DNA from: Grammothele lineata
Taxonomy: Eukaryota > Basidiomycota > Agaricomycetes > Polyporales > Polyporaceae
Assembly (NCBI GenBank): GCA_002150815.3
Contig: NDFF03000085.1
Span: 1-63,052, forward strand
Reading direction: 5' to 3'
Length of the DNA stretch: 63,052 nucleotides
Both the position numbers and the translations under genes were made by a program. Every line of letters begins with the position of its first letter. Within the stretch, counting starts at the first letter, position 1. Shown piece after piece: positions 1 to 63,052 of the stretch. The notes below the pieces were generated by a model. It was not told the DNA's origin. It did not search any database and saw only the letters and a list, made by a program, of their open reading frames with translations.

Positions 1-659
1 AACGTCTTAGGTGCGTTAGAAACGCCCTAAAAATGCGCACAGAACGCATTTTGTTTCATCAAAATCGGTTGAGATTTGAGGAAGATGCAGTGGGGGGCAC
101 CCACCCCTGCCTGCTGCCCCCACCTGCACCTGCCAAATCCAGCCAGTGCGCCCGCGGCAGGGGCGCGGGAGAATAAGCGCTGGCAGCGCAATGCCCAGGG
201 ACCTCGGGCAACCCCCCAAAAGCGCCGGGAGGGGCTGCCAGGTCCGGAAATCCCGGGGGGAAGCCTAGATCTCCCCAGGTTTCCCCAGATCTAGGGAGAT
301 CTGGGGAGATCTAAGCCCGGGCCAGCCAAATCAGCCACCCGGGTGCACCTGCTGCCCCCAGAGGCAGGTCAGGTGACCCCCCGGGCTCCCTCCGGGGCTC
401 ACTACTCTATATGGCAGGCTTTGTAAGCTTTCCGGAGGTGCTCTCAGGTTTCCCAGGTGGCTCGTATTACAATACATACAGTGCCAGTTCGTATTGCAAA
501 CAGGGGACAGGCAGGGTACCAGTTCGTATTACAATATTCCTACATCATCTGCTGCCGCAGTCGCATTGCCGACATACCTCTGGGTGACGACGCACTAATT
601 GGCGACTAGGCGGAGGTCATGAGGAACCTCCAAATCACTCAGCGAGTGTTTCACGGTCG
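1..659. other. No gene; GC-rich sequence with an AGATCT cluster
   Basis: I see no convincing coding sequence here; the short open frames have no recognisable content and no splice-supported continuation. Four copies of the palindrome AGATCT lie between about 265 and 318, alternating with CCCC/GGGG runs. Around 485-535 two near copies of a 'CAGTTCGTATT' string occur. If hAT copy 1 kept the layout of copy 2, its transposase 5' end would fall near here on the minus strand, and it is not visible. The stretch is probably other repeat DNA that replaced or interrupts the element. Confidence 0.5.
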
Positions 660-1407
660 TTGCGGGTCGGGTTGGGGCAGGTGGAGTCGGGCTCGGGTTC
701 GCGTCGGATTCGCGTCGGAATTCCGGATCGTCCGGATGGACGGCCGCCGCGGTGGTCGCAGAGCACTAACAACTTGACCCTGCATGGTGCTCGGGGGACG
801 AGACCTAGGAAAAACACAATATCGTTAGCTTTGAAGCATGCGCTAGGCGACGAGGGGCCTACCGGGGTTGCTTAGCCTAGCCGCTCAAGCGAGCGAGGTG
901 CGATTAGGGCGGGAGGGAAGAAAGGAGAGGAGTTCCCGCTCCCGCTGAGGACGGGCGCCAAGTTTAGGCATTCAACATCTCACGCGTGCACGGACCGCTC
1001 ACGTGACGCCTTGCAGCGCGGGCGTACGAGCGCGTTCTCTGTCCGTTGTCCGACTCACCTCTATTCCTCTTCTTCGCTATGTGGTTTGGGCAAGCCGTCA
1101 CGCAAGGGACGACTGATAGACTTTTGCACAGTGGCTTCGAAGGTGCGTCATGCAGTGTGCAATGCAGCGGCTGATTGGCCCGGCTGACGGTTGCATCTAG
1201 AGCGTAACGCGGCTGAGTGGCTTACCCGTCGCGTATGCCGTGAGTGTTCTCATCGCGTCTCTCCAAGCTCGGACTAACCTCAACGCTGATGCGCGCCCTC
1301 TCCAGACCCTTCGTGACCTGAAGTCTGGATCGACGGCGGCTTGGGACGCTTGCCCAGCTAAGGTGAGTCCGACACTGTTTCTGCATATGATCAAGGCACT
1401 CAGAGGG

Positions 1408-1711
1408 TCGGACGACGAGCTCGGGACGATGCCGCGTCCCCAGCCAGTATGGACTCGAGCTGCCGAGACGGCATAACACACGGTACGTTCTCGTTCTGGA
1501 GTCGATCCACGATCTCGTAGTTACGACGCTTAGGGAGTCTAGGATCGCCGCCTCAGACGGTCGGACCATGAGCTCGGGACGACGCCGCGTCCCACCGTTG
1601 CAGCCAATATGGGCTCGAGCTGCCGAGACGGGAGAACGCACAGTACGTTCTCGTTCTGGAGTCGATCTACGATCTCGTAGTTATGACGCTTAGGAAGTCT
1701 AGGATCGCCGC
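1408..1711. repeat. Tandem duplication, unit about 150-160 bp, upstream of gene A
   Basis: Two adjacent copies begin at about 1408 and 1560. Shared blocks include GAGCTCGGGACGA, CTCGAGCTGCCGAGACGG, GTACGTTCTCGTTCTGGAG and GTCTAGGATCGCCGCC. The second copy has an 8-bp insertion, which makes the offset 152 bp at the start and 160 bp further on. It lies 170-470 bp upstream of the gene A start, so it may be promoter DNA. No comparable duplication is obvious upstream of A' in copy 2. Confidence 0.85.
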
Positions 1712-1881
1712 CCTCGCCTCCGCAAATACACATTACACAAGTCCGTGGGATCGGAGCGAGTCTGTTGGGGTGGAGAGTCGAACGACGTCTCCACCACAAA
1801 GCACAAAGTACGTTCTACATCCTCCCTCTCCAACCCTCCACTTACGCCCAATCTCCCCTACATCGACTCACTAGGAACACT

Positions 1882-3121
1882 ATGTCCGCTTTTCGTGCCT
1901 CTCCGCGCGCTCTCCCTCCTCCCCCTGCTGGCGAGTACGACTTCGGCTTCGCCAACCTCTACCTGCGCACGGATGAGTGGAACGGGCGCGACGGCTCCCT
2001 CTTCGTCTTTGTTACCCTCACTATCGACGGCCCCGACTCCTCTCTTACGGTGAGTGTGCTGACGCTTTTAAGTCCCGTTACCAATGTTAGCTGATGTACG
2101 ACTCACTTATATAGCTCTTATTTCCGACTATGGGCCCAGACAGCCTTACCGAGGCCACCTGCAACAAGTGGCTCGCCGCCGTCCAAGGCCCCGATGTCAC
2201 CCGGACCGGCATCAACGACGAGCAGCGAGAGATGGTTCTCCATCTCTTGCTTGCATTCCGCGCGTACAGTCAAGCTCGCGACGACATCGATCAAGACGGA
2301 TATTACAACGTCGTCGGCGAGCTCGTAGTGCTCGCGAAGTCCTGCCAGCCGCACGAGCGCGCCGATGACCACCTTGCGGCATTCTTAGCGGAGGTAGTAT
2401 ATGGGGCGCTGCCTGCGGTAAGTCACATCCACTAGCTCGTCATCCTCATTTCCTGATGTTCCGTCAGGATGTGTTTTGTGCGGACGACATCCCTCCCGCG
2501 TGCGTCGAAGGTAGCCGCCTCCCCCAGGACCCCTTGCGTCCATGCCGCCGCGACCCGCCTTCGAGCCCCGGCAACGCGATACCCGCGTTCCCTCAACACT
2601 TCGTCTTCCAGGCGCGCCGGAACGCTTTCGCCCCTTCGAAGAAGCTCGTTGGCGAGCTCCTCCGCCTGGCGGCGGCGGCAGACACGGATCGTGAGGCGAC
2701 TACCGCTCGCAACTCGGGCACGACGACGGCCAACGATGCGCCGCGCGCGGAGTCCCTACACTCGCGCGCCGACGTGGCGCGCGGCGACCACGTCGCGCCC
2801 TCTGGTATAGGTGCCGCATCCGCGCACCGCATCCGCACGTTCACAAGTGATAATAGCGTGCCCGCTCTCACTATTGCCCGTGACGTCGAAGCTGCGCGCG
2901 ACCGCATTGCACGCCGCGTTGATGTGGCGCTGCGTGCTGCTGATCCTGTCAGCATGCGTTACAGCGCGCCCGTCGAGCGTGTTGCATCAGTCGCTGGGAA
3001 CGATAGCGACGACATTCTTGATGATTGGGAGTATTTGTCCGACGACTCGATGCCGTCTCTTAGGACGGTTGTCTCCGACTCGGACGATGATTGGTTGGAG
3101 TCGGCATCCGATAGCGACTAA
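1882..3121 (+). CDS. Gene A: hAT-borne accessory protein of unknown function (374 aa)
   Basis: I do not recognise a family. Exons are 1882-2049, 2115-2417 and 2468-3121, all phase 0, with GTGAGT..TATAG and GTAAGT..TCAG introns. The start ATG is supported by the matching N-terminus of A' (shared proline run PRPLPPPPAGEYD-like and a YLRTD block). Exon 2 encodes a helical core with CNKW near its start and GINDEQREM. Exon 3 opens with an ADDIPPAC motif and contains QARRNAFAPSKKLV. The C-terminus is strongly acidic (SDDSMPSL, then D/S runs). No signal peptide or membrane segment is seen. The gene lies just inside a hAT terminus and reads toward it. A second copy lies at 40110-42253. Conservation of two diverged copies with intact frames suggests selection on the protein. 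A role in transposition is inference. Confidence 0.8.
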
Positions 3122-3515
3122 GTAATACTTAGAATACCTTGATATTGTAGAACCTGGAGTAGCAATCTACTTAATCTAGTCCTCCGCTCATATTCCTACT
3201 ATGTGTGTGGCCGAATCTCGCAGTACAGTCTGTCTTTTCTAAGGCCAAAGGCTCGATTCTCAAAGGCAATGTCACACGTCACACCGTGAGCACGAAAATA
3301 GCACTGAAGGCATGATGTCAGTGCAACCTCGGGGCTGCCATGGCTCTACCTCGGTCAGCGCTTGCAGTGGTGACCTGTCACGGATCGTGCACAAAGCAAA
3401 CATGTGACCTAGATCCGAAGCCAATCCGGTGTGCGGGTGATCTGACATGCACGGATCGTGACCTGCAGGTCACGGGTGCGGGTCGAAACGGGTCGAACCG
3501 GACATAGATCCGCAC
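3122..3515. other. Subterminal region of hAT copy 1
   Basis: No gene. The stretch between the gene A stop and the terminus contains repeated short motifs also found at the ends of copy 2: CACGGATCGTG (twice), GTGACCT/AGGTCAC, GGGTCGAA (twice) and CGGATC-type words. Clusters of short subterminal repeats are typical transposase-binding regions of hAT elements; the binding itself is inference. Confidence 0.6.
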
Positions 3516-3530
3516 CCGTGCTCAGCCTTA
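3516..3530 (-). repeat. hAT terminal inverted repeat (copy 1)
   Basis: Read on the minus strand it is TAAGGCTGAGCACGG, identical to the two termini of the complete element at 39645-39659 and 47370-47384. It fits the hAT terminal pattern of a short repeat with a purine-N-G near the end. Confidence 0.85.
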
Positions 3531-3540
3531 GCAACAATGT

Positions 3541-4060
3541 TCCGACCATAGAAAACTTGATCCTACCATAGGATAGTATCTCTCACAGTAGAGGACTATA
3601 TTCTGCCATAGGATTGTATCTCTAATGGCAGGATCAGGTTTCCGATGGTAGGAACCGGTTTCCGATGATACATATACATACTGTAAGCTTGGACATCAGA
3701 TTCTGGCCAGACACCTATAGTGATCATCTTCTGAATCCGGCCGAACATTCTACATGCCTACCCATTCAATCCCGGCCAAACACTATGCACGGCAACAAGC
3801 CGAGGTCGGCCGGGTGCTTCCAGGGTAGATCCACCCTGTCCGGCCGGACACCTCTTACGCTGTCTGGGTTACCCCCGGCCGGACATTAGATCTGTCAATG
3901 CGCTTGTTCCGGCCGGATCGACTATCAATATGCATCTAATTTACAGGGGGTAAGGGGAGCTCTCGGCCGGACGCTCCAGGCCGCTATATGAAATATCCCG
4001 GCCGAATCACTAATAATGAGAAATCTAATGATGTCCGGCCGACATCCGGGCAACACTTGT
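3541..4060. repeat. Imperfect hairpin (3541-3665) and CCGGCCGG-type motif cluster (3735-4055)
   Basis: The first part is an imperfect inverted repeat: GATCCTACCAT near 3559 pairs with ATGGCAGGATC near 3627, and CCGACCAT pairs with ATGGTAGG. The second part holds about eight CCGGCCGGA or near-variants (CGGCCGAA, CGGCCAAA, CGGCCGGAC) spaced roughly 20-70 bp apart. No open frame in either part looks coding. Regular spaced palindromic words of this sort can be subterminal binding sites of a non-autonomous transposon, but I could not define ends. Confidence 0.5.
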
Positions 4061-4451
4061 GATGGCGGTTAGTCACGTCCGGTCACACGTTGAATGTGGT
4101 ATGAGTACACCATGGACTCTGCGCTCAACCACGATCGCAGGGCCCGGCGGTGTAAGAGGCTGACATGCGAATGACCTTGTGAGAACATGGGTCCCGAACA
4201 TGTGGTCGTGCACTGACAAACATTTATGCTCATACAGTGCGTATCGAACACCCCTAGGCGCACCCCAGGCCAGAACACACCCGCGGTGCAAAGGTGAGCA
4301 TTCCTGCGTCGCCGCATGCTTGTCCATTGACAGGCGTGTCTGTATCCGAAGGGGAACTAAACCCTCCTCGTGAATTAAGTTACTGGGCACCGGGCCTCGA
4401 ACGCTTCTTGCATTCTTGGACCCGACGTGTTCGCATGATCGTAGAGGGAGC
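4061..4451. other. Intergenic; nothing recognised
   Basis: Short open frames in several phases show no family resemblance. This is probably the distal promoter of the downstream DUF6533 gene. Confidence 0.4.
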
Positions 4452-4457
4452 TATAAA
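4452..4457 (+). promoter_or_regulatory. TATA box of DUF6533 gene 1
   Basis: TATAAA occurs 82 bp upstream of the start codon at 4539 and is followed by a pyrimidine-rich stretch before the ATG, which suits a fungal core promoter. Confidence 0.5.
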
Positions 4458-4538
4458 CCCTCCATGGGACGCGAGGAGGAGCGTCAGAGCTTCTCGCCTT
4501 TCGCTATCCTTTTTGCACAACTATTAGCCTCGTCCCCA

Positions 4539-6402
4539 ATGTCTTCTAATTCCACTGCAGCTACTGCCGCCATGGCGGAGTACATCGCGGAGACGGCTGA
4601 AGGGTAAGTCGACTTCAACGCTTCGTGAGCACGCCGTGTGCGCTTTAGACTGACTGTCTCTCAGCATGATCGATAACTACTGCGGTCTCGCAGGGATCGG
4701 TACGTGCTCAGCAGCTGACTTCCAATCTCTTCCACCACTCATGCTTTCAACCTATGCCCCGATCTCCGCGTACTACAGTTTTCTTGCTGTACGAATACTC
4801 AATCACGTTCGGCCGGGAAGTCGACCTATTCTGGACGAGGCGGTTCTCCGGGGCGACCGTGCTCTTCCTCGCGAACAAGTACATCAGCCTGCTGAACCAC
4901 CTCTTCGACCTGTCGTTGTATATTCCGTTCCCCATCTCGGCCAAGGTTCGTCGATTATCTCTCTTTCGTAGATAACCGCGCTCATCTGTGGCTTCTCGCT
5001 AGACCTGCGATCTCCACGCGAAGGCGTTCTCGTCCATCGATTACTTGCAATACGTCCCGTGGGCAGGTACGTCACCTCGAGCTCCTATGAAGAGAGTCAG
5101 GTCACCAACGCGCATATACCAGCCTTCTCAGGTCTGCGTGCATTCGCGCTATGCGAGAGTTGGCTACTGTCCATAGCAGTGTTCCTACTGTCGCTCGTCC
5201 CACTCGGGGTCAACTTCGTGCGTGTTCCCCATCCTATTTTCTTTATGCTGGAGAACGTGGGTGGGAACTCATATCGGAGTGCGCAGGCTGCGGGGATCTA
5301 TGGCGTGTACGACCCTAGTTCGGGCGCGTGCGGCATGGGCGAGAATATGAGCGTACAGACTGGTATTACGTGCGTATATCTCTTACTCCTCGCGCAAATG
5401 TGAAGCTAAACTACAGTTCTTTGCAGACGTACGTCCTTGTACCGGATGTCCTAACTCGCACCGGAGACGCTCACATTCAGTCTTCAGTGACAATCGTCGC
5501 GCGCTCGTGCCTCATCGCGGCGGACGTGATCCTCGTCTGCATCACCTGGTACTGTCTTCCTCGGCGAGGAGCTTCGCGCCTCTTTCGCGGAGGCGCTGTG
5601 ACTTTCACCGATATTGTGCTGAGAGATGGTAAGAGCTTCATCGTGCGCGTATATGCGTACATGCACTATAGGGACTAACACAGGGTCTGTTTGCAGGTAC
5701 TGTATACTTCTTGTACGCGCTTTAGCAGTCGTGACACAGCGCGCCCGTACTGATGGTGAACACTATAGAGCACTCGGGATCCTGAACGCGCTGCACATCG
5801 CGTTGTCCTTGAGCTCGGTGCGTATCTCCCCTTCGTGCCTCTTGTAGCCTTCCCGCTGACGTATTTCGGAACAGACAAGCGAGCTCACGTACTTCACTGA
5901 ACCGTACGCTACTCCCCTTTCCGACCTCGCTCGACGCCGCGCTCATCATTAACTGTCTCTCTCTCTCTCTCTCTCTTATCCCAGCCTCAACGCAGTGCTC
6001 GTCTCACGCTTCCTCCTAAACCTCCAAGAAACCAACCGGCGCACTGTCAAGGTCTTCGACAGCGCTAACCCAGACGCGGAAGCGGAGTCCCGCACTGCAG
6101 CGGATTTTGAGTCTGTGCGGTTCGCGCGCGTCGTCGGGTCGCTGGGGTCGACGGTCGAGTTTGGTCCGAGGGGAGACTCGCTTGACTTGGATGAAAAGGG
6201 AGAGGGGGAGAGGGAGGAAAGGGAGGGCTCGTTCGGGTCCTCCCATTCGGATCGCGAGTTTTTCGAGCTCGTGCGCGCGCAACCAGTGGGACTCGGAGAC
6301 GCACGAGAGCTCGGAGAACCCGCCCGCGGCTCGAACACCGCCGTACTCATCGCCACCGACGAAGACTCGCGCAGCCCGCGCGGAGCGGCCATGACGAGAT
6401 GA
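4539..6402 (+). CDS. DUF6533-family seven-helix membrane protein 1 (about 428 aa)
   Basis: Ten exons give one frame: 4539-4603, 4665-4699, 4779-4945, 5003-5066, 5132-5373, 5427-5628, 5697-5712, 5769-5817, 5875-5903, 5985-6402. The N-terminal DUF6533 signature reads LLYEYSITFGREV, then FWTRRFSGATVLFLANKY. Several hydrophobic segments follow, including SWLLSIAVFLLSLVPLGV and ADVILVCITWY, and the tail after LVSRFLLNLQ is hydrophilic and Glu-rich. This layout matches the large Agaricomycete family of seven-transmembrane proteins of unknown function. 5220-5288 is a possible extra, frame-neutral intron. The neighbour at 8115-10149 is a tandem paralogue with the same exon phases. Location at a cellular membrane is inferred from the hydrophobic segments; the ligand or role is unknown. 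Confidence 0.85.
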
Positions 6403-8114
6403 TCAGGTAGTATCGGTGCGCCCACAAGCCCGATTCTAGACGAGATGACGAAGGATGGACGGAGCGCTCGGGGAGAGGGGGAGAGGGGGCGTCCGGTCTA
6501 CGATGATACTGTAGCAATGTCGCGCGATGCGCGAAGCGACGAGGCACGGCGGTGTTTTCGGGTTCGCGGTTCGCAGCATCTTCCTGCATGCGCTCCGCGG
6601 CGTTGAGGTGACTCCCCGTTGAACCTCCGGACGGCGCCGTCGACGTCATCTGCCCGCCCGCCCGCAGTGTATTTTCTATACATAGGTATTGGGGAGGAGG
6701 TTCTCGCCGCTCGCGTGCTCACTCGGGGAAAGGAAGAGCTAGCGAGCCGCACAAAGATGGCCGGGATGTATGTGGTCTTCACGCGGGGTCCGTGCTGTGC
6801 GTGGACGCAATGCGTTATTGCGGTCTGCTACGGCTACTTAACAAACTCAATCGGTCCGTAGTATCGCCGTGGTGCACCGCGCGGACCCGGGCGTTACGAA
6901 TCTTGATATGTTTTGAAAGTTTTTTTGGCCGTGCGGAGACGGAATCTTTGAGGAACGCGGGGGTATGGATAGTGCGACCTGTGCGTCTGTGAAGGAGGTA
7001 ACTTACGAGATTTCTAAAGACGTCTTGTGGGTTGCGTCGCGACCACCACAGAGCGCCGCGTCGTATGTTATCGATATGTTGAGACTCGCGAGGTCTGCTG
7101 GTGATGAATGCGGTCTTGGCGAATCCCGCTGGGAGCGGTTCGCTGCCAAAAGCGCGTAAATGAGGCAGGTGGCATGGAAGCACGAAGCAGAGAGTGAATT
7201 GGGCGCTTAGTATTCTCGGAAAGCTCCGGCGCCGCCCGAATTCAATCGCCCCGCCGGACCGCGCAGGCTTCGGAATTCAATACAACTTATACTTCCTTTG
7301 TGCTTCCTCCTCCCACCACCAACGCTGGGCGCGCGGGTATGTCGAACTTCCGGCGTTATATGAAAGTCCTGAACATCGCGCTCATTAGTGTGGTCAGCAC
7401 AGCTGTTTCTGCTAGCGTCGGCAGCGGACCCGCGTGTGGTACTGCATCTCTCGCGCCTTCGGGCCAGTGGATGTCCATCTGAATTGTACGCCGACTCGCG
7501 ATTGGTGCGCAATAGTCCCATGCGGTCCCGAACGTGTTTCGGTGGGGGCTTGTATCGCTCGGCATGCCGATAGAGGCCTCCTCGGTTTCCACGTCGTCTC
7601 GCCCCTGCGTTCGGTGTCCTAGGAGCTCTTTGCTGGATGCAAGGGAGGGCATGCCCATGTTTCTCAAGGTACTTCTGACCGCCGCGCGGTCTTCTGCGGG
7701 CGAGAAGGAGCGCGAAGTGCGGTCTCGGGGCTCCGAGCGCAGGCGGTGGTCGCGCCTTCCTCCGCGACTTCCCGCGCACGAGGGCGCGTGCATTCGTGCG
7801 TGCGTGCGAGTCGCGGGAAGGGCTTGCTCTCGATCGGCGATTACGTTGTGCGCACTGGAGCTACGTTAGCGGGCACCGCCAGCGCGTCCGCGTCCCCACT
7901 TTGACGACCTCGATCGGAGCGGGACGACTCCGGTTCCTGGCTCGTCCTCCGGTCACTCACTTGGTCCACTCCGTCATATACCCAACCGCGCGCGAATGCC
8001 CACCTTTTCAGCAGCCCTGTTGCCCCCTTCACTCTCTCCGACGCACGCTGCACGCTCCGCCTGTCTATCGCACGCGGTCCACGATCTCAGTTGTCGGAAA
8101 CTCCCCGCCATCGG
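6403..8114. other. Intergenic region between the two DUF6533 genes
   Basis: No multi-exon gene can be assembled. One small open frame on the plus strand (ATG at 7339 or 7360, stop 7480-7482) begins with a signal-peptide-like stretch (MKVLNIALISVVSTAVSA) and would leave a residue of about 23 aa; support is weak. The opposing minus-strand frame 7356-7793 looks like a GC-rich chance frame. Confidence 0.4.
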
Positions 8115-10149
8115 ATGTCCTCATCGCTTGGCTATGATCCAGTCTTTGCAGCGGAATACTATGGCTTGTACGTCCTCAATGATCTATCTATATGATTCGA
8201 TTAGCATCACTGACAGGCCCGCCTCCGGATCGTAGTATCGTCATCAACTACACGACCCTCGCAGGAGCAGGTGAGTACGCCATTTTCGCGCATACACCCA
8301 CCTTTCTGTCGTGATCGTGCTCAAGACACCCCTTGGGTCTAGTCTTCATGTTCTATGACTACCTCATCACATTCGGGAGTGAGGTGGAGTTGTTTTGGAA
8401 GGCACCCGTCTCGTGGGCGAAGATCGTCTACTTCGTCAACAGGTACCTCACCTTCGCCGAGAAGATCCTCACCCTGCTCCTCTGGCTACCCCACATGTCC
8501 CCGAAGGTATGTACACGCGGAAAAGTGCGCATATATGCAGGGATCTGACGTACCATCGCGCAGAGGTTGGCTATCATCCTCGCTATGAATAGCATATATT
8601 CAGGTCGCTGATCGCCGGCCTGCAATGTTTCCAGCTGCACGATGATGACGCTCGCCCAGTTCACGGTGGATATTTTTCAGTTCGTACCATGGGGAGGTAA
8701 AGCTAGATCATCCTTTCCTTGCTCATCGGAGCGCTGACATGTGCGCTAGCGTTCTCCGCCATGCGAACCTTCGCGCTCACCTCCTCGGCCAGTCGCTCGG
8801 CCGGCATCTGCTGGGCGCTCACTCTGCTCGTCTTTGGGCTGTCCATGGCGCCCTTGGGATCGAACCTCGTACGTCGTAACTTCTTGAAAGTCGACGCGTC
8901 GTCTCATTGTATCTTGAAGTTTCTCTTCTCGTATCAACAAGACGGTTTCGTCGATCCCATATACGGGTGCCAACAGAACTTCGAGATCCCGATCCCTCGA
9001 AAAATACTATTAGAGTGCGTTTCATACCCGACTTAGATGTGTTTTATTATTCATAACCTCTGCGCACCTCACTAGGTGTTCGTCGCACCATTGCACATGT
9101 CGTCGCTCTCGGGTGCTAATCTTTATGGGTACAAACAGCGAGCTTCGCGGGGCGCGCGTGCCTCGTCCTCTCCGACCTCCTCGTGCTCGTCATCACCTGG
9201 GTGACCCTCAGAAAACGACACGCGTTCCCGACGTTGTCGCGCGTGCCGAGTTCGCGCCTCGCGCGCATCCTCTTGCTTGACGGTGAGCGCATATATCCAC
9301 CTTCTGCACCCACCCTGGCTGACTGGGCCTTGGTTTTGGACGCGCGCGCGCTGTGTCGTTGAGTAGGGACGATATACTTCGTGTACGTCGCGCGCCCCGC
9401 TCATCTCATTGTCGTACGATCTATTGCCGCGCATACTCACAAACTCTGCCGCTGCTTTTTTTGTCCAGGCTGCTATGCGTGCTGAACACGCTCCACATCA
9501 CCTTCTCACTCCTCGCCAAGTTCGGCATGGGCGGCGTCAGCAACTTCACCGCCTTCACCGAGCCGTGTGTCCCCTCTCTTCTCCTTCTTTCGCGCGTCTG
9601 TGAGAAATCTGACACACGTTCCCATTTGCATGTATGTGTGTGCACGCGTGTAGGGTGACAGCAGTCCTCGTCTCGCGCTTCCTCCTTGACCTCCAAGGCA
9701 CTTACCGCCCCTCCCCTCCCAGGCCAGGAGAAGAGCCCTCAGACGAGACGCTGGACGGTCTCGCGGGCGCAGGCACGAGCGCCGCGACCGGTGGTACCGA
9801 GCCCTTCCTCACCTCGCACTACACCCTCGGGCCCGAGCTAGTGGGCGCGTCTGCGCCTGGACCTTGCGCTTGTGCGTGTGGGTGCCGCGACGTCGAGAGA
9901 CAAGCCGGGGCCCAAGAGCTGATCGCGAAAGATGCACGCACGCGAGAGGTGGGAGGGGAGGGGAGCGCGGGGACGACGGTGACGGCTGCGAGCGGGATTG
10001 AGGAGGTTTCTCTTGGGGGTGCGGGGTCGGGCTCGGAGCCGGAGAGCGAGAGGACAACTGCCTCTTGGGCGAGCGCGGGGGCGCTGCTGAGGCGTCAGTA
10101 TGAGCGCGAGGTGCGAGCGCAAGCGCGGTACGGGGGTTCGCCGGTGTGA
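8115..10149 (+). CDS. DUF6533-family seven-helix membrane protein 2
   Basis: This is a paralogue of the gene at 4539-6402 in the same orientation. Exons I can place: 8115-8167, 8236-8270 (35 nt, like exon 2 of the paralogue), 8343-8496 or 8506, 8635-8696, 8750 to about 9009, about 9144-9282, a short exon near 9368, 9469-9564 and 9654-10149. The DUF6533 motif reads FMFYDYLITFGSEVELFW and is followed by VYFVNRYLTF. Later membrane segments include ALTLLVFGLSMAPLGSNL and LSDLLVLVITWVTL. The tail after LVSRFLLDLQ is hydrophilic and Gly/Glu/Ala-rich. The joins near 8496-8634 and 9010-9143 are uncertain, so a degenerate exon there cannot be excluded. Function unknown; membrane location inferred. Confidence 0.78.
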
Positions 10150-11333
10150 GTGCAAAATGGGTCTTGACGACTTTTGCAGAGACGATGGGTGTTGCGTATG
10201 GGTTATGGTGTACGATATCGTGGACAGGGAGACGTGTTCATACTGTAGAGCATTTACTTAGTATATGCGTGTACCACCCTCAAGTCTTTACGCACGATGT
10301 ATTTGTGCTTAGTTGTAGTGATACGCCGCCGTGTCTTGGATGTGGAACGTCGTGATAATATTTGTACACAGGCGGACAAGATTGGGGATGAGACGGTGTG
10401 AACCGGAAACCTCCTTTGGTGCGAATTCCATAACCCGCCGGGCCCGCCGCGAGTCATGATGGGCATAGTGATCTATCTAGGGAGAGGACAGACATGTTTC
10501 AAGCACGGTAATTTTCCTTCTGCCTGCCGCATGCTTGTAACTAGTTGCCGAGCATTGTTCTGTATGCGGGCTGTCGTGCGCAGGTCAACTTGACTTAGCT
10601 AGTCTCTTCCCAACTGCCGGCGGCGACCCACGTGGTGGCGGTGACCACCGGGGTATGACGCCGTTTACTGGACACAATTAAAAATATATGTGTTTTTCAC
10701 GGGCGTTCCCATCCATGCACGAGCGTTCCTTACCGATAGTTGTGTTTCCCAGCCTTTCATGACATTTCATGTACTTGCACATGGTTTCATCAGCATTCAT
10801 AGGGATTTTTATTCATTCCTCGTCATTCCTTGTGATTCACTGCCGTTCCCTGCCGTTCCTGGTCAAAAAGTGTGACTTCCCCTTACACTGCCACCAAGAT
10901 CACGTTTTCTGCAACACCGCCGTTCATTACCGTTCACGACGCCACCGTCGGCGCAGTAGAAAAAAAGTGTCGACCTCGCCTGCGCGACCCAAAACAAGGG
11001 CAACAGATCTCTCGACCGATTCACGTCCTTTCACTGTGATTCACGCAGATTGAAATCGTCGATCACACCGGCAGACGTACGACCGGTGCCCGCAACTCGG
11101 CCCCGTTGGCCAAGTTCGGTTCAAGCTCCTCTCCCGTCGATGCCCGACGCCGATCCACCTCGATCCCCAGCCCTCATTGGAGTCCGGCTCACCCCATCCC
11201 GCCGACATTCCGACGAGCCGCATGGCCTGTGTCGCGTTCGAGTCACGGCCATCCCGCCGTTGCCCCCCGGGCCCTCAAGGCCTCATCCCCAAGCTCTCGC
11301 ACACATCCTGTCCCTATTCATCCCCCGCTCGTC
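10150..11333. other. Intergenic; CATTCC/GTTCC-rich stretch at about 10700-10870
   Basis: No coding sequence is seen. From about 10700 to 10870 the plus strand repeats short words such as CGTTCC, CATTCC, TTCATG and GCCGTTCC at close spacing, giving a pyrimidine-skewed block. It may be a subterminal region of the element that carries the integrase gene or its promoter, but I found no inverted repeat partner beyond gene D. Confidence 0.4.
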
Positions 11334-13128
11334 ATGGAGCAGATACTTGGCAATCTCCGCGTCGCTTACTCCGAACTTGCGGATCGAGTTCGCAATGCTC
11401 TCCACACCCAAATCGGGGATCGCGCCCGCCTGGATGAAGTTCGCACACAAGTCCTCTCGCTTGCCCGAGCTGCCGAACAGGTGACGCTCCTCCACTCTCC
11501 AAACGACTAGCTTTCCTCACCGTGTCTCAGCATCGCCTCGTCTTTTCCCCGCCAGAGTATCAATGTTTGCAGTCCAACCTCTCCCTCATGTTGTCCGACC
11601 TCGACCGCGCCTGCCATCAATCTGCCGATCCCCCCAACGGCCCGCCCCTCGAGCCCGCTCGACTGATTCACACTGGAAGACCCGGTCGCCCGCGCATAGA
11701 GATTGATCCTACGTTCTTGGAGTTCGCTTACGACCTCACCGGACCACAGCGCATCAGCGAGCTCTTGGGATGTTCCAGCCGTACCGTCCGTCGCGCGTTG
11801 CTCCGGGAGGGTCTCGCGGATCCGGGACAGCCCGTGTTTACGGTGGAGGGCGACGGTGAGAACATCAACATCATCCACAACTCCTCGACCGCACCCGTGT
11901 CTTCACTGTCCGATGACGACCTCGACATCGCCATTAGCGCGATCCTCACCACCTTCCCCACGTTCGGCCGCTCCATGATTTCTGGTCACTTACGAAGCAA
12001 CGGCCACCGCGTCCCCGAGCCTCGTATTGCGGCCTCCATGGTCCGCATCCGGGGCGCGCCTGCCGTCTTCGGGCACCGCATCCTCACGTGCAAGAAGTAC
12101 CAGGTACCCGGGCCGAACTCGCTCGTTCACCATGACGGCCAGCATGGTGAGTCTCCACATCAGTGTCGTGAGTTGTCACTCCCCTCCCGTCTCACACTCT
12201 GCGCAGGTCTCATCCGCTGGAAGTTCGTGATACACTGTTTCGTGGACGGATTCTCCAGATTCGTGACCGGCATTCGAGTCCATACGAACAATCGCGCTTC
12301 AACCGTACTCCAGCTCTTCCTCGAAACCATCGCAGAACACGGAATCCCCAGCCGCGTTCGAGGCGACCACGGAACAGAGAATCTCCGGGTTGCTGAGTGG
12401 ATGGAAGGCTATCGTGGACTCGGCCGTGGCTCTTACATATTCGGCAGGTATGTCGTTCCGCCTCCATAGCGCCTGCGCCCACCCAATTCCTCCGCAGGAG
12501 CGTGCACAACACTCGCATCGAGCGTCTCTGGTACGACGTCACTCAGGGCTTTGGCGGCAAGTGGAAGACGTTCTTCCTCGAGCTTGAACACGCGGCGGAG
12601 CTCGACGCTGACAATCCCAACCACCTCTGGCTCGTTCACCACCTCTTCCTCGCATCCATCAACCAGGACGCACAGGACTGGTGCGCGGCCTGGAACAGCC
12701 ACAAGCTCCACGTCCGGGGTGAACGTCGAAAGTCCCCACGTGAGCTCTTCATGTTCGGAATGCTCTCTCACGGATCTCGCGGTCTGGAGAACTTGGTTGG
12801 TACGCCTGAGGAGGAGGACGTAGGAAGCATTGTCGAGTACGGGGTAGACTGGGCAGTGATTGACGATCCCACCCTTATGCGCCATCACGCCGAAAACAAC
12901 GTAGACGTAGATGCCCCTATTGCCCAGCCCGATGTTGCACATCATCCCGCGCACGCCCCTCTTGATTTCCCCGAGCCCGATTCCCCTTTAACCCCACAAC
13001 AGCTTAACTTCCTCGACTCTCATCTGTTCGCCTCCTTCGATATCGCCTCGCGAGACATGCTCCTGCGCCGTAGTTTATGGATTGAAGCCTTGGCAGCCTG
13101 TAGACACATCACCGCGAACCAGTTTTAG
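11334..13128 (+). CDS. Integrase-core (DDE/rve superfamily) protein, 544 aa
   Basis: Four exons (11334-11480, 11531-12146, 12207-12447, 12498-13128) form one frame. The middle of the protein has the integrase fold signature. D251 lies in HHDGQH, the next strands read IHCFVDGFSRFV, D308 lies in RGDHGTEN and E343 in NTRIERLW, so the last two acidic residues are 35 apart as expected for a D,D-35-E enzyme. Ahead of it is a helix-turn-helix-like segment (ISELLGCSSRTVRRAL). This matches the integrase-core family that is abundant in Agaricomycetes and thought to come from DNA transposons of the Ginger/retroviral-integrase type. An alternative upstream start is possible. Gene D starts 119 bp downstream in the same direction, which suggests a two-gene unit. 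It catalyses or once catalysed DNA strand transfer in the nucleus (inference). Confidence 0.8.
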
Positions 13129-13247
13129 TTCCGCCTGTCCGATCCAGTTCGATCGTTTCCCCTCACTCTCCGACTTTGACCGAAAGGATACAATCCGATT
13201 TGCGATAAGCGCCAGGAATCAAGACGTTCTCCTTCTCCCCTGCAACC

Positions 13248-13641
13248 ATGCCACCCCGACGTCGCACTTGGAGTTACGTCTCCGACGACTATCGTCCCCC
13301 GTCGCCCCCTCCCAGTGCGAGCGCCCTCGGTAGAGCCGAACGCGCTGCACATCGTTGACAGATCAGAGAAGTCAACCACCAGTCGCCCACCATCCTCGAG
13401 CCCTCACCCGACCAAGATCCCCCTTTGCTCGATGAGCCTGCCGTGGACGGAGCGCGGGAGCCAGACACGACGTGTGCGTACCACCAGTTATGCATGCTCT
13501 CATACATCATTTACATGTCCCCATAGCCCTTGGCAATGAAGACGCCGTTTCCCCGGGGGAGACTCTCCCCGTTGGCCTGACCCCTCACGACGAGCGTCTC
13601 ACGGATTCGGTCAACACGGCCGCCCTTCCTACCGACCTACC
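13248..13641 (+). pseudogene. Gene D, 5' part: unknown protein interrupted by a copia element
   Basis: I do not recognise the family. Exons are 13248-13314, 13367-13471 and the first part of exon 3 (13527-13641). The reading frame then meets the retrotransposon and resumes after it at 34521, past the second copy of the 5-bp target duplication. Counting both parts, the exons add up to 1191 nt, an exact number of codons (396 aa). The N-terminus is Arg/Pro/Ser-rich (MPPRRRTWSYVSDDYR). The exon 1/2 boundary was chosen because only the acceptor at 13366 keeps the frame open into exon 3. With 20.9 kb of minus-strand retrotransposon in an exon the gene is almost certainly inactive at this allele. 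Confidence 0.6.
13637..13641. repeat. copia target-site duplication, left copy
   Basis: CTACC directly precedes the left LTR and is repeated directly after the right LTR at 34516-34520. Five bp is the usual duplication length for Ty1/copia integrases. Confidence 0.9.
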
Positions 13642-13991
13642 TGTCGAGCAACATAGTGCGTGCAGCGAGAGCAACGCTACCCACCTGGTAGGTCGAGTGC
13701 GAGCTGTAGGCAGGCTGGTAGAGGCTAGAAAAGACTCTATGTATTCTGTACGAGTAGCTACGCCTTATATACATGTTGAGAGAGCATATGACATCATAGA
13801 GAATGGAATGCGAACGAAACATATGGAATGAAGTAGGTACGAGAGGTACATACACGAGGCGGACGCACCACAGGCTTAGTGATGCGTCCTGGCGTTGAGT
13901 ATAGGAAGCACGAGCCGAGGCTCGTGACCGCGTCCGAGCCCGTGACCGCGTAGGCGCTCATTGGGCTCGGGCGAATCTATCCGATTCGACA
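13642..13991 (-). repeat. copia LTR, 3' copy in element orientation
   Basis: 350 bp, beginning TGTCGAGCAAC and ending GATTCGACA on the plus strand, with the inverted terminal hexamer TGTCGA/TCGACA. By eye it is identical to 34166-34515. On the minus strand it holds a TATATAAGG promoter motif near 13764-13773. Confidence 0.93.
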
Positions 13992-14002
13992 CTCCCCCTC
14001 GC
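13992..14002 (-). promoter_or_regulatory. copia polypurine tract
   Basis: The minus strand reads GCGAGGGGGAG immediately before the 3' LTR, the position and composition expected of the plus-strand DNA primer of reverse transcription. Confidence 0.8.
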
Positions 14003-14045
14003 TGAGCACGACGCAATGTCTGCGCTAGCGAAATATGTGGCGCTC

Positions 14046-15245
14046 TCATTTAGAGTGCTGCCTCTTAGAATCGGTAGGAAATACCAATCCTAATTGTGCC
14101 CTGAATTTATTAAACTTGATATGACCCAGGTTCTTCGTAAACATGTCTGCGGGGTTATCGTTGCCGTCAATAAAGAAGACTTCGACTTTGCCTTCCTCTA
14201 CTACTTGTCGTATGTAGTGGAAGCGTATATCTATGTGTTTCGAACGCGCCTCAGTCACAGGGTTCGAAGACATAAATATAGATCCTTGGTTATCCCCGCA
14301 GATAGGTACGGCTTTCAGCTTGTATCCAATCTCGCTGAGTAATGAGCGAATCCAGACGACCTGGCGACTACAGTCGCTCAGCGCCATGTACTCGGCTTCT
14401 GTAGCTGAGTGAGCGATCGTCTTTTGCGCGCGAGACGTCCAGCTGAAAATGCCGCCTGCTAGTTTCAAGAAGAAACCTGTCTGCGACCGACGGCTATTAG
14501 GATCCGATGCCCAGTCTGAATCTGTGCACGCGGTAAGTCCAAGTCCCTTGCGTCCGTCGTACGAGAGATAATAATCCCTGGTACCTATGAGGTATCTACA
14601 GACGTAAAGCGCTTTATTTAAGTGCTCTTGGGACGGGTTCGCAGCGTACTGCGCGAGCTTCGTTACTGCGAACGCTATGTCGGGTCGCGTGCCGAGCATA
14701 ATGTACAGTAAGGATCCTATTACCGTCTGGTAACGCGATCTTAAATCGGCGGTCGCTTGGCCTTTATTCGGTTCAGGAATATAGCCAGCGGGGAGCGGGG
14801 TAGGTGCGCTCTTCGCGTTCTGTAACCCGCATCGAATGACGAGTTTATCTAGGTACAGAATCTGGTCTATACGAATCTCGCGACCAACGCGAAGTATGCG
14901 CATTCGTAAGAACTCTTTCGTTTCTCCTAGATCCCTGCATTCCCACCGCTTCATGAACTTCGCTTTTAATTCAGCGACCAGGGACTTATTCTTCCCGCAG
15001 AATAGTGCGTCGTCTACATAGACGATAACAAGTACGAAGTCATCCTTCGACTTGTATAGGAAGAGTCCGGCATCGGAGCTAAGGCGAGTAAATCCCATTA
15101 GCTTCATGGACTTGTCTAGGGCGCGCCACCACGCTAAGCCAGCTTGTTTAAGTCCATACAGAGCTCGTCGAAGCCGGAGTACTTTGTGCTCTTGGCCTTT
15201 GACTGCAAATCCTTCGGGTTGTTCCATGTACAACTCTTCTTCGAG
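14046..15245 (-). pseudogene. copia polyprotein, C-terminal part: reverse transcriptase and RNase H
   Basis: This is the downstream 400 codons of the polyprotein, cut off from its N-terminal part by the KDZ insertion. It opens with the copia RT block MEQPEGF and ALYGLKQAG, then the catalytic box VIVYVDDALF. The RNase H domain has TDSDWASD, the SATEAEYMAL block and DNQGSI, followed by KHIDIRFHYIR, all hallmarks of Ty1/copia RNase H. The stop is at 14046-14048, 44 bp before the purine tract. The frame is open throughout, so it was intact when interrupted. It continues in phase with the part ending at 29885. Confidence 0.92.
15239..15245. repeat. KDZ target-site duplication, left copy
   Basis: CTTCGAG here is repeated at 29878-29884. 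It is native copia RT sequence (codons for Leu-Glu on the minus strand). Seven bp match; an eighth base differs on either side, so the true duplication may be 7 bp or a decayed 8 bp. Confidence 0.75.
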
Positions 15246-15578
15246 CGAAAGTAGTTTATTTTTTTATTACCGTGGGGACGTTAGTTCATGTATACCTCTG
15301 GTAACTGCGGGTATACCTCTAGGTTAACGAGAGTAGACTGGGGTGGTAATAAATTCCGCTATAAGACACCAGTTAAGACAAAAAGTCACCTTACTTAGGG
15401 TTACTTTGACGGTAACTTCACCTTACCCGAACTGCGCCGTCCGTGCGGTCTGGTAAGGGCGAGTAATTGGCCAGTTACTCTGGGTTATAACTCGGTGTGA
15501 TTATTACAAAGTAGTTCACAGTAAGGTACAGTAAGAACGAACGAGCGAAATGGTAACGCGCTGTAACCATAGGTAGCT
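15246..15578. repeat. KDZ left terminus and subterminal repeats
   Basis: The terminal inverted repeat covers about 15246-15300. Further in, GGTAAC or its complement and close variants (GGTTAC, GTTACC, GGTATACC) recur at 10-60 bp spacing up to the end of the first gene. These are probable transposase-binding sites (inference). Confidence 0.65.
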
Positions 15579-18534
15579 TCAATGACGCTTACCTCCCCTT
15601 ACCGTCGTCGATTTCTTCTTGGTCGCAGCGGGCATGGTCTCCTTGGCCTTTGCCTTGGACGTACTAGAGCGTAGTTAGCCACATCGAAGCATAATGCAGA
15701 TTAAGGGTACACACGTTCTAGTCGTCGAGGCGGCCGCGGTGTCGCTCGTCTTCGAGCGCTTGGATGGCCGACTGGAATCCTCCGCCTCGACGTCATTGAC
15801 ATTGCTGGCACGCTTGCCTGTGCCAGAGCTGGTCTCGCCGGACATATTCTTCTCCGCCGTACGATTGCGGGCACTGCGCCGGAGGCCACTCCCAGATGGC
15901 ACGGTCGCATGCGCAACGTCGGTGGTTGGACCGCTCGGTACTTCAGCCTGCAGAACGACCCTCTCATTCTTGCCCTCGTCGTGATCGATGGTGTCGACGT
16001 CCATCTCGTCGCCAGCCGGTGCGTCCACAGTAGACTGCGTCGCCTCGCTCAGGTCGCGCTTCTGCTGTTCCTGGTCCTCTCGCCGCTGGTCCTCGCGCTC
16101 CCTCTGCTCGCGCTCTGCCCGCTCACGTTCCTGCCGCTCGCGGTCCTCCCGTTCACGTTCGCGTTGCTCTCGTTCCTGTTGCTCGCGCTGTTGTTGCTCG
16201 CGTTCCAGTTGCTCGCGCTCCCTCTCCTCGCGTTCCTGTTGCTCGCGCTCCCTCTCCTCGCGTTCCTGTTGCTCGCGCTCCCTCTGCTCGCGCTCCCTCT
16301 GCTCGCGCTCTGCCCGCTCGCGTTCCTGCCGCTCGCGGTCCTTGCGGCGGTCCTCCTGCTCACGTTCCTCTCGTTCGCGTTCCTCCCGTTCGCGTTCCTG
16401 CCGTTCACATTCCTTGCGGCGGCGGTCCTCCTGCTCGCGTTCCACTCGCTCGCGATCCTGTCGTTCGCGTTCCGCCCGCTCGCGGTCCTGGCGTTCGCGA
16501 TCCTGGCGTTCGCGGTCCTGGCGGCGACGGTCCTCCTGCTCAGCCTCCGCCCGCTCGCGCTCCGTCTGCATGCGTTCCTCTTGCTCGCGCTCCTTCGCTT
16601 CCCCTTTGGGCCCCTCTGCAGGCGTGGTGGGCCGGGAGTCGGGGGTAGGGGACCAATGGGTGTCGCTGTGCGCGGGCGCGCCCATCGTCGCTGTGAGAGA
16701 TGGTAGAGGAGCCCCAGCAGACTGCGTGCCCGCAGTAGTCTCAGCTCGCTTGACCGGAGACTTGTACAGGGTCTGCGCTTGGATGCGGCGCGGCGTGGTG
16801 GGCGGTAGAGGGGGCGCAGCAGTTGGGAGGAATTCGAAAGGGACGCCAGAGTCCTGAGCGTCCTGCAGTCGCTGGTAGAGTGCAAAAACCTCGATCATGT
16901 TCATTTTGTCGACTGTGTGGATCTTCGCGTCCTTCCAGCACTCCGGGATCGCGTGCCTGGTTCCGATCGCCGTGATATCCAAGGGCTCAGGCGGTTGGCA
17001 GTTGTGTGCGAGACCTATGGCCAGTTAGCGTAGTACAAGCAGACAATCTCATGAGACGCACTGTATACTTCGCTCAGATACGCCCTGAGATTATGGAGCG
17101 CAATTAGGTGGGTCGTTTTTGCGGCGTCCCAGGGCGGAAGGACGGCTCCACCTTCCTCGTCCGTCGTGAAGTCAGGATTGAGAGCTGTGAACGATCAGCG
17201 ACCAGATACAAGACCCGGTTAGCTACGAGACTTACGAAGGTGCGCGTCCGCGAAAGCATGGATTCGGTCCCTCTCTACCGGTCCCGGGCCACCGTCGAAC
17301 TCCCAAAAACTCACTTCGGTTTTCAAACCACCAACAATACTGAGCAACGTAAGTAATGTCCGAGGTACCCAACGGGAGATCCACATACTACTCGATCCGG
17401 TACTCGTTGTTTCGATGACGCGTAAGCCAGCACGTCGCGAACACTGATTGTCCTGTGCCCGTGCGCTTGAAACCCGCAAGTTGGTCGTAGCTCTTCTCGA
17501 GCAACTCCGCCGTAAACTCCTGGTTCCTGAGCAAAAATGAGCAGCGATTCAACGAGACGGGTGAAGGCGATACGTACTCGAAAGCCATCTCCGGGTCCTC
17601 GCCTTGCACAATAGCCATGGCCTGTGCTCTGTACTCAGCCTTGACGGCGTCGTCTTCCTTCTCGAAAGCGGCCGCCTTGAGTGACTGGCGTTTGCCAGGA
17701 TCGGAGCCTTCGTAGGGAGGAATCTTGGACTGGTTCTTGGGATCGCGCGCCCAGAGTTCCATCGCAGCAGGAGCGCGCGCCATCATGCGTTTGATGAGAG
17801 GCGTTGGTTCATCCACGCGTGTTGTGCGCTGGGATGGCTTGGAGGGGAGTGCGTTGGGGACCTCGGCATTGGCGTACGATTCGAGAATCTTCTCCCATCC
17901 GGGCCTCTTGCGCACATTGCTGAACCACGTTGCGGTTTTCTGGAAGACTCAATCAGCGGGGATGTCGATTAGCGGAGGAGACACATACCGTGATGAACGC
18001 GGGCCTCGTGATCTCAGAATGAGGTTCAAGGCCCCACGTATCCATAGCGTTTTGCGCTAGGTCTCTGACGAAGGGAAGCTTTTTGTTACGGGACTTATCA
18101 TACCAGTTGTAGTACTCGTTAGCGAAGTAACGACGGTGAGGGGCGTAGAAATCCGCATCCCAGTTGAAACGGATGGTAGCTGCCTTGGCCTCAGGCTTGG
18201 AGGGCACTAGCATGGGGACGGGGTCGGCCTTGGCTTTACCGCGTCGCTTGGGTGGTTGCTTCCGAACTGGGCGTTCGTCGTCGGAAGACGACACCACACT
18301 GCAGTCGTCCGCAGGTGGCTTAGTTGCCTTCGCCTTCGCTTTCGCCTTCGCCTTCTTCTTGCCCTTTGCAGGAGTGGTGGTCTTGCCTGGTGGTGGAGAC
18401 ACCGTGAGCGCGCGCGGAGAGTCGTCGGTGGACGTCGAGTGGCGCGAGGGGTGGTAAGACTCTGATTCATGCGCGCTCGATTCGCTTCTGGTGGGAGAGG
18501 GCGAACGGCTCGGGGGGGTGGGGTTGCCGACCAT
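15579..18534 (-). CDS. KDZ-borne nuclear protein: homeodomain-like motif plus Arg/Glu repeat (902 aa)
   Basis: Six exons join in phase: 17989-18534, 17389-17939, 17236-17339, 17062-17184, 15715-17014, 15579-15663. The N-terminus is Ser/Pro-rich with a Lys-Ala-Lys-Ala stretch at residues 59-70 (likely nuclear signal). Residues about 125-200 look like a divergent homeodomain: FYAPHRRYFANEYYNWY and a second helix, then TWFSNVRKR at 186-194, resembling the WFxNxRxK recognition helix. After a conserved-looking block (PECWKDAKIHTVD) comes a long run of E/R/Q/D from codon repeats (about 16090-16560), then a basic tail. I infer a DNA-binding protein. It lies inside the KDZ element on the opposite strand to the transposase; whether it aids transposition or is cargo is unknown. 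The last two boundaries are the least certain. Confidence 0.7.
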
Positions 18535-18913
18535 GGTGGATGGGATGCGATCGCGGTGCGGGGAGAAGGCAATTATGAGGAAGGGATGTGTGGGGAAGGA
18601 GACAGAGGGATATCGATGGAGTTCCAACCTCAAGAGCAGACGACCGGACCATGCTGCGATTGTGGAATGTGGCCTCTCGCTTAGCCCGAGCATGCGCGCT
18701 CACGCTCGTGTGGCGTGGAGTGGCCACAAAGCGAAGCTCGGTACGTGACTGCGTGGGCTGCACGAGGAGACAATAGCGCACTTGGAGATAATTCAAAGGC
18801 GGAATTCAATGGTAAGATAATGATGTGAAGAAGTCTATTACAACGCCGGAACTACAGGTAATCTCTTCAACATATGAAGTGAAGGCAACGCCGAGGGATC
18901 GAGCACGTCCGTA

Positions 18914-20479
18914 TCAAACCTCGATCGCGTTGTCCCGCGACGAACCTGGACCATCCACGTCGATGGGGTTGTCTCGCGACAAACCCGGCCCATCCACATT
19001 GATCGCGCTGTCGCGCGAATCGCCTGGGTCCTCCGGAACCACGATGGCGTCCCGCCCGTGGACCAGGGTGACATCGGAGGCATCAGACGCCGCGACGCTC
19101 GGAGAACGAGAGCGCGCGGTCGCGGCGTTGACAGGGACGGCCGATGGGGCCTCTACCTCGTCTTCGAGGGCGGGCGCGCCTTCATCATCAGCGTCTTCGA
19201 TGTGGTCGTCCTCCAAATCATACAGGTCGCTGAAAGGTTCGGCGGCGTCGAATCCATCCTCGGATGCGCAGGCCTCGGTGTCAGACCACCCATCACTATC
19301 GCTGTCGAACTCGCGGGCTTGTTCGTCAAACCAAGACATATCGATGGCCTTGCCTTTGTCGCGGGAAGGCTGGGCGTAGCCGGGAACCCCAGCTTGGGGT
19401 ACCATTCTTTTCTTCTGTGGCGGGACGTCTTCATTCGCGCCGTCATCGTCGAGACGACGCTTGGAGCCACTCGCGTTTTGAGACTGAGGACCGGAAAGAG
19501 AGGGCGCTGGAGCTCCGGTAGCGGCGAGGTGGTCGAGTAAGGAAGGTAACGGAGCAGCCGCTTCGTGGGCCTCGGAGTGGGGAAGGGCTAGGGCGCGATA
19601 GACCTCAAAATTTCGCGGTCGGGTTACGGACGCCAGCTTGGCGAGCAGACCTTCGCCTCGAGCCAGCGTGACGCGCTCGTTGTGCTTCGGAACCCACTTG
19701 GCCGCGCGCCGGTCCCAGAGCTGGTACTTTGCGCGACCACCAACCAGGTTTCTCCCCTGAGCGCGCTTGATTGCGTCCTTGAGGCCATTGAGCTCGGACC
19801 ACCGGATTTCGATTTGATCGTCGTTCCGGAGTTTGCCCTTGACGGGGAAACATTCTGGTTCAACGTTATCCTGACCACGAGTTAGCCCACCAGCAACATG
19901 GATAGCGCGTGATAGACTTACCTGCCAAAACATGGTCATCTCCAGCGTCTCGCGCGGGAGAGGAGGACGTCCCAGCGAATGGCTTGATCCGGGCGTAGTG
20001 GGCGGGGCCGCGTTGCGCCGAGGGGTCTCGGGCACCGCAGCCACCATTGCAGCGACGTTCTCAGGCAGCACTTGGCCGATGAGGCGCGCCAGCCGGTCGA
20101 TCTCCTTGACTAGGCCGTTTCGCCATTGGGCTGCCCGAGCATAGGGTGGAAGTCCTTCCGCGGCAAGAACCTCCAAGAGGCACTGAAGTCGAACGTCGTC
20201 CGGAAGCTGCCGCGCCGTAGGAACCACACGAGAGCACTTGTCGTTCCGGAAACACTAAATGCGTTATCCTCAGTGTCTCATCAAGGATGTACTAGGTCTG
20301 CGGAATAAACTTACTATGTCGTAGATCAGAGCCACATGCGCCGCGTGGTTCGCCCCGAACGATGCTTGAGCGTGGTGGGGCAAGGCATCAAGATCGCATA
20401 GGCGAGCGGCCTTGTGCCAACCGGGTACGTGTTGGTTGAGATATTTGACAACGATGCGACGGATGACGTTGATAGACAT
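18914..20479 (-). CDS. Gene B: KDZ-borne orphan protein (484 aa)
   Basis: Exons 20315-20479, 19922-20254 and 18914-19870 join in phase; the second intron (51 nt) is frame-neutral and could be retained. The start MSINVIRRIVVKYLNQHVPG is the only ATG compatible with the first exon. The N-terminal half is helical, with a region RWSELNGLKDAIKRAQGRNL and a following LWDRRAAKWV. The C-terminal third is very acidic and carries a repeated segment (SRDNAIDVDGPG type, three times) at the end. I recognise no family and see no membrane segment or signal peptide. It is transcribed with the downstream homeodomain-like gene (about 380 bp apart), so the two may form a co-regulated pair within the transposon. 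Function unknown. Confidence 0.7.
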
Positions 20480-20902
20480 TGTAAGGAGGCGGCGGGTTTA
20501 GAGATGTCAGACGTTGGCGGTTACAGGGTAGATGAGTACGCGACGGAGGACTCTGGAGGAAAGAGAATAGGCATACCTTTATATATGCCACAGAAGTGGC
20601 CGAGAGACATGCGCCACCCGAGAAGTACGCTTTGCGCCAGGCGTGCAGAGACAATCGCGCTGCGGATGTTCTTTTGGGGGCCACAAGATGCGACATGGGC
20701 GCCGCACGAGCGTATGGCTCGAGAGCTTTGGGAGACTGTTCGTAGCCCAAGTAGCCGGAGAGAGGAGACGGAGAGAAGAGGGTGCTCCAAGGGTATCTTG
20801 ACGATCGGAACGGTGTTGACGAGATGTCCCCAAGAGACGTTGGCAGCCATTCCGTACTGCAAGATCTGGAGGCAGCAGACGCGGAGGTGGGAACGATATT
20901 GC

Positions 20903-21322
20903 CCTGGACAAGCTCGCGGACACAAAGTCGTGCGAGCTATCCTCACTGCTCAATAGAGCGGCTTCGTGGGCATTGCGAAGGGTGTCGCGCGAGGTACTTG
21001 GACACGCGGTGAACACGGGCAGGGGTGAGGGGAAGGAGAAGCAGAGAAAAAGAAAGCCCTGGACAAGCTTGCGGACACAAAGTCGTGCAGGCTATCCTCA
21101 CCGCTCGATAGAACGGCTTTGTGGGCATGGGGAGAGGTGTCGCGCGAGGTGCTTGGATACGCGGTGAACACGGGCAGGGGGCAGGGGAAGGAGAAGCAGA
21201 GAAAAAGAAAGCCCTGGACAAGCTTGCGGACACAAAGTCGTGCAGGCTATCCTCACCGCTCAATAGAACGGCTTTGTGGGCATGGGGAGAGGTGTCGCGC
21301 GAGGTGCTTGGACACGCGGTGT
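20903..21322. repeat. Tandem repeat, 2.7 copies of a 154-156 bp unit
   Basis: Copies start near 20903, 21059 and 21213; each opens CTGGACAAGC and includes GTCGTGC, CTATCCTCA, GTGTCGCGCGAGGT and CACGCGGTG. Copies 2 and 3 are nearly identical, while copy 1 is more diverged. The open frame on the minus strand (20943-21638) is mostly a translation of this repeat and I do not treat it as a gene. It sits in the middle of the KDZ element between the oppositely transcribed gene pairs. Confidence 0.85.
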
Positions 21323-22219
21323 AGACGGCAAGTGAGGAGGAGGAGGGGAGGGAGAGGAATATGGAAATGTCGGTCTCAAAGACCCCTAACCATGTTTGCT
21401 GACCTCCGGTGTTCGCTCTCCACACTCTTGCGAAGCTGGGTCCGTCATTCCTATTGACAGCAGAATGTGAGAGCGCGATCGTATTCAGGCGTATAAGAGA
21501 CTTACCATGGAAATAGTTTGGGTAACTGTCTGGCCGCTGGCGCTGTCGTCGAGATACCAGTAACGTGAGGACCGAAACGCGTATGAACGTAGAGGGGAGG
21601 AGGGGACGGCGGGGTGTTATGAAGTGAGCCGGAGGCATGCGCTAAGTGCGCGAGCGCTCAGTTGTGCCTCGCGCGCACATGGGCGCGTAGCGCTGAGTCT
21701 CGCGTCCTTCTGCACTTGGCTTCTTCTTCCCCGCCCTCTCGACTAGCCGCCGCCAGGCACACTTCCTTCTCCCAGCTGCTCTCTGAGCACGAGTTCTCGC
21801 GTTTAGTCCATACTGTCTAGGTAAGCCTGGCGCAGGTTTGTACTCTACACGGCAATGCTTGCTCGTGTTGCCGTGCGCTCACAGACCCTTTCCTTTACAG
21901 CGTCCAGCACCTGCAAGACGTCTCTCCCCTCCCCCTTTTCCCCCGTCGCTGTGAGATCGACTTTGCGTCCTCTCACTGCGCGCCGGCCGTATCCTATTGG
22001 ATACGGACGTCTTCCCCTCCCTTCGGTGTCGTTTCACAATCGCGTCAAGCAAGTACAAGATACCTCCCTTCTTCCGTGCCGCCGCCCTTCTCCCGTGCCG
22101 CCGCGAGAACGACTTTGAGTCCTCTCGCCGCGCACCGACTGTATCCTATCGGATATAGATCGCTTTCCTTCCCTGCGACTGCGTCAAACGCGTGACTTCG
22201 AGGCGCGTCAAGATTCAGT
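21323..22219. other. Promoter-side region of gene C with a 153-bp duplication
   Basis: No coding sequence is assigned. Two diverged copies of a block occur at about 21950-22030 and 22103-22180, sharing GACTTTG, GTCCTCTC, CGCGC and TATCCTAT(T/C)GGATA, offset 153 bp. TATCCTATTGGATA is a near-palindrome containing an inverted CCAAT box (ATTGG) in the first copy. The region lies directly upstream of the ATG at 22220. Confidence 0.5.
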
Positions 22220-25151
22220 ATGGAAGCCGTGAAGGATGACCCTGGCGCAATGACAGGTAATATCACACACATATGTCTCGCGCGGAAAACTGACGTTATC
22301 TCTTGAAGGCTTGGACGTCGAAGAGGCCGTGTCAGCAACACTCACGGACGACTCCAAGTACATCATCACGTCCCCAAACGTGAACTGGATCCCGCAGCCG
22401 TTCGTTGGTTTAATCCGCGTTTTCATGCGCGCCGACTACCGATACGGAGAAAATGATCCTTTTCAATGGCCGCAAGGCTTCGTGCACTCCTTCGCCTTTC
22501 TGTCAGTGGTGCGGCGACCGTACCCACACACGCATCGCTATGCCCCCATCTGGTGGACACCTCGCCGCGAAAACGACTTTCGAATCTCGGAAGGCTCTGC
22601 TTTCAAGACGATCGGACGGCTCTCCAGCCCCGAGTTCTTCGCCCTCAGCAAACTTGTCGACGAAATGGTGGGCCACGTCGCAGAGCATATTCGCGACGTT
22701 CGAGCTCCTCTTCCCCGCCTAGAACGGCTTCGGACCGGGATGGTTCAAGCCCGCGACCGGCTACGGTTCTTCCCCTCGACGTTTCGCGACGTATGTTTTC
22801 AGGTCCGCGAAACTCAGCGCTTCTGGCTAATGTGCCGTGCCTGGATCGACTACGCCCGGCTCACCTCGTCCCCCTCACCCGCTGCGAAGGTGCAGCACGG
22901 CTACATGGGGGCATTCAGCACGGACCCTGGAGTGGTACAGACCCTCACTCGCATCGGCATTCCCGTCTGGTTCATTCGTCCTCTCGTCAACGTGGATCTC
23001 ATCGCCGCTGAGAGGATCATGGTCGCGGCTCGGACCCCTTCTGACATCGAACAAACTCTCTGGCAGCATGGCGCACCTGCCATGTACTCCGGCCTTTCCG
23101 GACCCCAGCACCTCCAGACGGTGTGTGCCGTCAAGCACATGTATCTCGAGGTGTCTCAAACACCTCTGCTTTATCGGTATGATTACCGTTCGTGCCCCTC
23201 AGCGTCACCCATGGCCGGACCCGCACGTGGGGGACCATCGCACACCGGACGAAGTAACGCCCTCGGCGCTGGGCCCGCTGCACTGAATCAGTCCGGGATA
23301 CAAACACATGGTAAGTTCTTAACAGCTCCTTCTCAACCATGATCTCACTCTCGTTGATCTATAGCACCGCGCATTCATCCGAGCCATACCCGCGGCCGAG
23401 ACAAATTCATCGACAAGGCCCACGCGTGGATGCCGCGTACCTTGCCCGCGTGGGAGCACGCAATGACCTCGGTCGACCGCTCCGCGCCATGCAAGCCCTC
23501 GGCAGAGCTTTGGGGCTATTGGGTGCCCGAACCGTCTCTCTTGGTGGGGCCGGCCACGAATGAGCGAGTGGCGCGGTACCTGATGAATTGGCTCAGACTC
23601 CGCGAGCCTTGGATCTACCTCCTCGGACTCCCCGACACTCCCGTCACTCGCGTGGCCCCACAATGGTGGCGGGACTTCCTCAACGGTGAAACGAACTCGC
23701 CGACTTCTGACGCTTCAACGCGTCGCGCAAAACGCCTCGAAAATGTGAAGCAAGTGTTCAGCCGCGCGTTTCTAATGGACGACTACGACGAGCGCCCTCC
23801 CGCGAGCAAGAGTGTCCTCGGCGGTAATGCATTATTTACGAGCCCGCTCGTATACCTGCCTTTGCAGGCAGGAGGAATGCATTACTTACCGCCCAGGCAC
23901 ATGGCCGCGGCCTCGCCCCGCCATGTAGCCGCGCGCCGCGCGCCCCTTCGCCGCTGTCCTCTCCGAGCCTCTCCGGCCCTCAACGTCTGAGCGGCTTACC
24001 GTGTAGTACATACAAACTTATCGCCAGTCGCATCCTGTAACACCTGTGGCCTGCCACATACACTCTCCCATGGGGCCTCAACTAAGCCTGGAGGGTGGCG
24101 CGCCGGTCGCTCGCTCGAGGCAGTCATCGATAAGACGATCGCCCGCTGATCGCGATCTGAGCCGGTGATCCCTGCATCGGCCCGGGAAAAGCCACTCCGG
24201 GGTCGAGATCCACGCTCGAGAATTTGCAGTGTCTTTTCAAAAATGGTGCAGGGCATACTCGACGCCCATGCAGATTAGACCAGGCCCAAGTTTCACGAAG
24301 AACTTGTGTCAGGATTCTGAAGACGGAACTGAGCCCGTGAGCAGGGAATGACATTCGACAGTAACGCTAACCGGACTCACAGCCATACCAACGTGCCGCG
24401 GGTGTTAACGAAGCTCCCGCACCTGAGCTACTGCCATCCACTGGCAAGCTTCCAGTTCGTCTCAAGGCGCCGTTGAGCTCGTCGACCTGGGATGAGTGGA
24501 TGCACGCCCGCCTGGCAGCTGCAACGCACAGCGCGTGCCTGGGCATCTAAGTTGTCCCGCATGCCGAAGAGCCGGCGATCCGCTTTGCGAGCCTCGCTCA
24601 CGCTAATGCATTACGGTTACCTTACATGGTAGGTGGACGAGCGGGCTCGTGAATAATGCATTATCGAATATGAGGCTGCTCCCGCGAGGCTCGAGTGGTT
24701 CCATCACCGTCTAGCTTCTCTCGACGTCTCGCTCGCGCCACTCGTCTTGTGGGAGGTATTCGAGCTCGGGTTTCGCTATGAACTACTCGCCCTCGACCGT
24801 TGGCTTGTCCCGATGCACGGGGTGCCCGAGGCCGACGCCCGCCGCGAAGAAGTCCTCGCTCCGGTGTTTCACGAATACGATGTCTACCGTCTCAAAACTC
24901 TACCATCTCGTGCGGCGGGTCTGTCGAGCAAGCATCCGGGTGCACGTGGTCGATGCGTCGACGCCCTCCGTCGTGTGTTGATGCGGTGGCCCGACTGCCC
25001 TCGGGAGGTTGTGGCCGACGCGTCGCAGGCGCTCAGCCACCAGCCCGCAGTCATCGAGGAAATGGAGCGAGCGGTGGCCACCTTTTACTGCCAGACTTTC
25101 TTCTCGTTGTCCGGCCGCGCACCGCTTGTGCCCCATGCTTTCCCGGAGTGA
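22220..25151 (+). pseudogene. Gene C: KDZ-borne orphan protein, coding sequence split by a MITE-like insertion
   Basis: Exons are 22220-22256, 22309-23310, 23365-23826, then (after an 835-bp insert and the second TA) 24664-25151. Total 1989 nt, an exact 663 codons, so the pre-insertion frame was intact (662 aa). Features resemble a large orphan family of Agaricomycetes: IWWTPRRENDF, a RFWLMCRAWIDY block, IGIPVWFIRP and a C-terminal FELGFRYELLALDR. No catalytic motif is recognised; no signal peptide or membrane span. It is in tandem with the KDZ transposase 250 bp downstream. Within the insert the frame runs into stops, so the present allele should give a truncated protein unless the insert is spliced out. 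Confidence 0.72.
23827..24661. mobile_element. MITE-like element with TA target duplication, 835 bp
   Basis: Terminal inverted repeats read ATGCATTATTTACGAGCCC at the left and the complement of ATGCATTATTCACGAGCCC at the right, continuing GCTCGT on both (25 bp, one mismatch). Each end abuts TA (23825-23826 and 24662-24663), the duplication expected of Tc1/mariner-type transposition. Inner copies of AATGCATTA follow at both ends (near 23875 and 24604). No transposase is encoded, so it is non-autonomous. It lies in exon 3 of gene C, and removing it with one TA restores the gene C frame. Confidence 0.85.
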
Positions 25152-25399
25152 CAATCGCCGTCGTGTTGTTCACATATATCGTAATCAGCGTATCTATATA
25201 TTTTGCTTGCCGAAATGTTTTTGGTGCCACTCCTCCTTTGACAAAGCGTTGAACTGACCGGCGTCCTGGCCACGCTCACGCTTGGTCCGCGGCCACAGCT
25301 ATACAACATGCCTACAAACATGCCGCTGTGTGCTGAACGTCAAGTATTTCTTTTCCTCTCCTGCCATACTCACGCGCACGACCCTCGACCTTCCTCGAG

Positions 25400-28300
25400 A
25401 TGAAGAGAGTCAAGGTTCCTGACGCCAATCGAGCGCGCCGCAACGGGCTTCCTCCCATACGCGCGGGCACATCCACGATCCACGGCAGGGACAAGCACGG
25501 CCAATCTACGCTAGCAGAGCAACAAGTGCTCTGGCACCAAGACGGACCGCCACCGAAACGCGCTCGCCCCAACGCGCCTCCGGTTGGTGCCCAACGCCCG
25601 GAGTTCGCTGATGCACTCCCGTACACGTATGAACCAGCCGACTTGCCTACTCCTGCCGACGACGGCTGGACGAATCCTACCCCGGACGAGACGACGGAAG
25701 GCGCGAAGGAGGACACGAAAGAAAAGAAGCAGCGAAAAGAGGTGCGTACGTTCTACCTTTTTCCGCGTGAAGTGCTGACCACTCGCCAGAACGCAATGGC
25801 TGACCATTACAAGGAGTGGCGCCCACACTTCAACGAGATGGTCGAAGACATGTTTACCTGGGAAGACACCCGCGAACCGCTCAGCAAGTGTACGCAATGT
25901 CATGTTGAAGACGCGCACTACCGTTGCACGGAGTGTTGGGACAGCACGCCGCACTGTCACAAGTGCCACATCGCCGCACACCGAAACCAGTGGTTCCACT
26001 GGGTCGAGGCATGGAACGGTGATTTTTGGGAGCGTTACGATCTCATGAGCATAGGCTTCATCATCCGGCTGGGTCACAACGGCGAGCGATGCCCCGATCG
26101 CGGAGAAAGGTTGGAACCTTCAAGGATTACGGTCGTTCACACGAACGGCATTCACAACTGCCAGTTCGAGTACTGCCATTGTCGCGACGCTCCTCCCCGA
26201 CACTCCCAGCTCATTCGCGCACGCGTGTGGCCGGCCAGCCTGATCGCCCCTCAGACAGCGTTTACAATACCCGTACTCGGACTCTACGACCACTTGTGGC
26301 TCATCTCGAGGGTCAACGTCTACGACTTCATGCATGTGCTACAATGTCAGACGCACAGCGCCTTCCCCGACAAGATCACTGTGCGTGTAGATTCTGTGCA
26401 CCTTCGAGCGTTGTACTGAAATTCTACACAGAAACCTTATGATGCCTTTCGTCTTGTCCACCGCCTGTTCGCCTACCTGACAATGAAGAAGCGCGCCGGT
26501 TACTATCACGACCTGCAGATCGCGAACCGCGACAAGAGCGATCTCACTGTCTCGTGCCTCACGTGTCCGTTGCCCGACGTTAATATTCCCGCCGACTTCG
26601 AAAAAGAGAAGAGAGCGCCGTACGTCGTCATACAGTGTTCCATTGATGCGCGTTGACATGTTCTCTCGCAGGTACATATATCGTATCAGCTTCGGCGTGG
26701 ATGGCAACCACAGTCTACAGAAGAAAAACAAGAAGGATGAAGTAGACGACGTACCGCTCAGCGAGGGGGAGGGCTTCTTCGTGTTGCACGCGGACGTAGC
26801 CCATCTTATCACGGAGAGTTTCAAGAACGATGATGACCAAGTGGTCAGTACACAGCTCGAAAGCGTTCCTGCGTTCTCTGATATCCAGGCAGACGCATAC
26901 ATGCAGTAGTTTCAAAGTCGCGCGCGCGCAACGCTCAGGGAAATTCCGGACCACTCAGTTCAGCGGTGTGGCAGCTATCACATGCAGACATGTATATTTC
27001 TTCTTCCGCGCCGTGATAGACCTCATTTCGGCCGAGCGGTAAGCTCTACGAGTATTTCTCCGTTTTGATAGCACTGACGTGTCTTCAGATACACGTTCAT
27101 CGACATCCTGGTCGCGTTCTTTCTTCTGCGATACGTCGGCCGATTGAAACGAGCAGGGTTCACGTACGACGTGATCTGCATATACATCCGGAATCTGCTC
27201 AAGCGTATGAAGAAGAATCACCCCGCTGTCGTGCCTCTCATCGAGGAACTCGCGTGTTGTCTTCCTGCCTTCCACGCACACGGTCACCGCGAGATGTGCC
27301 AGACCGTCTACTCGCTCGCGCTTGCGTTCGGGTTCGGCTTCCAGCACGGGGAGCACGTTGAGTGGCCATGGATCGACATGAACTCCGCAGGGCCTGCGAC
27401 GAGCGAGATGACCGCCGGTCATCGACATGACACGCTTACGATTACCTTCAATTTCTGGAATTTCTGCCAGCGCCTGAAAGAGCGTAAGTATTCCCGTCTT
27501 CCGTCGTTTCTATACTAACACTTCTTCAGCTGCATTTATCGCCGTGCAAGTCGAGAAAGTCTTCGTAGCGCAGCAAGAGGCGACAGATGAGCTGGCTTCG
27601 CTCATTGCAGGAGCTGGTCCCGCGAGAGTCGCGTTCTGGGTTTCCAAAGGTATTCGGCCGAAAGCACCTACACCGGTGGACTTCGAAGAGAAGGAGAAAG
27701 CCTTCCCTTCAAGCGTCTTCGTCCTCAACACTCATGAGCGTACGTTTTGCTCTTGTCGTTTTTTCGCCGTGCTCTAACAACCGAGGTCTAGTCCCCAGCC
27801 GCGAGAAAGCGTTCGATGAACTCGTCAACAATCACGAGAAGCAGCATCGCGCCGCGCCCGCCGAAGTCGATCTCAAAAAACGCGCGGCCGTGTTCATTCG
27901 CACCGGTATTGAGCTCCAGAGAGACCTGTGAGTATCTCAGAGTCTATGCGCGTGTGCTCGGCGCGTCTGAAGCGAAACACAGTTTCAAGCTCCAGCAGCG
28001 CAAAAAGCTTGGAGACAAAGGCCTCTCACTCACTGACGAGGCGAAGATTCCCTATGCGACCGCGCGTCGCGCGTACATCCGAGGGCTACGCAAGTGGCTC
28101 AAAGATAAGCAGAGGTACATGCCTCTGGCCGCGGCAGCAGAGGACCCCGACGTCCAGGGCTTGCGAGAGTTTGCACAGGATCATAGCGACGGTACAGACG
28201 AGGCCGAAGGTGATGATATCGACGACGACGAGATGCTCGGCCTCCCTTCCGATTACACCAAGGAGGAAGTGGAGCGCCTCGAGATTCTCCCCTTCGCCCG

Positions 28301-29267
28301 TGGTGAACTGGCGGCGCGCACTGCGGACTGCTTCGACGACCTCAGCCAGGTGCGCAGCAGCGTAGAGTACCGCGCTTCTTTCCTCGTCGAGAAGAAGAAA
28401 GCCGGCAAGCAGGGGCAGAAGCCAGCCACGCGCTTCGCTACGGAGTTGCAGAAGTCCGGTGAATATGCGAACCGCCTCGCCGAGCGATACAACGACAATT
28501 TCCGGCGCGTTCACCACCTTCGCAAGATCCTAGGTCACAGCCCGCCCAAAGGATCCGTTGAGTCTCGTCTTCGCTTCATCGATCTCAAGACGGACCTCAC
28601 TACCGCTGATCTCACCACGCGCAAACCAGGCGAGACGCGCAGATACACCTCATGGGTTTGGCGCATCCTGACGCCGAAAAAGGAGCCGAAAGTCGCTCGT
28701 GAACAGCCGGCGCGCGAGGCCAAGTCCACCGGCGAGAGCGACACGCGCGCAGCGAGCAAGGTCAACGACGAAGAAGAGCCTGAGTGGCGCCAGAGCGGTA
28801 AGTCAGTGTCTCGCACATAGGTAAACGTTGCACTGACAACATCCTCTGATAGCCCGATGCACGATGTTCCACCGCGCATTGCAAAGGAAATATCAAGCTG
28901 ACGTCGCCGCGAACCAGCTCTTCGCAGACTTCCGGCATGCCGCTGCGGGGCACAACTACTACGCGGACGCCTGGAAGAAGACTATCGATAAGCAGGAGAT
29001 GTCGCGCGGAAAGCGCGCCTACGCCATGCAGCAGCATGCCGTGTACTTGCATAATCGTAACAGGTTCCGTGAACAGCACAGCGCTGCACGAAAGCCGAAG
29101 GTCCCGATGGACGAGAAGTATCACGATCTTGTGAGTGGTTTCATATTATACCTTGGCTGCTATTGCTGACATCGATTACACAGGGGCTGCGCGAGTTCCT
29201 CGAGGCGTACGTAGACGACCTCAAGCCATACGAGGAGGTTCTCAAGGCGATGGACCTCAATTTCTGA
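25400..29267 (+). CDS. KDZ transposase with CxC2-like cysteine cluster (1118 aa)
   Basis: Eleven exons join in phase: 25400-25741, 25790-26380, 26432-26619, 26672-26843, 26893-27038, 27089-27483, 27530-27739, 27792-27927, 27983-28797, 28853-29130, 29184-29267. A cysteine/histidine cluster typical of KDZ-associated CxC domains lies at about 148-184 (CTQC, CTECW, CHKCHIAAH). The transposase core follows: YRISFGVDGNH with D384, CSSFK, GVAAITCRH, then ERYTFIDI with D485, TYDVIC, LPAFHAHGHREMC near 538-550, and GFQHGEHVEW with E568. The C-terminal 350 residues are helical and charged, with acidic runs. It should cut and paste the surrounding element in the nucleus. No frameshift or stop interrupts it, so it may be functional. 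Confidence 0.88.
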
Positions 29268-29877
29268 CAGGTAGTAGCCTTATTCACGTATCGTTATCCA
29301 CTATTCATGTCGCCTGTAACGCTCTCGAAGATTACCTCTACTTTACTATACTTCACCCCGGTTCTCGTTCAAACTTATCATGTATCATTACTCCGTCTAA
29401 CATTGACGCGCTTCTATCCCTACCACCCTTTACTAGTACTATACTGTTCGATTACCATTAGCGTAAGCCACGGTTACGTGTACCTCATTGCACTCTACCT
29501 TACCCTACCATATGCCTCATTACCCATACCGTCGTTGAACCTTACTATACCTTACCCTACCATACGCGTCATTACCTGTAACGTTGGACTAGCACCGAGC
29601 ACGAACACAAGTTACCACGGCAATATGAAGTTTATTACCCCTTCTATGATGCAAACTATTGTTTGTATGCACCAATAGAAGGAAGTTAGAAGTTCTTATC
29701 TGATATCATTACTAGACATTACCACAAAGAACTTGTTGAATTACTCGCTCCCATCAACAGTATTGACCATCATTATCAGCCAACTGCTTACTATTTAATA
29801 CTACAAGTATTACTCTGAGTTACCGTCGGTATATGTGAACTGACGCTCCGTGGTAACAAAATAATCTGCCTTCCTTG
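29268..29877. repeat. KDZ right subterminal region and terminus
   Basis: No gene. AT-richer than its surroundings, with repeated ATTACC, CTTACC, CCTTACTATACCTTACC-like and GTAACG words from about 29310 to 29600, then the terminal inverted repeat at about 29820-29877. The composition mirrors the left subterminal region. Confidence 0.65.
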
Positions 29878-29884
29878 CTTCGAG
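29878..29884. repeat. KDZ target-site duplication, right copy
   Basis: CTTCGAG, matching 15239-15245; the copia RT frame resumes here. Confidence 0.75.
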
Positions 29885-32800
29885 TTCTCCATACAGGTAC
29901 GCGTTTCGTACGTCGAGTCCCTCAATATGCCAACCTTCTAACGCGGCGAGCGCGAGCATCAGGCGGACGGACTCGAAGCGTACTACAGGTGAGAATAGTT
30001 TGTCAAAATCTATTCCTTCCTGCTGGGAGAACCCTTTAACGACTAATCGGCCTTTCTTACGACCGTCAGTCTTTTTATCAAAGACCCAGCGGTTCCGTAG
30101 AACGCGCGCGCCTTTAGGCCGGTTAACCAGCTCGAAGACGTTGCGGCGTCGAAGGGCCTCAAGTTCCTCTTCGCACGCACGCTTCCATTCCTTCTGCTCG
30201 TCCGGTGGAAGACGAGAAATATCTTTGTACGTCCATTCGCGAACGTTTTCACTAGGGCGACTCTCCTTAACTGGTGGTATCGCTTTCATAAGCAGATAGT
30301 TAAGTAGTCCTACTCCCCCTTCCCGGCATAGTTTTGCCAGTTCCGCTACCTCTCTAGATACATGCAAGGCGCTATCTACTTCAGCAGAAGATTCGCCGGA
30401 GCCAGAATCATCGTCCTCGTCGTCATCATCGTCCTCGGAATCCTCCTCTTCGTCTTCTTCGTCCTCAGAGGCTATTTCTTCGTCCTCAGAGTCCGAGGCA
30501 TGGTCTCGAGAAGGTGAGTTCTCGTTTGACGACCCTGCGAGACCTCCAACCTGCTCGTCTTCACGAGTTCGGTCCTGAGTGTCTTCGCGCGAAGGATCCG
30601 GGACAGATATCTCATTGTCCGACGGGGATGATTCTCTTTGCATGGAGCTAGAGGGCTCTTCCCGGACGCTCCCTGTAGGTGAGTCTCGTCGTTCCGGAAT
30701 TATCTCTGCTGAACTATGTCCGGGAACGTCGTCAGCAGGTGAGTGTGGACGATCTTGGGAGCGACCCGAAGATTCACCCACCATCTCATTCCAGGTACGT
30801 TGCCGTTCCACCTTTTTGAACAGCTCTACAGGGTGCTCTTGCCCGTAGACATTATCCGGTCTTGCGGGAACTTTCCGCGCGCGTCCCGATCGCCGCAGGG
30901 GTGCGGGTTCTTCGACCGGAGGGACGGGCGGCGGGCTAGGGGCGCGCGCCGGAGGCTGCGCAGGAGCAATACGTTGCGCCTTTCCCTGCCCCTTTGTAGG
31001 AAGTGTTTGGGGAGCGCGACGAGGCTCTTCATCGTCGTCTAACCCCGAAGGAACGTCTGGTACGTTATCCGGCAGTCTATTAAGAAGACGCTTCTGATTA
31101 TTAGCACGCTTTGGAAATAGCGATTCGTCGAATAGCGCGTGCGCGGACGTATACAGAACATTGTTAGGTAGACGCATAAATATATTTCCATGTTCTCCTG
31201 GCGCGACGCCGAGGTAGATCATTAGTTCAGACTTCGGCGCGAGCTTGTTCTTTCGCGTTTCTGGGGGAATATGTACGTACGCGCCACAGCCAAAAACTCG
31301 TAAGTGGTTAATGGAGGGCGGCTCGCCATAGAGCATCTCGTAGGGGGTCTTCCAATTAAGACGCTTCATCGGCGTACGATTGTACACATGTACCGCGTGT
31401 AGTACAGCGAATTCCCACCAAGAATCCGGAAGTCCTGCGTCGACGCGCATGGATTCTGCTTTGTCCATCAGCGTGCGCATGAATCGCTCCGCGCGACCGT
31501 TCTGCTGAGGCGTATGCGGCGCGCTTTGAAGAATTTTAATCCCGCGTTCATTGAGCATGTTGTCAAACGCGTCGGATTTATATTCTCCCCCTGCGTCGGA
31601 CATCCACTTCTGGATGGAGGTATCATGCTGATTTTCTACGTATGCTAAGAACTGGCGCGTGTTAGGCAGCGCGGCGTTCTTCTTGCGCATGCACTTGAGC
31701 CACGCGTGCGATGTATGATCGTCGAAATATATTATGGCATACTTGTGCTTATGATACGACTCCACAGGGAAGGATTTAAGGTCCGAATGGATTATTTGGA
31801 AGGGGCGCGTTGCGCGCGCCGCGTTCGCGGGGAACGGGCGCAGTGGCATCTTGCCTTCAGCGCATCCCCTGCAAATGGGGTCGTCGCGCGGGAAATTTAT
31901 GGAAGGGAAATTTATTGTATGGTCCCTAGCGTGCTTTAACACGTCGCGCGAAGGGTGCGCGAACCTTCTATGCATTGTATCGTAGTCTACATGAACTACG
32001 GTTGCGTGCGCACTGAGCGCTTCCGCTGCGTCAGCAGATTTGACACAGAAGATCGTATCGTTCTGCTCGCGCGGGTAGAAGGTAAGAAATAATTTACCGC
32101 TCGGTTGGTAGAGCGAAATGGAGGATGCAGACCCCCGAACGGTTAGACCGTCACGCAAAAATTCTCCCATTGAGAGGAGACGCGAGGTGAGTTCCGGCAT
32201 GTAATAGACAGGCGCGATGCGCACGGCTGCGCGCGCGCCGTCTTGCGCGGTCTCGCAGTGCAAAATTACGGTTCCACTCCCTTCAGCGGCGCTATGACCG
32301 TTTGCCGTGGACACGATAATTTCCTCGTTGAGAGGATAATATTCTACGAAGTCCGCGAGCGAATTAGTGAAGTGTAGCGACGCGCCTGAGTCGAGTAACC
32401 AAGTCGCGCTTGATGAAGACTTAATATTCGATCGCGCGCGCACACCAGCAAGTGCAGACACATCACAAACATATATTGACTCGTTCACATTTACAGCAGC
32501 ATCGTCAACTAATTCTACAGGACGAGCGCGAAGTGAAAAATGATTGGGAGTCAGCAGGAATGTGTCATCACGTGAGGAAGGCACTTGCCAGGCGTCGCCC
32601 AATCCGGCGAGGGCAGCGATCTCGCGATCAAAGTCTTGAGCGTCATCGTCATCTCCGAGAGAGACGGAGTCCTCGTCCTCGGTGATCGGCTCGAGGTCCG
32701 GCAAATCGTCGTACATGTCGTCATCCGGGGAGTACTCGCCAACCTCGGAGTCCGCGGCATCGCTGATGCGGTCCGCGAGGGAAGTGCGGGAGCGCTTGGA

Positions 32801-33880
32801 CACGCGCGACTCGTTGTCGGAGTCGTCGTCGTCGATCGCGGGCTCGCGAGGGGTGGTGAAGGCGTCGCGCGACGCGCGCTCGGGCGCGAACGTGTTGTCC
32901 TTGGCGTTCTCGGTCGCAGCGATCACGTCCTCGAGGGCGCGAAGGCGTTCGAAGGTCACAGGGACGCCGAGATCGCGCGCGAGGGCGAAGCTCTTCTTGA
33001 AGCGCGGGTACTTGTTCTCACCGCGCGGGATGACGATCGGCTTGCGCATGAGGGCGCGAGGATCGATGGCGCTGGCCGGAAGGTCGGTCTTGGGAGGTGT
33101 GTCGATGGACGCCATCGCGGCGAAGTGCGCGTGCGCGCGCTGACCCGGTTTGGAGAAGTTCTTCCCACCACGACCGCCGCGAGGCTTGAAGCGGCCGCGG
33201 TTCGCGCTGCTGCCGCCGTGGGGGCGCTGCTGCGAATGGAAGGTAGGGTCAGGCTGCTTGCGCTTGATAGCGGAAAGCTTGTGCGCGGCGCCCGAGGGGG
33301 CGGAGCGACGAGTGTCGCGTTGCTCCCAGTGGACGATAATCGCGCGCCGGATGTCGTCGAACTTTACCTCCTCCGGTTTCTCCTTCTGGTAGAACGTCTG
33401 CACGATGTACTCCATCGAGGGCGGGAGCTTCGTGAGGAGAAGCATCGCGCGGACGAACTCCGGAACGTCGACCTTCTGAGCCTTAAGCTTGTCGAAGCGC
33501 GAGATGATCTCGTTGATAGCGGGCGCGGGGTGCGCGTGAGCTGGGATCGACGTCGCGAGCGCGGCCTTGAAATGGGAGTAGATGACCGGGAGACCGGGCT
33601 TCCCGTACTCGGCTTTGAGAAGGTCCCACATCTCCTTTGCGGTGTTCTTGGGACGGATCTTGTCAGCGATCGACGGGGTGACGCGCAGGCGAATGTTTCC
33701 CATCGCGCGCAGGTTAGCCTCGTCCCACGCGCTCCTCGCAGCGTCGCCGGTGGCGGGCTGGGAGGTGGTGAGGACGGAGCCTTGACCCTGCGAGTTCAGG
33801 TACGCTTCCGCGAGCGGCTCCCACACGTCGAAGTTGCTGCCGTCGAGAACGGGCACGAGTTGGGTGAGCGCGTTGGACAT
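29885..33880 (-). pseudogene. copia polyprotein, N-terminal part: gag, protease, integrase, start of RT
   Basis: 1332 codons on the minus strand from the ATG at 33880 (chosen because MSNALTQLVPVLDGSNFDVW matches the copia gag start; an upstream in-frame ATG at 34036 is less likely). Gag is followed by an Arg/Gly-rich segment without a CCHC knuckle. The protease site is WLLDSGASLHF. The H-H-C-C zinc motif contains HRRFAHP and CRGCAEGK. The integrase triad sits in HSDLKSF, SDAGGEY and GRAERFMRT. A long acidic linker precedes the RT domain, which starts EWKRACEEELEAL and is broken after the NAYLYGEL block by the KDZ terminus; the ORF then reads 25 codons into the transposon and stops at 29810. 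Otherwise intact. Confidence 0.92.
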
Positions 33881-34153
33881 CGCGAGATGGGGTTTGGATT
33901 TGGTAGTGATCTGGTAGATAAGTGCGGTCAGCACACGGTCAGGTACGACGCGCGAGCACAAAGAGAAATTGTAACCCAGCGCGTTCAATGCACGAGCATG
34001 ACGTCGCCGTTGAGGGTTGCAGCGAGCCATAGGCATCGCACGTCGCCGAGCAGCAACCCGTGAGGGCGCGCATCAGGCGGGCAGGTATCCGCGGGTCGCG
34101 CGCGATGAGCGCGCGGTCGCAGCCGTTGAGGCGCGTATCCCGGGCGAGCACCA

Positions 34154-34165
34154 GGGCTCATAACC
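34154..34165 (-). promoter_or_regulatory. copia primer-binding site (initiator tRNA-Met, internal)
   Basis: Directly inside the 5' LTR the minus strand reads GGTTATGAGCCC, complementary to the GGGCTCATAACC of the eukaryotic initiator tRNA-Met anticodon stem-loop. This points to priming by a cleaved half-tRNA, as known for Drosophila copia and relatives, and not by the tRNA 3' end. Confidence 0.75.
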
Positions 34166-34515
34166 TGTCGAGCAACATAGTGCGTGCAGCGAGAGCAACG
34201 CTACCCACCTGGTAGGTCGAGTGCGAGCTGTAGGCAGGCTGGTAGAGGCTAGAAAAGACTCTATGTATTCTGTACGAGTAGCTACGCCTTATATACATGT
34301 TGAGAGAGCATATGACATCATAGAGAATGGAATGCGAACGAAACATATGGAATGAAGTAGGTACGAGAGGTACATACACGAGGCGGACGCACCACAGGCT
34401 TAGTGATGCGTCCTGGCGTTGAGTATAGGAAGCACGAGCCGAGGCTCGTGACCGCGTCCGAGCCCGTGACCGCGTAGGCGCTCATTGGGCTCGGGCGAAT
34501 CTATCCGATTCGACA
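34166..34515 (-). repeat. copia LTR, 5' copy in element orientation
   Basis: 350 bp, apparently identical to 13642-13991. It carries the element promoter: TATATAAGG on the minus strand near 34288-34297, about 125 bp before the LTR end. Confidence 0.93.
34288..34297 (-). promoter_or_regulatory. TATA box of the copia 5' LTR
   Basis: The minus strand reads TGTATATAAGG within the 5' LTR, at a position that leaves a plausible R region and U5 before the primer-binding site. Confidence 0.55.
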
Positions 34516-34520
34516 CTACC
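34516..34520. repeat. copia target-site duplication, right copy
   Basis: CTACC, matching 13637-13641. Confidence 0.9.
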
Positions 34521-35474
34521 TCTCGGACCCATTCCCGCAGCACAGGAACAAACTAATATCGGTGATGCCACGCCGGGAGGAGACAGTGCGAGAACCACAC
34601 TCCTCATCACGTCGCACGCACTCACCTTCAGCCCAGCCGCACACATAATGGCACCCGTCTACCAGCAAGAACCCCACCCTCAGCTTCTACCTGTGGACGA
34701 CGGTACGCGTAATTCGACCCTTATCGCGTGCGACTGGCTCACATTCTGCCCAGACGCGCATATGGCACCTGTCAACCTGGAACTCGCAACCCATCAGCCC
34801 GCCCCCGACGATCGAGACAACGCCATACCAGAGCCAGACCCCGAGATACCTAGTACGAGCGTTTGGCTACTCGTCGCGTCGTCGGACTCACCCAAAATAC
34901 AGCTCCAGCCGCTTATCTCTCTGATCGTTTTGCGTCGCAAAGAGAAACTTTCACCACATTGGCGGTGACTCCTCAGGTCTACGGGACCGCCTACACCGCC
35001 ATCAAATTCGTTTTGACCATGAAGACAGTCCTCGACGACCTCGGACTGACGCTCGCCAGGCAGGATGGCTGGTCGAAGGAGTTTGCCCTGCCCAGCGGTC
35101 CGACCGTTGCGGTCTCGATCGAGGACGTTCTGCAGTGGGCTCGTCCCAATTTCCGAATGGGCTCATACCGCAACTACCGCACGTTCACCAAGGCCGTGGT
35201 TGGTGTGCAGCTGTTGCTTAAGCAGGTTATCCGGGGGAACGACTTGGGAACGCAGGCATCCTCCGCTCCCAGCCTAGATCCCACGTATGACCTCCTCACT
35301 ACGCTTCTCCAGCCGGACCTCCCTTCCCTTTCCAGCATACCGCTTGATGCACCGTTATCCACACGCAGCGCCGTTACCGCCACCATGAAAAAAGTGCTCG
35401 ACGATATCGCATCTGCATGCCAGACGTATGGTGTGGACATGGACGTGGCTCGCGCCTTGACCCCTATGATATAA
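34521..35474 (+). pseudogene. Gene D, 3' part
   Basis: Continuation of exon 3 (34521-34852) and exon 4 (34903-35474, stop TAA-type at 35472-35474) of the gene that starts at 13248. The frame carried by codons before the copia insertion continues here without shift, giving PLGPIPAAQEQ at the junction. The C-terminal 190 residues look globular, with TLARQDGWSKEFALPSG, VLQWARPNFRMGSYRNYRTF and a helical end. No family is recognised. Position after the integrase-core gene suggests it was the second gene of the same transposable unit, for example a DNA-binding partner; this is inference. Confidence 0.6.
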
Positions 35475-35991
35475 CCATTCCGTAGGAGTAGTATACTACC
35501 TTGCCAAATATGATATATTCACGAGCGCTGCTCAGTTGTACGCACCGCTCGGAAACCTGTCTAATTTCACAGCAACAGCTGTGTACGCGAGGGGCAAGCA
35601 CGCGCGCGTCGCGACTCGCGAGGTTCCCGGTATGACAAGCGCGCTCCGCTGGGGAGCTTTCGCTGGGCCTCGGGTGGCGCTCTCTGCCCCCTGCCCCTAA
35701 GCCCCTGTGAGGTTGCACGCGCGTGACTGTTCTCCCCCAGAATATGTCTGGGCTGGCTGCTCGCGCAGCCGAGGCACGGCGCGCGACACCCTCAACACCA
35801 CGCGCGCCGCGATAAGTATCCTCGCGAGACTGGCGCCCGTCGCGCACGCGCCCGTCTCGTCGACCCAGCCGCAGGATGCCCGCCCCCTTGCGCGTCCGCT
35901 CGCTCGCCCGCCTGAGAACACACATACGTCCGCGCGCTGGGTGCGCTCTGTATATTAGCACATCATTCTACGTCTAACACGGTATTACGAG
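35475..35991. other. Intergenic; nothing recognised
   Basis: GC-rich between the stops of genes D and G (convergent). No TIR matching the 10.2-11.3 kb side was found that would close an integrase element. Confidence 0.4.
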
Positions 35992-38900
35992 CTATTTGTG
36001 GGCTGAAGCACGCTTGATGAAGCTCGGAATCGCGGCTCCCAGCCTCCCAATGAGCCTGGCACCATCCGGGGGGAAGTTGTCGTAAAACAGGTTGACACCG
36101 GAGGTGCGCTCGACTTCGTTGATGAAGAGCTCGAAGCGATGTTTGGCGACTTTCACCACGCTCGCATCTAATCTCGCAAACAATTCCATCCCAGTGGGAC
36201 CTCCAAGGTCTTCCTTCGCGAGGTCCACCAGCGCACTGTACTGTTTGGTTATAAAGCGCGTGAACTCAGCCAATCCTTCGGCTTGTCGGTCACCGATCCA
36301 GTCGCCGATCCACTCTGTATTGGCGAACTTCTTGCCGGCAAGCTGCCCGGCCGCGCTCATTTCTCTACATCCACGTTTCATATGAGTCATACGCGGAGAC
36401 ATTCTATCGGACAACGTACCCCCATTTGGCCGTGGTGTACATCCCTTGGACAATTTCCATTTCGCTTCCACCTTCCTCATTCGGGACCGTCTTGATGATA
36501 TGCACCAGACGGCCATCCACAAAATATGACCGGAATTCCCCGATGCTGGAATCTCTAAGGCCCGCGATGAAGGGCTGTTTGAACCAATTGTCGTCGTAGG
36601 GAGCGTAACGGCTCCGGAGCGCGTCCCAAGTTGGTGGATACTCGTCGCTTCCGGGTAGGTACACCCGCTCTCCATACGAGCTATACGCCCGCTTGAAGAC
36701 TTCCCCTGAATTCTTTGCGCGCGTACTTGGCCGATGCGGCACTGTCCGAGGCCTGATCGTCTGCGTGCCGTATGCTGCTGCCAGGTCCAAGTGGTGAATG
36801 AGAATCTTCTTGTTGCCGAACAACATCATCTCCCGAGGGTTGGGCCATACGAGTGTCGTGTGCATGAGGTCGTCCATACGCCTGCAATATAGCTCCAGAT
36901 CTCTGGGAGCATCCAGCTTATATTCTGGTTGTCTACCGACCTGTGTAAGCTTTGTCCTGTGAACTTTGAGCCGCGACATACCTATAGTCTCCTGTGAAAT
37001 CCGCTCCTCCAATCACCATGTCCGCCATTCGTAGACAAGCCCAAACCTCGGGGTGAGCGTCCTCCCCTTCCAAAAGCGCTGCCAGGAAGTTTTCGTAGTC
37101 CATCACCTTGACGATGTAGTCTCGCTGCGAGCGCATCCAGACTGGTAGAACGAGCTGTTGTGTGTCAGCTCCACATTTTCTCCAAACCTTCATACAGTAC
37201 GACTTACCCACTCGGAAATATCCACATTGACTACTTCTTGCGTATCGTAGATATCTCTCTGACTATCTTCCTCGAGGAACACGCCATGCGGGCACTCCCT
37301 CTTGAGCTCAATGTATGCACCCATAGACATGGGCACCGTGGTCCACCAGCAGCAACGGTCCTCTCCAGAATGATGACGACCTGACTTCGCGTCTAGATGC
37401 GTATTGTCCTGCAAAGCCGGGTCAGCAATGAACAGAATTTGCCATTGCTCCGGGTCACTGTGGCAAGTAGACCCCGGGCTATCGGGGGGGGGAACGCCGC
37501 CAGAGTCAGAGGCCGTGGGCGACAACGCGCTTATCAGAGTTGCGCTCGTCGCGGCGTTTGACGATGCGTGCGTTGCTTCAAAGGCTATTGGACCGCACAG
37601 GGGCGGGGGGGATGGCATGGACGTTTCGCTGTCTTGCGTAATAGGGGAGAGCCTGGGCGACATGGACATGGGCACGTCAGTCGCGCATGCGGATGCGTCC
37701 CTCCCAACCGCGCGGTCAGTGCTCGCGAAGTCCGTGCTCGCGAAGTCCGTGCTAGCGAAGTCTGGGCTCGCAAAATCCGAAGAGCCAACATGCGCGAGAT
37801 ATGTAGGAGAGAGACGGCGAGTGCGAGTGCGGTCCCCAAACGCTGTGGTGGTGCGGAACAACATGGGCCCACTAATGGGCGGGGGGGAAGGCATGCCACT
37901 CAAGTCGCAAGCCGTCTCCTTACTGACGAGCGTCGTCCACGGAGTGTACCCGGGTCTCGCGGCGCTCTCCCCCGCGATGGTCAACTGCTTGTCCCCTTGC
38001 GTGTGTGCCAGACTCGCGCTTGTCGTACCCCTGGTGGCCTTTTCTCGTGTCGGCGATGGGCTGACCCGTCTCAGCATTATGGGGCGCGAAAGCGGCGGGG
38101 GAGAGAGAAGCTGTTCTGCGTGCGGGCTTTGTGGGATACTCGTAAGAGTAGCTGTCAAGTTGCGCTCGTCTCCCTCTCGCGCGCCAGCTATAACTCCCGC
38201 GTCTCGCACTTCCTCGTCCAGCACATGGATCCCTGCCACGGTGTCCGCGTCTGTGAGCACGGTCGACCTAGTCATTGATTCTTGATTCACTGGTGGGGTG
38301 GCACGGTGGGAAATAGGCCGCGGCGACGTCGGCCTGTCCGCGGGCCTGGCCTGTGCCAATGCTGAAACGCAGTCGCTTGGAGGCTGGGCAACTGCGGATA
38401 GTGAGGCCTCTGGTCGTATACTATGACTCATGAGCGCAATTCCCTCTCATAACACCCATAATTACTCACGTGTTTCCTGGTGCCAGTGCACCCGGGGCGG
38501 CCCTCTGTCCAGAAGGTCTCAACTCAGCAGAGACACCGGCACGAAGTGCAGGCCGATATACGGCGCGAGGGAAGGAGTGTGCTGCGAGGCGACCTTTGGG
38601 GAATTGGCGCGGTCGATCAGCTCGTTTAGGCGGCTCGTTCACCGTCTCCGCCGACAGATAGGTACACAAGGCAGCGTCGACAACAGTGACCTCATTTGGG
38701 TGCAGGTAGAGCGCCTCCACCCCGTCAAAGGCTTCATAATATCGTTGCCGCCAGCTCCCTGTAGCAGTCTTCGCTCGCACCCATCCTAGAGAGCTCGACG
38801 TCATTCCTAGAACGACGTCATCGTTCTCGTGCCCTATGAGAGGGTGTCTCAGGGTCCCAACTACAGCGTCCATGGGCTGCTGTTGCCAGCCTTCCAAGGA

Positions 38901-39233
38901 CTTGACATAGACCTCGGCCGAGAGTGATGTCGGGGAATCTTCGCGAATGCGTATCCGGGGGACACTATCGCCTCGTGTCGCAATATCATCGCAATTTTCG
39001 ACACGTATCCACACGTCTCCTACGGCACCGTGTTCTGGTGGCGGGTGCTGGTCTCGAGCTAAAAGATACAAATGCCATATTCCTCGGCCGGTCTCCCCGT
39101 CCGCTGAGGATGATCTTCTATCTTCACGATGGCTGAGCTGTGCTGGGATTTCGCTGGTTTTGAAGTGAATCCAGTATGCGGTCAGGGCTTCTTGCGTTTC
39201 AAACCAATTCTTTTCCTCTGATGCGGCATACAT
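35992..39233 (-). CDS. Gene G: large orphan with ATP-grasp-like C-terminal region (1002 aa)
   Basis: Five exons join in phase: 38470-39233, 37208-38420, 37017-37154, 36420-36940, 35992-36364. Residues 255-660 are a low-complexity Ser/Pro/Thr region containing a five-fold DFAST-type repeat (codons at 37715-37775) and several PSPPP.SGPM-like units. The C-terminal third has APYDDNWFKQPFIAGLRDSS, then IGEFRSYFVDGRLVHIIKT, and near the end FARLDASVV and FELFINEVER. The pattern GEFRxxFxDG with a later RxD...NE is what I would expect from an ATP-grasp ligase fold, but the nucleotide-binding lysines are not assigned. Related hypothetical proteins occur in polypores as far as I recall. Its start lies 411 bp from the hAT insertion, so its promoter is probably altered. 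Confidence 0.65.
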
Positions 39234-39644
39234 TGATTAGTGTGCTAGTGTGAGCAGGAGACCCTTCAGCAAACCTTCGGCTGCTACAGGCCATGTAGGT
39301 CCAAGAAGCTTCATTTCCTAGCCGTGATGTAGGGCGAGTGTGCTGCTAATATCTGTCTGACTGAGCGTGCGGCGTTGAGCAAAGGCGAAGCCCTGTGGTC
39401 GCATTCACTCTCTCGAAACGCGAGGCAGACACATGTTTTCCTCGTGCATTTCGAAGTGTACGTGTGCCACTCCAACCAGCCTTTTCATTTCGGCAGCCAG
39501 ACCATTGATTGCTGCAAACGCGTGTCAGTGGGAGATTGTCCAAATCCGGAAATCGGCCCGGTGACGCAGCAGCGCGTGCCGCCGGTTATGACGAGCGCCG
39601 TATCCCCGACGTGGCAAGCGCCCTTTCCCCGACGTGGCAAGCGC
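39234..39644. promoter_or_regulatory. Former divergent promoter, left half, with 23-bp tandem units
   Basis: The DNA upstream of gene G ends at the hAT terminus. At 39600-39644 a unit of the form CCCCGACGTGGCAAGCGCCCTTT is repeated; one more copy continues on the far side of the hAT element at 47385-47412. Genes G (minus) and H (plus) were therefore about 520 bp apart and divergently transcribed before insertion. Confidence 0.6.
39637..39644. repeat. hAT target-site duplication, left copy
   Basis: GCAAGCGC, repeated exactly at 47385-47392; 8 bp is the hAT duplication length. Confidence 0.9.
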
Positions 39645-40109
39645 TAAGGCTGAGCACGGGTCCGGATCTATGTCCGGTTCAACCCGTTTCGACCCGCACC
39701 CGTGACCCGTGGGTCACGATCCGTCCGGGTCAGGTCACCTGCTGACTGGGTCAGCCTCGGATCCAGGTCACACCCTCACCATGTGCAGGAACCGTGACAG
39801 GTTAATACTCCAATATATGGTTATGGCAGAGGGAATCTCATGCCAATCACATTCCCATGAGTCACGCCCAAGTTGTGGCCCCCTTCGACTCATTGCTGGT
39901 CCACCTTGCTCGCAGGATACTTGTCACATTCTACCTTATTGAGTATGTCACATAGCGCTTTCACACTGTCACGGTTACATTTCGAGGGTGTCAGTCGGTT
40001 GGCACACCAAGTCTTTCAATAGCGAAGTCGGGTCTCAGGAATGTATACGTATTATAGCAGCATTGAGAAACAATTCTATAGATTGTGATAGCAAACATAA
40101 AGGCGGTAT

Positions 40110-42253
40110 CTATTCGTCACTATCCGACTCATACCAGTCCTCGTCACTCGACTCGGAAGCGACCGTCTTGAGGGATGGCATTGACCCGTCGGACAGGTAC
40201 TCCCAATCATCAAGATCATCGACGGGATCGCAGCCATGCTCAGCCGCTGACCTAACACGCTCAACAGCTGCGCTGTATTCCATCTGAGTCCCGGTACCGT
40301 CCGCAAGACGACTACGATAAATAGCTTCAAGGCGGTGCACAATGCAATCGCGCGCGATGCCAACGGCGACGGGAGAGTGCGCGTTATCGGCTACGAACGC
40401 GCGTAAACCAGCTACGTCAGCCGCACTGGTACTCGGCGGCGCGCCACCACCCCCAGCGGTGGGAGTGCGCGGGGTGTCCGTGCGCGGGGTGTCCATGCGC
40501 GGAGTGTCGTCGAGGTCGTCGAGGTCGTCGGCCGAGTTGACAGTGGCGGCGGGCCTGTTACTGGTGTCGACTGCGGCGGCCACACGGAGCAAGTCGTTGA
40601 CCAGCTTCTTCGAGGGTGCGAAGGCGTTGCGGCGGGCCTGAAACACGAAATGCTGGGGGAAGGTGGGTATGGCGTGGCCCGCGCTCGGAGGCGCATCGCG
40701 ACAGCAGGGGCGCAGGGGGTCTCCGGGCTGCTGACTATCTGGGACGCACGCGGGGGGGATGTCTTCAGCCGAAAAAACACTCTGAAAGCATATCAATGTT
40801 CGCGTGGGAGCAAGCGCAAAGTAGGATGTAGACGTACAGCAGGAAGGGCGCCGTAAGCGACTTCAGAGAGCCATTCCGCGAGCTGCCCGTCGGCGCGCTC
40901 GTACGGACCGCACGACATTGCGAGCACGACAAGCTCACCCACGACGCTGTAGTACCCGTCAATGTCGACGTCGTCGCGAGCCTGGCTGTACGCCCGGAGA
41001 GTAAGCAAGAGATGGATAACCATCTCCCGCTGCTCGTCGTTGATGCCCGTTCGAGTGACGTCGGGCCCTTGGATGGCGGCAATCCACTTGTTGCAGGTCG
41101 TCTCGTTCAGACTGTCAGGGCCCATGGTCGGCAGTGACGTACGCTCAAGTCAATGAGATAAAACTCGATCAACTATTTGCCTGAGGGAATCGGACTAGAC
41201 TCAAAGTCAGATGAGCTTCCTCAGTTGTTCGATGACGATGATGAAGTCTCTACCTCTGAGTAGCAGGGGATAGAAGGGATAGTACGAGGACTAGAGTGGA
41301 TACGAGCGTTAGAAGTACTACACTTGAGCACTTGCTTACGAGGGGGACGTTACGTACTAGGGTACCGCCGGTTGCAGTACGCTAGGGAGTTTCTCACACA
41401 GCTCACGTTTGAGGGGAAAGAACGTTCTCATTCTCCCTGCTCAGAGGCAGGGCTTTATATACTATGAGGTACGGGAACTATTCTAACAGATGCAAACATA
41501 GGAGTGCCATTGTTCTGACGAAGGACAATGGAGCATTGGACAATAGCATGTGTAGGACAATGAGAGTATAGGGACAATGGCATAACGACGGACAATAACG
41601 TAGTAGACAATAGTCCATAGGGGACAATAGACGTACTGCATAATGAGGAATGAGAACAATAGACGTAGAGCATAATAGAGCATAAGGACAATAGCTAGGG
41701 GCGTAGAGGACAAACAGAGGATGAAACTATAGTACAAATAGACGAGATAATCAGTCTGTCTTACAAATCGATCGCCTGGTCTGCTATGTCAGATTCCTCC
41801 GTCCCTTCGTCCCCTTCGTTGCTTGACGCATCGTCGCTTTCATCACTCAGCACATCCGGCGTCATGGGCTCCGGCGATGCCACTAAGGCACGGTTGCTGA
41901 GCGTCGTAGGGGTATCGTCGTTGGTGGGTGGGGTGACCAGGTCGCGCAGTACGGTCTGCGGTAGGTTCGAGATGACTCTGCATGAAATGTATTCAATCAT
42001 ACTTGCGGTATGACAGCAGCAGCAGCTAGAGCACAATCCGTGAGCGAATGAAGAAGAGAGAATACAAAGGGATTGCGCTCACCGTAAAAGACGCGTTGGG
42101 GCCGTCAATTGTGAGGACAACAAAAACGAGCCGGGTACCGTCGCGGTCCAGCCAGTCGTCCGTGCGAAGGTAGAGGTTCGCAAACCCTTCATCGTACTCG
42201 CCAGCGGGCGGCGGAGGAAGAGGGCGCGGGGAAGGGTGATAGTTAGAGTTCAT
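40110..42253 (-). CDS. Gene A': second copy of the hAT-borne accessory gene (382 aa)
   Basis: Exons 42083-42253, 40838-41143 and 40110-40781 correspond one to one with those of gene A, in the same phases. The product shares the Pro-rich N-terminus, the CNKW and GINDEQREMV blocks, the AEDIPPAC motif and QARRNAFAPSKKLV, and ends in an acidic DDWEYLSDGS region and D/S tail. By eye the core exon is about 79% identical to A over 96 residues, with many silent differences. Unlike A, whose first intron is 65 nt, intron 1 here is 939 nt and contains a GGACAATA-type repeat block and a 91-codon open frame. An alternative short transcript ending in that frame is conceivable. Function unknown. Confidence 0.78.
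41511..41705. repeat. Degenerate GGACAATA/G repeat array in intron 1 of A'
   Basis: About ten copies of GACAAT followed by A or G, mostly preceded by G, occur at irregular 12-30 bp spacing. Such an array is absent from gene A intron 1. It accounts for part of the intron expansion. Confidence 0.7.
41761..42036 (-). other. Open frame of 91 codons inside intron 1 of A'
   Basis: Its second half (VSNLPQTVL region onward) is acidic and non-random in appearance, ending DEGTEESDIADQAIDL. A TTTCATGCAG acceptor lies just upstream of the likely coding part, but joining it to exon 1 of A' does not keep this frame. It could be a relic exon, an alternative end, or chance. Confidence 0.3.
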
Positions 42254-43801
42254 TCTCTGGTGGGCGAAGGGATCGGCGCGAGCGAGGGGCTGCGGCGGAG
42301 AAGGGAATTAGACATTTGGTGGCAAAGGATGTAGTACATGAGGGGACGGCGTACTCACATGTTCGGCGTTCGGGTTCCGTGTCCACCCAGTCGTACGTTC
42401 CGTCGCATTCCTGGAACGGTCCTGAGAGCCCACCTGACCGCGCAAAATTGTTCAGGACTCGCCTCCATCTGGGACATGTCGTTTCCGCGGGTATCGGGGC
42501 GGCCGACAGTCGAATTTCCTCGTCACCAAGGGTCTAAGACCCTGGGGGAAATGGCGCGTCGCGGCGTAGCGGGGTTACTTGGGATTGAGGAGGATCAATG
42601 AGGAGACTTACTAGATACGCGGTTGATAAACTTTTCAGCCGGACGCGAGATCCTGAACCAGCTGTCGGTTGCACGCGGTTAGCTGCTGTATATCACACGC
42701 GGCGTAGCACGTACCGCACCATGCAACCCATTTGGTAACTCTTGTGTTGCCGTTCCTTGCATCTTGCACGCGGGGCTGCAGTAGAAAGGACAGAATGAGT
42801 GATGTTCAACGAAAAGAGGATCGGGCACACGACGCGCCAGAGGCCGTCACGTGACGATCTAGCGGGTCCGTGCGTTGCGTGGGACGTTGACTGTGGCAAT
42901 TTGACGCCCGTGTCCTGTGGCGGCTTTCGAGTCGTCCTCCAGCCTCGCTTTCGCCTCACCCCACTCCGGTTGCATGAACAACTCACCCGAGCGCCGAGCG
43001 GTCAAGGTGAGGTATTTGGTGGTTAGATCCTTTGCCCACGCTGATGCGCCGTATTTGTTGTTAGATCTACCTTCGCTAAGCGACTCAGACTAGTACTCGG
43101 GCGGCCGCCGTCATCCGGTCGATCCGAGAGCCCGACACCAACCCGACCCCGACAGCAACTTGAGCCGGCCCCGCGACTGCGGTGAAACGGCTAGTAGGAT
43201 GCGGTCGGACTCATGCTACTCGCCGCTCCTTATCGCCCCCAATTTTTTTGGTCGCTAGCGAGAGGTACGTCGGCAGTATGGTCATGGCGGACTTGTGCAC
43301 TGACACAGGTACTCACGTCCAGGTGACTCTCGGTATCCGTGGATATCCGTGATCTCCTCGCGTCGCTCAGTCGCCACGATCCTGGGCCCCAACCCCAACG
43401 CTTGCCGGTGAGTTTTCCCGCAACGTCGACCCTGCAAGTCTCACTAATTTTTGCGGAACGGCTCCCCTCGAAACAGGGTCGATGTTCAACTTGAGTTCCG
43501 CTACCAGCCCGGGATGGCTGGGCTCATCCATGCGATCGACTCGAAGAACGATGACGCGGCCTCCGAGTCGTGACGAATGACCGAGCCGGCAAGCCGTTCA
43601 CTGGCACGGGCGCACTGCCCTGCGTCGAGACTTAGGAAATTTCGCGCAAGGCTCAAGCTCCAAGTCCAAGGGCTCCAACCTGGTCGCGGGCCCGATCATG
43701 TTCGCGTATATATACCCTCGAGAGGTGCAGTGACAGGTACGTATCGAGCTCCTACCCTCGTACATCTCATCTCAGTCGTCCGCATCTCTAGCTCTCCTCC
43801 A
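42254..43801. promoter_or_regulatory. Spacer between A' and the hAT transposase; TATA at 43706-43714
   Basis: Both element genes start from this 1.5-kb spacer and diverge. A TATATATA run lies about 90 bp before the transposase ATG. Stretches around 43080-43260 resemble, on the opposite strand, 660-960 in copy 1 (CCGACCCCGACA/TCGGGTTGG-type words, then a GATCGxCCGGATG block next to GCGGCCGCC). No further gene is convincing. Confidence 0.55.
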
Positions 43802-46800
43802 ATGTCCTCCTCGCAGTCTTCCAGTACATCTAAGCGTGCGCGCGCGCGCTCCGTCAGCGACGGCAGCACGACTGCAAAGCGCAACCGCCGTACCAACGTC
43901 GACTCCGACTCCGACGTCGAGGTTGACGACGAGCCACAGCTTAACGAGCACGGCCCTGACGGCAACAGCGAGGACGAGGCTCCCGCCGACCCGGTGCAAG
44001 CCGTCGCCAAACGGGCCCGGTCTGCAGCCCGTACGCGTCCAACCGCCGCGCAAAAGCGCGCTCGTTTCCTTGAGAAGTATAGCGGGAAGTCTCCCGAGGA
44101 AGTTCTTGGTGAGTCGTACGCAGCTGTACAATGTAACTCAGTCTTGACTCATTCGCCCTAGATGCTTTGTCCAAGACCTGGCGCTCAAAGGTCTATACGC
44201 ACTTCCTCGCTCCCGAGATTGTGCTTGGCAAGGATGATGCCGTCATCCATCGTTTCCGGTGCAAGGAGTAAGTGAAATTATACTTACTTTTCTTTCTCAA
44301 CGGCTGATATGTGTGCCGCATGCAGTTACCCATCCAAGTTCGTTGACCGCGCGGATTACGAAGACTCGACCGGCAACCTCGGGCGCCACCAGAAGACCTG
44401 CGAGCCGGCCGACTCGGCTGAAGTGCAGCTCATCGAATCGTTCGCGTCGGGCGTCACGTACACACCCGCGCGGCTGCGTTATCTCATCGCGCTGTGGTGT
44501 GCGCGCCGCCATCGCCCCTTCGCCATCGTCGACGACCCCGAACTCCAACAGATTATGGTGATGCTCTACTCGAAAGTCAAGATTCCTTCGCGCCATACAG
44601 TTTCGCGCGACATTCAGTCCATTCTGGAGTTCTCCAAGGCGCGCGTGATTACTATGTTCCAGGTAACGCATTTCATCCTTCTCGTCGCGGTGTGCGGACT
44701 GACAGATGTTCACGTCCGCGTAGGAATACCCCGGGCGCGTTCACCTCTGCGTGGACGGCTGGACAAGCCCAAACGTGTTCTCCTTCCTCGGGATTACCGC
44801 ACACTGGTTCGACGGTAGCCAGCTTCAGCATATCATCCTCGACTTCGTTAGGTATGTCGAAAACTCTCTCGTATGTGTAGCACTACTAACTTCCGCTTTT
44901 TGTGCAGACTCAAAGGTTCTCACACCGGAAAATATCTCGCTACCGAGCTTGTCGAGTCACTCAAGGAGTACGGCCTCGAAAAGAAGGTATGTACATACGC
45001 TGCGTGTTCTAGAGGCCTTGCGCTCATTCCTCACACAGATTCTTGGCGTCACCAGTGACAACGCTGACAGTAACGATGTGATGATGAAGGAACTTCACGT
45101 TCTCGTGCCCGAGATACGTGGGATGGAGGCACGTGTGCGTTGCTTCGGCCACGTCTTGAATCTCGTCGTCAAGGTATGATCTCCTTATGTTCATCTAGTA
45201 CCGCGTATCACTGACATTCGTCCACCCTCCAGGCAATTTTGTCGCGTTTCGCTCCCAAGAAGAAGTCTAAGACGTCCGCGGATGCTGCCGAGGACGAAGC
45301 AGCCGCCGCAGAGGAAGGCGTAGACGAGGGCTCCGATATGAACGCGCGCGAGCGCGCTCAGACCGCGCGCGAGCTCGCGGAGCTCGCAGATGGCCGCCTT
45401 GAGGGAGAAGGTGACAACGACGATGACGACGACGACGATGTTGACGTCGATCGTGAGGCGGCGGACGCTGCCCTCATCGCCGCTCTCGCTGCGGAGGAGG
45501 ACGACGACATGGACGCGGCGGTCCCCATGACACAGGAAGACATCAAGATCGGGTTGCTTGCCTCGGAGAAGGTACGTACCGCAGTCATCTGCATGTGCTC
45601 GCACTTACGTTTTTTGCAGATTATGCGCCTTTCCACGAAGGTCTGGCATAGCCCCCAGGTCCGCGAAGAGCTCGCGCAACTTGCGGGGGACGCCGATCTT
45701 AACTCCGAAACGCTTGTGCGTGCCGTGAGGACCCGTTGGAACACAGTCACAGAGGTCCTCGAGCGCGCTCTTGACATGCGTGTGGTCCTCACGGAGTTAT
45801 GCAAGAACCCGCGCTTCAACAAGACGAAGGACCGCGGGCTGCGTCTTCGACGCTTCCTTCTGAGCGATGAGGAGTGGCAAGTTGTCGAGGAGCTGCACCG
45901 TCTGCTCGATGTATAGTAACGCTTTTGCACACGCACTCCGTAGTCTAATATAAGTACTTTCCAGCCATTTCTCTTCGCCACGAAGGCAGTCTCGGCCAGC
46001 TCTCGCGCCCTCGTCCACGATGTCATCCCTTACATGGATGTCCTCACGCGCCACGTCGATGAATTCCGCCGGGATGAATCTCTTAGTCCCATGGTCCGTG
46101 ATGCAGCAAAACGCGGCCGCAAGATACTCGACAAGTATTATTCGCGTACGGATGAAACCGTTATCTTTCGCGTTGCTATGGGTATGTACCTCGCTAAGTA
46201 CCTCCCTTGTTGCGCAATCACGACTGAATGTATTATTAGTGTTGCATCCGGGGCTCAAGACTCAATACTTCCGCGATCAAGAATGGCCCGAGGAGTGGAT
46301 TGACGAGGCTCTGCGCCTCGTGCGCGAGACCTGGTCCTCGCACTACAAGCCCGCCATCCCGCCCGCACCTCGCGAGCCCCGTCAGCACCCTGTGCCGAAG
46401 CGCAAGAACGGCCCTGGGACCGGCCGCATGAGTGCGCAGGCCAGCACGAACGCTGTACGTTCCTTTTCCTGTGTATTGCATTACTCCCGCTAACTGTGCT
46501 TCGACTTCCTTCCTGCAGGCGACACGCGCACTCTTCGAGAGCTTGTCACGCGCTCATCGTGCTGCAGCGGCCTTCGACGCCTTGGAAGCTTACCTGGGCG
46601 CGCCCCCAGTGCCAAACATCAAGGACCCATTGGCATATTGGAGTGCGTTCCTCGCGAGCGAGACCGACGGTGCACTCGCTCGCATGGCGCTTGATTTTCT
46701 TTCGGTCCCTGGTACGTCCTGACACGGCTCATACAGCGCGCGCGTTCATCTAACTTGTTTCGTATCGTATAGCAACGTCCGTCGAAGCCGAGCACGCGTT

Positions 46801-47035
46801 CTCGCGTGGCCGCCTCACCGTTTCGCGGCTGCGTCACTCTCTGAGTGACGCCTCGGTTCGCGCAAGCACACTTCTCGGCTCCTGGGCCTCCATCCCAGCA
46901 CTTGTACCGGAGACCGACGTAGTGAACCTGATCCGTGACTTGAGTGATCGACACCGCGCTGCGAAAGGAAAAGCGAAGGATAATGGTGATGTTATTGATG
47001 TTGATGCAGAGGTTTCGGAGGACAGTGACCATTAG
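43802..47035 (+). CDS. hAT transposase (869 aa)
   Basis: Twelve exons join in phase: 43802-44108, 44162-44267, 44326-44662, 44724-44851, 44908-44986, 45039-45173, 45233-45571, 45620-45910, 45965-46181, 46240-46454, 46519-46711, 46773-47035. The N-terminus is basic and Ser-rich with a nuclear-signal-like KRxRxRS, then a BED-like region ending GRHQKTC. The catalytic core has D261 in CVDGWTS followed by LGITAHW, and D326 in GVTSDNADSND. A long acidic insertion (many D) occurs in exon 7. The C-terminal dimerisation region is at about 785-825: SVEAEHAFSRGRLTVSRLR followed by VRASTLLGSW. Full length, no stops, so probably functional in excising and inserting the surrounding element. Confidence 0.9.
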
Positions 47036-47369
47036 TACGGCTAGTTTCTCTTGGACGTCTCGCAGGGCGGTTCCACTGTAACTTGTTACTTTACTCATGA
47101 GTGATCATACACACGTAATACAAATGGTTTCAAGTCTTCCTATGTCAGTTGTGTGCCTCTTCTGTCTCGCGAACGGGTCTGCAGCTCAACCTACAGGTCC
47201 TCACGGATCTGGATCCCCGGATACGGCTCTCGTCCGGCTCGACCTGCGCAACACGGATCCGGGTCTCCGGATACGGTTCTTTTGCCAGATCCGACCCGCA
47301 CGGATCCAGGTTAGGGTCTCGAGCATGTCTTAACCTGTAGGTTCGGGTCCGGATGACCCGCAGATCGAT
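47036..47369. repeat. hAT copy 2 right subterminal region
   Basis: No gene. From about 47200 to 47360 CGGATC, GGATCC, TCCGGATACGG and GGGTC words recur, including two copies of TCCGGATACGG about 60 bp apart. These resemble the left subterminal motifs and are likely transposase sites. Confidence 0.6.
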
Positions 47370-47384
47370 CCGTGCTCAGCCTTA

Positions 47385-47392
47385 GCAAGCGC
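47385..47392. repeat. hAT target-site duplication, right copy
   Basis: GCAAGCGC, identical to 39637-39644. Confidence 0.9.
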
Positions 47393-47498
47393 CCTTTCCC
47401 CGACGTGGCATGGCGGTCCGATTCTGACACGTGACAATACCGTTTGCACCCTTTGGTCTCGCTCGCTGCGGCATCAACGTGGCTCAGACTTACTACTG

Positions 47499-48240
47499 AT
47501 GAGCGTTCGTTCCAAGTACTTCACTAGAGCGAAAACTCGCCAAACGCGGCGAGATACGCAAACTAGCGCCAGCTCACGGGCTAGGAAGACCTCCCCAGTA
47601 GGGCCGAAGTCTGAGACTCCAGGTGAGTGGGCTTGAGCTGCACATATCTTCCGTTCGGGCTTGAGCCTAACTGTGTATGCAGCTGGGAGGAAGCGCAAGC
47701 CTGAGGATACGCTTGGGCAGAACAAAGCAAAAAGGCACGCCGCCGAGCGCCCCCTGTCTGCCCTCCCGGAGCCCGAAGGCCTGCACAACTTTGGTGGGTC
47801 TCAATCGTTGGTCTTTATACATCCCTTCCATCTCACGCTCTAGTAGTCAATCCTTTCCACCGGATGTCCCCTTGGAAACCCCATGCCGTCCTGGTTGCAG
47901 CACATCCTCACTTGGAGAGCTGTCTCAACGTCGGAGACGCCACGTGGGCAGAGGGAGCCTTGCCTTCCGGCCATCCTTGGAAGGCATTCCAAACGCGGGA
48001 GTCTCATGAGGCACTCGCCCATGATAACATCAAGGCTCGTGCTTGCCTCAGGGCTATGTTTGGGGATGGTGCGCTTTCTTTTCTCTCTTCCCTGCGTAGC
48101 TGAATCAGCGCTCAGATGCATCCGGCACGTCGCCCATGCAACATGGAGGGAAAGCGCGGGATTAGTGTCACTATTTGTAGCATCTCATGATCCGGAAGAT
48201 GCTACAATGATGAACATACTTGTCGCCTTCATGACCTATG
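47499..48240 (+). CDS. Gene H: orphan, basic N-terminus, 3' end uncertain
   Basis: Exons 47499-47622, 47683-47793 and 47844-48068 join in phase; a further exon from 48109 to about 48240 continues the frame (VAHATWRESAG, then ASH and a Met-rich end). If the intron at 48069-48108 is not used, the gene stops at 48103. The first 80 residues are Arg/Lys/Thr/Ser-rich with AGRKRKPED and NKAKRHAA (possible nuclear signals). The next part (HPHLESCLNVGDATW, GHPWKAFQ) looks globular. No family is recognised. Later exons up to about 48530 are possible but could not be phased. It was divergent to gene G before the hAT insertion; its ATG is 107 bp from the end of the target duplication. Confidence 0.5.
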
Positions 48241-48820
48241 CGTGTAAGCCCGCTTTTCTGAATTACACGCGCCTCTCGTCTGACCGTTGGACCCTCGTGT
48301 GCCCTTGGGCGATCCCCCGGGTCCCGTTCTCTCCTAGTCATCGCGCACACCTGCCCTCGTGCGTGGTCTTCTCGCACAAAGTGGGCCTCGCTCCTTTCCA
48401 TTACTCCCACACGTATTACATCTGTTCGTTCTTGCGCAAAATGTGACCCACCTGGCTTGAGATATCTCTTCGAGTACAACCCGCTGCCCGATCATGATAT
48501 TACCAAATCCGTCGGCGGCGAGTAAGCCACATGCTGCTTTTGGACTGGAGCCGCGGCCCGGGTTGAGTTTGGCATCCGGCGGCTTGGTAGAGTAGGCAGG
48601 GCCTCGACCCCGGGCCGGAGGCGTCCGTTATCAGTGCCTGACGTCCGAGACCATGCGCTTGATTACTGGCCGCGCTCAAATCACCCTCGCGCTCCCAGTC
48701 GACAGTCGAGAGTAGGCTTGGGATGAAAAGCAGGGGTAAGGTCCCCGAGCAGTATCATTTGCAGTAGATTTACGCGTTCAATATTATTACATCACACGCC
48801 CCTCCAAGCGGTCATTACCC
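48241..48820. other. Between genes H and I; nothing firm
   Basis: May hold the last exons of gene H (open frame to 48446) and the 3' flank of gene I. No repeat or RNA gene was seen. Confidence 0.35.
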
Positions 48821-51800
48821 TCATATCTGGCAGTGTACGTCAAGGAACTGAGCACTGGCTTTCTCGATGGCCTGAGACAGCCTTTTCGTGCGACCAAAGT
48901 TACCAAGATCTTTCTTCCAGTCCCTCACAGACTTGGGCCGATCCTCGTGCGAGCGTATGCGACTCAGACGCTTTTTGAACCACATTTCGGCGAACGAACA
49001 CCAGTAACCCACGTCAAGACCGCCGTTCTCCCACACATACACCTTCGGCCACCACGAGACGTCCGATACCTGCTTGTGTGATTCGTCTATCTCCTAATTA
49101 GCATATTTTGATACCTGCGCATGCGGATGGCACGTACCGGTGTAGACTTTGTATACCCCGCAAAGTACGTCATATTCGTAGTCGCATAGGTCGTCGGCGT
49201 ATAGCCAGTCTCCCTGGGCCGACTTGAGTTCCCGACCATGCGTGCAGGCCTCACCCGACGGCCCCTGCGTGACGGCTTCCACAGCATCTGCCCCTAGAAG
49301 CTCAACTGCCAAACGCCAGACAATGCCGCCCCTGCAAATGGCGGCCCGGGCCCTGGGCGTGGACAAGACGTCCATAGCCCGAATTTCGTATGCTCGGTAG
49401 TCCCATCCGTCCACGCGGAAGCCTGGTTGACGCCAACCGAGGCAGATAGGTCGGGGCGCTTTGGACTCGGGGCGAGGGCATTGTGTGGCAAGGGGCGTCG
49501 ACGTCATGAGGAAACGCGTGCCACGCCGAGCGAGAAAGAGTACTGCCTCGTTGACGGATTTGATTCCCACACGCCGGCACAGCTCAAGAGCTGTCGCCTC
49601 GTTCACCAAGAGACACCACGTATCATCGCGCTCGTTAGTGTTGGTGTACGCCACTTGCACATGTTGGGTGTTATTGAGTACGTAGCGTTTCAACTGGATG
49701 CCGGATCGAGCCAGAGCCGGCAGCAAGAACTCCTCGCATGAGGCGTCGAGGTCCCAGATGAGCCCAGGTGCACGCGGAACCTCGGCGTTTTGAAGGAGTG
49801 CGCTGATTAGCCCACTGGCGGCGCGGACACAACTGCGCGCGGCGTCGTCGAAGTCCTCCTCCACGCACCCAAAGTGCTTGCGTATGAGTTCCTCGCCGTA
49901 CTTGTCATATGCGATTCCGGGCGCCCCCTCCACGACGCGCGACACCAAGCCGTAGCGCAATCTCGCCAGATCGGGAAATGCCTCAAAGCAGGGACGATAG
50001 GTGTGCCGTTCCTCGTGCGGAGCGTCGACGTCCTCAAACTCGTCATCGTAGAACAGGCGCAGGGAGGATTGGAAGTATGCGGATGGGTTGACGTCTCGTC
50101 CAGGAAGCGGTTTGGTCTCTGGTACATCCTCTTCCGCTTCCCATGCGTCCTCCATGACATCGCCGTCAACCCCTACTGTGGGGAAGATGTCCCATTCATC
50201 GCGCCAGGCGTCGTAGTGTTTTTCCGCCGTCGTGTGCTCCGCCCATATCTCTCCTATTGCCCGCCGGGATACTGCACAACGGTAGTCTGCGGCAACCCAG
50301 TCATCCGGCAAATGGTCTTCCACCTCTCCGGCCTGTGTCCAGATATAGACTGTCGAAGGACGTGTTGGACGCTTCGTCTTCTTCGCCTTCTCTTCGCGGG
50401 CGAGGCGTGCTGTTCGCTGTTGGTTTGTCTCATGGGCGAGTCTGCTGCTGTTACTGTTGGTGCGACGCGCCATGAAGTCCAGCCGTGTCTCACCAGGGAG
50501 CTGACCGGGCCCGTGCGGCATAGCGCTCCACCTTCCCATGAGGCTCGTGTTGGCACTACTCCCTCCCGCGAAAGCCGCTTGAACCGTGTCCAACCTCCAC
50601 GGGGGCGCACGATGACCAGTCTCCAGGAGTGGCCAGCCGATCCCTGTGATAGGTTCGTAATCACTCCAGCGGAATCGCAATATAGGGCGAGTTTCAGTCC
50701 CCTCCTCCAAAACTCGGGGAACCCATGAGGCCGCGCTCGGTGCATACGGAGTGAGAAAGGGGTAACGTTGGATGACCTTAGTAATGTCGTCCCAGCGAAT
50801 GTAGACCGGAAGGTTCGCGCGCACCATGCAAGGCACATGGTTCACCCACGTCGTGTGGCCTAGGGGATGGATAAAAGCTCCCGCGCGCAATCCAGGAGTG
50901 AGATCGGCGATGATGGATTCACGGAGGGTGTCGATCCACAGGGGAGGAATGTTCTGTCTTGCGAGTAAAGTTACCCAGGACGGTGGCCCTTCCGGTTCTG
51001 GCAAATATAGCGCTATCGCCATAGTGCACCGGGCCAGAAGAAGCATGCAGGCATCTCGAGCGCGTGACGCTGCCCAGCGTGCAGCCCCGTGCGTGCGATG
51101 ACCGACACGATATCCTGTTTCGCGCGGCAGCATCCAGTGTGCGTCAAATGGGATCTTCGCCTCGATGTTATTGGTTTGACTCGAAAAGAGGATATCTGAT
51201 ATGGCGACGAAGGCGTCCTCTAGCTCTATCCACGCTTCGCGAATTGAGGGCACCAAGACATAGCCCCACTCTGTCCGGACGATGGGCAACTCGCTCCCAC
51301 CGCAGTTGAGACGAGCGAACCAGGCGGATTCCAAACTGTGGCGTTTCAGCATGTATGCCATTTCAGGCGCTTTGTGCCCAGCCCAAAGGGCCTTTCTCAT
51401 GTCGCGACACACGAGGTTGTTTTCTGGGTCATCGACCAAAATCCCGGGCAACGATTCCACGGGACTCGGATTAATCACAGTATACAATATGTCGTGGTAC
51501 ACGAAATGACGAGCAGGAGTAGACCTGCGTGTAGGAGTTAGGTGAGTGTCACGTTTGAACGGAGACTGAAACGACCTACATCACGCGTCCAAAGAGGCAG
51601 CCCTGGTAGGAGAAGTGGACCCACTCGCGTCGCGTGGTTGGGTTCCTGTGATGGCGATCAGTAACGCTCAAAATCTGCTTCGAACACACTGACTTTTGTG
51701 AATGTTTGGTCTCTGCTAGTGCGGCCTTGTGGCAACGGAGCCAGCACAACACAGTGTCAGTGGTCGCGCCCCGCGTTACTCGAGGGACGAGGCCGGGGCG

Positions 51801-51821
51801 TATTCTAGCCGATGCGTACAA
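48821..51821 (-). CDS. Gene I: large Agaricomycete orphan (at least 950 aa)
   Basis: Exons from the 5' side: about 51821-51580, 51524-49115 and 49069-48821; all joins are in phase. Family-like blocks: VHFSYQGCLFGR at the end of the first exon, LVCRDMRKALWAGHKAPEMAY, LPVYIRWDD, a middle basic-acidic linker, then RARAAICRGGIVWRLAVE and a final SWWPKVYVWENGG followed by GYWCSFAEMWFKKRL. I know this arrangement only as a widespread protein family of unknown function in Agaricomycetes. No signal peptide or membrane span. The true start is not resolved: the first exon has no ATG at its head and an in-frame stop lies further upstream, so another small 5' exon is likely. The rest is intact. Confidence 0.7.
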
Positions 51822-53284
51822 AGTTGAGGCGCAGGAGATAGAGACTCAGGAGGCAATCGATGGTAAGGTTGGGAAAGGTCGGTGGATGACGGAAATCCGA
51901 GTCGGGTTCCGCACGCCTGTAGAGAACGACCTCTGCCAGGCTGTACGTCACCGATCTGCCAGTGAGGCGTGGTGCCCGAGCTGCAATAGTACCAAGTTGT
52001 CAGATATCACTAAGTCTTATAGAGGGGCGCGGACTTACAGAAAAACTGAGGCGCGATGAGATGAAGAAGAGCGTCGACGAGAGTGAGATCCAGGCTGACG
52101 GGCAGTCGAACTTCTTGATCGCACAACCGGCCGCTACTTCCGGCGGGACGTGTCACGTGGTAAATGACGTCGCAAGGCCTCGGCGCGGAACCAAAAAGTC
52201 GAGCGGCGTTCGGCAAACCCCGCTCCACCTCTCTCCGCCACACGTGAGCCAGCCGTGGTGACTGACGTCACACGCGCGGAACCAAAAAGTCGAGCGGCGT
52301 TCGGCAAACCCCGCCTCACTCTCCGCCCCACGTGAGCCCGCCCGAACCGACTGGATTTGGGCTTCCGTCGTCGTCTCCCCCGCTCATGTCGCCTCCCCTG
52401 CTTGCCACCACCATCCACCCCCTGGCCGAGCTGAGTTCTTCCCCGTCTCTGTCGTTCTAGGAGCTAGAGAAGCGCCGAAGCACGTAAGTAACCACGTATC
52501 TTCTCATGCGCGTTCGGATACTTAGCAGGGACAGGTGAATCTCTCGGCCCCGCCCGGACCACGACCGCCGATGGCCGGATGAGGTAGTTCTCAACGGCCA
52601 TCGAGCGCGACGAGTACATATTGGCCCCCGACATCTCGACCAGCATGTGGACCACCGCGGAGCTATCTGGGTAAGTCGACGGGCCGGCAATTCAATGAGT
52701 ACTCCTTAACGCCGCTCAACCGTATCATTATTAGTTGCAGCTCGCGCGGCCACATCGCGGACGACGTCTCTGGGCTCCGTTTAGAACAAAGCATATGTAA
52801 CGCTTTCAGATCACGTGAGGCAGGGTACATACCATGTAGTCAAAGCCCGGGTGGTAGTACAGCAATACAGTGGAATAGTCGCATCTTCGAATGCGTCGTA
52901 CATGCGCACGATCTTTACGGGCCGATTGCCGGCGTGCGCGACACAATGCGTAAGGTCTCCAACAGATTGACCGAGTCCTGAAGATATATCATCATGCGCA
53001 TTGACGATTTCACTCGGAACGCTACACGAGCGAAATGAGAATTCCACACGCGTTGATGGGCAGGCGTGTGCGTGGAAGAACAGCACTCCCACGCACGCGC
53101 ACCTCACATGGAAGTACGCGCGTGTCCTCCCTTCCGGCCTATCAGCGCGCGAGCTCAGGTTGAGATGTCGTGCGTACGCCGCGCGTGTGCCAGAACTCGC
53201 CTCTTGCCTTAAAGCCTGTAACGCTGTTCAAGAGGTTCTGCCCCGCACGTCTTCTTCTCACCCCCGCAAACGCTGGACTTGATC
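51822..53284. other. Intergenic with a roughly 90-bp tandem duplication at 52185-52345
   Basis: Two copies of GCGCGGAACCAAAAAGTCGAGC continuing GGCGTTCGGCAAACCCCGC and ending CACGTGAGCC occur at about 52185 and 52277, each with a CACGTG box nearby; TGACGTCAC lies between them. On 52450-52680 both strands show short plausible frames but neither can be joined into a gene. This region probably contains the promoter of gene K and the 5' part of gene I. Confidence 0.5.
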
Positions 53285-56200
53285 ATGCCTGAGACGAGCA
53301 TTCCCGAGCCTCATCGCATTCTCCTATGTCAGCAGGCGTCTCTACTCCACTACGCCCTGACCGTTCGACCAGGGGCTGCGTCACCGAGTGGTACGGACAC
53401 CACGTGGAAGGAAAACTTCGATCAGGCTGCCAGACGATTCCTGAAATACGTAGATCACTACAAAGAAAGCCTGTCGTCCGTGCCTGCAGTGGGGCTCGGC
53501 GTCCTCTACGAATGGAATTTCTCCCAACCGCGTCCGATGGATCTTTGGGCTATCCAGCCGATACACCCCGAACGTGCCGTCCCCGATCGTTACAAGGACG
53601 TCGTGGTACCTTTTCTCTCGGATGATCGTGGCCTCATCGCTATCCTTCCTGAAGAAGAAGTGCGCGATCGCTGGTGGAGTCGTGGTGAGTGACGGCGCTG
53701 GACGCTAAGACGCAACTCCTCTAATATGAGATGGTTATGATATTTAAGCTGCCCTCCCAGCTACGGAAGGCGCCGCGTCCGAAGAACATCGGCGTGCGCA
53801 CAACATAGCATGCGCGAAGTCACAACCAGCAGCACCCTATTCAGGTATGTTTCTGACGAGTGATCATTCGGCGTTCCAGTGTATAATTGTCATCCGGCCT
53901 TTCTTCCTGTAACATGCAATCATTATGATATCAAAGCCGGGACACCAGCTACAGACGAGGCCGTGATCGAAGATCGTCAGCGTGCGCACAACATCCCACG
54001 CGCGAAGTCACACCCTGCGGCAGTCTCTTCAGGTACGTTTCAGACAACAGGAATATGTTGGCGTTCCAGGTACTAATTTGCACCTGTCCTTTCCTCCGGT
54101 GACCTGTAAACGGCCCAATGGCCTCGAACTCGTCAGACGCCGCGGGCGAGAAACGCAAGCGCTCGGCGCACGGTGATGACGTCACCGAAACTAGGGCGGG
54201 GGAAGATCAGACACGATCCCGCTCTCCCCGTTCCAAAAGACAGAGGGAAGTATCAGAACGCGAATACGTCCCACCGGAAAGGAGTTTTCCGCAGGAGCAC
54301 ATGGTTAATCAGGGATACTGTAAATATCCACCCGTACGTGTAGCTCAGACGTCACAGCGTTACCTGACTCAACCAGCTGCTCTCAGGAACACGCGTGCTT
54401 GGGCTGCAAGGAGGCAGGTGTTGAATGCGTCGCCATGCCGCAACACGGGTCCATCTGTTTGGTGTGCTCGCACAAGAGTATTGCATGTTCTCACGCAAAG
54501 ATCTCGGACCCTGAAGAGCGCAGTTGGCTACTCCAGAGCTACCGAGCGTATCGTGCGATCCGTCAGATGGTGAACCCGGATATTTATCCCAACCCAGTCT
54601 TTGTATCGAAGAAATGGAGGACTAAAAAGCCCGAAGACGTCCCGACGTGGTTTGCGGAGTGGCTGATGAACGTATCTGGCCCCGGGGCGGCACAGGCGCC
54701 GATCATTCGGAGCGATGCACTCGAGACTTTGCCAGACTTTCCGAGATTGCCGCCTCGGTCCCCAGTAGAGTTATCGGATGAGGAATGGGTGGAGGAGGAA
54801 GCAGAGGTAAGAAAATATATCGTATCTTTGAATATCATCTCATCAGCGCGACGGTATGTAGCTGGCAAACCAGGAACGCGGAGGCAAAGGCAAGGGAAAG
54901 TCCACTGCCAAATCCAGTAGTACGTTTGTTGATCCATGTACCGTTCCTAAGACAAAGCTGACCACCGCGTGGACGCAAATCCCAGCAGGCGCCGTGGGCC
55001 CACGGAGGAAAGGCGGCGTAATGACTAGGAGAAGGAAGCTGCAGTTGTACGCCCCCAGTAAGTTGACGCCTCTATGGGACCTAGTTGGCGCGAAGTTCGA
55101 CTCAGGGGACGAAACTGCTGGAGTTACAAAGACATTCGAGCCACCGTCGCCTCCTTTTCAGTGGTTGTCGCTGGGTATTGATCACGCCCCATCAGCTGAA
55201 CGCACGGCCGGGATGCACGGCCTTCTACGAGGTAACGAAGGTGCTGGACTAGCCCTGGCGACACGAAGGATTACGGCCAGGGAATACAACGAGATGTCTT
55301 CTGACGAGGAGGAGGATGTCGAATCCGTTCGAGGTCCCGAAACAAGACACATCTCCCGCGCGAAGTCTGCCACGGTAGGCGAAGTCAGCCCGACACGATC
55401 GGCGTCGAAGGCCAGATCAAGGGAAGCCACGGTGGACAGTTTAGTGGCGACTCCCGGCGCCGCCCGGCAGAACGATGATGAATCTGCAGCTGCTTCAGAC
55501 GACGAAGTGGCCTTATCGCTGGCAGCGCCAGCTTCCACTGCAGCCATCCATGATTTGCCTCGTGCCGATTGGAATCGACTTTGGGTACCGCCTCCGCCCG
55601 GTATGTATCGATTCATGAAGATATGCGCATGTACTGAGCACATGGAAAACTCAGGGGGTTCGTGGCGCAATATTCCGCCGGCTTCTATCGGTCTTCGCTC
55701 GACATCTCTCTTATCTCAGCGCTCCTCTCCCGTCAGCGTGGGGGCGTCTTCTATGGATATACCTCCTCCACCGGGCATATCCGCCGCATCTGAAAAGAAT
55801 CTTCTAGAGCTCGGCGGCGTGTTGAGCAACTCGCCAGGGCCGGCGGAGTCCCCGGCGGAGTCCGTTCGGCATCTCGAGCACGACGTTTCAGGTCTATCCC
55901 AACGGTTGACACAACTGGAGCTCGCCCTTAGCTCTCTCTCAGGGAGCAACACGCCTCACGCCCGCACCAACGTGTCCTCTGCCGCTTCAACGCCTGACCC
56001 AGCTGGAAGTTCTCTAGGATCGATACGCTCTGCGCCCGTCGCCGCAAACATGTTGGTGCTATCTTCGGAAGGTGCACTGCCCCAGAACCTCATCGAAGCG
56101 CAACAGTTACTACTTCGCATGGACGAACACCTAAGCCGAGTAGAGAAAGCAGGAGACGGTCGACACACGATCAGCTTGGACTCTCCCATCTGGGGAAGTG

Positions 56201-56538
56201 GTAACGGTGGCAAGGACGGCCTCGAAGAGAAACGTCGCAAGTGGACCGAGGGGAAGCGAGAAGAGCTAGGGAGGGAACTTGAATACGAAACGCGCCAGCT
56301 GCAGTTAGAGAAAGAGCAAGTCCAGATCGAGCGGCAACAACTGCAGCTCGAACGGCGTCAGCTGCAGCTAGAGCGGGAACGATGGGAACAGGAGATGCAG
56401 CGGAAGGAGGAGATGTTTGATAGAGCGGTCCAGAACCGAGTGCAAGCAGAGCTGTTAGCAAGGGCTCACGGAGCGGGCACTCCAAGGGACCCCGGAGGAT
56501 CCGGGGAGAAATCGCACTCAGCAGGTGATGTCGACTAG
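53285..56538 (+). CDS. Gene K: zinc-cluster-like and coiled-coil nuclear protein (939 aa)
   Basis: Seven exons join in phase: 53285-53684, 53749-53844, 53937-54032, 54137-54333, 54387-54806, 54862-54919, 54986-56538. Exons 2 and 3 are a tandem duplicate (96 nt each). Exon 4 carries basic signals (EKRKRS, RSKRQRE). At the exon 4/5 border there is a Cys-rich cluster, HACLGCKEAGVECVAM and then CLVCSHKSIACSHA, spaced like the fungal CxxC-x6-C-xn-CxxC-x6-C patterns of putative DNA-binding orphans. The long last exon is Ser/acidic-rich and ends in a heptad-like coiled coil of repeated LQLERxQ units (about 56270-56420). Likely a nuclear, self-associating DNA-binding protein (inference); no specific function known. 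Confidence 0.72.
53749..54032 (+). repeat. Tandem exon-plus-intron duplication in gene K
   Basis: Exons 2 (53749-53844) and 3 (53937-54032) are both 96 nt, both phase 1 at each end, and encode related peptides (EEHRRAHNIACAKSQPAA and EDRQRAHNIPRAKSHPAA). The following introns also share words (TTTCTGAC/TTTCAGAC, GGCGTTCCAG), so the duplicated unit is about 188 bp and includes intron sequence. Confidence 0.85.
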
Positions 56539-57644
56539 CGTGCGCTGGGATCGAAAGGCATAACCCCTGCGCGCATGAGAGCCGTATGAAACATCTATGA
56601 TATGTGGCGCATCTTACAGAACGAAATGTCACTTGTACTACACCTCGGGTTGCTTCTGGCATGCCTCACATATACGTTGTTTCACGCGCGCGATCTTCGT
56701 GCACTCTCACACTCTTGGCGCTGACTTGATTGAGCTCTAGACATTACCAGATGATATGGGGTCTTGCGAGGCGGCGCGCGACGAGGTGCGGCGGAAGGCG
56801 CAGCTGAGCTCGCGAGGACTCTAGCGCTGAGCAACATGGAACGGAACACGGCGCAGGAGGCCCGTGCGGGTTGGGTCACTAAATGTGACGCATCCCTGTT
56901 CCATGTTCCGTGGAAAGCGGAGCATGGAACAAACCTCCCAGTCCCCGGGACGTCCTCGGCAGATCCCGACCTCGGCGCTTCACTGGCCGTCCGCCCCGGC
57001 CTTCTCGGGCATGGCCTGCTGCCGTCACGAACGCGACGCAGTCACGTGCCCTTCCGGGCGCAGCGCGGTTGCCCCCCCGGCTTCCTCTGCGTCCTGCTCG
57101 AGGGCGTTTGCACAGCGAACGACCGTCTGAGGTGAAAGTATTGGCTTGGGGCCAACGTGGGGACACCAGAGAGGGGGGAGGGGTTCGGCATTGTGGTAAG
57201 TAATTGAGGAGTACACACCTCACAGCTTCACCATCCCCTGCGCGCGTCGCCTCTTCATTGGCGTAAGTTGGTACTAGCATAGACTTGCGATAGGTGGCTG
57301 AATCAAGTCAGTATCACCTCTTTTACGAGCGGGTGTGGCATGATGGAACGTAGGGATGGCCAGGGGCTCAGGGTATAGCGACCAGCCAAGAAACGGAGCT
57401 GACCTCGTCTCGCCACCATGGGATCCTCCCCGCCCCATGCGCTTGACGCCTCTTCCTTGCTTATGTGCGTAAGCAGATACTAGAGTAAGACTGCCACGGG
57501 CGGATGGCCCGCTGATGAGTGACTATGACATGAAGGCGAACTCGACCGTGGGAACCCACTTACCGCTAGTCTCCTGTCTCAAACCCGCGACCTGCACGGT
57601 GTGCGCTCTCGGGGCATCTAAGCGCAATCGTCGGTAGCGGCAGA
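56539..57644. other. Intergenic; nothing firm
   Basis: Contains repeated CATGGAAC / GTTCCATG words at 56835-56940 in both orientations. A minus-strand open frame at 57523-57792 is not supported by splice context. Confidence 0.4.
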
Positions 57645-58347
57645 TGGATGAGCAAAGGGGTGTGGACGAGGTGAGCATGCTGCGCGTGCGCCGAGACGAG
57701 AAGTAGAAGCGGAGGCGGCGCGGCGAGCATTCAGCGCTAGCGCGCGAGCCGACCGCTCCCTCCAACCTCACGCGTACCCGCGCGTCCACCAAACCCGCGC
57801 GCCGCTCCCTACTCTCTACGCAATTTCGTTTGCTACTAACGATGGGTACGCGCGCGTGCCTACACAGACCGCAAACCTACTCACCGACCCCGCTTCAGAC
57901 GCGCACAAACAATTCACATACGCCGCCAACTCTGACGACACCAGAACCAAGGCACCTGAAGCCCGTCCCAACATCGGCGGGCAGGCTTGTTCGCCCTGCA
58001 GTAAGCCTCCAACTGCTATATACGCTAGCTACCCTCACCCTTCTACCGAACTCGATACGTCCATTCTAAAGCAGACAGGCGTCAGCGTCGAGACAGAGGA
58101 TACAGGGGACGCGACCATTCCCGCCGACTCCACGACGGAATCCTCCATCTCAGACGGCGACCCCACCCCCATCTCAAGCCGCGGGCGCGGCGATGTCGCG
58201 CTTGCTGACGACAACGTTGATACCTCTGACTCGGCGGGCATCCACGACGATCTTCAGAACCAACCATCCGACGATCAACATGTCGGGGACGAAGGAACGG
58301 CCGATCAGTGGTACTCGCCGGAGGGTGCGGAGGATGCTTTCATGTAA
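57645..58347 (+). CDS. Gene L: putative acidic low-complexity protein
   Basis: Weak call. The open frame ending at 58347 is Asp/Ser/Thr-rich (DDNVDTSDSAGIHDDLQNQP and a final SPEGAEDAF) and stays open back to about 57715 without an ATG. A short first exon at 57645-57671 (MDEQRGVDE) followed by GTGAGC and an acceptor at 57714 would supply a start in phase. No domain is recognised. It could also be part of a longer gene whose other exons I cannot see. Confidence 0.35.
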
Positions 58348-59581
58348 ACCTAAGTCACCATTGTTCGTCGTTGTCCCCGAATGGAACGCTTCGTAGCGTA
58401 CTTACTCAATTGGGCATGCATGTGCCCTCCGCAGCTCTCCGACAGGCCCTGGGCGGTAAGCGCCGGGCGCTGGGCGCGCTGATGGCCGGGGAAAGCTAAG
58501 GCGGCGAACGCCCGAGATGGCCGACGGCCAACATACGGCGGGTCTTCCGGGTCCTGGGCCTTTGCGGGCCGCGGGCGGAGCAGGGGCGGGAGGAGATGGG
58601 GATCGGGCGGCGGCTCCGGCATCAGCGGGGAGGGATCGGGGGAAATCGGACTCGGGATCTCCGGCGACCATTCCTTCAGGCGGGCGGCTCGGTTTGGATG
58701 GCGCGCGTGCACCGCGCGCTAGACAGCCTCCTCACCCAGAACATCCCCCGCGACATATAGCGCGACATACAACGGTGAGCAGCTTTTTACACATTGCACC
58801 GTGCTCTACATGACATGCTGACATGGTATCTAAAATTCGGGGGCCATGCGACGACGGGATCGCCCTCCACGGCCTCCTTCGTTAGGCGGGAAGATATTAT
58901 CTCGTAGTGTCAAATCCTGCTTGAATAGGTGTGGCTGGAGGACGCGCGAGCGTGGAGGGGAGCTTCAATGGCAAAGGAGCCGGCGCGCCGACAGTGGCAC
59001 GAGCACGCAGCCGTCGCCGACCTCGGGCGTGCGCACGCTACTATCGCGACGCGTCGGGGGAGGGCGTGCTACCGCCGCGGGCCTCGCGGGTCCCCATCAC
59101 GCGATGTCAGATGATGACGGAGGGCCAGGTGAACTTGCGCAACCTCTGCGTGGGTCTCGCGGCCGCCTTGATAGCTCGCGGGCCCAACACGAGCAACACG
59201 TGACTTGATGTGTGTCTTTCTTCGCGTCTGGGCACTACCGCGCAAAGAAGCGTGGGAGAGCACGAAGAGTGCTCGTGCACATTGCACTGATGACGTGCGC
59301 GCGCATCTGTGGCTGAGCACGACCTCTGCTGCCCGGGTGCTCGCAGATGCCATCTGCGCTCGCCCGCGCTACAGCCTCGTGATTAAGCTTTCGCCAATAA
59401 AGCGTGCGTAGATTACTCGCCTGGCGCGTGTAATACTCTCCCTACTCCGGCACCACGCGCACGCACACTCCCACTCGGCACTCGCGTACGCGCACCACCG
59501 GTGTTTTCTCACTTGCACTTGACCTCAGTGAGGCGCGCATCCTAAGGGGCGTATTGTGAGAATGTGGGCGCGCAGGACGCG
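58348..59581. other. Intergenic, very GC-rich around 58500-58720
   Basis: Several GC-driven open frames overlap on both strands (58402-58813) without family resemblance or splice support. Probably the promoter side of the Tet-like gene. Confidence 0.4.
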
Positions 59582-61123
59582 ATGAAAAGAAATGCTCAGT
59601 TTGACCCGTTTCTTCGGCATGAGTGGACAGGGGAGATGCGCGGGCAAATACCCAACCCCGCGCGCGCGCGGGGCTTTGGTACAAACTCAACGCCTCGTGT
59701 GATGGGCGTGGAAACAACGCGGGCCTGCCATCGGGTGGTTGTCAGTCTGACTGCAACGACGACGCCCGAAGTGAACACTGGCAGAATGCATGATACATCC
59801 CAGGAGCAAGACAAAAACGAGACAGTGAGGCGCGCGATCGCGATCCTCGTACAACTGCGATTCCGTGAGCATATGCGACGCCAAACCGTCTTTGGAGACT
59901 CGCAAGGAGACGTGATGCATGAGGATGCACATTCCGGAGTTCCGGACGACTTTGTGGCGGCTTGTGACCACGTAGGGAGATTGCTCTCGGAGGCGATCCA
60001 CAATCCATGTGAGTTGTAAAGTGGTGCAATTAATAACCAATTGACGCCGAGGAATGTCGAATCAGGCTCCGTGGGCTGGTCCATCGAAGAGTACATAAAA
60101 ACTATCCATGGTAACGGGGCCCTGATCCCGAACAAAGAGGATACCCGGCTGCGGGAGGCCTATCCTCCATGCGTGCCGATCGAGGAAGGCAAGGTGCTCC
60201 CGATGGTAGCGGCTCCTGCGGTGTTCACAGACATCAACGGTGTGATCCTGGCTTGGTCTTTGCCTGATGCACTCTTGTCACCGATCTGTGTATGTTTGAC
60301 GATCGATTGCCGGAAAAGATTGCTAACCAAACCGCAGGAGATTGTCATGTCTGCGACTGCGAAGCTATGCCAAACTAAGGGGGTGAAGAAGCCCGCCAAA
60401 AAGGGGACAGACTGGCGTAACGCGAGCGCTAGCGCGCTCTTTGGGGAGGCCTCAGAAGGCTCACGCGTCGGCACCTGTTACATGGCCCCGGCCGCAATCG
60501 CCCAGAATATGCTGGTGAGGCGATCTGTTATCATCTTACGGGCCTCTGTCCTGAGGATTGCATCCGGCCAGCACAGGGAAGCCTCAATTCTACCCACCTC
60601 GTCAATGAGAGAGGCGTCAGTTCAGGTCTGGTTGCATGATATGGCTCTTGTCGCGGGCATTTTCGATGGAATTCTCTCGGTGACATGCCCATCGCAATTT
60701 CGTTACTTCGACGCCCAGCTGGCCGCGCTGCGGCGGAAGGAGCCAGAGACACGCTGCTGGCCATTCACATTCGGGGCTGCACAAGTGATGATCAATCATG
60801 AGACGTTATTTCACCGGGATCCTAGCGGGGCGGGGCATTTCATGGATATGCTCCTCACTCTGGGTGATTACGGAGACCAGGCCTACTTTGGACTGAAGAC
60901 CTTCGGCGTGTCAGTGCCCTACACGCCTGGGACGATACAACTGAACTTCGCCAGATACATCGAACACGGAGTGCCGAAGGTTGAAGGGACGAGGATTGCG
61001 ATAGCTTTGTTCTCCAAGCGTATAGTTTGTGAATTGTGGCCGGCTGTGGAAGGGTGCGATCCCGAGAAACGTACAACGGTTCACGATGTCTTTGGGGGGA
61101 AGGAAGCGTCGAGGGGGAATTAG
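59582..61123 (+). CDS. Fungal Tet/JBP-like 2-oxoglutarate/Fe(II) dioxygenase (459 aa)
   Basis: Exons 59582-60008, 60066-60289, 60338-60514 and 60572-61123 join in phase; introns 2 and 3 are frame-neutral. The C-terminal half shows the fungal Tet/JBP pattern: RCWPFTFGAAQVMIN, an HxD iron motif in LFHRDPSG (H357, D359), then MLLTLGDY, VPYTPGT, the distal histidine in YIEHGV (H408) and R417 in VEGTRIAIALF for 2-oxoglutarate. This family oxidises 5-methylcytosine (shown for a Coprinopsis homologue); here the activity is inferred from the residues. The N-terminal 140 residues are not recognised. No stops or shifts. The ATG at 59582 is the first in frame. Fungal genes of this class are often found near KDZ transposons, and one lies 30 kb to the left. 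Confidence 0.8.
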
Positions 61124-62110
61124 ATATCATATCACGCTACATACGGTATACTACATGTGGCTACAATGGTACACACGCAGGGAGAACGCGTACGTCACTT
61201 CGGGATATCCCACCGCGATTTCTCTGGTTCCCGCGCAGCCAGTGTTGCACCAAGGGTCGTACACTGGTACGAGGAAATGTCACGCTGCGGAAGGCATCGC
61301 ACATCGGACTCAAGACGTGTGCTTGCTGTGAGGAACATCGAGGGACAGTCAGGCAAAGACCAAGCTCACCGGTAGGTGCCACGCGGTTCAATGGCGCACC
61401 CACGGATGACTTGGGCGGTCTTCACTCAAATAGTGAGCGCGAGCCCACACGTGATCGTCCGGTATACATCCCGCACTCCTGCCGGTAGCCGACGCCACGT
61501 GTGCCCCCAGGCTGGCAAACGCCCATGCTCCCGGGCTGACAAGCGCCCGCTTGAGCGGTGCCAGGCTGCGCCGTGGACGTCGTGGGAACGACTACGTGCG
61601 TGCATGCGAGGAACAACTTCGGCGAGTGGGATAGTAGCACAAGAATAAGCATCTCATTAGCGACACGGCGAGGACACCGTACGAACCCAAGGAGGGTTGG
61701 AACAAGCATGTTGGTGCTGAACGGTGGGAGCGAAAGGAACGCCGTGAGACGCGGACGAGGTGTGTGCGCGAGTTGAGGGGCTAGAGCAAATCAAGTGCGA
61801 AAGACGGAAAGGAACGTTGGACGCAGACGAGTAACGTGTGCGAGTTGGTATATGAAATGAGAACGACCGGAAGGAGCGTTAGACGCGGACCGAGGTATGT
61901 GCGCGAGTTGGATTAAGGCGAGCAGATGGGATGGTGAGGGATGCATGGGGAAGGCCGTACGAAGGTGATGACAACCCGTGAAAATAGAGACAGTCTCTAC
62001 GCAGAGAAAGAAAGTATGGAGTAAGGAAAACGTAGCGAACGTGAAGCGATGGTGAGATAGACGGTACGCTAGATTACTGGTCTAGATCACGTGAAGATAG
62101 GGAGGGACGG
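61124..62110. other. Intergenic; nothing recognised
   Basis: From about 61720 to 61930 short phrases (GTGTGCGAGTTG / GTGCGCGAGTTGG and GACGCGGACGAGG / GACGCAGACGAG / GACGCGGACCGAGG) recur three times at roughly 70-bp spacing, a degenerate tandem repeat. No gene seen. Confidence 0.45.
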
Positions 62111-63052
62111 TCAAGCCGTGTTGAAGATGGCCCCGCCCGTGAACTGGTTGATGAACCAGACGTCGAAAGCGAGCTGCGGGCCGGCGAGGAGCTCGCGCAT
62201 CCCCTCGTTGACTGTGATGGTGAGCTCAGTCGTGCAGGTCTGGATGCGAATCTACAGAGTGATGTCAGCATACGAGCGACGCTGCGGCGCAAGGTTAGAG
62301 TAACGCACGGCTTTGGCGTCTGTGTCGCCCAACCGGCGAGGTCCTGCGTCGCTAGTACCTCCTGCGTTGCTAGCCTCAGCCGCGGCGCGGCGGCGGCGGG
62401 ATCTGCGGAGGGGCGTTTCGCGTTCGGGAGCCTGGTTCTCAGGCGATTCCTCTGGCCGCGTGTCCGTGGTGTGAGGCTGAGGGCTCTCACGCTCACCATC
62501 GTGGCTGAAGAAGAACTGGAGGGTCACATAAACCACCGGTGAGCAAGGGTATCGCAGATGAAGAAAGGAACGTCGTACAGTGATGAACCAGTAAGGGTTT
62601 GCGGGAGTGAGATCATTGTTGCTGACGTGTTCGAGGAAACGGCGGGCCCGCCAGTGGACGTCGTCGGCGTGGGCCTCACGTTCGGCAGCGGGTATGCAAG
62701 CGGTGATGCTGTCGTGGTCAGGGAACCCAGAGCCCTTCAAGCAGGCCTCGACGCGTTTCTTGAACTCGCGCGAGCGCGAAGGGTCTAGAGGATGTTCCTC
62801 ACGACTCGGCTCCGTGAACTCGTACCTCAGGCGACGGATGAGCTCGGTGTTTTCGATCTTGGCGTGATCATAGAGCTGAGTGAGCAGACGAGCGCTGCTC
62901 CCGACGATGGAGAAAGTCTGCGTTTGAGGGGATGGTGTGAGGAGAGCGCGAACCTGAAGGGAGCATGCGTGGCGTACCTCGTGGACGTCCCGGCCGAGAA
63001 TCATCTGCACGCCGTCTGAGAAGGCCGCGAGATCTTTGTTGACTTCTGGACT
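62111..63052 (-). CDS. Gene N: orphan, partial (5' end beyond the window)
   Basis: Three exons at the 3' end of a minus-strand gene: 62579 to beyond 63052, 62309-62515 and 62111-62251; joins are phase 0. Within the first, 24 bp at about 62957-62980 could be read through (frame-neutral). The product contains a helical region (RLLTQLYDHAKIENTELIRR), a conserved-looking WRARRFLEHVSNNDLTP, NPYWFIT, a basic linker, and ends with MRELLAGPQLAFDVWFINQF then TGGAIFN. No family is recognised; no membrane span. Confidence 0.6.

Follow-up and report, generated by a model that had tools for sequence, protein, structure and literature searches.

The window analysed here, 63,052 bp of Grammothele lineata DNA, is contig 69 of the genome (G000; 41.8 Mb in 252 contigs) and contains a hAT element, designated C69', in which a second gene lies beside the transposase gene. 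The well-known elements Ac, hobo, and Tol2 share 8-bp target-site duplications (TSDs), short terminal inverted repeats, and a hAT dimerisation domain with this family and differ from it in that typical hATs of their kind are known to encode a transposase only. The locus raises the question of whether the second gene, here called A (A' in C69'), is a maintained part of these elements and what its product might do.

The window elements and genes A and A'

Three 15-bp ends identical to TAAGGCTGAGCACGG (0 mismatches each) are present in the window, at 39645 (+), 47370 (-), and 3516 (-). The first two bound C69' (39645 to 47384), which carries the 8-bp duplication GCAAGCGC on both flanks, and the third bounds a partial element that is truncated by the contig start and carries gene A, the frame of which is open (1882 to 3121). 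No transposase match was seen at window positions 1 to 1880. The 15-bp ends, which are of the TAAGGCT type, are short terminal inverted repeats, and together with the 8-bp TSDs and the C-terminal dimerisation domain PF05699 they are features of the hAT superfamily. The C69' transposase matched this family (Dimer_Tnp_hAT) above the Pfam cut-off with an E value of 7.8e-10, and its nearest matches in the protein database, among 37 fungal hAT matches, were proteins of Trametes and Ganoderma; a related transposase was also seen in Antrodiella. Upstream of gene A, a 160-bp tandem duplication was observed at 1399 to 1712.

The gene models are all computational, with splice sites picked by GT/AG and alignment, without RNA. 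The ends, the GCAAGCGC duplication, and the exon models confirm a preliminary description of the window in which A' was placed beside the left end of C69' and transcribed outward. The spacings of 395 and 465 bp given there are right as figures, although the two were not taken to the same edge; counted from the outer tip, A lies 409 bp and A' 465 bp inside. The exons are read on the plus strand in A and on the minus strand in A', and the modelled introns of both are in phase 0, which bears out the three shared exons and identical phases described for the pair, except that most of "intron 1" of A' is a dispersed repeat. The computed identity of A and A' over the core exon (exon 2) is 78%, where about 79% had been reported.

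The repeat in A' was recognized because window positions 41153 to 42015 recur in eight further stretches on seven contigs, with 84% to 100% identity. It starts with TG, has CTGC on both sides, sits at the start of exon 2, and seems to end with CA near 41136. Given its dispersal, TG start, flanking CTGC, and position, it is a solo-LTR-like insertion that disrupts A', which is therefore not an intact copy. An acidic open frame within the apparent intron (about 41770 to 41990) was considered as an extra exon and rejected, since it falls within the dispersed repeat. On C70, two matches to the repeat lie nearly 10 kb apart, like the ends of a full retroelement.

Table 1. Features of C69' and of the partial element in the window
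Feature	Position	Strand	Basis
Gene A exon 1	1882..2049	+	gene model
Gene A exon 2, conserved core	2115..2417	+	gene model
Gene A exon 3, acidic tail included (pattern match 3032-3066)	2468..3121	+	gene model, tail pattern
Palindrome GTGACC-N4-GGTCAC, 57 bp inside tip of partial element	3458..3473	.	pattern search
Terminal inverted repeat of partial element carrying gene A	3516..3530	-	0 mismatches
TSD GCAAGCGC, left copy	39637..39644	.	read from flanking sequence
Left terminal inverted repeat TAAGGCTGAGCACGG	39645..39659	+	0 mismatches
Candidate protein-binding palindrome GTGACC-N4-GGTCAC, 57 bp inside left tip	39702..39717	.	pattern search
Gene A' exon 3, acidic tail included (pattern match 40165-40199)	40110..40781	-	gene model, tail pattern
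Gene A' exon 2, conserved core; first codons from inserted repeat	40838..41143	-	gene model
Solo-LTR-like dispersed repeat in A'	41136..42015	-	41153-42015 matched; edge 41136 putative
Gene A' exon 1	42083..42253	-	gene model
hAT transposase gene, several introns, 870-aa hand-spliced model	43803..47035	+	PF05699 and exon matches
Right terminal inverted repeat	47370..47384	-	0 mismatches
TSD GCAAGCGC, right copy	47385..47392	.	read from flanking sequence

Complete elements and A-like loci in the genome

Ten end pairs were examined in the genome. Perfect 8-bp duplications flank nine of them (C69', GCAAGCGC; C67, ATCCAGGT; C68, GATCACCA; C71, TCGAGGGG; C3, GTTTATCG; C10, TTACAGCT; C152, GATCAGCG; C105, CCGCATGG; and C190), and eight are TSD-flanked elements of 6735 to 7790 bp. 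All eight carry A, in agreement with the co-occurrence with hAT transposases expected from the preliminary description. In each, A lies 240 to 507 bp from the left tip and points outward, and the transposase gene is on the other strand in a head-to-head arrangement, with its first match 1.28 to 1.81 kb from the A start. The A frame is open in seven of the eight elements, the exception being A'. The ninth, C190:590-2918, is a 2.3-kb derivative with the same ends, the TSD GGGAATTG, and a partial transposase but without A, and is likely non-autonomous. The tenth pair, on C36, has no TSD; the stretch C36:123251-143379, considered as a single 20-kb element and rejected, combines a C68-like left end, which holds a broken A, with a right-hand transposase resembling that of C69' and is likely a composite.

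Upstream of a related hAT transposase at C74:7934-11659, no A was found within the 2.7 kb analysed. The open frames present there were tried as a fourth A and had no profile support; they look like a gene of the zinc-finger type. Since the C74 transposase lacks A in this interval and further hAT transposase matches, on C14, C171, and C134 and at C68:11019, lie outside the A survey, the universality of A among the hATs of this genome is not established.

A-like loci were sought with A, a subfamily II A, a subfamily III A (see below), and a DNA pattern of the tail. The resulting 18 loci are a lower bound, as only the best candidates were scored, and the weak match C206:214689 (E = 0.19) was left out of the count. 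A recognizable hAT end lies beside 15 of them (C69 twice, C67, C71, C68:20k, C36, C220, C53, C219, C3, C152, C10, C153, C105, and C230). Two more, C121 and C106, adjoin hAT transposase matches and have no end within three mismatches of TAAGGCTGAGCACGG, with a candidate end at 816 in C106. The sole exception is the decayed fragment C68:40051: the 6 kb inspected around it contain no transposase, and the nearest end-like stretch, 0.4 kb away, has three mismatches. Hence 17 of the 18 loci adjoin a hAT end, a transposase, or both, and among these loci A-like sequences are not mainly host genes away from hAT ends. Broken copies of A are those of C36, C220, C53, C219, and C121, in addition to A'. The loci C53:15155 and C219:22549 have an identical flank beside the same decayed copy and, judged from this, may be one copy duplicated either segmentally or in the assembly.

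Genome-wide, the tail DNA pattern was matched 16 times, with 14 of the matches in A genes, and its reversed counterpart 6 times, which excludes chance; the other two tail matches (C41 and C238) contain an in-frame TGA. The conserved second gene almost certainly belongs to these hAT elements.

Protein architecture, subfamilies, and selection

In total, 11 A genes were modelled, and they fall into subfamilies I (five genes), II (three genes), and III (three genes), between which exon 2 identity is only 18% to 28%. All 11 models have exon 2 (about 100 amino acids; 300 to 321 nt) and an acidic tail in common. The first two modelled introns are in phase 0 and are followed by a linker of widely varying length and then by the tail; subfamily III has a fourth exon. 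Invariant positions are P4, L44, L46, L70, L99, and P100 in exon 2 (A numbering) and S15, S18, P20, L22, and V25 in the tail alignment. The tail keeps its acidity and aromatic residues while the preceding linker varies, and the tail motif Y.S..S[ML]PSL.[TS]V fits 10 of the 11 models, with C10 deviating. The motif is doubled in C36 and C220 and partly doubled in C68.

Nei-Gojobori dN/dS values in subfamily I were 0.14 to 0.26 for whole genes (10 pairs), 0.08 to 0.125 for exon 2 (8 of the 10 pairs, dS being saturated in the other two), and 0.18 to 0.44 for exon 3, and whole genes of subfamily II gave 0.24 to 0.30. Because many dS values are near saturation, raw pN/pS was bootstrapped, with subfamily III exon 3 left out and with the interrupted A' included, the first exon 2 codons of which are derived from the repeat. 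The 95% interval of pN/pS was below 1 in all 45 comparisons, the highest upper bound being 0.83 (C105-C106, exon 2), and exon 2 of subfamily I gave values of 0.16 to 0.28. This shows that the A coding sequence is under purifying selection in three divergent branches. The silent differences between A and A' had been taken earlier as a sign that the protein is maintained, and the dN/dS of this pair, 0.26 for the whole gene and 0.125 for the core exon, supports that view.

Distances for A exon 2 and for the transposase in 10 elements resolve the same three groups and are strongly correlated (Mantel r = 0.94, p = 0.0001), which indicates that A has long been linked with the transposase. Linkage alone is no proof of A function, since a passenger gene would be linked too.

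Subterminal repeats

The left and right subterminal stretches of subfamily I differ. GGTCAC, which like the other end motifs was picked after the counts were in view, occurs 4, 4, 4, and 5 times at the left ends of C69', C67, C68, and C71 and 0, 0, 0, and 1 times at their right ends, against a shuffled expectation of 0.1 to 0.5, whereas CGGATC is enriched at both ends. Subfamily II lacks the GGTCAC array; there, CGGCTC occurs 7, 7, and 8 times at left ends and 5, 3, and 4 times at right ends. The palindrome GTGACC-N4-GGTCAC has 15 sites in the genome, against 2 for the reversed pattern. Of the 10 subfamily I left ends examined, 7 have it at a distance of exactly 57 bp from the tip, and those of C53, C219, and C190 lack it. 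The remaining eight sites lie elsewhere; among these positions, pairs 1.6 to 1.9 kb apart were observed at C5:270693/272589 and C244:312915/314513 and could be the termini of a further repeat. The left-end repeats are candidate sites for binding of A or of the transposase.

Relatives of protein A and comparison with other two-gene elements

The earlier view of A as an undescribed protein holds in the databases searched. A, A', and the first member of the 10-row A alignment (A4) matched no Pfam family (A and A' at E ≤ 10), and the other members examined (the 10 of A4 and three full-length models) gave only unrelated matches below the threshold, the best being Arm_PDR (E = 0.0019; 3 of 10 members). 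TET/JBP was absent from the Pfam results of every A tested, and no DNA-binding or activation domain was recognized in A by Pfam. No relative was found in PDB by sequence at E ≤ 10 or among viral contigs. A structural model of exon 2 built from the two window rows is helical and weak (pLDDT, 62.6; pTM, 0.51), and a Foldseek search with it returned nothing at E ≤ 0.001. In the protein database, A alone had no relative at E ≤ 1 among the best 7995 candidates scored, and the 10-row A profile found one, a 112-aa environmental translation with 76% identity over 43% of the query, in which the match stops at the exon 2 boundary. This search could miss A relatives as distant from each other as these subfamilies, which may share too few words to become candidates, so that the absence of A from Trametes and Ganoderma is not established.

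Autonomous elements with two products are known from MuDR (MURB) and En/Spm (TnpA), which belong to superfamilies different from that of the A-bearing hATs and resemble them in having two products. Searches of open-licence full texts turned up no description of a hAT companion protein of this kind, subscription journals and Repbase Reports lying mostly outside this scope. Kojima (2025; PMC12730594) describes rust-fungus hAT7 elements with 7-bp TSDs and a TET/JBP dioxygenase as the second gene. Fungal hATs that carry a second gene therefore already have a precedent, and of the new two-component arrangement suggested for the window, what stands is that A is a different protein from the known one. 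TET-bearing hAT7 and the A family are alike in being fungal hATs in which the transposase is accompanied by a second gene with a proposed role in countering silencing. A differs from the rust TET/JBP protein in having no Pfam match above the cut-off and sits on hATs with 8-bp TSDs.

VANC, which VANDAL (MULE) elements encode, counters silencing in a sequence-specific way, its targets often being repeats that vary between related elements (Hosaka, 2017; PMC5735166). The likeness to A is one of logic, an element-encoded second protein acting on related elements. Proteins of the VANC type bind motifs within non-coding DNA of their own element and reduce methylation there; in the A family, the corresponding candidate repeats stand at the left end only. 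VANC belongs to a Mutator-like element and its anti-silencing activity has been shown there (PMC5735166), whereas A is a different protein on a hAT element and its anti-silencing role would be by analogy.

Possible role of A

A plausible, still tentative reading is that A is an accessory factor that docks on its own element and recruits host transcription or chromatin machinery through its acidic tail, keeping the element active. Full-length elements would then work through two head-to-head genes, for the hAT transposase and A, and the 1.3 to 1.8 kb between them could serve as a shared promoter region. The helical domain of exon 2 might dock on DNA, for which the GGTCAC repeats at subfamily I left ends are a candidate site, or on the transposase, and the tail might act as an activation or anti-silencing module. 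The constant layout and association (8/8 elements, 17/18 loci, and 14/16 tail matches), the signs of constraint and co-inheritance (dN/dS of 0.14 to 0.26, pN/pS below 1, and Mantel r of 0.94), the persistent acidity of the tail, and the unlike left and right subterminal repeats count for this reading. Against it count the lack of a recognized domain, the weak exon 2 model without a fold match, the movement of C190 without A, and the C74 transposase without A in 2.7 kb. C190 moved although it carries neither A nor a complete transposase, so A is dispensable in cis. On the accessory-factor reading, A would resemble VANC or MURB in logic. A bolder version, that A founds a new class of hAT-lineage anti-silencing or transposition factors, older than the three subfamilies, which reads co-diverging left-end repeat arrays and acts via the conserved acidic tail as a fungal counterpart of VANC, is rather doubtful.

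The asymmetry of the subfamily I ends, with GGTCAC concentrated at the left and the palindrome at a fixed 57 bp from the tip, and the tight co-inheritance of A with the transposase would also suit a transpososome cofactor that binds either the transposase or the repeats of the left end and promotes pairing of the unlike ends, with the tail contacting transposase or nucleosomes. We regard this as unlikely, though to be taken seriously: subfamily II has CGGCTC-rich left ends instead of the GGTCAC array, and in published systems other hAT transposases suffice on their own. Repressors are known from other DNA transposons, and A could similarly be a self-limiting regulator that represses or titrates the transposase and holds copy number low, as would fit the low number of complete A-bearing elements (8 in 41.8 Mb) and the common intergenic stretch that both genes face. 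Nothing in the sequence favours repression over help, however, and an acidic tail would better fit an activator, which makes such a regulator quite improbable.

Slightly less probable again is a passenger origin by gene capture, in which case A would serve the host or have a function unrelated to transposition. Gene capture by transposons does occur, and long linkage with the transposase would also be expected of a passenger, but among the 18 loci no A-like gene away from hATs was found except for one decayed fragment, and three subfamilies hold A in the same place and orientation. That A is not a real gene, its open frames being due to chance or a by-product of repeats, is hardly credible. 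The models are computational, with splice sites chosen by alignment, yet 11 of them have common splice positions and open frames, pN/pS was below 1 throughout, and similarity between the core and the environmental homologue ends at this exon boundary too.

Elements of the hAT superfamily are usually described as needing the transposase only. The retention of a second protein across deep branches suggests that, over evolutionary time, the transposase alone has been insufficient in these elements. With A, a specific partner gene and a set of candidate DNA sites are at hand for approaching how hATs escape silencing or build their excision complex.
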